Below are positions 1-64,000 of a DNA stretch of 64,000 nucleotides, one piece after another. Under the pieces are notes generated by a model. That model had not been told where the DNA came from and did no database searches. It saw only the letters and a list, made by a program, of their open reading frames with translations. Each line of letters begins with the position of its first letter. The first letter of the stretch is position 1. This DNA comes from Pontederia crassipes (Eukaryota > Streptophyta > Magnoliopsida > Commelinales > Pontederiaceae), in the NCBI GenBank assembly GCA_030549335.1, contig CM060184.1, positions 44,543,909 through 44,607,908 on the forward strand, in the 5' to 3' direction. Made by a program: the position numbers and the translations under genes.

Positions 1-172
1 CATGCTCAGAGGAGAACTACCGACATTTTAGAGTCAATCACTCTAGAACTATATTTTAGAATAAAATGTTTACTGAAATTTGCATGTATAGAATATTTTA
101 ATTAAAAAAACATTGATTTTTTGTAAAAAAAAAAAATAATTTGAGTGGAAATATTTTTCCCTTAAAGGGTAT
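1..172. other. AT-rich sequence, no gene seen
   Basis: AT-rich sequence with a poly-A run near 124-136. I see no coding potential here. Confidence 0.5.
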
Positions 173-2240
173 TGTAACATCCCAAAATTGACCAACGTCA
201 CGTGGCTAAGATCAATCTGAAGACGCTACAAACGCTATGACATTGATCATAATATTGACTACTCGGTTAAGAATCAAAACACGCAAGCAAAGAAGAATGG
301 AATAATGAAAAAAATGTGAAAGATAACATTAATTGTTGGAGTCCAAGAGTGGCTACATCATCTCTAAATAAAAGTATCATAAAGTCTACATCAGAGTTTC
401 ATAAATGCGGAATAAATTAAAATAGATAAATAGGCTCTTTGGTTCATGTGATTTATCGTCGCCTGAGCTTCATCGCAGCACACCAACTCAACACTATCAT
501 TAACCTGATCATGTGAAAATCAAGCATAGGGGAGACAATGCTCTCGTAAGCTTTACAGCCTAGTGGGGAACCAATAATAATGTACAATGCATAACTCTAA
601 TTAGAGTAAATCAGAAATAAGGATCAACACTTATCTTGATTAGTAGCATGAACATAGAATCATCATAAATTATAGATCAAAGGGAAATCAATAGATATCA
701 ATAATCAATAAAATCAAGTGATACGTAATAGTCTTGGAATCAATAGCGTGCTTGATAATCATGATAACAGTTGATAATGATAACTTGATTTGATTTTCAT
801 GTTTCTTTACTTAATCATGCTTTTTATCTTAAATCATACTTAGAAATTAGGTGACTTTAAGTGCCTTTAAATTCATCATCCTTTACTTAACATAGGATGA
901 AATTTTATTTACTTATGAGGTATGCCAAGTTGCGGGTCAATGGATGATCAAGTCACGACCAAGGGAGCAATTCTTATCATAAAAGCACTTGACATAGGCT
1001 GGCAACCCAATGTTCGTCTTCCATCTTAACTTGTTAATCACTTTAGAATCATATATTTCATAATTCGTTATAGTCAGGGAGTCACTAAATCAATGATAAA
1101 AGCACTTGACATAGGCTGGCAACCCAATGTTCGTCTTCCATCTTAACTTGTTAATCACTTTAGAATCAAATATTTCATAGTTCGCATAGTCTGTGAGTCA
1201 CTAAATCAATGATATGGATAAATCAAACATGAAAGTCATTGTCTTAGAAGATCATATGTCAATAATCTAGTAATAATCGTGATTGTTTGGAACATGGACA
1301 TGTAGTATTCGGATCAGAATCAAAATCAGCAGAAAAGCATGAAGAGTAGATCTCGGATGCCATAACCCGGGCTAGGTAGAGAGTGGCCCGGGCTGGGTTC
1401 ATAGCATGAACCCAGTCAAGTGTAATCGACACTCGGGTGGGGTTTGTGAATAGTGTCGCGCAACGTCGGGGTCGACGTAGGACAAACTCGGGCCTGGTTT
1501 AGTGGAACCCGGGTAGGGTGAAAGAATGTCGAGAGGTCTTCCGATTCGTCGTTCACTAACTCGGGCAGGGTCTAGGGTGACCCGGGTAGAGTTCTGTGAG
1601 CATGGCCATGAAAGTAGTGTACACAGTCAGTTTCAGTATAAACCCAAGTCGAGTTTATAGAAATCTGGGCCGGGTCCTTATGTTTCTAGAATGCTGAAAA
1701 TCTATACTACAGTGCAGATCAAAGCAAACTATTCTACAAAGCATGGATGTATTGAATCTATAATTCTGGATAGCCATTTCAATGCAGACATAGATAGCAA
1801 AGCATGATTAAAGAACAAAGAAAACATGATATGATAAGTAATGGGTTCTAACAACCGTTCACCACAACAGATTAAAAAATAATCAAACAAAATATCACAG
1901 TTCAGTGGTTCTAATCATTCTTAATGATTCAATGTAATAAAAATTAATCAAACTTTGCAGAATTAACATGAGAGATCAGATATATCTATCTAATAGGGTT
2001 ATGCAAGGTGATTTTAGATTCATCCACCTGTTTCGCGATTGTTTCCTCGTCGGTCTGTCAAATCTCTCTGATATCATTCCCCTCTATGTTGTCCCTATGG
2101 CCGCATCTCTTCCCTTGGCAAATCCCCACCTGTAGGCCAATCCAGAACATGAAATGAGACATAGTGTAGGAGCGTGGGAAGCAGAAAAGAGTACGATACC
2201 AGGGTCTTTGGTGTTTGAGATGAGTAACAACTATGAAATC
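173..2240 (-). mobile_element. Degenerate LTR-like sequence (related to the 44.5-46.4 kb LTR)
   Basis: The block opens with TGTAACATCC, a short spacer and CACGTGGC at its plus-strand left edge. This matches the layout of the LTR at 44518 (TGTAACACTC, then CCACGTGGCAAG). Like that LTR it has a middle part rich in CCCGGGC/GGGTT motifs (about 1370-1680). I therefore read it as a solo or orphan LTR of a related Ty3/gypsy family in minus orientation. The right border is not clear and no target duplication was found. There are no open frames of note. It includes an internal 117-bp tandem duplication (listed separately). Confidence 0.45.
979..1212. repeat. 117-bp tandem duplication
   Basis: Two adjacent copies start with ATAAAAGCACTTGACATAGG at 979 and 1096. 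They share the run through AACTTGTTAATCACTTTAGAATCA and end with GTCACTAAATCAATGAT, with a few substitutions and a small length difference near the right end. It lies inside the LTR-like block. Confidence 0.85.
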
Positions 2241-2609
2241 ATTCAGGTGTGGGGGGGTTAACGGTGAGTAATGTCATTATTTTCCAATATTTGCATTTAT
2301 CTCCTCATAATGGTGCATTTAAATCTCCTATTTTTAGGGATCCTGGCACTATTTTCTCCATAGCTAGTTGGCTTTTCCGTTTTTGCTTTATTGCTATTTC
2401 TTCTCCTTTTCTCGGTCGTTATAGGTATTGACTTTCCAAAATTGTATACATCTTTCCACACCTAAGAAAGTTTTGTGTATTATCGAAAAAAAAGAAATTT
2501 GGTCTTATCCCAAAATTTTTAGGATGTGGAAAATATAAAAAAAATCACCTATAACTTTTTCCTTTTTAATTAATATTTACATGTGGGATGCATTATTATA
2601 ATTTTTTGT

Positions 2610-2830
2610 GATGCTCTCTAAATCATATGCACCTCTATCCTTCCTCTCTTCATTACTTTCTTTTTTCTATCTTTTTAGATTATTTTAATATTGTTATTTG
2701 ACTTAGAACTCATTTAATGAGAATTATGATAACTTAAGTCTATTAATGATTTTTAGTTAATGATGATGATTTGTAATTTATTTTAATTTAAAAGGTAACA
2801 TATTTTATATCTACTTATCATAAATTATTT
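2610..2830 (+). repeat. Diverged direct repeat, copy 1
   Basis: AT-rich sequence that contains TTTTTTAGATTATTTTAATAT-like text, a TTTAATGAGA...ATTATGATAACTTA segment and ATTAATGATGA. The same ordered set recurs at about 4660-4890. The two copies flank the inverted-repeat element at 3012-4285 in direct orientation. They could be the remains of an older duplicated sequence or terminal repeats. Confidence 0.5.
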
Positions 2831-2972
2831 TTGAATTTAAAAAATCACATATGTTAACCATATGAACGTTCCTTATTTTTTAGAGTAGGATACTAAATTT
2901 TTCTTGAGTAACACACCAACTTTTCTTTATTGTCAAGTAATATTTTTATATTATTACAATAGGACTTAGTAG

Positions 2973-2977
<5 letters not shown>

Positions 2978-3008
<31 letters not shown>
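2978..3008. repeat. (TA)n microsatellite
   Basis: An uninterrupted AT dinucleotide run directly abuts the left end of the 3012-4285 element. It makes the target-site duplication harder to prove. Confidence 0.9.
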
Positions 3009-3011
<3 letters not shown>

Positions 3012-3399
3012 GGGTTTAATGGGGGTCCTCCTCCTGTGAGGGGGGCCCCATTCGCGCCCGTCAGATGGAGATCCGACGGGCGCGGATGATGAGAGCGGTT
3101 TAAGATGAAAAATGAGCGGTTTGGTTCATCAATGGAAAAAAATGTGCGCGGTTCAACACAAAAAATCGAAGAAGAGACGATAACGACGGTGAACCAGCGA
3201 CGAAGATCGTCGACGTGCATCGACGGTCGCGAATCCTCGGCACGACGGATCGACCGCCGACTGCGAGCGGTTGGCCGGATCTAGCCGCCCGCAGCCAGAT
3301 CGGCCGCGAGGGCCAGATCTGGCCGTCGCCCGCAGTCAGATCAGCCAGAGCGGCCAAATCTGGCCGCCGCCCGCAGCCAGATCGATCGCGAGCGGCCAG

Positions 3400-3745
3400 A
3401 TCTGACCGCGTCCGTAGCTAGGTCAGCCGCGGGCGGCCGATCTGACTGTCCCGCAGCCAGATCGGCCGCGGGCGGCCAAATCCGGCCACCCGGGCGACTG
3501 ATTTGACTGCCTGCAACTAGATCGGCTGCGGGTGGCCAAATCCGGCCACCCGGGCGGCTGATTTGACCGCCTGCAACCAGATCGGCTGCGGGCGGCTAGA
3601 TCCGGCCAACCGCGCAACTGACCTGATCGCCCGCAGCCAGATCGGCCGCGGGCGGCTAGATTCGACCAACCGCACGGCCGATCTAGCCGCCCGCAGTCAA
3701 ATCCGCTGCCAACAGCTAGATCCGGCCAACGGTGACCAGATCGGC
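3400..3745. repeat. 60-bp GC-rich minisatellite, about 5-6 copies
   Basis: Successive units repeat every 60 bases around the core GCAGCCAGATCGGC(C/T)GCGGG followed by CGGC(C/T)A(A/G)ATCCGGCCA. Flanking sequence (3240-3400 and 3840-4020) holds shorter variants of the same AGATC(C)GGCCG words. The open frames across this stretch, on both strands, are products of the repeat and not genes. Confidence 0.85.
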
Positions 3746-4049
3746 CGCCGGGCGGATATATCGTGAGAGAGGGAGGGGAACGGAGAGAGAGTCGACGAAG
3801 AGGGAGCCGGACACCATATGAAGAGATTGTCGCCGTTGGGAGAGATCCGGCCGGCCGCCCGTAGCCAGATCGGCTGGATCTGGCCGCCCGCAGTCAAATC
3901 CGGCTGCTGAGCGGCCGGATCCGGCCGCCTCACCCGAGTTAGATCGCCCGTCGGGCGGCCAGATCCGGCCGCCCGCGCCAGATCGATCGTCGGACGGCCA
4001 GATCCAACCGCCCACAGCCAGATCGGCCACGGGACAGCCAAATCGCGAG

Positions 4050-4152
4050 AGAGGAAGACGCCGGGCGAGAGAGAGGGAGAAGGAGAGGGAGAGGGAGAGC
4101 GATAGAGGGAGGGAGAAGAGAGAGGGAGAGGGTGAGGGAGAGAGGGAGCGGT
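4050..4152. repeat. Polypurine (GA/GGA) tract
   Basis: About 100 bases of almost pure purine (GAGAGAGGGAGAAGG-type) lie between the minisatellite and the right inverted end of the Mutator-like element. Such tracts can adopt triplex DNA; this is inference only. Confidence 0.8.
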
Positions 4153-4285
4153 TCAACTTCGGTCGGTTCGAACCGTTTTTATCATATGAATCGCGCTCAT
4201 CATCTGCGCCCGTCGGATCTTCATCTGACGGGCGTGGATGGGGGAGTGGGTTCCTCCCCCCTTACAGGGGGACCCCATTAAATCC

Positions 4286-5177
4286 TATTTTAATATATAT
4301 GTAGATAGAGAGAGAGAGATTAATGAGTATGTAGAGCACCTGCTCTACATTTTAATGTAGCACTTATTTCTTATTATTTAATTATAATTTAGTATTAAAT
4401 TGATCATATACTTCTTGGATGAAATAATATATATTTATTTGGATAATTTGATAATAAAAGTGTAACATCTATGGCTAAATAAATTATAACCATCGAATAA
4501 TCATATTTGTTAACCCTTGAATAATCCGATGATATTGATTTTAATTACATTTACTATTTAATATATACTTTAAATTAATGTATAATTATTTTAATAATTT
4601 GATAAGTAAAATTAGTGTTCCGTCAAATGCTCTACATATATATTTTTCTCATATATATATAATATAATATAATTCTAGACATCAAGCACTTCTATTCTTC
4701 CTCCATTCTTTATTCTTTATTTCAATTTTTCTTTCTTTTTTGGATTATTTTAATATATGCCTTTGGCTTTATGAATAAACTTATTTAATGAGATATTATG
4801 ATAACTTAGGTCAATTAATGACCTTTTAATTAATGATGACAAGGCATAATTATTTTTTTAATTAAAAAGTAACATATCATATATTTACTTATTTTCATTA
4901 AATGCCTCCAACAGCACAAAGGACGGCGGCCTTGCACGGGAGGAGTTGGCACGTAAAAATAGTTATTATAAAAGAATTAAAGTAACATATCTTAACATAA
5001 TTTAATACTCTTAAAATAAAAAATTTTATAAGCTAAATTTTATGAAATATTTGTAAATGTTTCCTAGTTATTTAGTCAGCACTGTGTCTGCCTAATAATA
5101 TTTTAAGCATATTACAGATACATCATGAGACAGCATAGAACAACACACTTCCTTTATGCCATTGCACCTTTTTGCAG
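4286..5177. other. AT-rich intergenic sequence
   Basis: No gene was found. The segment holds a short (GA)n run (about 4307-4318), a small palindrome GTAGAGCACCTGCTCTAC near 4331-4348, and the second copy of the diverged direct repeat at about 4660-4890. Confidence 0.5.
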
Positions 5178-5258
5178 GGCAAGGAGTTTCGGGATGATAT
5201 TGACAACTTCAGTGCAATAAAATTTTGGATGGCATTAGACTGGTGGTACGAGTTATGA
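5178..5258 (+). CDS. Possible terminal exon of an unidentified plus-strand gene
   Basis: After a good splice acceptor (pyrimidine-rich stretch then TTTTTGCAG, ending at 5177) there is an open frame of 26 codons closed by TGA at 5256-5258. The peptide starts GKEFRDDIDNFSAIKFW and is rich in ordinary globular residues, unlike the repeats around it. It would converge on SMT1, about 200 bp beyond the SMT1 stop codon. I do not recognise the family and found no upstream exon, so it may be a gene fragment or chance. Confidence 0.25.
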   Translation, partial: GKEFRDDIDNFSAIKFWMALDWWYEL

Positions 5259-5462
5259 TGGACAGATATCTTTTGATGCATCAGGACAACACACCACATA
5301 AAGTAACACTGTTAATTGGTCAACAAAAGCTCCTCCTTCACACTGGTTTACAAATGCCGCAGGCTAGAACAAACAAGTTTATCGCCACGTTCGATAAATA
5401 AGTTCAACCATCAAAACAAGAAAAGATAACTTTTCGTGCTAGTAATACTACAATATCTTAGT

Positions 5463-8400
5463 TCAAGAGTCCCCAAGAGGCTTTCGGGCTAGAAAGAAAT
5501 ACATTGGTGTGAATATCTCCTTCCTGCAATAATCATTCAGATGAAAAATGTAAAACAAAGCATCGTAGGGTTTCTATTGTTAACTTATTGAAACAAATGA
5601 GAAATTGAATGTGCTTACCTTCCACCTTCAACCAGTCCCTCAGCAGCCTTTTCTAGGAATGCAGAAACTCTATTGCTTCCTGCTGGGGCTATACCAAGAT
5701 ATTCGAGTGTGTTAACCTATGAAGACAAAAATGGTTAGGCCATAAAACAAGCATATCTGAAAGCAAAGACAATATAACAAAAAAATGAAGGAATGTACCA
5801 TTGTTCTAGTAATGAAACGTCCAAAAGCCGTCAAACGGAAGCTTGTCAAGGAGAACCGGCTAGTATCCAAGGGCAAGTACCAAGATACAGGAGAGTCCAC
5901 TGCAAGATCTTTCTCCCATACAACCTTAACAAAGACGACTAATGAATGCCCATATTTGTTCATAAACATTTACTCCAGAGATTTCTAAACTAATCTTCTA
6001 CCTCAAAACCTGCAAGTTTCAAAGCCTCTAGGCACTGCCGTGTGGTTCTTATATCTGGAAGTCCATTACCCAGCTCAATTTCTGCCTTTGTTTTCTGGTG
6101 GCTTTCATTATTGGGATCGAAATGATCAGTCATGCACCATTCATAGGCTGCAAAACACTGGCCAGGCTTCAAGACCCTGAATATTTCCTTATAGCAGCCA
6201 ACCTTTAGAAAGAGAAAACAGCAAAATTTCAGTGCTAAAAACATTCTCAACTAAGATAAATGTATAGTTCTGAGAAACATTCACAAGAGCCATACTGGAT
6301 CAGGTGCATGGCAAGTTGCTTCAATTGCGTAGACAGCATCAAAAGTGTCATCAGGAAATGACATCTTCATGAAGTCAGCCTGCACATGCAATACATACTC
6401 ATCATGATGAATGACATAACTAAAACTTGAGAATAAAATTCACAAGAAAATAGTAACACATACCTTAACAAAGTCACAAGTGCCGCTTACTCCTGCAATG
6501 CGATTGAGCTCCTGTAATTTTGGTATCATTAGAAGAAAAACAGAAAATAAGCTTTGGAGCATTTCATGGCTGTTTAGTTTACATTCAGCATCTTCATTTG
6601 TATTATCTAATGCACAAATTTTACGCATAAAACTAGATGATATAAGTATCTTGTTTGGTTCTAATAAAAAAAAACTAATGTTTTTCTTAAGGGTACAACA
6701 ACTAATGTTGATAGTTGTTCAGTTTTTAGTTCAGTAATCCAAGGGTCTGTATCGTAGAAAAATCATGTTGCCATATGCAAGCTAGCATTACACAAAAGAG
6801 TGTTTGTAAAATAAAAAATAGTAAATGCAGATGAATAATCATGAATGTGAATCAAACAGTCTCTAAGTTGTGACATTAACTTTCAGTAAATAAATAAACA
6901 CTTTTTTATCATGACATGATCACAAAAAAATCTATCTACTCACTTTTCCCCTTGAAATCTGGTATTCATTGTTGTTTAGGCCGGTGATGGATGTTGAACT
7001 GCAAAAGATTCCCATGTGAACCATTTAGTGACAAACTATCAAATGTATAACAGATCAAAATAGAATCTCTTTCCAAAGAAAAGGATGACTTCAGAACTTG
7101 ATTGGTTGTATTTTCATTATGTACACATACAAGTCTGTGTTAAGGCAAAAAGCAAAGATGTGGGGACCAGGCCACCAAAAAGCCAGCCTCCATCAAAGTA
7201 TGACACTAAACAAGCAATTGCATCTGTATCACAAGGCTTGCTACATCTAAAATGTTCTTCAGAGCATATCCTGATGATAAGCCAAACTGAGCTTTATCAA
7301 TGCCTAAACAAGTCAGCATATGGTTACAACGTATTTACAAAAAAAATTAAATACTCTTTTGAGGAATAATGAGTAATTAGTTCATTAGGGAAACACTGGT
7401 TTATAAATCATTAAGTTAGTGATGTAAAATACAATGGGGTATTTTTAGAGGAAATACAAAGGGAGTTTAGATGACATTTAAATGTATGAGGAATTGTATA
7501 ATCCAAAACAAGTGCGAGTGCTTGGTGAAAAATTCTCTACCACTCAAAGAGCAAGGCTTCAATCCGACAAGCCAATTCCTTAACTAAGCACACAAAGGTA
7601 CATTGTCTTAATGTTATTTTATAAGAAGCAAGTTTGCAGTGATCGGTATCTTTGGAATTTTTAATAAGAAGTCATATTGTTAAACATACTTTGGATTTCA
7701 CAATTTTGGATTCAACAAATAACAACAACAACAACAAAGCCTTATCCCACTAGGTAGGGTCGGCTACATGGATCATACGACGCCATTCCGCTCTATTAGT
7801 AACCAAACCTTTCAGTATATTATTCACCAATAGATCTTACTCTATTAGTTCGCCAAGTGTCGGCCTTGGCCTCCCTCTCCCTCTTTTAATCGGACTCCAG
7901 ATTATTTGATCTACTCTTCTTACTGGCGCATCTAATGGTCTTCTCTGAACATGACCAAATCATCTCAAACGATTCAATTTTGGATTCAACAAAAAGAATA
8001 ATAAAGTACTATATTAATACAAAAGATGCAATTCATACTGCATCCAGTCTTGAGCATGGACTATTCTGGACAACTAATGCTGAAAAAAAAAGTCCGAGCA
8101 GACAAAAAATAAAAGACTGAATAAAGTGAACATGAAACTGGAGCAAGGAGCAAGAGTGAAATTGGCTAAAAGACTGCAACATAGTTTAATGCTTGATGCA
8201 CCTGAATGACTTCATACCTAACATAGATCTAAAGGGCTAAAATGACATGGGACATGAAAAGAGAATATGCCACAAAATCTGACGGAAGAAAGATCTGGCA
8301 ATGGATCTAACAGAAGTACACTGGCACAACTAGTACATAAAATCATGAGACAATGAATGGCATCACCTAAATCTAGCAATCTCTCGTAGAGGCCCACCAA

Positions 8401-11400
8401 TTCCACAGCCTACATCCAACACCTACAAGAAAACAAAAATGTTAGCAATTAAAATATTACACAGGCTATACAACCTTCACATCCGAACAAGAAGTTATGA
8501 GAAACTAAATAAACCTTCATCCCAGCTTTCAGTCCCAATTGTAAGGCAAGAAAATGTTCATGGCGCTTAATGCTTTCGCGTAAAGATTCTCCTTGCCATC
8601 TTCATATATAAATTGTAGAAATAAGTTTGAGAATCACAATATCATTATGTAGACAAGAAAAAGAATCATGTGACAAGGAATGCACCAGTGCTTACCTGGG
8701 AGCAAAATGGAATGACTCTCCCCAACCAAACTCATAGAAGCTAGTAGCAAGATCATAGTATTTATTTACCTGAAGTACAAGGAAAATATCAAGAACAAAG
8801 AACCTAAATTGCAATCTTAAACCTTAAGCGACGAAAAGAGTTAGTAACTAATTTATCTAATATTACACAAACATAAATGATTACATGAAACCTAGCATAT
8901 ACATGTTAAACTGGGATGCCAATCATGAAACATCTTCTGTGTTGAAATTATTTTCTTCTAGACAACATCAAAAACTTTTATCAATATAGGAAGATAAAAT
9001 ATTCTGTAGAGAGTAATTTTCTCTGAGGAATAAAGAAGCCAAGCAACTCCGCCTATGTTTTATAGCCAGTCCCAAGCCCGGATAAAGGAGGGTTGTGTTA
9101 GGCCCCGACAGCCAGCGTAAAACCCTGTCGAATCTTATGAACATGGATCAACGAATAGGAATGACGTCGTATGATCCATGTAGCCGACCCCACCTAATGG
9201 GATAAGGCTTTGTTGTTGTTGTTGTTGTTGAATAAAGAAGCCAAGCATGTGAAAGCATTCTCAGTCACCAACAAGTGGCCCCAGCAAATTGGCTATCCAT
9301 AAAGAAAACTTGAAAAGAAAAAGAATACTGAATCACATAAAGGACATCCTAATGAAGGTAAACAAGTTTTGAGTTAACAAATCATAGGCATATGTATGCG
9401 AGTTTATCTCTATTCAATTCAAATCTCTGTGATTGGATATTGAAATATGCGCATTGCTGCCTAGAAAACAAAAGCTAAGAAAAATTACATACTAATTATC
9501 ACGCATAATAAATTGTGTAAATAGCTCCCAATCTTGTGGAAAAAGAAAGGAATACTATGGTAAATAGTTTTCAATTATTCAGTTATGATTCTGTTTTAAC
9601 TAAAAAAATTATATTATCGATACAACAAAAATAATCTTCAAGCAATGCATACATGAAATCCGCAGAGAGAAAAATTACATATAGGGTATAGAGGTTACCA
9701 TATCACTGTAGTTTGCTTTTCTTGTTTCCTCATCCCCTCCAAAGCAGACATGATACTTTTCATACCTAGAGTAGAAGGATATCAGTAACTTGTTCATCAA
9801 AAGATGCAGTTGAAGAGCTTTGGAACATTTTAGGTATTATAAAAAGTTTCATGAAAGGAAAAAAAAGACTATACAAGTAAAAATTAAGCACACATAAGAC
9901 ATATTACCTTTCTTTTGGGGATGAATTGCATATCTGAAACCTAAGTTTTTTTTTTTCATTTTGAATGTCTCATTTAGGAGACTTTGGTTCCTTATTAAGG
10001 GCTATTGATGCCTTTGTTTGGTTTGTTCTAGGCGCTTAGTATAATGCAATGGATCGTTAACTATTACCTGAGATGATTGTTTGGCCCTAAAAGATGAAAG
10101 GGAAGAGACAAGTAGAAGATCTCATGTTTTTCTTCTTTCGAGTACAAATGATAAGTTTAAGCAAAATGCGCACACTACTTTAAGTAAAAAAAACTACTCA
10201 TAACTGGCTTATAAGTAATATCTTAAAGCAAGAAAGAATAAGGTCTTTCGAGAAAAATGAAGAAAGTATTGTTTCAAAAAAAGAATAAAGTAACAAATAA
10301 CAAAAGCCTTCCGTGAAGAAGGCTTCAAATTACAAGATCTGATAAATTAATAGGTTTATGTAAATCTAGAAGAAAAGGAGTAAATTGAATAAGTTCACAT
10401 TAATGCAAAAAGAATGAGATAAGAATGCAACAATGGTAATTGATAGAAGAAAGAATAATTTCTAGGTACAGTACTATATGGAAAAGAATATCTGTTTAAA
10501 GGGAAAGGACCACTACAAGTGTTGGGTGGTAATCTGTTCTGTACTAAAAGCTGCAAATAAATGAGAAGTGTGATGCAAAGAAAAAAAAGATAAAATTGAA
10601 AACAGCCATATATGTCACCCTTAGCGCATAGTCATACAATCAACTCCCACTTTCTAGCAAAAATGATTATGTGATGTATAGAGTATCGGCCTTGAGTTTC
10701 TCCAAGTATGAATCTCAGATTATACAAGTAAAAATTAAGCACACATAAGACATATTACCTTTCTTTTGGGGATGAATTGCATATCTGAAACCTAAGTTTT
10801 TTTTTTCATTTTGAATGTCTCATTTAGGAGACTTTGGTTCCTTATTAAGGGCTATTGATGCCTTTGTTTGGTTTGTTCTAGGCGCTTAGTATAATGCAAT
10901 GGACCGTTAACTATTACCTGAGATGATTGTTTGGCCCTAAAAGATGAAAGGGAAGAGACAAGTAGAAGATCTCATGTTTTTCTTCTTTCGAGTACAAATG
11001 ATAAGTTTAAGCAAAATGCGCACACTACTTTAAGTAAAAAAAACTACTCATAACTGGCTTATAAGTAATATCTTAAAGCAAGAAAGAATAAGGTCTTTCG
11101 AGAAAAATGAAGAAAGTATTGTTTCAAAAAAAGAATAAAGTAACAAATAACAAAAGCCTTCCGTGAAGAAGGCTTCAAATTACAAGATCTGATAAATTAA
11201 TAGGTTTATGTAAATCTAGAAGAAAAGGAGTAAATTGAATAAGTTCACATTAATGCAAAAAGAATGAGATAAGAATGCAACAATGGTAATTGATAGAAGA
11301 AAGAATAATTTCTAGGTACAGTACTATATGGAAAAGAATATCTGTTTAAAGGGAAAGGACCACTACAAGTGTTGGGTGGTAATCTGTTCTGTACTAAAAC

Positions 11401-12787
11401 TGCAAATAAATGAGAAGTGTGATGCAAAGAAAAAAAAGATAAAATTGAAAACAGCCATATATGTCACCCTTAGCGCATAGTCATACAATCAACTCCCACT
11501 TTCTAGCAAAAATGATTATGTGATGTATAGAGTATCGGCCTTGAGTTTCTCCAAGTATGAATCTCAGATTACTAAATCATTAAACTGGCCCTGATAAAGA
11601 TGTACCTTAAACAAGACATCTTGTAATAAAGTTAAAGTTCTTCTGTTTTACCACCTAAAGGTGCAACTCAAATGAAAATATAATAAAAATTCCTACACAC
11701 ATAAGTATGCAGCTTGTTCCCAGAAGAGTCCAGGTAAAATTAACTTTATTACATTTTAAATCTGGAATTACAGTTTAAAACCATTTTTAGGGATAAAAAA
11801 CCAAAATTATGGACGTGTTATATATTTTTGCACTGAGAAGAGCTCCTTCAAATGAATTATGGATGTATTTGAATACTTTATACCAGACAATTACCAGAAC
11901 GAAAAAAATAGAGCTCGGATTGGTGTTGATTATTCTGGATTGAAAGTTTGATATCTAATAACTAAAGGAATGGAAGCTCTGATGAATCTTGTCAATAAAT
12001 TTAATTTTCAACTCAGAAATTATAGAGAAATATTTCATACAAATTAATTTCAAACTCATGAACTTTCTTTCGTAGTAAATCATTCATGGTAACATAACAT
12101 GAATCCTCTGATGAATGCAACAACAAGGTATATTCATATCTTGATTCAGGAATTATAACCATTTAGTGAGTTAAACAGTCTACTAGAGTCGAAGCAATTG
12201 AAGCTCCTCAGCAACAGACAGGACCATAACAGTCATATCTTGATTCAGGAACTATAACCATTTAGTGAGTAAAACAGCCTACTAGAGAGTGGAAGCAATT
12301 GAACCTCCTCAGCAACAGACAGGACCGCAACAGTCTTACTTTATTTATCAATCTAACATTTTCCTCACATCAATATAAAGAAAAAGAACTCTTCTGTTTG
12401 CCTTTTGTTTGCTTAAAAAATGGTGATGCATTCTTTTGTAGACATTTCTTCAGTTTAAAGGATCAAATATAGCAAATGCATCACCTCATAATTTCATTTA
12501 GAGCCATCTGATTTGCAGGGAAAGTGAAAGCTTCAGAAGATAAAAAGGGATCCGATTCCACCAATAAAAGGGGATGTGATGATAGCTAAATAAACGGACA
12601 TTACTGTCATATTTTCTGTTGAAATTAGTGAAATTTACTACACACGACTTTCTAAAATTCTTAAAAAATGAGGCAACAAATCTCAATAAGAACAGGAAAC
12701 TTACTGTTCAACAGCAGACTGAACTTCTTGCTTCTTGATCTTTCCCCCGACCCCCGTGGCAAGATCAATTGCTCCAGTTTTCGACAT
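5463..12787 (-). CDS. SMT1: Cycloartenol/sterol C-24 methyltransferase, 12 coding exons
   Basis: This enzyme transfers a methyl group from S-adenosylmethionine to C-24 of cycloartenol, the first step that commits carbon to plant 24-alkyl sterols, usually at the ER. Coding exons (minus): 12705-12787, 9699-9765, 8696-8769, 8515-8599, 8367-8422, 6944-6998, 6464-6511, 6296-6379, 6002-6202, 5799-5924, 5619-5716, 5463-5523. All introns are GT-AG, phases join cleanly, and the total of 1038 bp gives 345 residues, the usual SMT1 length. Visible motifs are the sterol-binding [12 protein letters not shown] (62-73), the SAM-binding [10 protein letters not shown] (105-114), [10 protein letters not shown] (175-184) and YEW (204-206). 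The N-terminus [12 protein letters not shown] resembles monocot SMT1. No inactivating change was seen. Introns carry a SINE, a LINE tail and tandem duplications. SMT1 rather than SMT2/3 is supported by motif wording and the absence of an N-terminal membrane anchor. Confidence 0.97.
7701..7719. repeat. Target-site duplication of the LINE tail (left)
   Basis: The 19-bp sequence CAATTTTGGATTCAACAAA recurs exactly at 7975-7993 and brackets the LINE 3' fragment. Confidence 0.9.
7720..7974 (-). mobile_element. 5'-truncated LINE (RTE-like) 3' end in SMT1 intron 5
   Basis: 255 bp flanked by a perfect 19-bp target duplication. On the minus strand it ends with GGGATAAGGCTTTGTTGTTG and a (TTG)n tail. 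Its translation on the minus strand shows the C-terminal wording common in plant LINE proteins: [12 protein letters not shown], then [23 protein letters not shown] long target duplication plus 5' truncation is what target-primed reverse transcription leaves. It sits in the intron between exons 5 and 6, in the same strand sense as SMT1. The RTE clade is inferred from the TTG tail; only the 3' end is present. Confidence 0.8.
9046..9229 (+). mobile_element. Au-like SINE in SMT1 intron 2
   Basis: 184 bp bounded by a perfect 18-bp target duplication GAATAAAGAAGCCAAGCA at 9028-9045 and 9230-9247. The 3' end reads CCATGTAGCCGACCCCACCT, then GGGATAAGGCTTTG and five to six TTG triplets, the signature 3' end of the plant Au SINE family as I recall it. 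Length is close to the roughly 180 bp of that family. About 50 bp of its 3' end match the LINE tail at 7720-7974, as expected if the LINE machinery mobilises the SINE. It lies antisense to SMT1. Confidence 0.85.
9870..11569. repeat. Near-identical 0.85-kb tandem duplication in SMT1 intron 1
   Basis: Copy 1 spans 9870-10720 and copy 2 10721-11569 (851 and about 849 bp). By eye I found only a few differences: a shorter T-run (about 9943 versus 10797), GGATCG versus GGACCG (about 10051 versus 10902), and AAAAGCTGC versus AAAACTGC (about 10547 versus 11397). Each copy holds the small hairpin AAGCCTTCCGTGAAGAAGGCTT. The duplication is entirely intronic and should not alter the protein. It could equally be an assembly artefact. 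Confidence 0.95.
12134..12331. repeat. 99-bp diverged tandem duplication in SMT1 intron 1
   Basis: Two copies starting TCATATCTTGATTCAGGAA/T at 12134 and 12233 run through CAGCAACAGACAGGACC and CAACAGTC, with about half a dozen differences. It is older than the 0.85-kb duplication in the same intron. Confidence 0.9.
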
Positions 12788-12791
12788 CTCC
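12788..12791 (-). other. Splice acceptor of a likely 5'-UTR intron, 4 nt before the SMT1 start
   Basis: On the minus strand the sequence upstream of the ATG is CCTGTTCCTTTCATCCATAG followed by GGAG and ATG. This is a strong acceptor just before the start codon. With a TATA box about 865 bp farther upstream, it suggests the 5' UTR is interrupted by an intron. I could not fix the donor. Confidence 0.6.
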
Positions 12792-13359
12792 CTATGGATG
12801 AAAGGAACAGGATTCCGTTGATGTCAAAACGAATCCAGTGACTTACAGAAGAAATATGACCATAACAAACATTAACCAGAAAACACAGCGGAACTACTTG
12901 ATTTGTGAAAAGGAACAAACATCATCAGCCGAATCACAATTTTCCAAGGATATGCAGTCATATCCGTTACCTTCATTTATAGCAGAGAATAATTAGAAGG
13001 AAAAAGTACATTTTGCCCGGGAGTACAACGAGATGTATTGGATCCGCACGCTGATAGATAAAATCAATGCAACTGTACTTACCAAATAGTTTTCTTGCCA
13101 AATTAACTAAAACAATACTGCGGAGAACAGCGAAATCTGCAATATCTTTTCCACACAGAGAAAAGGGAAGAGAGAAAAGGGTTGCATCAAACTTTGCGCA
13201 TTTATATTTTATAGGAAAAACAAGGCAGACAGAGAGCGTTCCATCCACAACCCAGGAAAGATATGCACGAAAGTAATAAAGCGCCACCACGCAGCTCGAG
13301 AGCCTTCTTAACATCTCGAAAAATTTCGACGAGGGGCGCCGGGAAAAAAGAGATCAATG

Positions 13360-13625
13360 GATTTGTCGTCCAAAGAAAAAAAAAGAAAGAAAAAGAAAGA
13401 AAGAAAGAAAAAGGAAAGAGGGGTTTTAAACTTGGAAAAGTGCTGGTCATGCTAGAAATCAACAGCGGAGACAGATTCATAATTCGCAAGATATCGGAAA
13501 CAATACAAGAGCAGAACGCAGATGGGAACCTGGAAGGAGGAGAGGGTCAGCCGGAAGAGGAGGAGCGCCGGCGAACGGAGGAGGAGGAGGAGGAGGAGGA
13601 GGAGGGGGAGGGGGAGGAGTGGGGT
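13360..13625 (-). promoter_or_regulatory. SMT1 5'-UTR, pyrimidine-rich (CTTT/CCT repeats)
   Basis: On the minus strand this stretch holds a (CTTT)n run (13377-13422) and a (TCC)n run (13555-13615). CT-rich leaders just downstream of TATA boxes are common in plant housekeeping genes. The plus-strand open frame across it (Glu/Lys-rich) is a low-complexity shadow. Confidence 0.5.
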
Positions 13626-13651
13626 CGTCCTCCAGCGACGGGTGGCTCCTT

Positions 13652-13658
13652 TTATATA
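13652..13658 (-). promoter_or_regulatory. SMT1 TATA box
   Basis: The minus-strand text GCCATATATAAAAGGAG is a near-consensus plant TATA box. Transcription would start near 13620-13630. A TGGGCCC (site II/TCP-like) motif lies about 45 bp upstream (13702-13708). Confidence 0.6.
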
Positions 13659-13812
13659 TGGCATCTCTTCGGAGTCCGTTTTCCTATGAATGTGGTGGTG
13701 GGGGCCCATTTGCCAGCTTGGAATCACGATTCACGAGGCTGCTTCTGTGTTTTTTTCCTTAAAAAAATTAATTAGTCTATTTATCTCTTTAATTAAGCGG
13801 TGGAGAGACGCT

Positions 13813-13862
13813 CACGTGCGGGAGGACCCATGAGCTCGTGCGTCCTAACTGGCCGGCACGTG
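13813..13862. promoter_or_regulatory. Two G-boxes (CACGTG) upstream of SMT1
   Basis: CACGTG occurs at 13813-13818 and 13857-13862, about 190-235 bp upstream of the expected SMT1 start site. G-boxes bind bZIP and bHLH factors. Function here is inferred from position only. Confidence 0.5.
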
Positions 13863-14774
13863 TGATCCGGGTGAATCGGGCGAGGTCTTGAGACCGGTGA
13901 GGAAACACCCAAAATGCTACCCAACCTCGAAAAAATTATTTCGGTAGAGGAAATTAAAAGAAAAAAAAATGATAGACCATATATTATTACTGCATTTATT
14001 GTCTCTCGTGAAAATTTTCTAAAGATAATTTGACCATCAATAGTTCGTGATATATAAAATATTGTCTAAAAACGAGTGACATTAAAATTTTGCAAGTTTT
14101 GACAATAAAAAGATTCAGTCTGCATATATGGTTGATTTCATCATTTTTTTTTGTTGATACGGGAGTTACGGAAAGCTAACAAATTCAATTTAAAATTTAT
14201 TGACAATAAAAATAATGAAATATTGATGAAAATATAAGACAATAAAATTTATATCGTCAAGAATTTGATATCCGACTTGCAAAACATTGTCATTTCCTAA
14301 GACTTGCTATTAATCTGATCACATTTTAGATAAAAAAATAATAAATACTAAACAAATAGGGTAAACTTTTGTGAAAAAAAATTTTGAATTATCATATTTG
14401 TTATAAATATAGTCTAAACGTTTATCTTTTTTTTATGTAAATCTGTAAAATTTAAAAATAATTGCAGATGTAGTTTATCTATCACTTCATCTTTTTTTAA
14501 AAAAATAATATCAATTCAACAATGTCACACAAAAAAGTAAATGGCGTATTATATCAATTTTATAGTATTTAAAAAATAAAAATGTTCTTTTTAAGCATCT
14601 ATATAAGATGACAGTTCTTGTTCCCAATAAAACAAAATCTGATTTTATTACTATGTAATTTTTTACCTTGTTTATAAATATAAATATGCATTGACTTATT
14701 TGACATATGGAAATTGTTTGATGTTATGATGATTTGAAAACTTCACTTCATCTTTTTTATAAAAAATATTGACT
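13863..14774. other. AT-rich intergenic sequence
   Basis: No gene, RNA or clear transposon end was seen between the SMT1 upstream region and the 5' LTR at 14780. Confidence 0.5.
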
Positions 14775-14779
14775 CATTT

Positions 14780-16127
14780 TGTAATACCCAGATTTTTTAA
14801 AAAGGGTAAATTGGGTTTGACGGTTATATTAGGCCTAAAACTCTAATGTCCCCCTATTTAAAATCTCCAAGCCTCCTTATTAATCTCTTTCCTCTATCTA
14901 ATCTTCTAATAGTTAGGTTTTGAGGAAAAGAAATCTGAGGAGTAAGGAAGAATGGGAAGACGTAAAGAAAGAAAGATGAGGAGAACAAAAGAGGATTGAA
15001 AGATATGTAAAGGGGATTCAAACTCCTCTCTTTTCTCTCAATATTTGTATGATTGGATTGGAAGATCTAAGAACATCCTAATTTTTTATAGGAATTATGA
15101 TTAAAGGATTTTATGTGTCTCTCTAAATCTGATTTAATTGAATTGTATAGACATGATGGTTGGTTTTGTGTGTTACATAATTAAGAGTTACATCTTAATT
15201 TGCCCAAATTCATAATTGTCCTTGCAATAATTATTTAGATAGATTTTACTTATCCAAGAATTATAAATAATATATGGATGAAAAATTCTCGAAGAAAATT
15301 AGTTTCATTCGATTTGAAGGTGTATAAAAATAGTTATGTGAACTGCTATTATGCTATCTCAAGTGATAGCGAAACAAAATTGTAAAATGTGTCATAATTT
15401 GGAAATACTGAAATAGAATTTGAAATTTATTTGCAGGTTCGATATTGGTTATATCTTTCTATGAAATTTGGAATCATATGAAAACAATATGTATAAAATA
15501 AGTTATTAATATTTTAGTGTCAACCATCAAAATACTATACAAAAAATAGATTTTGATATTTGTATAAATTGCTGTGATTAAACCACAAAAATATAAAACT
15601 CATAGATTTTAAATGTGATTACTATTAAAGTATAGTTTGCAAGAAAATTGCAATTAATCAGAAAGAATATCTATGTATTAAGTTATAATTTTTTTATTGA
15701 TGATACGTCAGAACTGCCAAAAAGGGAAAGTGGTCTATTATATTATTTATGTCAACTTTGTTATGTCAATACTATGCATTATCTTTAAATGTTTATGCAT
15801 TCAAGATGAAATGATCTGTGGATGTATAATATCTTTTGATGTTTTGTAAATTTAATATGTTATGTTATTTATGAAATATTGATTATTGTATTGATTATCA
15901 TCTAGATACACAAATTGCATGGACTATTACTAATGACCTTATAATATGAATCGATGATATGCACACATTTTATGAATATGATATGGACTTATTCACATGT
16001 TTAATGATTTTTCGCAATAGTATATGTCTATCATTTTATTTATGATGATGTTATGACGAACGGACTAGCACTATCGAAATGACCTAATAGTCCTCTGATT
16101 TTTAGGGTGAATTTTCGGAGTGTTACA
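14780..16127 (+). repeat. 5' LTR of gypsy 1
   Basis: It begins TGTAATACCCAG and ends GGAGTGTTACA, directly followed by the primer binding site. It is about 1.35 kb, shorter than the reassembled 3' LTR (about 2.17 kb). The 3' LTR has extra segments at about 24060-24555 and 38430-38660 that are missing here, so this copy has probably suffered deletions. Identity over shared parts looks like roughly 85% by eye. Confidence 0.9.
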
Positions 16128-19100
16128 GTTGGTATCACAGCATGCTTAAGTCCTATATTAAGTATGTCATAAAATTGTTAAGTGTATAAGTCCATGTACA
16201 ACCGTGATAAGCAGTCATTCAAAGTAAAGAGTATGTGTGTTTTGTGTCATATATATAAAAGCAAAGGTAAAAGCATTGAGTAAGAGTAGGAGTTTTAAAA
16301 CTAAAGATTAATATAACATATGATATACGAACAATTTTTTCTTATTTTCAAAATTAAAAATGGGAGAGAGAGTAAGACAATTAATTTCTTAAATAAAAAT
16401 ATAAAAATATTTAATTCGAGTAAGAGTAGGAGGTTTAAAACTAAAGATTAATATAACATATGATGTATGAACAATTTTTTCTTATATTTGAAATTAAAAA
16501 TGAGAGAGAAAGAGTAATACAATTAATTGAAATTAATTGCTTAAAAATAAATATAAAAATATTTAATTTGAGAAAGAGTAGGACTTTTAAAACTAATAAT
16601 AAATATAACTTATGATATACGAAAAAATTTAAATATAAAAGATAAAACACCCTACAAAATTAGTTAAATAAGATAAATTAATATATTACGAGTTTTGTTA
16701 TTTTCGAAATTAAAAAATTAAAATAAGGATTTCAATTAGTTAGGTAAAGTGGCAATGGCGAGGCATGGCGGCAACTAATTATAATTATAATTTATAATAT
16801 AATAATAGGTATCCTATATAGACCTAAATTAATCCTAATCATAATATTATCACGTATATATCCTAATACTACATTACATATCATAAAACTAATCCTCCTC
16901 TAATCTTCTATAAAATCGTATATAATAAATATATCCTATCCTAATTTTATAATTTCGTCCCAAAAAAGCCAATTAAATATGTGTGCAACGGGTTAATACC
17001 AATTAGGAGTTATAAAAAAATCATTATATGACAATATACATCTGAAAAATAACATATATATATAACCTATTATTATTTTTGAAAATAAATAATATCATAT
17101 AATAAAAGTGTGTTGATTAAATCTAAAAGGTAAAACTAAATATATATAACGTATTATTATTTTCGGAAATTTTGGAAAAAAGGAATATCATACAATAAAA
17201 GTTTGTTGCTTAAATCTAAAAATTAAAACTAATTAATTCGAAGTAGGCTTCTTAGTTTGTTATATAGGTTAACAAAAATAAAATATGATTAAATTTATTA
17301 GCATAATTTGATAACAAGCAGAGTTCTTTCGTTATGATTAATGAAATAATATTTTGTTTCTAAAAGATAATGTAAGTTAATAATGGTTTATTTTTAAAAT
17401 ATAATTTGTCATTTTCGGAATTAAAAATGATTTAAAATAAATAATTTAATTTGATTGATTAATATTTCCTTTTTATCCATTTGAGTATGATTAAAATAAA
17501 TAATGTTTTCATAATAAAAGATAATGTGCAAGTAAATAATCATTTCTTTTTAAAAGGCAATTTGTTATTTTCGAATTAAAAAATCATTTAAAATAGAAAT
17601 ATCAATTTAATTCAAATTAAGATTAATCTTTTCTATTTATAAATTTGAGAATGATTAGAATAAATAATCTTCCCTTTCTCAAAGGCAATGAACAAAATAT
17701 AATAAAAATAAATAATATTTTCTTTCTAAAAGAGACAATGTACAAATGTATTAAAAATAATAATTCATTTTAAATTATTTTATAATATTTTGTTATACAA
17801 GTTAACAAAAATAAATATGATTAAATTCATTAGCATAATTTGATAACTAGTAGATTTCTTGCATTATCATTAAAATAAGTAACATTTTGTTTCTAAAAGA
17901 TAATGTACAAGTATACCATGACACATTTTTAAAAAATAATTTGTCATATTCGGAATTAAAAATTATTTAAAACAAATAGTTCAATGTGAGTGAAATTAAA
18001 ATTTCTTTTTCATCCATTTGAGTATGATTAAAATAAATAATGTTTTCTTTGTAAATGAAAATGTGCAGGTATAGTTTCTTTTTAAAAGATAATTTATTAT
18101 TTTTGAAAAAATAATTTAAAATGATATTTCAATCCGAGTCAGATTAAGATTAATATTTACTTTTTTTTAATCAATTTGAGTGTGATTGAAATAAATGTTC
18201 TTCCCTTTCTAAAATGTAATGCATAAATATAATAAAATAAATAATGTCCTTTTTAAAAGGTGTTGTAGAGGTGTCATAAAACAAATAATATGTCATTTTT
18301 AAAAGATAAATGTATTATTTTCGAAATAAAAAACTGAAAGTAATGTTTTCAATTGAGTATAAATAATTTTAAATAAAGAAATCAATTTCAGTCAAATAAA
18401 TATTAATCTTTCTTATATTTTCTTTTTAAAATATAAATGAAAATTATATAATTTTAGAAAATAAAGGTGATCTTATAGTGATTTTTTATATAAGGTAAAA
18501 AAAATAAAAGTAGGCTAAATTTATTAGCACAATTTAGTTAGAAGCAATTATTTTAGTATGACTACAATAAATAAATTTTCATTTATAAAAGATAATGTAT
18601 ATGTAAATAATATTTACTTTGTGAAACATAATTTATTATTTTTGATTAAAAATAATTTAAATAAAGAAAATATTCTTTGATTAAATAAATAATTTTAATA
18701 ATAATTTCTTTAATGTGTTGTGCTTGGATTGATCAATGTGACATGCCGTCGTATTGTGTTGACAAGGTTCGTTTTAAAAATAAGAGGTGTCATGTTGAAT
18801 TGACATTATGCCAACCCGACATAGTTTGTGCACAATCCAACAAAGCTAGCTCGGTGGGGTCAGATGGTTTGTTTTTAATTTTCTTGCTCAAATTTTATTT
18901 CCATTAATAATAAATCAAAATTAAGAATAAACTATAATAAGTGATATAAATAATAATATATAATATTAGGATTATTAGATATATAAAAATTTTATATAAT
19001 ATATAAATAAATATTTAAATATGTAATACGAAATAGAAAAATAAAAGAAAATATGTTTGGGCTGGGTCCGAGGAATTTCGTGTGGGTCACATGCTTGACC

Positions 19101-19700
19101 GGCAGCATGTACAAAATTTCTTCTCTTAAGCAATGAATTCAATTGTGTCCAAAATAATTTAAACTAAAGAATTCAATTTGATTTGAAAATAATTAATTAT
19201 TTAAGAAAAAAGTAATTTAATTAGAAGTCGGGGTCTTGGTAATTTTAAATTGAATTTTAAGCTTTTCAAAATGGAATAACCTATTTATGACATTTAAATA
19301 CTAATAAATTAGTTTTGATAATTATTATAAGTTATAATATTTCAATTATATATTATATATTTTTATAATATATGTCGTCTATGCAATGTACGGGATTTAG
19401 GACTGGTGTTGGTTAATTACTGTTATGTTAAGGATGGAAGCAAAAAGTTTTCCAATGGGAATGCTAATGTTTACGTATAAATTTGATAGTATTGTCAAAT
19501 TGACTTAGGACAATATGTAACATGAGATGTGAATCTCATTGTAAGTTGTAAGGATGATGGACATATGATAAGAAATGGATTGCCCAAAATTGTATACATG
19601 ATTGTTCATAACAATTGAACAAGTTTTCATAATCCAAAGATTGAAATGACTAAGAAAATTATAGTGAAATTCAATTTTCGTACAAGCAAATAAAAAGTTC
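16128..19700 (+). other. AT-rich internal region of gypsy 1, no recognisable gag
   Basis: Between the primer site and the protease relic lies 3.5 kb of very AT-rich DNA with no gag or zinc knuckle that I can find. It carries degenerate internal repeats: a roughly 135-bp unit around GAGTAAGAGTAGGAG(T/G)TTTAAAA near 16290 and 16420, and a scattered unit around AAAGATAATGT(A/G)CAAGTA...TTTGTTATTTTCG between 17370 and 18660. Confidence 0.6.
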
Positions 19701-19713
19701 ACTGACTTTTAAA

Positions 19714-22700
19714 ATGAAAAGTATGAAATGTCAGCTAGAAATAGCAACACCTCTAGGGAGGGTCTCCACCAGGCAATACCTCCCAGAGACATCAGTAATG
19801 ATAGAGGGAGATAATTACTCGACTGACCTCATAGTGCTACCTATGATGGACTATGATGTCATACTTTGCATGGATTGGTGTCATACTATGATGCCTACAT
19901 GATGTGTTGACAAAGAAAGGTCATGATCAATAAGAAGGATGACAATTTTTGTAACCTTTTACAGAATTCCATCCAAGAAGAAGAAGATGATGATCTCTAG
20001 TCAAGGCAACCAAGATACTGAACAAGGGTTGTTGAGAATTCTTGGCGAGTGTACTCAAGAGTGATTTCCAACCTAAGCCATTATAAGAACTTGAAGAGGT
20101 GAAGGACTTTCTAGATGTATTTCCCAAAGAGCTCCCGAAATTACCACCGAAAAGGGAGATTGATTTTCATATAGAGTTGATACCATGGACGACCCCGATC
20201 CCAAATCTACCTACAAGATGGCACCATCAGAGATGAAAGAACTGAAGGCACAACTGCAGGAACTACTGGGCATAGTTTTCATTAGGCCAAGCGTGTCCCC
20301 ATGGGGTGCACATATCCTATTCGTGAAGAAGAACGATGGATCACTGAGACTATGTATTGACTATATGATGCTCAACAAAGTGACCATCAAGAATAAAGAC
20401 TCACTACCCAGAATAGATGATCTTTTTTATCAGTTATCTTCTGTATCAGTTTTCTCAAAGATTGACTTGAGAAGTGGATAGCATCAGCTCAGAGTGGTCG
20501 ATGAAGACATAGCTAAGATGGTCTTCAGATCAAGATATGGCCATTATGAATTTTTAGTTATGTCTTTTAGATTGACAAATGCTCCTGCAACGTTTATTAA
20601 TTTGATGAATAGGATACTCAAGCCTCACTTGGATAGGTTTGTGATAGTATTTGTGAATGACATTTTAGTATATTCATCAAGTCCTGAGGAACACCAGAAA
20701 CATCTATAGATTGTTCTGGAGACTTTGCGGCAATATCAACTGTATGTAAAATTCTTCAAGTGTGAATTTTGGTTGGAACAAGTGATATTTTTTGGTCATA
20801 GTGTTTCAAAGGAAGGCATTTCTGTGCACCTAGCAAAGTTTGAAGTAGTTATTAACTGGGAAAAAATAGTAATTGAAATCAGAAGTTTTTTTGGATTGAC
20901 CGGTTAAGGTTCATCTAAGATTTCTTCAAGATTGCTTCTCCAATGATCAAACTGACTTGGAAATGAGAGAAGATCAACTGGAACAGAAGTGCGAAGAAAG
21001 CTTCTACTTCTGCACCAGTGCTGACAATTCCCAATGAAGTTGGAGGGTACACGGTATACAGTGATGCTAGTTGTACTGAATTGGAATGTGTACTGATGCA
21101 GCATGGAAGAGTGGTTGCATATGCTTCAAGGCAACTTAAAACTCAAGAAAAGAATTATCATACTCATGATTTGGATCTAGCAGCTGTGGTGTTTGCTTTG
21201 AAGATATGGCACCACTGTCCGTATGGAGAGAAATTTGAAGTCTGCACTGATCACAAGAGTCTCAAGTATATGTTCTCTCAAAAGGAACTCAACATGAAAC
21301 AAAAAAGATAGTTAGAGTTTCTGAAAGATTATGAGTTTGGTATTCTTTACCATTCAAGAAAGGCCAACTCAGTGGCAGATGCTCTAAGTAGAAAATATGA
21401 AGGTTGACTTGTTTGAAGGTCTACAAGTGGACTCTAATTGAAGGAAGCACACAAAGAAAGCTGATGACGCATTGTGTCATTCGGCTTGAACTAGTGGCAA
21501 AAATTGCACAAGCATAGAAGGGAAATCTAGAGTATAAGGAGCTGAAAGTTCTATGTGAAAAAGAACACCTAGACTATAAGATTGATGAAGATGGAACCAT
21601 CAGGTTCTAAGACAGACTGTGGGTACCTGATGATAAAGAGCTTAAGGAGGAAATTCTGATTGAGTGCCACAAGTTTGCTATTCACCCAAGATGTTCAAGG
21701 ACCTTTAGAGAACATTTTGCTGGAAGGATATGAGAAGAGAGGTGGCGGAATTTGTTTGTAAGTGCTTAGTCCGCCAAGAGATCAAGGTTGAGCATCAGAA
21801 GCTACCGGGTTTACTGAACCCATTACCCATACCTTAGTGAAAGTGGAAGGACATCCCAATGGACTTCATTGTAGGTCTCCCGAGGACACATAAAGGACAT
21901 GATGCTATTTGGATTATCGTGGACAGATTATTCAAGTCAGCTCACTTTTTACCATATAGTGTGAGTATAATTGTATGTAGATGAGATTATTTGATTACAT
22001 GGAATTCATTATCCATTGTATTGGATAGTTATCCGAGGTTCACAGCAAGATTCTAGAAAGGATTACAGCATGCTTTTGGCATAAGTCTGCATTATAGCAC
22101 TGCTTTTCACCATTAGAGTAATGGGCAAAGTGAAAGGATAATTCAGACTCTCGAGGACATGTAGATTGGCAAGGCAGCTGGGATGATCACCTCGCCTTTT
22201 CCGAGTTTGCTTACAACAACAACTATCATTCCTCCATAAAATTGCATTATTTGAAGTTCTGTATGAAAGACCTTGTAGGTCTCCCACATGTTAGAGTGCG
22301 GTTGGTGAAGAAAGACTACCAGGATCTGAACTAGTAGAAAAGTATGAAGAGAAAATTGCTCTGATCAAGGAAAGAATGAAGACAGCTCTGAGCCGTTAGA
22401 AAAGTTATGTAGACAAGTTGAGGACCATGTACTATTAAAGGTATCTCCTACCAAAGGAGTCATGAGATTCACAAAAAAGGCAAATTGACTCCTAGATATA
22501 TATCGATCCATTTGAGATTCTCGAGATGGAGAGAGAAGGAGCATACGAATTAACATTGCCTCCTTCATATGTCAGAATCTATATGTGTCAATGTTTCGCA
22601 AGTGCACATATAACATCTCCTATGTAATGGTGATTGAAGAGCCAATCATTCAAGAAGACCTCACTTATGAGGAGTATCCTATAGAGATACTAGAATATGG

Positions 22701-22809
22701 TGAGCATCGACTAAGAAACAAAGTGGTGAAGATTGCATGGAAGAACCACAATAGAACGACATGGAAACTAGAAGAAGAAATGAAAAAAACAATTTTCAAG
22801 ACCATTTGA
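19714..22809 (+). pseudogene. Gypsy 1 pol remnant (protease, RT, RNase H, integrase, chromodomain-like)
   Basis: The remnant is read in pieces. 19714-19902 is the end of the protease (ADLIVLP-like text, then MDYDVILCMDW). 20080-20907 is RT with [26 protein letters not shown] and FVNDILVYS. 21018-21400 is RNase H with YSDAS and the end DALSRK. About 21640-22560 is integrase, including PMDFIVGLP and DAIWIIVDR. 22585-22809 is a chromodomain-like tail (RNKVVKIAWKNHNRTTWKLEEEM). In-frame stops occur, for example after FSKIDLRSG (20479-20481) and after EEHQKHL (20707-20709). The catalytic pair normally FVDD reads FVND, with AAT at 20656-20658. It cannot make an active polyprotein. Confidence 0.9.
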
Positions 22810-22861
22810 GAAGTGTTCTTAGTATGTTTAAAATTCGAGGACGAATTTTCATTTAAGGAGA

Positions 22862-22914
22862 GTTGGGGGGGGGGGGGGGGGGGTAGGGGGGGGGGGGGGG
22901 TGGGGGTGGAAGGA
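22862..22914 (+). other. Polypurine tract with poly-G expansion before the 3' LTR
   Basis: Directly upstream of the 3' LTR start (TGTAGTACTCC at 22915) there are runs of 19 G (22865-22883), 15 G (22886-22900) and 5 G, broken by TA and T. This is the place of the polypurine tract that primes plus-strand DNA synthesis. Its length is far beyond a normal tract. Confidence 0.8.
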
Positions 22915-24730
22915 TGTAGTACTCCAGATTTTTGAAAAAGGGTAAATTGAGCTTGATGGTTATATTGGGCGCAAAACCCTAATTTCCCCTATTTAAAATT
23001 CCCAAGCCTCCTTGTTAATCTCTTTTCTTTACCTAATCTTTTGACGGTTAGGACTTGAGAAAAAGAGATATGAGGTGCACGGAAGAAGAGGAAGAAAGAG
23101 GAGAAGATCAAACGAGGATTGAAAGGTATGTAAAAGGGATCCGAACTACTTTTCCCTCTCAATGTTTGTATGATTGGATTGGAAGATTCAAGAACACCCT
23201 AGTTCTTGGTAGGAATTGTGATTCAGGGATTTTATGTGTCTCTCTAAATCTGATTTGCTTTTCATGCTTAGAATTGTATAGATATGATGGTTAGGTTTGT
23301 GTGTTACATGATTAAGGATTACATCTTAATCTGCCAAAATTTGTGACTATCTTTGCAATAATTATTTGGATAGATTTTACTTATCCAAAAATTACAATAA
23401 TATATGGATGGAAAGCTCTCAAAGTCTACTTTTATGAAAATTGGTTTCATTCAATTTAAAGTGTACAAAAATAGTTATGATCAGAAAAATGAACTGCTAT
23501 CATGTTGTCTCGGGTGATAGCGGAACAAAATTGTAAAATATGTCATAATTCAGAAATAATCTGTTTGAAATTTATTTTTAGGTTAGAGATTGGTGATATC
23601 TTTCTGTAAAATTTGGAATCATTTGAAAATAATATGTATATAATAAGTTATTAATATTTTAGTGTCGGCTACCAAAATACTATATAGAAAATAGATTTTG
23701 ATACTTGTATGAATTTTTGAGATTAAACGAGAAAAAGATAAAATTCACAAGTTTTACATGCGATTAATATTAAAGATAATTTGCTAGAAAATTGAAATTA
23801 ATTAGAAAGAATTGCATTATCTTTTATTGATGATATGCCAGAACTGTCAAAAAGGAAAAGTGGCCTATTATATTATTTATGTCAACTTTGTTATGTCAAT
23901 ACTATGCATTATCTTTAAATGTTTATGCATACAAGATGAAATGATTTGTGGATGTATAATATCTCCTGATGTTTTGTACATTTAATATGTGATGCTATTT
24001 ATGAAATATTGTTTGTTGTATTGATTATCACCTAGATACATGAATTGCATGAACAATTATAAGTAGGTTAAAATTTGAAGACTATGCAACTTAAATTATT
24101 TGATGATTGTGATAATAATGAACCTAATTGAACAATATTATTATTTGTCATCTCTCAAACTGATGATTGAAAATACTGTCTCTTGCTCCATTGTGTTAGA
24201 ATTTCCTTCGAAAAATTACTGTGCCATGCACCTTGGAGTTAGCATTTCTTGAAGGAGTATCTGTATCTTACCGACAACGATATATATACCACTCACCTTC
24301 AGATGACGGAGCCTCGACTCTAAGGCCTAGCTAGCCTACTGGAGGACAAGGACATGATTCTTCAATTACTGATAAGATCAAAGACTGTCTGATTGACCGA
24401 ACTGAAAGAATTGATGACTACGAAAGTGAGATCCAATGGGTTATGAAAAAATCTTGAGGATATTACTGAAGTAAGGTAATGACAAGTGATAGTCACTTGG
24501 GATGCTTACTACTACTGGTTGACTATTACATGGCTGGCTGTTACATTACTGTTACTGATGACCTTATGATATGAATTAATGATATGTACATTTTATGAAT
24601 ATGACATGGCATGCATGTTTCTTTTTATTATAAAACTGTCATATATATATATATATATATGTATGTCATGTAGTATCCTATTTAGGATGTATTTCACTGC
24701 ATTGATCTTTACATATTCTAATTGGGAAAC
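22915..24730 (+). repeat. 3' LTR of gypsy 1, first part (split by CACTA)
   Basis: It matches the 5' LTR from TGTAGTACTCCAGATTTTTG onward. The match continues after the CACTA insert at 38429-38780 (shared text ACGACGGACTAGCACTA-like and CGAAATGACCTAAT). Confidence 0.9.
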
Positions 24731-25240
24731 CACTACAAGAAAATCGACGAATAGCGACCCAATGAAGGGGGCGCTATTGCGGCTCTATTGAGTCTTTGGA
24801 ATATATAGCGTCTCTTTAGCGTTTACATAGCGCCGCCAAAATGCGAGGCCGATAATCAATGACTAATAGCGTCACAATAGAGTCAAAGAAGAGGGAGACA
24901 CTACTAGCAAAAATAGTAGACGCTATCTTGACGTTAAGATGACACATAATGTCTCGTTACGAGCAATTGACAGGCGTCTCTAACGTGACGCTAACGTGGC
25001 GTAGAATGGCGATGCGCTACTCCGGCGCGCAAGGGATGCTACATTTATGCATTAGTTGACGTGATTTTGATGTTACTGTGAGGTCAACATCATGTCCGCT
25101 GGGTCGCCAAGGTGACGCTAAGGTGATGCTTCACATGTCGACGCTACTCGAACGCTCAAGAGACGTGAAAAATCATATATTTAATGTAGCGTCGACTATG
25201 CATGCGACGCTAGTGTAACGCTATAGAGGCACTAATATTA
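24731..25240. repeat. CACTA left subterminal repeat zone
   Basis: Many copies of GACGCT/AGCGTC and close variants in both orientations, such as ATAGCGTC, GACGCTA and GGCGCTAT. Such clusters are the binding sites of the TNPA-type protein in En/Spm elements. Confidence 0.8.
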
Positions 25241-25439
25241 TATTTTTTTGCCCCATTACAGTCATATTTTCTTCCCTTCCCACACCGTACAATTTTATAA
25301 TGCATATAAATACATTGATATCCATCGCAAACATAATATCAAAGAGGAATCATTACAGGCAATATGCATAGTAATAGATTTAACTAACAAACTATAACTA
25401 CTATACGTATATCTCATAACAAGTCTATAAGTAATAAAA

Positions 25440-27720
25440 GTATAGTTGCAAAAGTTTTTATCCTAAGTTTGGGACTTGTTGTCATCATTCCGGACGTTAG
25501 ATCCCGACGTGCTCGATCTTTGGTCTCACGGGGATTGATTCTGCAAGGGGATCAATCCCTGAATCGCCTGCAATAATGGAGCCAACTGTTGCGACACCTG
25601 CTACGATATCTATTGCAATAGATGCGTCACATCAGGTGCAAAGGATGAGCTCGGAGTAGATGGGCCGCCTGCATATCCTCCGCTCCTCGTAGGTACTTAA
25701 GCAGCTATGCCAAGGCCATGCAGGTATCCTCCTCGTGTCGTGTCGGCCACCTCCTCCCAAATAGTAGGGTCCTCTACGAAATAGAAAAATTATACAATCA
25801 TATAAACATTATAGATTATATAAATTATATAACATAAAAAACACATAAATTAAAAATGTGAATCGCTTTTGAAAAATGTTAACTGGTGGATGAGTACTCC
25901 GATCATCTCCGTACTTTTCAGTCATCTTCACATTATACTCATCTTAAAAAATTTAAACATTGCGCATTTAAAAAGTAGTTTGCACTAATATCAGCAACCA
26001 AGTGAACATGTGATGAGACTTACTAGAAGCCTACGAGCAGTGTGCGTGACCAAGTCGTTCATCTTTCGGCACTTTTGCGTGGCCTCGTAGACCAAGTGAA
26101 AATCCATAGGACCGCCTTGTTTCTCCTCCTGCATTAAAATTTCAAATTTTATAAAATAAGTATAAGTTAAAAGTTTAATTAATTAAATTTTTATGTAAAT
26201 TACCATGCGCCATTGATGCTCTTCAAATCGCATCCCCGCCTATGTGGATGTGAGCCTCGGGCTTCGAAAATCTGTTAACTCTTGCCCTTTTTGACTCTCT
26301 TTGCCATTGTTCATCCGTTCTTTATGAACATCAAATACTTAGACTTTGAAAAATTATAACTTTAATAAAAATAATTTAAATGTAAACATACTTATTACTT
26401 CTAACATAAGAACTCCCAAACCGAGTGTCAATACGTCTTGGGCATCTTTGTATGCCCTATTCTAAAGTGAGGCCGGTGGACGTGATGATCTTGCGAAACT
26501 TATATAATCAATTTTGGAGACATTTCGCAGCCACCTCCTCAAAAGCTCTTCGGATCGTCCCCAAACTAAGATCCGGATGAAACTGATTTGTCTCCTAAAT
26601 AATACTATAAAATTTAGTAATTTAAAATAATATAAAAAAATTATGTAACCAAAAAAGAAGATCGTACTGTAAAGGCCCGAAAGATATCATCACGCACTTG
26701 AATTGGGACATCTTTTCACAATCCTACCCCTTCCAGCAAGTGGGAAAAAAAATAAGAGCATTGAAATCCCGCATGGTACTAGCAGGCGTGAAAGTGATCA
26801 TGCAAATTATAAAGAAGAATTAATTTTCAATAATAAGCTAAACTATAATAAAATTTCTATAACTTATTTAACTTACGGCTGAACAATATTATTCACGATG
26901 ACCACCCCATTATCATATAATCCCTCTTCATCTATCGAAGATGAATTATCACCCAGTATAGCTGGGGTAGGTTGAAAATGTCCGACATCATCTACGGGCC
27001 CTAGTACAAAATAAATCATTAGTGTCATACCAAATTAAACTAGTGATAATTGATATATGTACAATCAAGTTCTCACCTCGAGTAATCTCTATCGTTGTAC
27101 GATCCATGATAGTCCGCTCGTTAGAATGTACAAGCCGGGTGCTTGTGTTATCGTCGGCGAAGCAACTAACATTATTAAAAAATAATTAACATAATTAATT
27201 GAGAAATATAATTTCAATAATAATAAATATATCAGGTAAGATGTCGCTTACCAACACTAGAATGTGATGAAGCATCCGGTAATCTCGGCGGTGGCGTAGC
27301 AGCTGTCATCATAAAATACTACTTAAAATACTTGCATGTATTTAAATTTATAGAATATATAAAAGATAATCTAGTGTGACATGTCGATCATCGTTGTGCG
27401 ATCGAGACATCCCGACTATGTGCCTCGTCGATGGTGGAGCAATTGTCACAAAAATAAAATAATTAAAAAATTGTATCACCTACTATGTGACACGTACCTG
27501 GAGTGATACGTGGAGATGACCCACCAATGGATCGCCTACTATATGCCCCGTCGGCGGAGGAGCAACTAACATTATAAAAAAAATGAATGTAACTATTATA
27601 AGCAATTATATATAAGCAACTGACAATAAATATAATACTTGGTGGTCGTGATGACTCACTCATTTGGAGTGAACGCCTAGAAGAGCGGGATGACCTAGAA
27701 GCTCGACCTCTAGTAACCAT
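25440..27720 (-). pseudogene. Second CACTA gene (TNPA-like / plant transposase_24-like), multi-exon relic
   Basis: It probably starts at 27720 with MVTRGRASRSSRSSRRSLQM, a basic Ser/Arg-rich N-terminus. A donor follows near 27644. Further exon-like pieces include SSADGAYSRRSIGGSSPR ending at a GTACGT donor (about 27500). Near 26400-26460 the minus strand reads IDTRFGSSYVRS, a hallmark of the second protein of plant En/Spm elements. Exon borders are uncertain and no full frame was assembled. Confidence 0.6.
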
Positions 27721-27844
27721 GACTGAAAAAAAACTAACAAACTTGTGTTATTATTAGTAACCATATATAATTGAAAAAAGTAACAAGCTTGTGTCATTAG
27801 AAGAACTACAGGATTCATTCGCTTGTTTCGTATTCTGATTCATT

Positions 27845-30746
27845 TTAATCATCTTCATCGTCATCGCTATAATCTTGTTTCGAGTCATCGTCAATGAAAT
27901 TGTCAAAGTTCACTTCTAAGAGGTCATTTGAATTGAACTCTTCCATTGGCTCAGCGTCATCGACTGATTGACTATTCTCAACTCCATCGGTTACATCAAT
28001 CATCTCATTCACTCGATTTTCTTGATAGTAATCATCTACGGGCACATCGCTATGTACGGATGATATTTCATTATCATATACCATTGTTTTTGCTAAGAAT
28101 AGTCTACTTCTCATTTTGCATGACGCCCACCATTCATGGTTCTTTTCGATGGATACTTGTGTAATACACTTGTTGCGCTTGTCCCGTCAATACGAATGGA
28201 CCGTATGGTTGAAGTCTCGATCGAGGGTTAATATCCACTAATTTAAACTTTTGATCGATCCGAACTCCTTTCTCTGGATCGAACAAATGATATTTTAGCA
28301 CCATGACTTTGTCCACTTTTTTAAATAAGATAATTTTATGATGTCTAAAATAAATTATCTTACTTGAGATACGACGTCACCTCGTTACAGTTTGCAAGGA
28401 CATAATTCTCAATGGCACTGAGATCTCTGTCACTCAAGATAACTTTCGTCCTATACCAAGAAGTCGGCATGGGTACTTGAAGATGAATAAAGTATTCATG
28501 TTAACTTCTCTTTCACCATTGTCATCATTTCTTGAAACTTTGGTGTGTCATGATTGTATATGTGGCTCAAAGTACTTTGAAATGAAGTTTGACACCTCAA
28601 TGAAATATGCTTTATATATAGAGCATTCAATCTTCGCCTTATTCTTCGTCTTCCTTTTCAAATATAGCATGCATCTTTTGAAAAGATACATCCACCGATA
28701 TTGAACTGGACTCGCAACTTCCGTTTCATATGAAAGATATACAATCAAGTGCTTCATCACATCAAAAAAGGTGGAAATATCTTCTCAGTCTTGCACACGA
28801 TAATCACAATAGAAGCCTCTAACTAAGAGATGTCTTCTTCTCGAACGATGGATGTACAAAGCCCTTTAAAGAACATAGATAACTTTGTTAAAGCTTCCCA
28901 GATGGACTGACAAAAGTTCTTTATAGCCAATTGAAAGCAGTCTTTGCATAAAAATATGACAATCATGACTCTTCATCCCATGTATCTTGGCATTTTTCAA
29001 GGTAAAACAACGATAAATGTTTGATACATATCCGTCGGGAAATTTCAATTACTTGACCCATTCAAAAACCACTTTTCTTTGATCATTGCTCAAGACATAA
29101 GTAGCTTTTGGACTTTTGAATTTACTATTTTGAATATGAATGATATCTAGCTCTGGTCTTCTGCATATAACTTTCATGTCTTCGCGTGCATGTATACTAT
29201 CTTTTGTTCTTCCTTTAACATCCATAATAGTGTTGAAGATGTTGTCAAATACGTTCTTCTCCACATGCATGACGTTCAAGTCATGACGTACCAAGTTTAA
29301 AGATCAATAAGGCAACTCTATAAAAATACTTATTTTCTCCCAATTATGTTCACTTCCAAACCCAATTTTCATGTAAGCATCGACCTTCAATCCGAATGAA
29401 ACTTCATTAAGCTTGTTTACTTGCTCTAGCAATTCTTGTCCCGTCAAACGACTTGGAGGCAATGTGTTCTCGGTTGTATTCTTTTTAAATGAGTTTCGAT
29501 CATGATGCATCAAATTATCTAATGACAAAAACATCCTATGACAATCAAACCAGCAAAGTTTCTTACAGTTATTCAAATAAAATGATTTTGTATTCTTTCC
29601 ACATATGGGACAAGCAAGTTTATCTTTTGTGCTCCAATCATTCAACATTCCATATGCTGGAAAAGCAATTATGGTCCACATTAATGCAACTCTCATAATG
29701 AAATTTTACTTCTTAGATTTGTCATAGGTAATCACGCCATCCTCCCACAACATGTTGAGTTCATCAATCAAAGGTCTTAAGTAAACATTTAAACTTTTAC
29801 TAGGAGAATGAGAACTTGGGATCATACAAATAAGCAATATGTTCTCTCGTCTCATGCACATGTGTAATGGAATTTTGATCATCACGTGCCCCTTCTTTGT
29901 GTCACCTCATAATTGATGCAGTTTTCTCATAAAGAAATAGTCGTTGCCATCTTAGAAATATGGGAAAGTATCTTAATACTGCATTTGCCATATTTTCTTC
30001 GAACTATGAAAGTTCTTTCTTGTATCTGGGCTCGTCACAAATAGAATAATTCATAGGTGAGTTGTTTTTCTTGTAATACAACATACAATAATTGAGGCAT
30101 GCATCAATCTTCTGATATTCTAACCCTAAATCTTTCATCAATCTTTTGCACTTGTAAAAAATTCTCAGTAATTTCTCTAAAGCTGAAGCATACTCTTAAT
30201 AATGACAATCACTCGGTCAAAACAATTTTTGCTCATATTAAATTCTAATTTCAAGTTCATTAGTTATGCTACTGCAGAAAGTGTAGTTTGCTTCACGCAT
30301 CCATCCCATAAAGGTTCGTTTGCTTCTTTGAGAATATTATAAAATTTAGAAGCCAAAGAATCCGGGTCTTCTTCAATCAATATTTCATCAACATTTCTCC
30401 TAACATTGTATCTCGTATCATGTCCCTGTACAAATTGCTTGACTCGTCCACATTGGTATCTACATTAGTTGTCTATTTAGCCCATCGTTCTTCGCCATAA
30501 AAGAACCAATTTGTGTATGTCAATAAGAAACCGTTGTAGTATAAATTCTTCTGCACATCATATCTTACTTTCCACTGATAAAATTTGCACTTCCTACATG
30601 GACATAATTTCTCCATATGAAGAAGCAACACCTTCATTTTGATATGCCACATTAATAAATTCATCAACACCATCCTTAGATTCTTCTGTTATAATGTCAC
30701 GTTTATCCTTCCAACGATGAATCCAATTATGATCTGGCTTTGCCAT
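27845..30746 (-). pseudogene. TNP2-type CACTA transposase relic
   Basis: The start is probably ATG at 30744-30746 (MAKPDHNWIHRWKDKRDI), in a transposase-associated N-terminal domain that continues as CRKCKFYQ and WFFYGEERW in another frame (about 30473-30600). The central core at 29304-29696 reads WTIIAFPAYGMLNDWSTKDK and CPICGKNTKSFYL, then WFDCHR. 29049-29294 reads MHVEKNVFDNIFNTI and RPEL. The C-terminal domain at 28134-28316 reads DQKFKLVDINP and GQAQQVYY, and the end is acidic (27845-28114). Several frameshifts and stops separate these pieces. In intact elements this protein cuts the CACTA ends. Confidence 0.9.
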
Positions 30747-30799
30747 TGCTATAACAGACAACATTAAGCCATATGTCAATAAATTCTTATACTCGAAAC

Positions 30800-31320
30800 A
30801 TGTGATTTTGAAGTTATGAAGTCCAAAATCATATGTTTCAAGTACTTGATCGTCGTTACTAATCGATGAATTATCATATTATAGTCTCTTTTTTTTTCAA
30901 TGTTCTCATTTTAATTAACAGTAATACTCATCCACATTCATCTTAACCAAAATGAGAACATGATAGAAAAAGACAAAAAATTGATAATAATTGATTAGTA
31001 TTTGATTTCAAGTTGAATCTCATCGAATATAGATTTGATGCATAATTCAGAATAATATAGTTAATTTGTTCATTTATTCTTTGAGTCATGATGTTCATCT
31101 AATTGGAGGCATAAATTTGATAAACAATTCATCTATTTTTCAAGTCACGATATTCATATAGTTGAAAGCAGAGTTTCAAGTTAACATAATTAAGAACATA
31201 TATTCATATATTCATCTAAATTAAGGCATAATTTAGAAACAATTTAGTTTGTTCATATATTCATCTAAATTAAGGCATAATTAAGAACATGACCATATTC
31301 AATTTCAACTTAACAAAAAT
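30800..31320. other. AT-rich leader upstream of the CACTA transposase
   Basis: No coding potential seen. The motif GAATCTCATCGAATATAG...CATAATTCAGAA and related short phrases (AATTAAGGCATAATT) recur a few times between 31010 and 31300. Confidence 0.5.
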
Positions 31321-31339
31321 CAATTAACAAAAAGGGACT

Positions 31340-32335
31340 TACTGTCTGGCAGAGAAGGGCGGCGGAGGAGCGGTGGCGGACTAGGGTGGCGGAGGAAGAC
31401 AGTGTCTAGTGGAGGAGCGACAACGGGCGAGGGTGGCGCAACGTTCATCTGAGGGCAATGGAAGGCGAAGGAGGGTGCGTCCGACGGAGGAGCGGCCCAA
31501 GGTGATGGAGGGGCAACTGATGAGGGCGTCTGACTACGATAGTGGAGGAGTGGCCGAAGAGGACAGCGTCTGGCAGTGGAGCGGCCGAGGAGGGCAGCGA
31601 ACGAGGGTGGTGTCCGACTGTGGAGGAGGGTGGGGTCCGACGGAGGCAGTGGTGAAGGTGGAAGAGGGCGGTGTCCGACTGTGAGCGGAGGAGCAACAAT
31701 GGGGCAGCGGACGAGGGCGGCGAAGGAGGGCCGCATCCCGCAGAGAGAGCGGCGATCGACGGGCGAGGGTTGGTCGAGGTCGGAGGAGAAGGCAATCTGG
31801 GTCGGGGTCAGAGGAGTCGGCGGGCTAAGTCGGGGTCGGAGGAGAAGGCCGGAGGTGGGGTTGCGATTGGAGCAGTTGGCGGCGGTCGGCGGGCGAGGTC
31901 AGGGTCATAGAGGAGAAGGTGGCAAGGTCGATCGAGTCGGTGGCGGTCGGCGGGCGGGGTCAGGATCACAGAGGAGAAGGTGGAAAGGTCGATCGAGTGG
32001 CAGGCGAGGGTGGGGTCGGGGTCGAAGGAGGAGGCCAGAAGCGGGGTTCGGGGTCGGAGGAGTCGGCGGGCTGGGTCGAGGTCAGAGGAGGAGACCGGAG
32101 GCAGGGTCGGGGTCGGAGCAGTCGACGACGGTCGGCGGGTAGGGTTGGGGTCACAGAGGAGAAGGCAGCAGGGTCGATCGGGTTGGTGACGATCGGCGGG
32201 CGAGAGTGGGTTCGTGGCCGGAGGCGAGGTCGGGGTCGAAGCATTCGATGACAGTCGATGGGCAGGGTCGGGTCATAGAGGAGAAGGCGATAGGGTCGGT
32301 TGAGTCGGCGGTGGCCGGAGGCAGGGTCAGGCGGT
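31340..32335. repeat. GC/G-rich low-complexity block inside the CACTA element
   Basis: About 1 kb of G-rich plus strand built from GGCGG, GGAGGAG and GGTCGG(A/C)GG words. In 31780-32330 an irregular tandem phrase GGTCGG(C)GGGCGAGGTCGGGGTC...AGAGGAGAAGG repeats. Overlapping long open frames on both strands (up to 188 codons) come from composition. It lies just upstream of the transposase start on the minus strand, so it could be its promoter or 5' leader. Confidence 0.75.
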
Positions 32336-32394
32336 AAAAATAGTAAAAGTAAAAAGTAAAGGAAGCAGTTAGGGATTTAAGGTAAGTTTTTAGT

Positions 32395-33113
32395 GTTGCG
32401 TTGTAATGCGACGCTACATAGACGCCACAATGGCACAAACAAATAAATAAAAACAAATAGCTAAAGTGACGCCAAATACTATTCCTGATTTTCTTATTGG
32501 CTTCTATTTAAATAGGTTTATATTATTTTGTTCATATTATATTATACGTTTATATTCCAATAGGTTTTGTATATTTTAATTATATATATATATATATATA
32601 TATGATGTGTGTATGTATGTTAGGTCTATATATTTAAGATAGCGTCTCATCACATTGTGCCCCTTCCCAATCGTTTTGTTCCCTTCCCACACTATAAAAA
32701 TATGGAATGCATATATAATTACTCATGTATATGTATATAAAATTATAAGTCTATATGTATATGTGTATATGACAAAGTGTATATGTATATCTAATATATA
32801 TGTATGTATATGTCTATGTGTGCGAGATTAAGTCACAACAACATGGCGTCCCAAAGGCTTAGCATCCCAAAGTCACGACGCCAAAGAGATGCCAATAGTG
32901 CCTCTCTAGCATCGACTACCTTGGCAGCTCTATTGTGGCATTTCGTCGACGCTATCGAGTCTCCACGGTGGCACTAAAATGGGATATTTTGTAACAAATC
33001 ATTTCACTTAATTCAACCATCATAATTCCATAATTAAGAATATAAAAATAATATATGTATAATTAAGATATGATATATATTGTATGCATAAGTAACATAT
33101 ATAATATAGGTAA
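32395..33113. repeat. CACTA right subterminal zone, inner part
   Basis: AGCGTC/GACGC(T/C) words reappear at 32395-32480, 32638-32650 and 32840-32990. This is the inner part of the right subterminal zone, pushed away from its end by the Copia-type insertion. A (TA)n run lies at 32580-32603. Confidence 0.7.
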
Positions 33114-34294
33114 TGTTGGAATAAAGTTTTAATGACATATAAAATTATATTTTGATGATACAAACTTCGAAAGACTAAAGTTAAAATGCTAAAAAAGTTT
33201 AAAGAAAAAAGGATAACTTTATGCACTAACTTTGATTAAATAATTGACTATGATTTTATTAGATTCTGGATTAATGATAAATATCAAAATTGTAGAAAAT
33301 CCTGATAGCTGTAATAGAATCAAAGATTGTCTAATTTGGATAATCGTGCAAAAATGTTATGCTCAAAATAGTGCAGGTCGGTCAACTTGCCGGTGGACAA
33401 AATAAAAACCGGTCGAGACAACACCGGTCGACTGATCTAGTATACCGATCGACCGATCAATGCATGAGCTGCTCCCTTCCATGATGAGACTATACCGGTT
33501 GATGCCGAGATGATACCGGTAGATGTACCGATCGACCGACCAGCTACGGTCAGTGAAGAAAATAAGCGCAACGGTCATATAGACCAGTCGATCGGTGCAT
33601 TAATGCGGTCCCTGGTCAAATGATCAGTAACGGTCAATTTTGAAGGATAAATTTGTGGAATAATTTCTAGATGAATTTTTCACATACTAGAGCCTATAAA
33701 AAGAGTGCCAAAATCAGAAGCAAAAGCATCCATCCAAGCCTTGAAGAAAACTTCAAGTTTTTAAAAGAAGACCTTTTCCTTGAAGTTTTCATTTTAAGTT
33801 TTCTCTTTTTTCTCTCTTCTCCTCTTGTGAGCTTAGCAATGTAAAAGAGAGAAATATTTTATTTAGAAAAATATTGAGAGAGTTTATGTGTAAAAGAGGT
33901 TCTAAATCTTACCTCTTGAGCGAGAGAAAAGATTAGCTTCATTGACAGAGAGGTGAGCCTTACCTCTCAAAGCAGAGAAAAGGCGGTGGTGTAAAGGGTT
34001 TCTATTCCTTTCCCCATTTGGAATACAGGAAGAGTTCTAGTGGAATCTCTGACAGTCTCGAGATCGAGAAGTCGGAGCAGGGACGTAGGCCAAGGTGTGA
34101 CCGAACCTCGTCAACAACCACCGCATGCATTGTGATTGAATTCCCCCTCTCTCTTCCTCTTATATTATGCGATGTGATTTGATTTGTGTTAATTATTGAA
34201 TCAGTTTTAAGTTTCCGCGATGATTTTTGTGAAATCGATACTTTGATTTTTAAACATCAATTCACCCCCTCTTGGTGTCCTTTGGGATCCAACA
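33114..34294 (+). repeat. 5' LTR of the gag-only Copia element
   Basis: 1181 bp, TGTTGG...CCAACA, followed two bases later by a perfect initiator-methionine tRNA primer site. Confidence 0.93.
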
Positions 34295-34383
34295 ATTGGT
34301 ATCAGAGCGAGTTGCTCTTTTTTTAGATCTAATAATTTTAAGATTTAATCATCTTGTCTTAAGATTTAATCATCTTAAGAACT

Positions 34384-35300
34384 ATGCCATCAAGTGGATT
34401 TGATTTTGCCGAAGGACAATCAATTAATCATCCTCCCCTTTAAATGCATCAAATTTTGCATATTAAAAAATTAGAATTCAAGTATACATTTGTTCAATTG
34501 ATATTGACATGTGGGACATAGTTGAAAAATGTTATTATCTACATGAAAAATTGCCTACATATTCTGTCGAAAGAGAAAAACATTTTGAAAAAGTTGATTG
34601 GAAAGCCAAAAATATTTTTTATTGTACTTTGGATTCAACGAAATTTAATCGGATTTATAATTGTGAAAGTGCAATTGAGATTTGGAATAAACTCATCACT
34701 ACTTATGAAAGAACAGATAAAGTTAAAGAATTCAGATTAAATATTTTAAATTATGAATATGATTCTTTCAAAATGCATGATAATGAATCCATAAATGATA
34801 TGGTTGCACGATTTAGCGATATCTTGAATGGCTTAGCCTCCTTGGGCGAGCTAAAAATTAACCCTCAAAAAGTGAAAAAGTTTCTCAAATCTCTCTCATC
34901 CAAATGGCATACGAAGAAGACCGTGATTGAAGACAAAGATTTGAACAAATTGGATTTTAATGATCTTATTGATTCACTTCTAACCTATGAGATCTCAATC
35001 CAAGAAGATCAAGAACAAAAAGCTCCCAAGAAGACAACATTGTCATTGAAAGCAAATACAAAAGAAGAAGACTCAAGTGAAAAGGATGTGGACGAAAAGA
35101 AACTCACACTCTACAAAAGAAAACTAGATAAGTATCTCAAATTGGTAAAAAAGAAAGAGAAGAATGAGAAGCCAACAAGAAGATCATATAAACAACACAA
35201 ATAAGAGACATCTCAGAAAGAGAAAAAGAAAAAATATGAAGAGTCAAGTGAAACAGGTGATTCATTAAGCTCTTCTAATGATGAAACATACTATGCTTAA
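34384..35300 (+). pseudogene. Copia-type Gag (UBN2-like), broken
   Basis: The likely start is ATG at 34384 (MPSSGFDFAEGQSINHPPL), typical of Copia Gag, but a stop follows at once and the frame shifts. The main frame runs 34509-35204 (231 codons). It holds the alpha-helical capsid-like core with IWNKLITTYERTDKVKEFRL, INDMVARFSDILNGLASLGE and KFLKSLSSKW, then a Lys-rich tail. A stop at 35202-35204 interrupts it, and the same frame reads on to about 35300. The zinc knuckle follows at about 35720. Gag would package the element RNA into particles. Confidence 0.85.
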
Positions 35301-35718
35301 TGGCACACGACGTTGAGATAATTTTCACCCCTTTAAATTCAAATTATGACTCATCAAACTTTTCTGAAAAAATCTTTCTTTAAATGTAAATAAAGAACTT
35401 TCCTCCTTGTAAAAAGATATTTCTCACTTAAAGAAGAAAATGAGAAATTACTACATGAGATTGAAAACTTAAAAGAACAAAAGGATACTAGTTTTATGGA
35501 AAATGAAAAACTAAAAAATGAAATTGATACTTCGAAAATTACACATGCTTGTGAAATTGTAAAACTAGCATGTTCTTTAGAAAAAGTAAAGAAGGAAAAT
35601 ACTTTTTTGAAAAATTTACAAAATAAAACTATTTCTCATGTAAGGAAAAACAATCTTAGGAAATAATTTGAAAATGAAAATTCTTATTGGAAATCTAATC
35701 ATTCCTTTAATAGAAAAT

Positions 35719-35870
35719 CACATCTCAAATGTTTTACATATGGCTTTTATGGTCATTACACATATAAATGCAAAATAAGAAAATCAACTCAACATGACAT
35801 GATTTGGATTCCGAAAGGAACATTTTCTAACAAAATAGGATCCAAAGAAATTTGGGTATCAAAGGATACA
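35719..35870 (+). pseudogene. Decayed CCHC zinc knuckle and end of the Copia Gag
   Basis: The frame reads HLKCFTYGFYGHYTYKC. Compared with CX2CX4HX4C, the second Cys is Tyr. It then reads MIWIPKGTFSNK and EIWVSKDT, wording found just before the protease/integrase of Copia polyproteins. The element then passes into non-coding sequence, showing where pol was lost. Confidence 0.75.
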
Positions 35871-36548
35871 TAATTATCTTTTCAGGTGTGCCTCACATCC
35901 AAAGCAAATGACAAGTGGAATTGAAATTGTGAAGGTATGAAGATTATGATAAAAGTATCATTAAATATACTCTTGCAATCTTTTTCTTGAATGTTAAGTC
36001 TATTTTCAAAAATTTCAAATTCATTATTTCTTTGTAAGAAAATTGGTCATACTGAAGGGGCAGCATGTTAAAATCTTTCAACTTTATTTTGACATATATA
36101 TCATTGTTGTATCAAAGTTTTATGCAATATTTTGATTCTTAATACATCTTTTTGAAACTTTTGGCTTTCATAACCTATAAATCAATTTTATTTCAATTTT
36201 AAAATGGCCATAAATTTAGGGAAACCTATTTTACTCTTTATGATGTAATACTTTATATGACAAATGGGAAAATAAATTTTTCTAAGAGACAGGTGGAGAA
36301 TTTCATGTGGTTTCTTATGTCCTTCATTTACAAACTATTTTTTTATGAAATAAAAGGGGAGAAATATAGGAGAAATATGATATGAATATACTTTATATGA
36401 ATTAGTACCTAACAATGAATACTTATGTGAATATTTACCATTGTAAGGAAAACTAAGTGTTAGGGGGAGTAAAATTGATTTTATAACTTTTTCGCAACTT
36501 ATATATTTTTCATATTTCTCAGTTTGTCTTCATAAAAAAAGGGGAGAT
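35871..36548 (+). other. Non-coding 3' part of the gag-only Copia element
   Basis: AT-rich sequence ending in a polypurine tract. I see no RT, integrase or RNase H motif here on either strand. Confidence 0.7.
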
Positions 36549-37730
36549 TATTGGCGCAAAGTTTTAATGACATATAAAATTATATTTTGATGATACAAAT
36601 ATCGAAAGAGTAAAGTCAAAATGCTAAAAATGTTTAAGGAAAAATGGATAACTTTATGCACTAACTTTGATTAAATAATTGATTATGATTTTATTAGATT
36701 CTGAATGAATGATAAATATCAAAGTTGTAGAGAATCATGCTATCTATCCATAGAATTAAAGATTATCTAATTTGGAAAACATTATGCTCAAAATGAAAGC
36801 CGGTCGACCTGGGACAACCTGCCGGTCGATAGAATGAAAGTCGATCGAGACAACACCGGACGACCGATCCAATATACCGGTCGATCAATGCATGAGCTGC
36901 TTTGTTCCATGATGAGACTATACCGGTCGACGTTGAGATGATACTGGTTGATGTACCGGTCGACTAACCAGCTGCGGTTAGTGAAGAAAATAAGCGCAAC
37001 GGTCATATAGACTAGTCGACCAGTCCATTAATGCGGTCGACCGATTTCTTGGTTAAATGAACAATAACGGTTAATTTTGAAGGAGAAATTTTTGGAATAA
37101 TTTTTGAATGAATTTTTCACATACTAGAGCTTATAAAAGGAGTGCCAAAGCCAGAAGCAAGAGCATCCATCCAAACATTGAAGAAAAACTTCAAGTTATC
37201 AAAAGAAGACATTTTTCTTAAAGTTTTCATTTTAAATTTTCTCTTCTTTCTCTCTGCTCCTCTTGTGAGCTTAGCATTGTAAAAGAGAGAAACATTTTAT
37301 TTAGAAAAATACTGAGAGAGCTCCTATATAAAAGAGGTTCTAAATTTACCTCTTGAGCGAGAAAAAAAAATAGTTTCATTAGAGGAGAGGTGAGCCTTAT
37401 CTCTCAAAGTGGAGAAAAGATGGTAGTGTAAAGGGCTTTTCTTCCTTTTCCCATTTGGAACAAAGGAAGAGTTTTAGTGGAATCTTCGATGATCTCGAGG
37501 TCAAAAAGTTGGAACAGAGACGTAGGCCAAGGTGTGGTCGAACTTCGTCAACAACCACCACGTGCATTGTGATTGAATTCCCTCTCTCTCTCCCTCTTAT
37601 ATTGTGTGATGTGATTTGATTTGTGTTGATTGTTGAATCAATTTTAAGTTTTCACAATGATTTTCGTGAAATCGATACTTTGATTTTTAAACACCAATTC
37701 ACCCCCTCTTGGTGCCTTTTGGTTCCAACA
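36549..37730 (+). repeat. 3' LTR of the gag-only Copia element
   Basis: A full-length partner of the 5' LTR. The first dinucleotide is TA instead of TG, a mutation in the terminus that integrase needs. There are many point differences from the 5' LTR, so insertion is not very recent. Confidence 0.93.
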
Positions 37731-37735
37731 GGTAA

Positions 37736-38425
37736 CAAATATATATTTAGGAACACACATATGATAGGAATGTATAAGTACATAATTTATGTTGAAGGTA
37801 CATATAATAATATATATTAAAGTATATGGGGTTGCGTCAAAATAGATAACATATATATAGTTATATAAATATAGATAGCATATAGTTAATCTATTGCTTA
37901 ATTAACATATATGTTCCTCAAACATATATAGTTATGAGACGCCAAGTAGTGTTAAAATAGTGCAAATTAAGTGTTGTATGTGTTACATGTGTAGGCAACT
38001 ATAGGAATATATTTTTATATTGGCGTCTACATAGCGTCACAATAGTTGACGCAAGTAGCGTCACATACCTCGGCGCCTAAACCGTGCAACAATACGGCGC
38101 CCATATCGATTCCTCGCTATCGACAAAGCATCTCAAACTATGCGATGCTACATTCACGTCGAACGGTGTCAACGCTACAACATCGCTAAATTCTATCACG
38201 TGTTTTCACTCCATCGCGCGCAATAATAGCGGCTAATTGGCATCTCTATGGTGCCTCCATTAGTGCATATTTCTCAAAACGCAATGAAAATGCTATTGGG
38301 AGGCAAGTAGCATCTCTTTGTTGTGACTCAACTGAGACACTATATCGTCGCTCGTGACGTCGACTTAGCGTCACTAGCGATGGAGACGCTATTTTGCGTC
38401 GCTAATCGCCAATTTTCTTATAGTG
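37736..38425. repeat. CACTA right subterminal zone, outer part
   Basis: Dense AGCGTC/GACGCT-type words from about 38020 to 38410, ending at the terminal TAGTG (38421-38425). Confidence 0.8.
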
Positions 38426-38428
38426 AAC

Positions 38429-38780
38429 CCTGCACCTGGATCTGTGCAAGTAACTGAAATGCTTGGATGGATGGCTGAACAACTGATGATGACGAAGTTG
38501 CACATGGCATAGAAATAATCAGTCATGAGTCTCTAGAGTTTTTATTTAGAAGAGTCTTATGGAATAATGAATTCTTCCTAGTTTTATGACATGATGATGA
38601 AACTACTTTTATTTAAGTCTTCTGTTGAATTATAGATGGTTTTATTTTATTCTCATGTTTAATGATTTCCCAAATAGTATGTCTATCATTTTATTATGAT
38701 GATGTTATGACGCACGGACTAGCACTACCGAAATGACCTAATTGCTCTCTAGCTTTTAGGGTGGATTTTCATAGTATACA
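38429..38780 (+). repeat. 3' LTR of gypsy 1, second part
   Basis: This resumes the LTR after the CACTA insertion. 38660-38780 matches 16005-16127 of the 5' LTR almost base for base, and is followed by the CATTT duplication. Confidence 0.88.
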
Positions 38781-38785
38781 CATTT

Positions 38786-39600
38786 TATTTTATTTTCTTT
38801 TGTATCATATATGATAAATATTAATCATGATCATAGATGATAAGTGCATTTTAATCTTGGAAATCTATAAATATTAATTGTTGTAACTATTTTTTATTCA
38901 GTAGCATTTGTTTTATTGTACCATTCATGCTTCAAACTAGTGTGCCGGAAAAAAAAAGCTCTGATAGCCATTCGACCCTTTTATCTTGTGTTGAATTAGT
39001 CAAGTCGACCTATTCGATTCAAATGAGTCAGTCAGTCCAACTTTTTTAAATTATTTTAAAAACATTGTGATAGTAACATTGTGATAGTACATTTGGAAAC
39101 CCCTAATCGCCCGTTGCGTCACATACTTTGACTTTGGCTTTGACTTTGGCTTCTCCTTGGCAGACTACGAAGTGGCAGATCCAATGAAAAACCGATGTCC
39201 TTCAAGTTTTCTACATGTCACCTTGGCTCCTTCCTTCAAAACAGATGTGTATAGTTCTCGAGTCAACATTCTGGTGATTGAATATGATCCAACGACAATT
39301 CGGTGATTGACCTAGTCATTACTTGATTCCTTCTACCTTTTCCCCTTAGTTTTGTACTCTTTTTTCCATTGATTTCATACCCATTTTGTTCTTCCCTTTT
39401 TGTCAGCAGAGAACCGTGCGACCTTCCCTTGGTGGTGTGTCCAATTCAAAAAATGTGCCCTTGGCCAGCTAAGGTGTTTTTTCGGCCTCGCTACGTCATC
39501 ACGAGTGGGGGCATAGTCACTACGTGACTAGGTGGTGTGGCATTGGTATGCCATCAAGCAGTAAGATTAAAAATGAAATCTGCATGGGAACATTGCCAAA
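38786..39600. other. Intergenic sequence, nothing recognised
   Basis: Mixed-composition sequence with a short repeat TTTGACTTTGGCTTTGACTTTGG near 39126-39150. No gene or transposon end was identified. Confidence 0.4.
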
Positions 39601-41650
39601 CTTATAAATGCACGAGAAAAGACATTGTTAAAATGTTTGTGTTGTGGAAAACTTATAAACTATTATGACGTTAAATATTAACTTATAAAGCACTTGAAAC
39701 GTGTAACTCCATCGAAAAAAGTGCACATGAAGAAAATGAGGAGATAAACATTTCTCTAGAGCCATTTGAGACAGATGCACAAGAAGAGTCTACCCAAAGA
39801 ATTTCAAGTGAAGTGAAGGAGAAAGGAAAAAGAAATAAGTATTCCAAATACAACAACTTTTTTTTGGCTCCAAGAGCTACTCCATTATAGTTACTGGATT
39901 TCGTTTACTTGTGTAAACCTAGTTTACTATCAGCCCATGACAAATTCTAATGCAACTATTAGCCCAAGATAGAGGTAAATTATTGTATGATAGGAATTGG
40001 GGTTGTCAATTAATACATTTACAAATACTTGGTCAGCAACTGATTGCAATATAATGATAGATTATTTATAGGACTGAAAAATAGACAACTCTAGGGATGT
40101 TAAAAAAATAGATAACTCATTAACTTTCTTGTTTATTCTCCAAAAAGAATTTATTTGTTAAATCAATTGACACTTTTGACATTGTAAAGGATGCTAAAAC
40201 TTTTTGCAACTTATTTGTTGATTTGGCTGAAGTTGCTAGAACAAGTAATATTGTACATTTAGTCATAAATAATACTGCAATTTATAAAGTCACCAAAGTT
40301 ATTAGAATGTTATTGAATGAGAAGTATCTATTTATCTATTGATCTCCCACGTACCACACATTGTTTGAATTTAATCTTTAGAGACATTATAACCGAATAT
40401 TGTGAACAGCTTAACTAAATGGGCATCAAAGTTAGCAAAGTCTTGGTTAAGGAATAGACCAAAATAAACTAAAATTTTGCACCCTCGATCAACTCACATT
40501 GCAAAAACATTCGCCGTATTGAAAACATCCACGATCATAAGGTTGGTTTGCAAGTTTTGATGACAAATTTGGATTTCATGAATTCAAAATATTACAAATA
40601 AAATAATTAAGGTTGTCATTGATATTGTGTTAAATAGTAGATTTTGAAATGATTGTGACATTATTGTGCAAATTGTAGCTCTTTTGACTCGCTTATTAAA
40701 AATATTGATGGAGATGATAAACCATCATCCCTTACTTATATTACATAGCAAAGAGATCAACTAAGAGAACTTTCATACACTAGAAGTCTTCGTATAAGTT
40801 TTATACGAGAATAATCAAGCAACAATGGATAACCTAACTTCAGAAAAAATATTCTTTGTACTGCATATTTTATGAATCCAACTTTTTATTATAACAAAGA
40901 CAAATTTTATATCAATTCCAGAAGTTAACAAGGATGACTTGATGGGATACAATTGTTAGAAGCTGAAAGATTGAAGTTCTAAAACAAAGTTGCTAATCAA
41001 GATTGATTGCAAAGTTTTAGTAAACAACGTGTTATTATGACAGTGAAATAATTGATACCCAGCAAGATCTTTTTACATTTTTATGTTGTAACAAAAGCTT
41101 GTTACATTAATCAATTTTATGTGTTAAGTATTATTAATATTTTTATGTAGCTTTTATTGAAAGCTTGGATGTAGTGCTTCCATTGGTGTCTATCAGCTAG
41201 AACTAAGAGGTTAAATGATATTGTATATGTGCATTAAAATTTGAGTTTGAAAAATGGATTTGTGAAATGAAAGGTTAAATAACTCATGTATGTTTATCAT
41301 AATTTTATAATTTGTAGAGCTCTTATCAAACAAAAATCACTTTTTAATCCTATTGATTATGAGAGCGTGGACAAAATTGAATATTTTGTACAATAGAGAA
41401 GGAAGAGAGTCCCATGTCAGAAGGTAGTAAAATGCATTTTCTTTGTTGTATGTTTGACTACAATTATTTGGAAGGTCCAAAACTTAATTTGCAAGGTAAA
41501 TGAATTTTCTTTTTTATTTCAAAATTCAAATTATTAATTTTTAAGATGTTTATAATTGTGACTTTAAATTTTAACTCCTTTCATTTATACTTTGTGTTAA
41601 GATGACATGGAAGGAAACAAATTTGAAGATAGGTCTATTTGGATTCTTTT
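39600..41650 (+). pseudogene. Decayed hAT-type (DUF659) transposase
   Basis: The clearest piece lies at about 40160-40345. It reads KSIDTFDIVKDAKTFCNLF, then NIVHLVINNTAIYKV and MLLNEKYLFIY, a stop, and SP. This follows the hAT/DUF659 pattern of a VTDNA segment followed by a YWSPCAAHC-like segment, with the key Asp changed to Asn and the Trp codon to a stop. Later pieces include HIAKTFAVLKTS (about 40500) and, near 41190-41250, LNDIVYVH then NLSLKN, as in the C-terminal dimerisation domain. Many stops occur. No ends were found. Confidence 0.55.
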
Positions 41651-42570
41651 TTTTTTCTCAAGATGAATATTAGTAAAAAGAAATGATAAGCAAAAAAAAA
41701 ATCTTGAACTTGAATTATTTATATTTTTTTACGTTCAACATTTGTTAAGTTTCACCAATTGTGTTTGATCTATAAAATTATATTTGATTATGATGTTATG
41801 TTATTTTATTAACTTATATTTGATTATTCTATTATATTACTTATGAACTTGTATCTGAGTTGTGACTAAAAAGACTTGTTGCGATATTATCAAGTAGTAT
41901 AAAAATATGCGTGTTAATTTTATTGATATTTTTTATTAATTTATTATTTTTTTATCCCATCATTTAGTACATTCGGTCGATCTTATCTGATCCGAGTCGA
42001 ATTTTACCCGCATTGGTTCATTTCAAACGTAAACGATATGCTTTTTAATATTGACAATGTTTAAATATTTCTCAAATTTTTTGTACGCTTTAAAGTTGTT
42101 TTATAATATTATCAGTTTATTACAGATAACTCATTATATTGCATGATATTGTTTTCTAATAAAAAAAAAGACGGATAATCATTATTTGCGAGTTGTATAA
42201 CTTGGTGAAGATTAATATTCATATAGGTTAGGTAATCCTTAATTAATTATTCACTCTATTTTTTTCAAGAACGACACGATTCTTCTTAGAAAGAAATCAC
42301 CTATTAGTTTTTCGACGGTGGAAACTGGAAAATCAAGGAGAACAAGAAATCAAGCTCACAGCTATAGAAAATGATCTTCTTATGCTGCACCTATTTCTTT
42401 AGTTGCAAGATTTTGAAGTGAGAATAACGGCAAAAACATTTACAGAGATAAAAAAAATTATGACATTTAAATAATATATTTCCTACCATAAAAGAAACTT
42501 TTATTTCTTTCGTTCTTCCGTAGAAAAAAAACATTACACAATGCACTATCATGATTTTCTGCATCAAATG
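41651..42570. other. AT-rich intergenic sequence
   Basis: No gene or transposon recognised between the hAT relic and the LTR fragment. Confidence 0.4.
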
Positions 42571-43262
42571 TGTTGCCAGGAGAGAAAAAATAAATAAATA
42601 AAATTATTAAAAATAAATCAGAATCAAAATAATTAAAATAAAATAAATCTTGATGGGAGTTAAAATCTTACCTTATCTAAAGATTATAGATAACTCCCCC
42701 TATTTAAGCCTCTCCTGCATCCCTCATAACAAAATTTAATCCTAGCCGTCGCCTCCCTTGCGTCCTCCCCCAATGCCCCGCCGGATGTTGGAGAGATCGC
42801 CGGAGACGAGCCCGAGCGAACTAAGGTGAACAACAACAATAGTTGACCTTCTCTTCAATGTTTTTTTATTTTTCTAACTTGGTTTCTCTTCGTTTTCTTC
42901 ATCAAACCGCGCAATCAAGGGTGAACGAGCAGAGGAGAGAACAAACTTTGAGATTGGGGGTCCGTCTGGGACGTCCGACGTAGAGGACGATCGAAATGAG
43001 CCTAGAGAAATCGATCAAAACAATTGGGAAAGAGAACAAAGATAGGTGGATCACCTGGATCAATCTCTGTATCGATTTTAACAATAGATTTGCATATTTA
43101 AGGGCCACTTAGAGCCCTAGCATCATCTTCTATTTACCCTTCATCGCCCATGTATTTATTTCATTATTCTCGTCAAAAGACTAGTCAAAGTCAAAGTTTT
43201 GGTCACGATATAACATTGTTAGTAGCGACCATCATATTGGATCTTGCCTTTGGGGCGTTATA
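42571..43262 (+). mobile_element. Degenerate LTR fragment, inverted relative to the 44.5-46.4 kb LTR
   Basis: It matches the reverse complement of the LTR at 44518-46399 over long stretches: CCAGGAGA(G)AAAAAATAAAT, GTTAAAATCTTACCTTA, TATTTAAGCCTCTCC, GATCGAAATGAGCCTAGAGA-like text and GTCAAAGTTTTGGTCA-like text. About 1.1 kb of the middle is missing. Just past its end TTATGGTATCATAGC (from 43264) looks like a decayed primer site, so this may be the 5' end of an old plus-strand element. Confidence 0.7.
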
Positions 43263-43379
43263 TTTATGGTATCATAGCTAGACGTGGGGACTCTCTTGAC
43301 GTCCCGAAGTACTTAGAGTATTAGAGTACCTGAAGTCCCATGTGCACACATCACGAACAAGTCGCTGCGCCATCCGAAC

Positions 43380-44040
43380 CGATCAAGTAAGAATCATTGC
43401 ATTATTTTAATATGATTTGACTCGGGCCCAATAAAATCTTGCACGAAAAAGATAATTTTATTTTTAAATTATAATATTTTTAGTACTACAAATTTAGGGT
43501 AAAAATTATAGTCGGTATGTTATTTTCCTAATTAAAAAATTATTATTTATCATAATATTATATATTTAATTCACATAAAAAATTGGACGGCTCGATCCGA
43601 ATGGGTCATGCAAAAAATGTACTGACTCAATCTAAAAGCCTTCAATTTTTTATATTTTTATTTATTATTTATTACTTGAAGTTATTAATGATGACTGTGA
43701 TTGAAAATTTGAAAAGTTGAGTAATCTTGACTGAAAGTTTTGAAAAGTTGGATGATCATATAGATACAAAATTAAGTTTGAATAAAGCAGAGAAAAAATT
43801 GCTGATGTGATATTTTTTATTTTTTTATTACAATGTGAAAGAGAGAAAATACTGACATGGTGCCTAAGCATCCACATAAGAGTCATGTCAACGATTTATC
43901 GATTATTTAGTTATAACTGATCGTGATGACCGTGGTTGATAAAGTTCGATGATCGTAGTGTTACAAAATAAAGTTGGATATTAGAAATACTTAAGTTGGA
44001 TGATCATGAGTGAAATTTACTCTATTATCATATCATCTTT
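43380..44040 (+). repeat. Dispersed repeat R, copy 1
   Basis: It shares ordered blocks with 56262-57900: GGGCCCAATAAAATCTTGCACG / AGCCCGATGAAATCTCGCACG, AAAAAATTGGACGG, GATTGAAAATTTGAAAA and GATCGTGATGACCGTG. Copy 2 is interrupted by an inverted-repeat transposon. The two copies are in direct orientation on either side of elements A and B. The class of R is unknown. Confidence 0.7.
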
Positions 44041-44517
44041 CAGTTATTTTATTGGAAAGCCTCCTTGAGGTTGCAGTTCTCTTGGCCAGCTTTGTACTCT
44101 CTCCTGTCTCTCGCAAAGCACACTATATTTAACTTCCACCAATTCGATTCCAATGTTTTAAGTTGAAAAAGGTTAGAAGTATGAAACATATTTATCTACA
44201 TAAAGTGGCACTGATCCGTTATTTGATTTCTTGCAGCAGGTGTGGACTGACTTGAAGTTTGAGCTTTGTGTATGTGGAATCAGTGGTCAGCTCACGTTTG
44301 GCGTTCTTAAGAAAATTGAAGAAATGTTATCTGCCAGATGCTGTTACTAGCATATTCAGTTTACATGCTGGTGGCTGATCTGTGCCTATGCAGTATTGAC
44401 TTGCCCAATCTGTATCAGAAAAAAAGTCGAGTTTTCTTGGTAAGACCACTCCGTAATTCGCAAAAGAGTAATAAATTGTTTGATACCATGGGAAATTTCT
44501 TTACATTGGATCCTTGA
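44041..44517. other. Unique-looking sequence between repeat R and the LTR of element A
   Basis: Base composition is less extreme than in the neighbouring repeats, and it contains the exon-like segment at 44237-44350. No other feature seen. Confidence 0.4.
44237..44350 (+). CDS. Possible terminal exon of an unidentified gene
   Basis: A good acceptor (TTTGATTTCTTGCAG, ending at 44236) precedes 37 open codons closed by TAG at 44348-44350. The peptide includes WTDLKFELCVCGISGQ then LTFGVLKKIEEML and looks like ordinary protein. I do not recognise the family and found no upstream exon, so it may be a host gene fragment left after retrotransposon insertion. Chance cannot be excluded. Confidence 0.25.
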   Translation, partial: QVWTDLKFELCVCGISGQLTFGVLKKIEEMLSARCCY

Positions 44518-46399
44518 TGTAACACTCTCAAATTGTCACTTGCCACGTGGCAAGATTCAACCTGAGGGTCATCTTGACCAAAATTTTGATTTGACCGATT
44601 CTTTGACCAGAATAAAATAAAAGCGGAAAACTAAAAAATAACATCAATAAAATAGCAATAAAATAGATATCCAAATAATAATATTTAATATAATTAAAAA
44701 ATAGTTATGACATCATGAATATCAAAATAGTGCGATAGCCTAAGAACATGGACTCAAAGTATTTAAAACAATAGAAAAATAATACTAAGACACAACATGT
44801 GCACTGGACCATCACGAACGTCGTCAGTCACAGCTCATTCTTGATTATCATCATTACTTGCAGGAGAGAATAATAACTCGTGAACTTCACAACTCAAGAG
44901 GTGGATAATAATTGATAAACATATGAGCATGAAACAAATAGCATAGGCGGGTGGATCAATGGGAATATAATTAATGTCATGCTATATAAGAATCAATAGA
45001 AATAGATCAATATGATGCTCTGAGTAAGATCAATGTGCCATGAAAAATGAATCAATGCTCTGGATTAATGTCATCTATGCAATGTTATCAATGAACGTTT
45101 TGGTTACAATGAGGTGTCATGTACTTTATGAGATCAGTGATTGTGCACACCATGACAAGTTATTCTCGATATAGTTGAGGGTATCCTCTTTCGTCACACG
45201 ATGGAAAAAAATCGTAAACGGGGACAAGGTCGAGCCAGTGCCCTAACAATGCGATGAAAATAATGCCATGAGCTCCTGTCAATCCGTAACATTGGCACCC
45301 AAGCTTTTATCTTTATTAATTACTTAGGTTATTATTTTTGCCCAAATTAGGACTTCAGATCATGCAATGCAATACTATACTATAAATCAACATCTTTGAT
45401 GAAACAAGCATAAATGTAATAGAAAAATGAAATCACATCACAATGCATCAACTCGGCAGAACCTAGCTCGGTTCGATCTGACCCGGGCCGGGTTCTTCGC
45501 TGATTGGTTCCCTTGGTCCAACTCGGGCTGAGTGTAATCCGAACCTGGTCCGAGTGAAATTCAAGAAAGGTCCCTACCAAAATTCGGGCCGGTGGTTGTA
45601 CGCACATTGGCGACGGCGCGAGTCGGGCGACGAAGAACCTGTGTCGAGTTCTGCGTCGATCTACCCTATGGCAGTCATACCCGGGCCGGGTTCTGTGATT
45701 CCGACGAAATCGTGGTCGTGGCTTCTTGATCTTTCCCATGGTTCGGCCAGAATAAACCTCTTATGCATAAAGTAAATACATGGATCGATGAAGGGTAAAT
45801 AGAAGACAATTCTACGGCTCGAAGTGGGTCCTTAAATATGCAAATCTATTGTTAAAATCGATCCAAAAGTTGATCCAACGATCCACCTACCTCTGTTCAC
45901 TTTCCCTTCCCTATTGTTTTGATCGATTTCTCTAGACTCGTTTCATTTGCCCTTGTCGTTGGCAGTCCCAGACGGACCTCAATCTTGAAGTTCGTTCTCT
46001 CCTCTTCTTGTTCACCCCCTGGTCGTGCGGTTTGATGGAGAAAATGAAAATAAACTGAGTTAGGAAAACAACAACGGAAAACATTGAAGAGAAGGCCAAC
46101 TATTGTTGTTGTTCACATTGGTTTGCTTGGGCTCGTCTCCGGCGATCTCTCAGGCGTCCGGCAGCATGTTCCTGAGTTCTTGGATGTGAGTACACGAGGG
46201 AGGATGTGAGGGAGGCAACTACTAGGGCTAAACTTTGTTATGAGGGATGGAGAGGCTTAAATAGAGGGAGTTATCTACAACCTTTAGGTAAGGTAAGATT
46301 TTAACTTCCACCAGGATTTGTTTTATTTTAATTGTTTTGATTCTGATTTAGTTTTAATAATTTAATTTATTTTTTTCTCCTGGATGATCGGATGTTACA
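44518..46399 (-). repeat. 3' LTR of element A
   Basis: 1882 bp with inverted ends TGTAACA...TGTTACA. A GC-richer core at 45430-45720 carries CCCGGGCCGGGTTC words. A degenerate, inverted relative lies at 42571-43262 and a more distant relative at 173-2240. Confidence 0.88.
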
Positions 46400-48781
46400 T
46401 TATAAACCTCTTAAAAATAAAATTCGTCCTTGAATTTACGAATGAGGTAGAGGCTTACCGAAAAGAGTTCGGAACTGCTTGCCCATCTCTGACTCAAGTT
46501 ACCATGTAGCTTCAGCATTCCAGTGGTGGCTCCATGCAACTCTCACCATGGATATTTCTCTATTTTTGTGCCGCTGAATCTTATACTCTAATATCTCCAT
46601 GATTGCTCTTCATATGTGAGGTCTCCTTTAGGTTAGGCTCTTTATATCTTACAATATTGTCATTATTGTGTTTATATTTTCTCAACATTGATAGCATACA
46701 TATGTGGAAGACATTATGTATGCACCCATAAGAAGGGGGCAAAGCCAGTCTATATGCGACATCGCCAACAAGTTCAAGCACCTCAAAAGGTCATACATAT
46801 ATGGGACTTATCTTCTCATTCTTGTTGAATCTCATAACTCCCTTCATAGGAGAGACCTTCAGCATCACCTTGTCACCAACCTACAACATTTGCTCACATA
46901 TGCTTCTGTCTGCATAATTCTTTTGTTGGGACTAAGCAGCCTTCATCCTTTCTTTAATCAGCTCCACTTTGTCGGCATTTTCTTGTGCTTCTAATATCTC
47001 TTTCTTTTTCATGGACCTCTTTTCTCCAACGTCATTCCAATGTGTTGGCGAACGACATGATCTTCCATACAGTGCCTCGAATGGAGTCATGTCGATGCTA
47101 GAGTGGAAGCTATTATTATAGGAGAACTCTATCATAGAGAGGTGTTCGTTCCAACTCCCCTGTCAATCGAGCGTGCAAGCTCTCAACATATCCTTGAGTG
47201 TGTATATGGTGTACTCCGACTGCCCATCTATTTATGGGTGGAATGCACTATACTAAAGTTTAGGCAGGTACCAAAAGCATCTTGTAAACTCTGCCAAAAT
47301 TTGATTGTAAATCTGGGGTCACAATCCAAGACAATGGATTTTGAGATTTCATGGAGTCGGATGATCTCTCAAACATATAAGTCCAGTAAGCTTGGAACCA
47401 ACTGCTTCCACTTGATGGGGAGGAAGTGGGCCATTTTCGTCAATCAATCAACGATTACCCAGATGACATCGTGGTCCTTTTGCATCTGCGGCAGGTTGGA
47501 CATAAAGTCCATAGCAATCTTCTCCCACTTCCATTCTGGGATTCATAAGGACTTCAGCGACCCATAAGGTCTTTAATGCTCGATCTTTACTTGTTGGCAT
47601 ACAATACATTTGGAGACATAATCTGCTATCTCCCTTTTCATATCATTCCACCAAAAGCTATATTGTACGTCCTTGTACATCTTTGTATTACTAAAATGTA
47701 TGGCAAACTCTGACTTATGACACTCATCCATAACTTCCCGCTTGAGAGTTGCATCATTCGGAACCCATAGTCATCCCCTGTATCTAAGTCCTCCGTCGAT
47801 TTTGACTTTGACTTGCTCATTGTGGCATTTTTAATTAAGTGGGGGTACTCCGCATCATAGGATTGAACTAGATGATTCTATCTATCAAACTGGGGTGCAG
47901 TTGATGTACCATCCATAATGCCTCATTATGCCCAATCTTGGTGTTCCAATGACTGAATTCTTCTAACAACTCGTGCTCCAGCAGTCTCATATAGGCCAAT
48001 GATCCTTCCCACTTGCATTTACTACAAAGCAAGCTCAGTGCATTTATTACAGAGTTCCCTTTAGCATGATGGTAATTAATTGCAAACTCATAATCCTTTA
48101 AAAATTACAGCCACCTACGTTGCCTCAAGTTTAGATCTCGCTACTAAAAAATGTGCTTCAGGCTCTTATGGTCATGGTCAGTGAAGACTTGAAATGTCTC
48201 TCCATAGAGATAGTGGCACCATAACTTCAGTGCAAACACCATTGTAGCAAGCTCCAAGTTGTGTGTAGGGTAATTGAGTTCATGCTTCTTGAGCTTCCTA
48301 GAAGCATAAGCAACTATCTTGTCATGTTGCATAAGTACATTGCCACATGCATCACTGTACACCACATACCCACCACTACCTGACGGAATTGTAAGTATTC
48401 GTTAACCGAGTCTTTAGCTCCTAAAAATTCTACTCGTGGGACCATACGTACTTAACTCCTTTCCTTGTCAAATTTGTATGCCGCTATTCTTGAGAAATCT
48501 CTGATGAAATGATGATAATAGCCTGCCAGTCCCAAGAAGCTACGAATCTCTATGGCATTCGGTTGTGACCAATTTTCCACTGCTTCCACCTTGGAGGGAT
48601 CTACAGAAATACCTTGCTTTGATACGATGTGCTCAAGGAACATTATTTCTTTCAGCCAGAATTCACACTTGGACAGTTTAGCATAGAGCTTATGCCGTCT
48701 CAATGTCTCCAACACAATTTGGAGGTGTTGTCGATGCTCCTCTGGGCTTGATGAATAGATCAAGATATCATCGACAAAGAG

Positions 48782-49104
48782 GAGAAATAAGATAATAATT
48801 TAGTAGTTATTGTTGTTATCTTTTTAGATTAGTTAGAATATATTAGTTAGTATTGTTATCTTTTAAATTAATTTAGATTTGATTATAAAATGCCTATAAA
48901 TAAGCATGAACTCTTTTATTAATGATAGTTCAATTATTATCCAATTATTCATTAAACCTGCGTGGTTTTATTTCTCGGTGGAGTTCGAACTTCGGTGGAC
49001 TCAGATTTTATCAAGCTATTGATGGTGCTTTGAATTGTCAACCTCTTTCGAGATTCGTCTTAAAGTTGTAATCTCCTCCACTTTACGATCCCCTCCCACT
49101 GTGT
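48782..49104. mobile_element. 323-bp unclassified insertion in the RT of element A
   Basis: It separates minus-strand PYHDQFV from LFVDDIL, which are adjacent in related RTs. The insert is AT-rich with CCTATAAATAAGCATGAAC and ends in a GC-richer part, reminiscent of a small solo LTR. I could not define its exact ends or a target duplication. Confidence 0.6.
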
Positions 49105-49359
49105 CACGAACTGATCATGATAGGGAATACTCTATTCATGAGATCCATAAATGTCGTGGGAGCATTTGTTAGTCCAAAAGGCATGACGAGGAACTCATAG
49201 TGGCCATACCTGGACCAAAAGATAATCTTTGATACATCTACGTAACTGCTCCGCAAATCTATCTTTGAAAATATTGATGCTCTAGATAGCTGATCGAATA
49301 GATCATCAATGCGCGAAAGTAGGTACTTGTTCTTAACGGTGGCTTTGTTCAGTAATTGT

Positions 49360-49758
49360 AGTCGATGCACAACTTGAGTGATCCATCTTTCTTCTTTACA
49401 AACATGACCGATGCACCCCAGGGTGAAACACTTGGTTTGATGAAGCCTTTGTCCAGTAGTTTTTGTATCTACTTTTTTAGCTCATGCATCTCTACTAGTG
49501 CCATGTGATATGGTACTTTGGATATAGGAGCTTATCACTGACATTAGTTCGACATTGAAGTCGATGCACAACCTGAGTGAGCCATCTTTCTTCTTTACAA
49601 ACAGGACCGTTGCACCCAGGGTGAAACACTGGGTCGGATGAAGCCTTTGTCCAATAGTTCTTGCATCTACTTTTTGAGCTCATGCATCTCTGTTGATGCC
49701 ATGAGATATGATGCTCTGAATACGGGAGTTGTCCCTGGCATTAATTCTTAGTTCGATG
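49360..49758. repeat. Tandem duplication (offset about 199 bp) in the RT of element A
   Basis: The segment GTCGATGCACAAC(T/C)TGAGTGA...CTTCTTTACAAACA(T/G)GACCG occurs at 49361 and 49560 with small differences. It duplicates the part that encodes the N-terminal RT fingers and breaks the frame. Confidence 0.85.
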
Positions 49759-50433
49759 TTGAAGAATATCCCTCTGAGGTGGTATTTCGGAGATGTCTTT
49801 TGGAAAGACATCCGGACCAGAAGACATCCGGAAAATCTCCAACAACATCCAATTGGTGCATATCCTTTACAGCGGACTCTGTGCTAATGACACTGGCGAA
49901 GTACCCTCTGCATCCCTTTCTAAGCATCTTTTGTGCTTGGATTGTAGTGATCAGTAGTACCTTGCGCTCCTATGGGGGAGTACCTCTGACTATGACTCGT
50001 GGGCCATTTTGTGCATTAATAATCAATTGTTTATTTTTGCATAGCAATGAGATGTCGTGATGAGATAGCCAGTCCATACTCAAGTTGACATCATAGTACA
50101 CAATATGTGTATGACCACCAGATCTGCAGGAAACTCTTTACCTTCTATTATGACAGGAGTGTTAACAATGTAATTCAGGACATAAAGAGTGTCCATCGGT
50201 GTGGTCACACTCATGCGACAATTCATAGCCGTGAATGGAAGGTTCAATGTCTTGGCACAGCTAATAGAGATGAAGGAATCCATAGTGCCCGAGTCAAATA
50301 AAACAGTAACTGATAGTCAAGAGATAATAAGAGAACTTCTAATGATGTCAGCATCATTGTACTCCACGTCACTTTGCATATTGTAGATGCGGCCTTGGAC
50401 AAGTGCATTCCCGCCACTTGGACCTCTCTGATC

Positions 50434-50829
50434 TCAACCACCCCTCTGACGATCTGGGCAATCATGGATATAGTGGCCGAATCTATTGCAATGTATGCAT
50501 GCGTCGGTCTTCCTCCTGCACTTCCCAAGATGGTTCAGCCCACACAAGTTGCAAGCACCTTCAATCTGTGCAGGTGGGAGGCGGCAACTGTGGTTGGCAA
50601 TTTTGTGGTGGCGACTGATACCTTTGCCGAGGAGTCCTCTTTGTTTGTTGCTGTTGCGGTGGAGGAGCATTGCACGGAGGAGGATAAGGCCTCTGACTAT
50701 TATTGCAACGGTTATCACGTCGCTTAGGTCCTCTAACTGCGCGTCGACCATCCCACCACCGTTGGTACTGTTCAGTGGGGCGTACTAGTGCCTTGCCACT
50801 GAGTTCCTTGAACTCTTCTTGCTCGCGCA
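50434..50829 (-). pseudogene. Element A gag, middle and zinc knuckles
   Basis: On the minus strand it runs from MREQEEFKELSGK (left border of element B) through a Pro/Gln/Arg-rich linker to CNLCGLNHLGKC and CIHCNRFGHYIHDC at about 50457-50553. The second motif is a clean CCHC knuckle and the first a Cys/His variant, as in chromovirus Gag. The pieces lie in two frames. Confidence 0.8.
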
Positions 50830-51829
50830 TGTCACGGAATAAGCTCCACTTAGGAAAGCCTTAGCGCGACCGGCCTTGAACCTTCTCTGCACGAAGATCC
50901 AAGCAGACTGACCAGGCGTCCTCACCACGGCCGCACAAGTACGCAGGGAAGAGAAAATAAGATGAGACTAGCATAGACGAGAAGAACACTCAAGGTGGTG
51001 GGAAAAAGCGAATCTTATTCAACTCTCAAACAACAAAGCCGACAACTCTCGAAATGTTGAATGCTGAGTAAGAAAGATGAGTCTAATGGCTGACTCCAGG
51101 CCCTATTTATACAAGTATAGAGGGAGAAACAACTCTAACTCCCTCATGTATATCCGAGATTTTAGGAATCCTCTCGATCTCACGATCTTCTCAGTTATTA
51201 TCCGGGATCTCTCGATTCTTCTAGATGATCTTGTCGGGTAATCCTCCACGATTCCCTTGATTCGCAAAAACCCCTAGTTGGCATGGGATCTTATCTTCAA
51301 GTTTCCTTCTGATCTTCTCACTAGAAACCACCTGAAATGATTCTGTGTGATCACCCCGAGATCCTATTATTATCCTCCTCAATATCCGTAGGATTCTCCC
51401 TGATTTGCTCACCAAATTATTGGTTGGAATAATCCACATGATCTTCTCCTCAATATCTCCAGCTAGAAAGATCCTCCTGATCCCCTTGATTTGTCAAGAT
51501 AAGTTGGCTGGCCCGATCCTGCTCGATCTTATCAGATACGGTGCAACTCCATCATATCTTCGGTTGCCAACTTCCCTGCGAGTAATCAACGCTTGATCCT
51601 CGCGGCCAGCTGTCCTACTTGACTTCTGCCGACCTTTCGGACACTTTGGGACGAGCCGAATTTGCTTGGGATGATTTCGCCCCTCCCCGCTGCCAAACCG
51701 AGCGTTCTGCCAAAGTGCACATCTTGCCAAACTAGGCATTCTGCCAAAGTGGGCACCGCCTGCATCCCAGCCTTGCTGCGCATCATCCCACGCTCATCCT
51801 GAGACGTAGTCGAAGAATGGGGCATGACA
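50830..51829 (-). repeat. 3' LTR of element B
   Basis: 1000 bp, ends TGTCA...TGACA. Near its 5' end (51690-51760) the minus strand repeats ACTTTGGCA(G/A)(A/G)A-type words about every 17-18 bases. The same words occur at 63862-63897. Confidence 0.85.
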
Positions 51830-52396
51830 TCCTCCCCCACCCAACCGTGTCGTCGTCCTCAGTGACGTGCAACCTCCAGGTGTTGTTGCCTTTCACGTCC
51901 ACCTCTGTCTTCACTTGGTTTGAAGGAATAATTCGGAGAAGCTCCTCCTCGAACCACCTCCTCGTCGTGGCACCTTGTGTCCCAAGGCGTCACCTCAAGC
52001 GCTGTTCTTTGAACATGGGGCACAGCCTCTCGCGCATACCTCGGAACACGATCGCATCTCGAGTCCCCTTGCCCTTCTGCTTGGTATGTGGTCGACATCT
52101 CGGCCACCTCCAAACTTCGCCGAACTAAGAAGTGCATCCACCTCGTTGCTCGACTTAGGCTAGCTTGTTCCACTTGAACACGTCCTTCGGTGCTGACTTC
52201 TTCCTCGCACGATCCTGGGTGTGGCCCCAAAATCTGCCTTCATAGACAGCCTTGTTTGTGGATAGGGCCTGCTCGTTCTTGTCCACAGGAAGTCCATCCT
52301 CCTCGAGCCAACTTCAGCGAAGACCATCCTCCTCGATGTCTCCACACTTGGGGCAGTTGCCGCTGGCTTCGACCGCCTTGCACTCGATCTTGGGCC

Positions 52397-52876
52397 TCAG
52401 GGAATCGGATCCCTCAGCGGACCCTCCCATGCTGGATCCGACCAAAGAAGTCCCTTCAACTTGGCCACCTCATCGGTAGGCCAATCTCTCGAACCTCCGT
52501 CGTCATCAGGTATCTCGCTGAGGTTGTCAGGACAATCCCGTTGGAGATGGGGACCGTCGCACGCCCAGCACCTGAGTTCGATCTGTCGCAGGCGCTTCCA
52601 TCCTTTGCCACCCCAAGTGCGGGCATTTCCTCCATTCGAGACCAATGAGCTTGCATCTTCAGGCTCATCCCACGCCATGCCACTCTTTTGGATGTGCTCC
52701 TTGATGCGAGCACGCTGCCGGGTGATCTCTTCCTCCATGAAGATGATCCGATCGGCGAGTCGCTTCTCCGACTTTGCCACCTCTTGGGCCATCGCGCCTC
52801 TGAACTTCACTTCACAGGTGCGGATGGTTGGGACGGATCCTTCGAGTCTCAGCATTAGAGCCATCAACCCGTCCAT
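52397..52876 (-). CDS. Coiled-coil and CCHC protein region of element B, replacing pol
   Basis: 159 codons in the same frame as the upstream gag-protease, 19 codons beyond its TGA (52934-52936). Residues about 25-65 are charged and helical (EKRLADRIIFMEEEITRQRARIK is seen in part). Near residue 103 there is CWACDGPHLQRDC, a second zinc knuckle of the same style as the Gag one (CYVCGGPHFVREC). An acidic end follows. I do not recognise the family. It could be a Gag-derived accessory protein, a captured host sequence or a decayed remnant. Whether the stop is mutational or read through cannot be told. Confidence 0.5.
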   Translation of the reverse strand: MDGLMALMLRLEGSVPTIRTCEVKFRGAMAQEVAKSEKRLADRIIFMEEEITRQRARIKEHIQKSGMAWDEPEDASSLVSNGGNARTWGGKGWKRLRQIELRCWACDGPHLQRDCPDNLSEIPDDDGGSRDWPTDEVAKLKGLLWSDPAWEGPLRDPIP

Positions 52877-52933
52877 GTTTATCCGATATGCCAGAGAAAC
52901 CTTCTCTTCGACCCGCTCGGCCGTAGAGTCACG

Positions 52934-54614
52934 TCAGCATGTCTCCTCCCTCGAGATCACTGCCAACGCGTGTGACTTAGGTTCCTCCCTAGTCACCGGT
53001 ACTTCATGTAACACCAACCAAAGACCTTCACGGGTCAACGTTACCTCTTCAAAGGTGTCGATGAAGTCCATGTCGAGAACAAGACTATCCAGCTCGACGA
53101 CTGTCATGTCGAGAGCGCCTTCCCATATTTCGATCCGCACCGAAACATCTCTGGCTACGCCGAGGATGGGCTGGGATGCAATGTTCACCATCTTCACAAG
53201 ACCGGGATCCCTGATGTACGAAACGTTCAGCCGAGCTGCCTCTTGTGTCGCCAAGAAGGTATGTGTTGCCCCTGTATGAATCAGGGCAGTCGTCGTGGAG
53301 CTCTTCACTCTGACCTCTGCGAACATTAGGCCCCTCGTGGCCTGCTTCTTGCCACGGGTGGGGATGGTGCCTGCTGTGGCCGATAAGGCCATGATAGAAC
53401 CCATGTGGGCGGTTCCTCCTCCTTCGTCCGAAGTCGACGCCATAGCCGACAGGCTCGCCTTTTTGTCGCACTCCCTCACGAAGTGCGGACCTCCGCAGAC
53501 GTAGCACCGAATTGGCTTTCTTGGGTTGCCTCTGGTCGAAGCCATCCCCTTCGCATCAGCTCTCTTGCCGTCGTTCTTTTTGCCGGCTGGGCGCCCCTTC
53601 TCGTCCACGTTCTTTGTGGGCTTGGCTATCCGTTCTTTGTGGGCTGCCAAGGCCTCCGCCGCGACTAGAGCCTCCTTCGTGGTCGGTGCTTTTTGCCTCT
53701 TCACCTCTTGAGCCACCCATGGCTTGAGGCCTCTCAGGAAAAAGTATAACTAGGTGGACTCCTCTGTAGTCCCTGGCATCTCCAGCATGATCGGCCGGAA
53801 GCGCTCGATGTATTCCTTCACCGAGCCGGGTTTGACGTAGCACCTTCAGCTTCATCATGGCAACCTCCTGGGCGTTGTCTGAGTAGAACTGCTTCTTTAG
53901 TTCCCGGGTGAAGTCCTTCCACGTGTCGATGATGACCGTGCCCTTCGCGATCTCACCCTCCATGCGCCTCCACCACAGAAGCGCGCCATACGCCAGGTAC
54001 CGGACAACCATGTCGATCTGGTCCCTCTCGGTCAAGATCTTACTGGTCTTGAAGCATATCTCCAAGCACCAGATAAAGTCATCAATTGCAGTTGCCTCAT
54101 GGATGCCATCATATTTACGAGGCTCGGGACCCGTAAATTTGGGGATCGACGCCGGCACTCCTCCTGCATCGAGGAACTGCCGCTTCATCAAGAGGAGGTC
54201 GGCCTCCATCGCCTTGATCTTTGTGTCCATGGCTTCTTCCATGGCTTCTTCCATGGCTCGAAGTCATGCCTCCATTCCTTGAAGCGCCGTTGCACCTTCT
54301 TCCAGCGCAAGGCCATGTTGTCCCACCACGGCTTCTAGGCCTAGGACAGCCGCGTCCGTATCCTAAAGTCGTTGCCCTAGAGCCTAGACTTGCCTCTCCA
54401 AGGAACCCGCTGGCTCCTTGGACCTCTCGCGAGTTGAGCGCCTTCCCGCCACCGCTAGGCCTCCACCTCCTGTGGTGGCCACGCCCCTGCCGTCGCTGCC
54501 GCCTTGAACTTGGCCGCCACCTCCTGTGGCCGCCATGCTCGTGCTTGGGCCGCCCTCGTCGGTGGCCTCTGCTGTGCGGCTTCGAGTTGTGGGACCTTCG
54601 TCTTCTCCAAGCAT
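52934..54614 (-). pseudogene. Element B gag and protease
   Basis: The probable start is 54614 (MLGEDEGPTTRSRTAEATDE). A Gly-rich linker is followed by the gag core at 53850-54254 with IPKFTGPEPRKYDG and DDFIWCLEICF. A frameshift near 53840 moves to SVKEYIERFRPIMLEMPG, and a TAG lies at 53750-53752. Zinc knuckle CYVCGGPHFVREC is at about 53468-53506. The protease follows with ALIHTGATHTF, where gypsy relatives have D-T/S-G; the catalytic Asp is His (codon 53276-53278). There are two stops between gag start and core. The complementary plus-strand frames are shadows. Confidence 0.85.
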
Positions 54615-54793
54615 TATCTCCTTCCCGACTTTCAGATCATGATCTGAGTGTTGTGCGTCTGATACCTCAAGTACCAGAGGTCGGGGATCAGGTCGGTTTT
54701 GATAATCCAATATCACAAACCGTGCGAGATCACCTTGATCTGATACTACAATATCAGGATCAAGATGGGGAGAACTCGCTCTGATACCAACTT

Positions 54794-55588
54794 TGTCACA
54801 GACTAAAGCTTCACTTAGGAAAGCCTTAGCGCGACCGACCTTGAACCTTCTCTGCACGAAGATCCAAGCAGCCTGACCAGACGTCCTCACGATGGCCGCA
54901 CAAGTACGCAATGGAAGAGAAAATAAGATGAGACTAGCGCGGAGGAGAAGAACACTCAAGGTGGTGGAGAAAGGCGGATATTATTCAACTCTCAAACAAC
55001 AAAGCTGACAACTCTCGGAATGCTGAATGCTGAGTATGAAAGATGAGTCTAATGGTCGACTCCAGGCCCTGTTTATACAAGTATGGAGGGAGAAACAACT
55101 TTAACTCCCTCATGTATATCCGAGATTCTAGGAATCCTCTCGATCTCCTTGTTGATAAGCTGAGATCTTCCTCCACGATCTTCTCAAATGTTATCCAGGA
55201 TCTCCTCTCGATTCTTTTAGATGATCTCGTCGGATAATCCTCCACGATTCCCTCGATCCGCAAAAATCTCTAGTTGGTGTGGGATCTTATCTTCAAGTTC
55301 CCTTCTAATCTTCTCACTAGAAACTGCCTGGAATAATCCTGCGTGATCACCCCGAGATCCTATTAGTTATCCTCCTCGATATCCGTAGGATTCTCCCTGA
55401 TCTGCTCACCAGGTTGTTGGTTGGAATAATCCACCTGATTACTCCTGATCTTCTCCTCAAGATCTCCAACTAGAAAGATCCTCCTGATCCCCCTGATTTG
55501 TTGGGATAAGTTGGCTGGCCCGATCTTGCTCAATCTTATCGGATATGGTGCAACTCCATCATATCTTTGGTTGCCAACTTCCCTGCGA
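54794..55588 (-). repeat. 5' LTR of element B, truncated
   Basis: It matches 50830 to about 51570 (CACTTAGGAAAGCCTTAGCG to GTTGCCAACTTCCCTGCGA) and then stops. About 250 bp present in the other LTR are missing, and the sequence joins directly to gag of element A. Confidence 0.85.
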
Positions 55589-55599
55589 TCACATAAGTT

Positions 55600-55946
55600 C
55601 GAACATTTTTGTCATGCTGAGGATCAGCGCTCAGCCTTGTCAACTTCTCCTTTGCCATCAAATTGTGGAGGCTGGAGCTTAAAAAATGCTTGAATTGTGT
55701 CCTCAGTAGGCACTGGATGTAATGTGAACTCCTAGCGAGATGGTCGTGGTGGTGATAGAGGTGGCAGCGACTACAATGGTTGGCTATCTTGGTGTAGCTA
55801 TTCTCCTGTTGTACCTCTTGGTGCCGGACTCCCTGTCCGCAACCACAACCACCTCTACCTCTTTGCTCAGCTAGTTGTGGGCCCCTTTGGCCCTCAAGGA
55901 CATTTTCCTCTTAGGCATTGGCTCTATGGCCATGTCGCATCATCAT
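55600..55946 (-). pseudogene. Element A gag, N-terminal part
   Basis: The minus strand reads MMMRHGHRANA, an Arg/Gly/Gln-rich stretch, then FFKLQPPQFDGKGEVDKAER in another frame, the typical start of the chromovirus Gag core. It ends near 55622 at the junction with element B. The middle of gag is not recovered on the other side, so sequence was lost when or after B inserted. Confidence 0.8.
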
Positions 55947-55973
55947 CTACAGATATAGAAATAATCAATGAAT

Positions 55974-56253
55974 GAGGTGTCAGGTCGTGTTCAACAAGTT
56001 GAGCCAAATTATAACCACGATATTTTTTTATATATTTAAATCTTTAATTATACATTATAACCATCTTATACACAAAAACAATTTCTCGACATAAAATTAT
56101 TAATTTCTCGATACAATTTCCCGATATATAATAAAATTATTTTTGTACATAAGATAGTTATAATGTATTATTAAAGATTTAAATATATAAAAAATATCGT
56201 GGTTAGAATTTGGCTCAACAACCCGCTGGATGTCGGGTCATGCCCGACACCTC
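55974..56253. mobile_element. Hairpin MITE-like inverted repeat, 280 bp
   Basis: It begins GAGGTGTC and ends GACACCTC. Inner arms match closely: TTGAGCCAAATTATAACCACG on the left and, in reverse complement, TTGAGCCAAATTCTAACCACG on the right, followed by GATATTTTTT(T)ATATATTTAAATCTTTAAT. It can fold into one long hairpin. It sits where the 5' LTR of element A is expected. No target duplication is evident. Confidence 0.75.
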
Positions 56254-56261
56254 GTTGAACG

Positions 56262-57900
56262 ACCTAATACGATTTGGCTCGAGCCCGATGAAATCTCGCA
56301 CGAAAAAAATAATTTTATTTTTAAATTACACAAATGGTCCCCCAACTTTGAGTCGATTTTTAATTATTCCCCCAACTTCAATTTATAAACAGAACGTCCT
56401 CCATCTTTCATTTTCTTGCATGCTTAGTCCTTTTGACCGGTGATAGTAGGTTTCCCGGTTGCCTTGCTTACGTGGCTGATTTTCTCTCTCATCCACATTA
56501 TTTTATGTCCGTCACATCATTATAAAAATTAAAAAAATAATAAAAAAGGATGAAATTTCTACGTCATTAAAAAAATTTAAAAATAAAAAAATCAACTACT
56601 AGGAGCTCGCCGGAGCTCGAGCAGAGGGGGCGACCGCCCCCTCCCTCTCTCTCCCGTAGCCCCCTCCCTCTCCCCCCCGTGGGGAGAGAGAGAGGGAGGG
56701 GGGTCTCTCTCTCTCCAGCACGAGGGGGGCGACCGCCCCCCTCCCTCTCTCTCCCGCGCGTGCGAGAGGTCGACGAGCTCCGGAGGTCGAGCAGAGGGGG
56801 GCGGTCGCCCCCCTCGTGCTGGAGAGAGAGAGGGGGGCGACGACCCCCCTTTGCTCAAGCTCCGGCGAGCTCGACCAGCTCGCTGGAGCTCGAGCAGAGG
56901 GGGGCGGTCGCCCCCCTCTCTCTCTCCAGCACGAGGGGGGCGACCGCCCCCCTCTCCAGCCTCTCCCGCGCTGCGGGAGAGAGAAGGAGGGGGGCGACCG
57001 CCCCCTCTGCTCGAGCTCACCGGAGCTCAAGCGCTCTCCCTCTCCAACCGTGCGGGAGAGAGAGGGAGGGGCAAGCTCCTCTTTCTTCGGCGAGCTCCTG
57101 ATTTTTTTTTATTTTTAAATTTTTTTAATGATGTGAAAACTTCATCCTTTTTTTATTTTTTCTTTTAATTTTTATAATGACGTGGCGAACATAAAATGAC
57201 GTAGAGAAGAGAGAAAATTCGTCACGTAAGCAAGACAATCGGGAAACCCACTATCACCGGTCAGGAGGACTAATCGTGAAAAAAATGAAAGATAGAGGAT
57301 GTTCTAATTATAAATTGAAGTTAGGAAAGAAAATCGACTCAAAGTTGGGGGACCATTCGTGTAATTTACCCAAATTTTAAGGCAAAACATATAATTAAAA
57401 TTTATTTTTCTAATTAAAAAAATTATTAATTATCATAAATATTATATATTATATATTAAATATATATAAAAAATTGGACGGATCAATCCGAATGTCTTGC
57501 CAAAAAATGTACCGAATCAATCTAAATGGAATTAGTTTTTTATTTTTATTCACTATTTTAAGTTTTTAATGATTGTCGCAATTGAAAATTTGAAAACTTG
57601 AATGATCTTGATTAAAAATTTTGAAAAATTAGATGACCATAAAAATGTTGACATGACATTATTTTAATCTGAAATGAATAGATAAAAATGCTGACATGAT
57701 GACATGTAAGCATTCACGTCAGCGCCACCGATTAATTTAACTATAACCGATCGTGATGACTGTGGTTGAAACGTTTCTAAAGTTCTATGACAATAGCTAT
57801 AAAGTTCGATTATAACTGATCGTGATGACCGTGATATTATAAAATGAAGTTGAATGATAATACTGGTAATACCCCTAAATTGAATGACCATGACTGAAAA
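56262..57900 (+). repeat. Dispersed repeat R, copy 2 (interrupted)
   Basis: 56262-56321 plus about 57370-57900 match repeat R copy 1 (43380-44040). The break between them corresponds to the inverted-repeat transposon at 56322-57368. Confidence 0.7.
56322..57368. mobile_element. Inverted-repeat (foldback/MULE-like) transposon with GC-palindromic core
   Basis: The ends are TAAATTACACAAATGGTCCC on the left and, in reverse complement, TAAATTACACGAATGGTCCC on the right. The arms match for about 250 bp, with shared CCCAACTTTGAGTCGATTTT, GACCGGTGATAGT and AGGATGAA words. The insertion is dated as later than repeat R because it splits R copy 2. The core at 56600-57095 is an array of GGGGGCGACCGCCCCC palindromes and CTCTCTC/GAGAGAG blocks. 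Proline/arginine-rich open frames over the core are composition artefacts. No clean target duplication was found. Confidence 0.8.
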
Positions 57901-58292
57901 GCAGGTATTGCAAATACTAAAAGTAAGGAAGAGAAAGTAACTTCCAATGATGCAGTGAATGGAACAGACCAGTGGCAAAAGCGGCAGTCAGCTTATTGAC
58001 GCTGGTTTCCAGGTAAAGGAAAAGAGAACAAACTGGCAATAACAACACAGTTATGCAGAAATGGACAATTTCCTCAACTTCTTTCCTAAAGCAGAGTATT
58101 CACAGATGAACATTTAATGCAAGAAAATCATGTGAACATTTCTCCTCAACTACTGTATACATTTCATACATCCATTCTTCATAATAACATGACAAGAAAA
58201 TCGGCTAATGAAGATTGTTTGTGAAGACTCGCTAAAAGTGGGCAATGATTATAACAGCAGCCATATCCTTTATATCCTCACCAAATCAACAA
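57901..58292 (-). other. ORC1 3' flank
   Basis: Downstream of the ORC1 stop codon on the minus strand; probably the 3' UTR and terminator region. No other gene seen. Confidence 0.5.
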
Positions 58293-61200
58293 TCACAGAT
58301 ATTTGGATAACCATGGGACTTCTGAGCAATCTTTTAAAGCAAAAGCAACATCGTCACTGCCATTCAAAATAAAGCAAAAACCAGATAAGCTTCTGATGCA
58401 TCAATTATTTACTTGCATAAAAGAGAGTACACGGATTTGAGCAGCTTTCAGACCGCATAAAACCATCACATCTGCAGAATTCTGATAACTTTTGAATTCA
58501 ATATGCACCTCAATGTCTTCTCAAAAATATGCACCTCAATGTTCCACCTCTCATTCTTATAGGAGTTCATAGCAGAGTTCCTGGCTCCTGCTTACCACTT
58601 GATTGGTTCTAAGCCAAACCAACTTGACTGGTTTAAAGCCAAAGTGAACTTAACTTTCATAAATTGAAAATTCTGCTTAACGGGAGCAGGCACATACCCA
58701 CTGGGAAATGATTCCATAATAAGATTTTTCAGATTGATAGATGTTCAAAATAGTTTAGACTTTAGAGAGCAAAAACTCATACAAACTAAAAACATCAAGA
58801 AAAAAACATCTTAAAGAGATTTGCATTCAGCAAACAGAACTTTTTCCAGTGTCAGAAATCTAACCTTGGGAAATTTAGCTGCAGCTTTTGCAACCTATGC
58901 TTGGTACCTTCTTCACAGAGAATTATTCTGCTCTCAGAAAGCTTGCAGCTGCAACACGATGAAATAAAAACATCAACTCCAAAGACATTTCAATACAAGA
59001 GATGAATCATGCATGCTAATAGACTGTACCTAATAATTAAAGAATGCTATCACCATGCAAATACAACCACCTTGTGGCACTAGTGAAAATTGGATAAAGC
59101 ATGAAGGCTACTTATTGGGTTACAGGAAACATTTATATCAGTACACTCTAAGAAGTTGAAGCTACTGTTGTCTCCCAGTAACTCAGTGGGGAAACGGTAA
59201 CAAAAGCCACAAGTGAAAAGGAAAAGGCTAATTGCGACGAATGTATTAACAAGGGAAAGAACATGATGTCTAGACATCTAACTAAACCACTTACCCAACT
59301 CTCAGGAGCGTATCCCATCCAGGAAGTACCTCTCTATTACTAGAGCATAAAGAAAGGGCAGTTGTGGCCAGCTGACAACATAGAGATAACTCAGAATGAA
59401 AAATAGAGCGAAAACGATGCCGAAACTGTAAACCTTGGAACATATATCAGCTAAAGATTTAACAAGATTAAATGAAAAACATAGATGAAACTTTATCAGT
59501 ATCACTAGTAAGATATATTAAATACTAGACTAGAGGTTCTTATTCATGTTAAAGACCAGAGGTTACTATGAAGATAACCTGTAGATTAACCAGTATAAAT
59601 ATAAAGCTGATGTAGAACCTACAAGCATATATGACTTCCACAACATTTATGCTACATAGAAAGCGATGCTCGTAGTTCAGACCTTCAAGAAGCGGAAATA
59701 TGACAAAGACAATTAATCATTACTCGAAGAATTTTTTTTTGAGAAGATTGTGTATAAAACAAAACTGCATCATGCACAAAACAGTAAGAATATTTGCAGT
59801 TGTTTCCAAATATACCACACTTTCTCCAGAAAATAATTAAATGTTAAACTCGAAAAAGAAGAATGATGTTACACCAGCCAAAAATTTCATATAGGTAATC
59901 CAGTTACTTCTAGAATAGAAAATTGACTTAATTGCTGTTTAAAATTGGTAGACAAGAAAAAGGGAATATTTCAACGCTATTTTCAGTGCCCCACACAAAC
60001 ACACTCTCAAATATATTTCATAAGAAGCATTTCTGTTTGACCATGTTAACTGAGTATTATTATCTACAAGAAAGTGTATTGAATAGTTCATGTCTAAAAA
60101 GCTCAGCAGTTTTTCTAGACAGTAAAAAGAAGCAAAAACACCAAATCAGTCAAGACAAACCTTTTCAAATGTTACTTCACCTAACCCACTTCTATAAAGT
60201 TCATGGACCATAGCAACCAACAAAATTTTGCTCAACTTTGAAGAGTTCCTCATCAACTGCGAAACAGAAATATGTTAAATTGCAGTACAACACAAAACTA
60301 CCCAGGGCTAATGAAACTTAAATGGCATTGTCCTTATTGTCCAGAACAAAGTAGAAATTTCAAAAGAAAAAATGACCAAGTAAATATGTAATGTTTAGCT
60401 CACTTGGATGTGTGGTGCCTGAAAAACTTCCTGTATAGCACATTCAACTTCAACCATTCCAACAAGGTGTTTTTCTGAAAAGCATGTGAGAAACCCCTCA
60501 AGAAAAGAGTAAAAAAATATCAGAAATGTTTCTTTTATCCATATGCTATGACTTTATATCTATGAGCAGATAAACATAGATACAAAACCAACCCTTAGTG
60601 AATAAAGATATTCGGATGGTAAAGCGTGTTATTCACATACGAACAATGGATTAGACGAGGATCATAAAATATTTCAGAAGAAATTTTTTCTTATGTTTTT
60701 TTGAAGTAATTCAGAAGAATTTTTAAGTAATTTAGAAGATATTTTCTATTAACTTTAAACCAGGATAAAGGTGCAGAGATGAATATTTCTTTCATTTCGA
60801 TGGAAAAACTCAGATCCAACCGGGTTCTAGAAGGAAAAGATCTGCCAAAAATCATTAATCTTTCACAACAGACAAATCCGTAACTTTCCTTTTTGTCTCA
60901 AGTTTAAGTTACTGTTAATTTTCTGTTTGTTGTCACATTGCCACAAAAGAGCAAAAAGTGCATGAATTACACTACCACCATCAGCATTCAAACGAAGAAA
61001 AGGTCAAATCAGGGTTCAATTTTAAATTCTGAAGCCCCATTACGAGAGATAGGAGATTAAAGTAGCGCTCCTAAGAAAAAAAATGATGTGGCGATGTCAT
61101 ATGGGTACTCCTCCATTCCTTTGGCATGGGCGTTGAGAATGCAACTCAATGTGCGGCTGAGCTTCACACCCCGATTGGCTCCCTGTTGGGTTTCTCTTTC

Positions 61201-62761
61201 CCTAACTGCCATATCGCCCATAGCGGCTCCCGAAGGTGGACTCCAGTCATCAAGTCAGTGGAGCACAGACTCCATGCTTGGAGTTCGAGATTACTGCGGA
61301 GGCCAGCTCATCCTACTCAGATCTCCCCTCTCTGCTCTCCCGATCTACCAAGTGGCATTCCTCAGGATGGCTGCTTAGCTCCTCAGGCGGCTTGATTCTC
61401 TGAGGAGCAGTTTTTTCTGGCAGAGGAGTCCATTTTGTTGCATGGCACAATGTATATTGGTCCACCTTGTTCCTTAGGCATTTGGGACCTCCATTGTACC
61501 AACTAGGCTTTTCTAGCCTAGTGGGTATGGCGGATCATAGGGCCTAAGGGCAGCTTATGGCATGCAGTGTTCTAGACTTGCTTTGGGTGTGAACTTTCTT
61601 GGGAGTTCAGAGTAATCCTACTTCATAAGGCATCATCATTCTAGCGGGGAGTGGTAACACTAATTCCGAATCCACAAGAGCGTCCATTGTTCCCTCCCTC
61701 GACTCTAGGGAGATCTCTTAGGATTGGTCACCCGGGGGTCGTTAGCGGTGGATTTCCCTCTGCTATGGGCCCTCGTGGCACACCCTGGGGCGACGGTGGC
61801 AGACTTGGTCAGAGGCCAGTGGTCTGGCACTAGCTCTTGGACCCTCAGTCTTTAGCTTCCCACTCTCGGATCAATGCATCTCTAAACTTTTGGCACTCCA
61901 TCGACCCCTTTAGGCATGATTATCAGAGTCATTCTCAATTCATAGCCTCTACCTCCACTTTCTTCCTGCCGCTACATTGCTGGACACGTTTAGGGTGGAC
62001 TGCAAACTTATTTGGTGATTACAATTATCGCTGAAAGTCAAGATCTTTGCTTGACTCATGCGATGTGACAAGATCCTCAACTAAGCATACAGAGCAAGAT
62101 GGGCGTCCCACACTCGTATTGTATGGTGAGGCAGAGGAGGACATCACTCATTTATTCTTCGAGTGCTTAGTATCTAGAGAGGTCTGATTCTAGATGACCA
62201 CCACTGGCCCATTTCCAGCAGCACAGGAGACATTTTTGGCAATATTTCCGATCGCTTGTTAGACAGAGACAGCATTGGAGAGCATTATTGATTGCCTTTT
62301 TGGCTGGTACCTGAGCCATTTGGCTCCAACGCAACCGGATTATCTTTCGAGAGAGTGATGTGAGGTTGAGTGTATTGTACACCACACTATTTTTCTTCTT
62401 CGTAAGTAGAGTTTTGGCTAGGCGATCTACATCTCCCTTTTTTCCGCTTTCCACTTGAGAGTTTACACTTGTGCATGATCACCATTTCATATAAATATAT
62501 ATACATGGATCACAATATAAATACTTCTCTCTGCAGAAAAAGATATAACTGAAAACTGGTAATTTTTGGTTTAATTTCGCTCATTTAGGATGCAGGATAC
62601 CATTTTCTTAGCAGATGATACCAATTTGTATGCTTATCCCAGGTACCTTTGGAAGATGACTGTTCAGAGTTCAGTGATTGCTTGAACTGATAATCTGCTA
62701 ATTCTGCTGCCTGCCTACATATGTCCAAGGCCCGTCTAGCATCGCCTGACATAGCTGCAAC
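58293..62761 (-). CDS. ORC1: Origin recognition complex subunit 1, last six exons (5' part outside the window)
   Basis: ORC1 is the AAA+ ATPase that, in the six-subunit origin complex, binds replication origins and loads MCM helicase in the nucleus. Exons (minus): 62647-62761, 60404-60474, 60161-60256, 59295-59371, 58865-58948, 58293-58356. All joins are GT-AG and in phase, 507 bp. The first reads VAAMSGDARRALDICRQAAE, the sensor-2 end of the AAA+ domain. Next comes GMVEVECAIQEVFQAPHIQ, then the C-terminal winged-helix region with SSKLSKILLVAMVHELYRSG, PGWDTLLRVG, LQKLQLNFP and SDDVAFALKD, ending PWLSKYL. No break was seen. The BAH, PHD and Walker parts must lie beyond 64000; I found no further exon in 62762-64000. 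CDC6 is excluded by the C-terminal wording. Confidence 0.94.
61085..62460 (+). mobile_element. L1-type LINE remnant in an ORC1 intron
   Basis: The plus strand reads, with stops, GRWTPVIKSVEHRLHAW followed by RLLRRPAHPTQI, LPIYQVAFLRMA and RRLDSLRSSFFW. This is the post-RT region of plant L1 LINE proteins. Farther on, near 62130-62190, EEDITHLFFECLVSREV matches the zinc-binding C-terminal (zf-RVT) motif. It lies antisense in the 2.2-kb intron between the first two visible ORC1 exons. RT itself is missing. Confidence 0.8.
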
Positions 62762-63480
62762 CTAATTGCACAAAGAAAATGCATGTGTCGGAAAAATCAT
62801 TTGACTTCAAAGCATTAATTTTCAGAATAAACACAAATTTGCAAAGTTATATAAGATGAATCTGCACACCATGAAATTTAGTTTCCGTTCTTGGCAAAAA
62901 ACTTTAGTTTCATTCAGAGAAACCACAACTAATTAAAGAGACATGTTTTAAAAGTTGTTACCCTTGGACTCAATATTATAAGCACCTGCAGGGCTTGTGC
63001 TTTCTGTAACATCTTGTTGATTTCAATCCGCAGTTTTTAAGTTGTTGAAAACTCTATGAGTAATCAGTGCACGAGATTGAAGTTTGAATTTATTTCACCA
63101 GAAAGAAATCAGTTCCAAGCCTGAGAAAACCCGGAAAGCTCCAGGGTAAAAAATATTGTCCTCCTAAAGGAAAAGATGTGCAGAAAAAGTGGAAAATTGC
63201 AATCTGCGTAAGACCTGAAGAAGTTAAGTGTCACACTTTTGCATATTCTGGTCATATTTGACAATGTGTATAGTACAAATAGGTTGTTTAATTGAGGCAT
63301 TTCGCCTTGAAGTAGACATTTCCTCATTGCATGTCACCAGTAAAATCAGAATATACAAAAGAAACAGCTAAAAGAAAAGAATATAGGTGTACCACCTCAA
63401 ACTGAAGAAATATGTGGCACATGAGGATATGTAGGCCTGGGAAACCGTTGATAAATTGTAATAAGAGCCATAGGGTTTAT
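62762..63480. other. ORC1 intron sequence, no exon recognised
   Basis: Upstream of the first visible ORC1 exon I looked for the preceding AAA+ exon (ending in an EFASRK-like phrase) on the minus strand and did not find it, so the intron is long. Confidence 0.5.
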
Positions 63481-63723
63481 TTGAACGTATGGCATGGGAT
63501 GACGTATGCCACCCCATCTCGCTTGGTGGTTTGGGCGTTCAGGGTCTTTGCCGAACCAACCAAGTGCTTTTGGCACGTTGGATTGGATGCCCGGGGATGA
63601 CATGGAACACAATTTTCTTTGCATGCTACGGGAAACCTTTCGTGGGATTCCCACAACATCTACCAGAGGCGCATGACACTTTTGACGAGGCATCTCCAGA
63701 GTCTTTCCTCTTATACAGCTTAT
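63480..63723 (+). mobile_element. Second LINE fragment
   Basis: The plus strand reads MAWDDVCHPISLGGLGVQGL, then TNQVLLARWIG, the C-terminal wording of plant L1 LINE proteins (W..VC.P...GGLG). It is cut on the right by the LTR that starts at 63724. Confidence 0.7.
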
Positions 63724-64000
63724 TGTCACTCCCTCCCTTGTCTCACCCCCAACTTAGGCGGGATGTCGGGGCACGTGGTGGGCCAGGCGGGCCATGGCCG
63801 GGCGCGCCCCGGATGCGCCCGGGGCACAGAGGCTCCCGGGATGGCAAGGCAGGCCTCTGCCCACTTTGGCATAATGCACGCTTTGGCATTATGCCCTTCT
63901 AGGTAGTGGATGTTGGGCGACGAGCGCGGAGGCGAGTCGCACTCCTACTCCTACTTGGAGTCGGACTCCTACTCCTACTTGGAGTCAAAGTCGCACCAAC
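63724..64000 (+). mobile_element. Start of a B-family LTR, continues beyond the window
   Basis: It begins TGTCACTCCC and contains GCCCACTTTGGCATAATGC and GCTTTGGCATTATGCCC, matching the 5' end of the element B LTR (minus 51829 to about 51690: GCCCACTTTGGCAGAATGCC). GC-rich. Near the right edge a 24-bp phrase ACTCCTACTCCTACTTGGAG is repeated twice (about 63938-63985). Confidence 0.7.

Follow-up and report, generated by a model that had tools for sequence, protein, structure and literature searches.

Architecture of the nest

The window (the whole 64-kb stretch of DNA analyzed here) contains three plant transposable elements nested one inside another. A Ty3/gypsy retrotransposon carries a CACTA element in its 3' LTR, and a gag-only Copia retrotransposon lies within the CACTA element. 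Each level is flanked by a matching target site duplication (TSD), CATTT at 14775-14779 and 38781-38785, AAC at 24728-24730 and 38426-38428, and GGTAA at 33109-33113 and 37731-37735, and at all three levels the matches coincide exactly with the element termini. The chance of a match at equal separations in this window is 0.0021 for the CATTT 5-mer, 0.019 for the AAC 3-mer, and 0.0020 for the GGTAA 5-mer. The preliminary description of this DNA had proposed a three-level nest with a TSD at every level; the coordinates of all six borders hold, and the domain matches agree with the classes that it had assigned (RVP_2, RVT_1, and RT_RNaseH for gypsy, Transposase_21 and DUF4216 for CACTA, Retrotran_gag_2 for Copia). 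Neither a tRNA gene nor an Rfam family at gathering score is found in the 64-kb window. In a plant-type genome of 1.13 Gb such a nest is commonplace, and the architecture is otherwise ordinary for a plant genome.

The gypsy element

The outermost element (positions 14780-38780) is a degenerate Ty3/gypsy retrotransposon flanked by CATTT on both sides. Its LTRs start with TG, end with CA, and are bordered by a 5-bp TSD, the features by which an LTR retrotransposon is recognized; CATTT also precedes the same LTR start on contig C21, which carries a second, diverged copy of the locus. The 5' LTR (TGTAATAC...GTTACA) occupies 14780-16127 on the plus strand and is followed by a degenerate internal region (16128-22914, plus strand), in which the stretch from 16300 to 19500 is AT-rich, contains tandem repeats, and shows no gag. 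Remnants of pol begin at 19654 and comprise, on the plus strand and in this order, pieces of the RVP_2 aspartyl protease (19654-19902; E = 3.6e-13), the RVT_1 reverse transcriptase (20482-20709; E = 2.4e-09), and the RT_RNaseH RNase H (20967-21311; E = 2.4e-25), too broken for long open reading frames. No integrase match is found in the pieces tested. The segment 22516-22809 resembles the tail of a Tekay-type chromovirus, a group with a chromodomain after the integrase; Pfam gives no match there at E<=0.1.

The 3' LTR, also on the plus strand, is split by the CACTA element into a left part (22915-24730), which has AAC at its end, and a right part (38429-38780). It contains two segments that are absent from the 5' LTR and that relatives carry: X1, of about 500 bp (24056-24556), and X2, of about 330 bp, which is cut by the CACTA element into a left part (24613-24730) and a remainder (38429-38644), as seen by comparison with other LTR copies. 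The insertion point thus lies inside X2, and the missing 5' LTR segments had been overlooked in the preliminary description. All or most of X1 is present in four of four other LTR copies compared; therefore, the 5' LTR appears to have lost it. Both internal segments were probably removed from the 5' LTR later, via small deletions.

The CACTA element

CACTA (En/Spm) elements are characterized by CACTA termini, a 3-bp TSD, subterminal repeats, and a tnp2-type transposase. The element at 24731-38425 shares these hallmarks in degenerate form, with its transposase pieces on the minus strand, and amounts to 9.07 kb once the Copia element and one GGTAA are removed. Its CACTA terminal inverted repeats match at 27 of 32 bases (84.4%). 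The subterminal motif TAGCG/CGCTA occurs at 14 positions in 24752-25219 and at 10 in 38032-38400, out of 53 in the whole window. The tnp2-type transposase is represented by two Transposase_21 pieces (29304-29705 and 29706-29906; E = 9.6e-23 and 3.8e-16), accompanied by a DUF4216 piece (28134-28376; E = 7.2e-10) and a piece of the transposase-associated domain Transpos_assoc (PF13963; 30473-30688; E = 1.9e-09), all on the minus strand. The element also carries a GC-rich tandem array at approximately 31300-32400. The junction at the left AAC is identical on C21. This TSD has just 3 bp and a chance match of 0.019, which weighs against the three-event explanation given below.

The Copia element

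The innermost element (33114-37730, plus strand) consists of a 5' LTR (33114-34294, TGTTGG...CCAACA), a gag open reading frame with the Retrotran_gag_2 domain (PF14223; 34509-35204; E = 4.9e-24), a remaining internal region (35205-36548), and a 3' LTR (36549-37730) that starts with TATTGG and ends with CCAACA. It has a putative tRNA-type primer site, as TR-GAG elements do. The 1344 bp in all between gag and the 3' LTR give no match to pol in the three post-gag pieces tested. In a comparison that scored 40 of 4046 candidates on the post-gag stretch 35205-36548 alone, this stretch has a near end-to-end, unbroken match at 28 of the 38 other scored places and a partial match only at the remaining 10. 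The gag-only state therefore looks like a trait of this Copia family and not a private deletion, as far as the post-gag stretch indicates. A search for the gag region of another copy, at locus L052 on contig C20, matched just 73 bp.

Non-autonomous, gag-only LTR elements have been named TR-GAG (PMC10552921, citing Chaparro et al. 2015). The Copia element shares with them, as they are outlined there, both LTRs with a 5-bp TSD, gag, no detected pol, and many copies; no notable difference from that outline is seen, and the gag found here is of the Copia type (PF14223).

Order of insertion

The claim of the preliminary description that gypsy inserted first, CACTA second, and Copia last is supported by the nesting itself and, for the two inner jumps, also by natural empty sites. 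The CACTA site was sought at 24 loci, including the window itself and its copy on contig C24, and the other 22 were scored. In 20 of these gypsy LTR copies (L007, L008, and L019 to L036), the sequence aligns through the joined flanks with no CACTA element. The exceptions are L003 on C21, whose alignment ends at the junction with the CACTA element, and L004, which has no probe match. Several of the 20 empty copies vary from the window at or beside AAC, and in L029 a small deletion lies immediately to its right. The empty site of the Copia element is found in a sister CACTA element on C21, which reads ...ATAATATAGGTAACAAAT... with a single GGTAA; this sister element is itself without a matching 3-bp TSD (TTG versus CTC). 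An empty site of the gypsy element was not found: a piece of its left flank (12400-14250) is present at full length on C2, C24, and C21 only, all gypsy-bearing, and the first 765 bp of the right flank are found on C2 and C24 only.

Almost certainly, then, three ordinary successive transposition events built the nest, and all elements decayed afterwards. The Ty3/gypsy element would have been integrated by its integrase, producing a 5-bp TSD; the CACTA element would then have entered the gypsy 3' LTR by a cut-and-paste mechanism with a 3-bp TSD; and the gag-only Copia element, presumably using enzymes borrowed from another element, would have integrated into the CACTA element with a 5-bp TSD. 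Misassembly is generally common in repeat-rich DNA and could in principle have joined unrelated elements into a chimera, but all six borders recur on C24, identical letter for letter over 31 bases and within blocks that are collinear with the window at 99.4-100% identity, and two borders are also found on the diverged contig C21, which leaves an assembly chimera with practically no probability.

The failure of the 5' and 3' LTRs to align across the CACTA element raised the question of a fourth level of nesting. It had been predicted that excision would restore this alignment across 24730/38429; joining the two parts of the 3' LTR gives no such alignment, because the 5' LTR is without about 330 bp at this place, and continuity is recovered only with other copies of the family. 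Since neither X1 nor X2 occurs in the 5' LTR of the same element, they could be further insertions in the 3' LTR, with the CACTA element having jumped into one of them. Against this, among four other LTR copies, X1 is found in four, the left part of X2 in three, and its right part in two; of the copies that fall short, L003 meets the CACTA element within X2 and L004 has an internal deletion. Furthermore, X2 runs unbroken through the CACTA site in the 20 empty copies, and most of X1 is kept in the 5' LTR of the C21 copy. These LTR copies make insertion of X1 and X2, and with it a fourth level, extremely improbable, unless all the sampled copies belong to a single derived subfamily; 18 of them (L019 to L036) were selected by their match to 38429-38780.

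Surveys of nested plant LTR retrotransposons report 1491 pairs in 12 genomes (PMC6911290) and 4126 pairs in fifteen species (PMC7251063). The locus shares the topology summarized there, namely a younger inner element, TSDs at the borders, and LTR divergence used as a clock; the difference is that its middle level is a DNA transposon. According to PMC6911290, nesting LTR elements do not often insert into LTRs; here the LTR was entered by a CACTA element, a class absent from the abstract of that study.

The diverged copy of the locus

The left borders of the gypsy and CACTA elements lie at the same bases on C21 as in the window; therefore, both insertions are older than the split of the two locus copies. 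The Copia insertion cannot be scored on C21 because the segment corresponding to 31081-41548 of the window, Copia included, is missing there. Comparison of the four LTRs, aimed at the order of the gypsy insertion and the locus split, finds 15 sites with the expected grouping versus 12 and 9 with the two alternatives, too small a margin to decide the matter. The window and C21 5' LTRs are also farther apart (0.147) than the window 5' LTR and the C21 3' LTR (0.135), contrary to simple expectation.

With the C21 copy, substitution in elements and in their flanks can also be compared at one and the same place. Divergence from the window is K of about 0.033 in the flanks and 0.120-0.133 in the nested elements, so that gypsy and CACTA DNA has accumulated 3.5 to 4 times the divergence of the flanks. 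The change is abrupt at the gypsy border and is seen in transversions and transitions alike. Unless the flanks owe their lower divergence to constraint, silenced element DNA might here mutate at about 3.5 to 4 times the rate of the adjacent DNA, a tentative reading that is rather less probable than its opposite. Were it true, gene-derived rates would give LTR dates that overestimate age several-fold, and this locus would calibrate the LTR clock.

LTR divergence

The preliminary description had also viewed the nest as a relative clock, in which the LTR divergences of the gypsy and Copia elements bracket, and hence date, the CACTA jump. The values are 0.151 +/- 0.012 for gypsy (point estimate, 0.1506) and 0.143 +/- 0.012 for Copia (0.1425); they overlap and bracket nothing. 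The point estimates do fall in the expected order, which persists without CpG sites (0.138 versus 0.127) and without CpG and CHG sites (0.122 versus 0.105), but the difference of 0.008 has a bootstrap 95% interval of -0.025 to 0.043, and gypsy is the larger in only 68% of bootstraps (77% without CpG, 87% without CpG and CHG). On 1108 sites, the gypsy value is 0.150, 0.153, or 0.158 depending on how the LTRs are aligned, an effect as large as the gypsy-Copia difference, and the LTR pair of the C21 copy of the same gypsy gives 0.125. Dating of the CACTA jump in this way is accordingly very unlikely to be valid: near K 0.15 with about 1200 sites, events less than about 0.03 apart are inseparable. 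The Copia LTRs are not measurably older than the gypsy LTRs, so the second check named in the preliminary description does not refute the nest; in PMC7251063, the inner LTRs exceed the outer ones in divergence in 1042 of the 4126 nested pairs. The locus is thus a worked example in which the order is proven by borders and empty sites and the LTR clock is too coarse for the middle jump.

Gene conversion between the gypsy LTRs was considered on account of a 66-base identical run, a length reached in 14 of 2000 shuffles; the longest such run in the Copia LTR pair is 42 bases, reached in 761 of 2000. A slow-evolving stretch is as likely as gene conversion, because two other pairs of LTR copies have identical runs of 49 and 45 bases that, by approximate mapping, end near the same place.

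Composition of the nest

The window (C2:44543909-44607908 of the 1.13-Gb, 43-contig assembly) contains an ordinary transposon nest, which the preliminary description read correctly. Re-reading of the borders places all three elements where it had put them: a Ty3/gypsy element at 14780-38780, flanked on each side by CATTT; a CACTA element at 24731-38425 in the gypsy 3' LTR, flanked by AAC; and a Copia element at 33114-37730 within the CACTA, flanked by GGTAA. At equal separations within the window, chance agreement is 0.0021 for CATTT, 0.019 for AAC, and 0.0020 for GGTAA.

The gypsy internal region retains pieces of protease, reverse transcriptase, and RNase H in this order, and no gag was seen in it. 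Very AT-rich tandem repeats (16300-19500; 17-30% GC by kilobase) occupy the expected place of gag, and a G-rich run of ~42 bases (22865-22913) lies at the position of the polypurine tract, directly before the 3' LTR. The primer site following the 5' LTRs of both gypsy and Copia is presumably of the initiator-methionine tRNA type. The CACTA terminal repeats match at 27 of 32 bases and are accompanied by subterminal TAGCG/CGCTA clusters; the transposase pieces are on the minus strand, so this element is reversed within gypsy. It also includes a GC-rich tandem array (31300-32400), whose counterpart in a sister CACTA on contig C21 has less than half this length.

The Copia gag is of the PF14223 type, and none of the three post-gag pieces tested showed a match to pol. 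Of 4046 candidate places for the post-gag stretch (35205-36548; 1344 bp), 40 were scored, two of them being the window and its copy on C24. Of the other 38, 28 cover almost the whole query (from position 11 or earlier to 1324 or later) with 78-82% identity, and 10 cover only part of it; the 28 include one place on C24 that probably corresponds to one on C2. Judged from this post-gag stretch, the gag-only structure is most likely a trait of this Copia family. The same gag-only build is described for the non-autonomous TR-GAG elements in PMC10552921.

Landing site of CACTA and order of insertions

Joining 24730 to 38429 had been expected to make the 3' LTR align continuously with the 5' LTR of the same element. 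It does not, as the 5' LTR lacks two segments, X1 (24056-24556) and X2 (24613-24730 plus 38429-38644), and has counterparts in the 3' LTR only at 22915 to ~24055, ~24557-24612, and ~38645-38780. Four other genomic LTR copies were compared, drawn from 8 loci returned, the remaining ones being the window's own and those of C24; X1 is present in all four, the left part of X2 in three, and the right part in two. With the joined flanks as a probe, the alignment runs through the CACTA site without CACTA in 20 of 22 other copies, some of which deviate from the window at or adjoining AAC (L029 has a small deletion immediately to its right). In the remaining two, L003 ends at the CACTA junction and L004 does not match the probe. 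Copies L019 to L036 were selected by their match to 38429-38780, irrespective of left-flank adjacency, as the best 18 outside the window and C24 from 40 scored of 947 candidates. Thus, CACTA landed in a gypsy LTR, and the difference between the two LTRs reflects loss of DNA on the 5' side, not gain in the 3' LTR. Most of X1 is retained in the 5' LTR of the C21 locus copy, so X1 was lost in the lineage of the window after the two locus copies split.

The Copia site also has an empty counterpart. Another CACTA of this family (C21:5918979-5925626), with differing flanking triplets (TTG vs CTC), matches both sides of Copia without interruption and has a single GGTAA. The element order is proved better than the window by itself permitted. 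Genome searches with left- and right-flank pieces found no empty site for gypsy: the left-flank piece (12400-14250) is complete at three places, each of which carries gypsy, and gives three further matches of only 121-123 bp; for the right flank (38781-40800), 40 of 248 candidates were scored, and the first 765 bp appear in these only on C2 and C24. In the same set, 39546-40800 matches many contigs and represents the start of another dispersed repeat.

Copies of the locus

The window recurs on the 4.5-Mb contig C24 (2945105-3009095) in collinear blocks of 99.4-100% identity with all six nest borders identical, and the match continues to the left throughout the 8.9 kb compared. This copy is probably either the second allele, retained in the assembly, or a duplicate of very recent origin. 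A diverged copy, C21:5933894-5978529, retains collinearity over much of the window (1-63744) and shares the left borders of gypsy and CACTA. It lacks window positions 31081-41548, the stretch holding Copia and the right ends of CACTA and gypsy. Only parts of the 8.9 kb to the left match C21, and the 5.1 kb to the right of the window on C24 has no match to the C21 stretches compared.

Divergence and the LTR clock

Comparison of C2 with C21 (hand-picked collinear blocks, bins with more than 150 aligned sites) reveals a sharp step in the substitution distance K at the gypsy border, from ~0.033 in the flanks to ~0.08-0.13 in element DNA. The left flank has K of 0.034 (8784 sites; 0.044 in bin 14001-14500) and the right flank 0.033 (5260 sites); K reaches 0.142 in bin 15001-15500 and ranges from 0.095 to 0.168 across gypsy and CACTA bins, with overall values of 0.133 (4558 sites) and 0.120 (5551 sites), respectively. 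It is likewise elevated at 1-1000 (0.083-0.099), 41.5-44.3 kb (0.082), and 45-50.8 kb (0.0985). Constraint on the flanks may account for part of the step. By site counts, gypsy exceeds the left flank ~4.5-fold in the frequency of transitions and ~2.3-fold in that of transversions; such a transition excess is usually ascribed to methylated cytosines.

The proposal that LTR divergences of gypsy and Copia could serve as a clock bracketing the CACTA jump is not upheld. The LTR pairs give K of 0.1506 +/- 0.0121 (gypsy; 1293 sites) and 0.1425 +/- 0.0123 (Copia; 1164 sites), a difference of 0.008 with a bootstrap 95% interval spanning zero (-0.025 to 0.043), or 0.017 (-0.013 to 0.047) without CpG and CHG sites. 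When only their first 1108 sites are used, K of the gypsy LTRs shifts between 0.150, 0.153, and 0.158 with the sequences included in the alignment, and the LTR pair of the C21 counterpart of this element gives 0.125. Since these distances overlap with those of the locus split in the same DNA (gypsy, 0.133; CACTA, 0.120), the three insertions and the split of the locus fall into one band, inseparable by divergence; their order rests on nesting and shared borders only, and Copia may have inserted before or after the split. Two other gypsy copies are about equally distant, at 0.133 and 0.158 from the 3' LTR and at 0.173 and 0.200 from the 5' LTR, which fits insertion amid a family burst. This limit of the LTR clock was already known: in a survey of 4126 nested pairs (PMC7251063), 25% had inner LTRs with greater divergence than the outer LTRs.

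Other features of the window

A tandem duplication of ~850 bp with 99.5% identity is found at 9866-11571. A further LTR pair (50830-55588; 795-base alignment, 86% identity) is accompanied by minus-strand pieces of capsid and protease of the Ty3 type.
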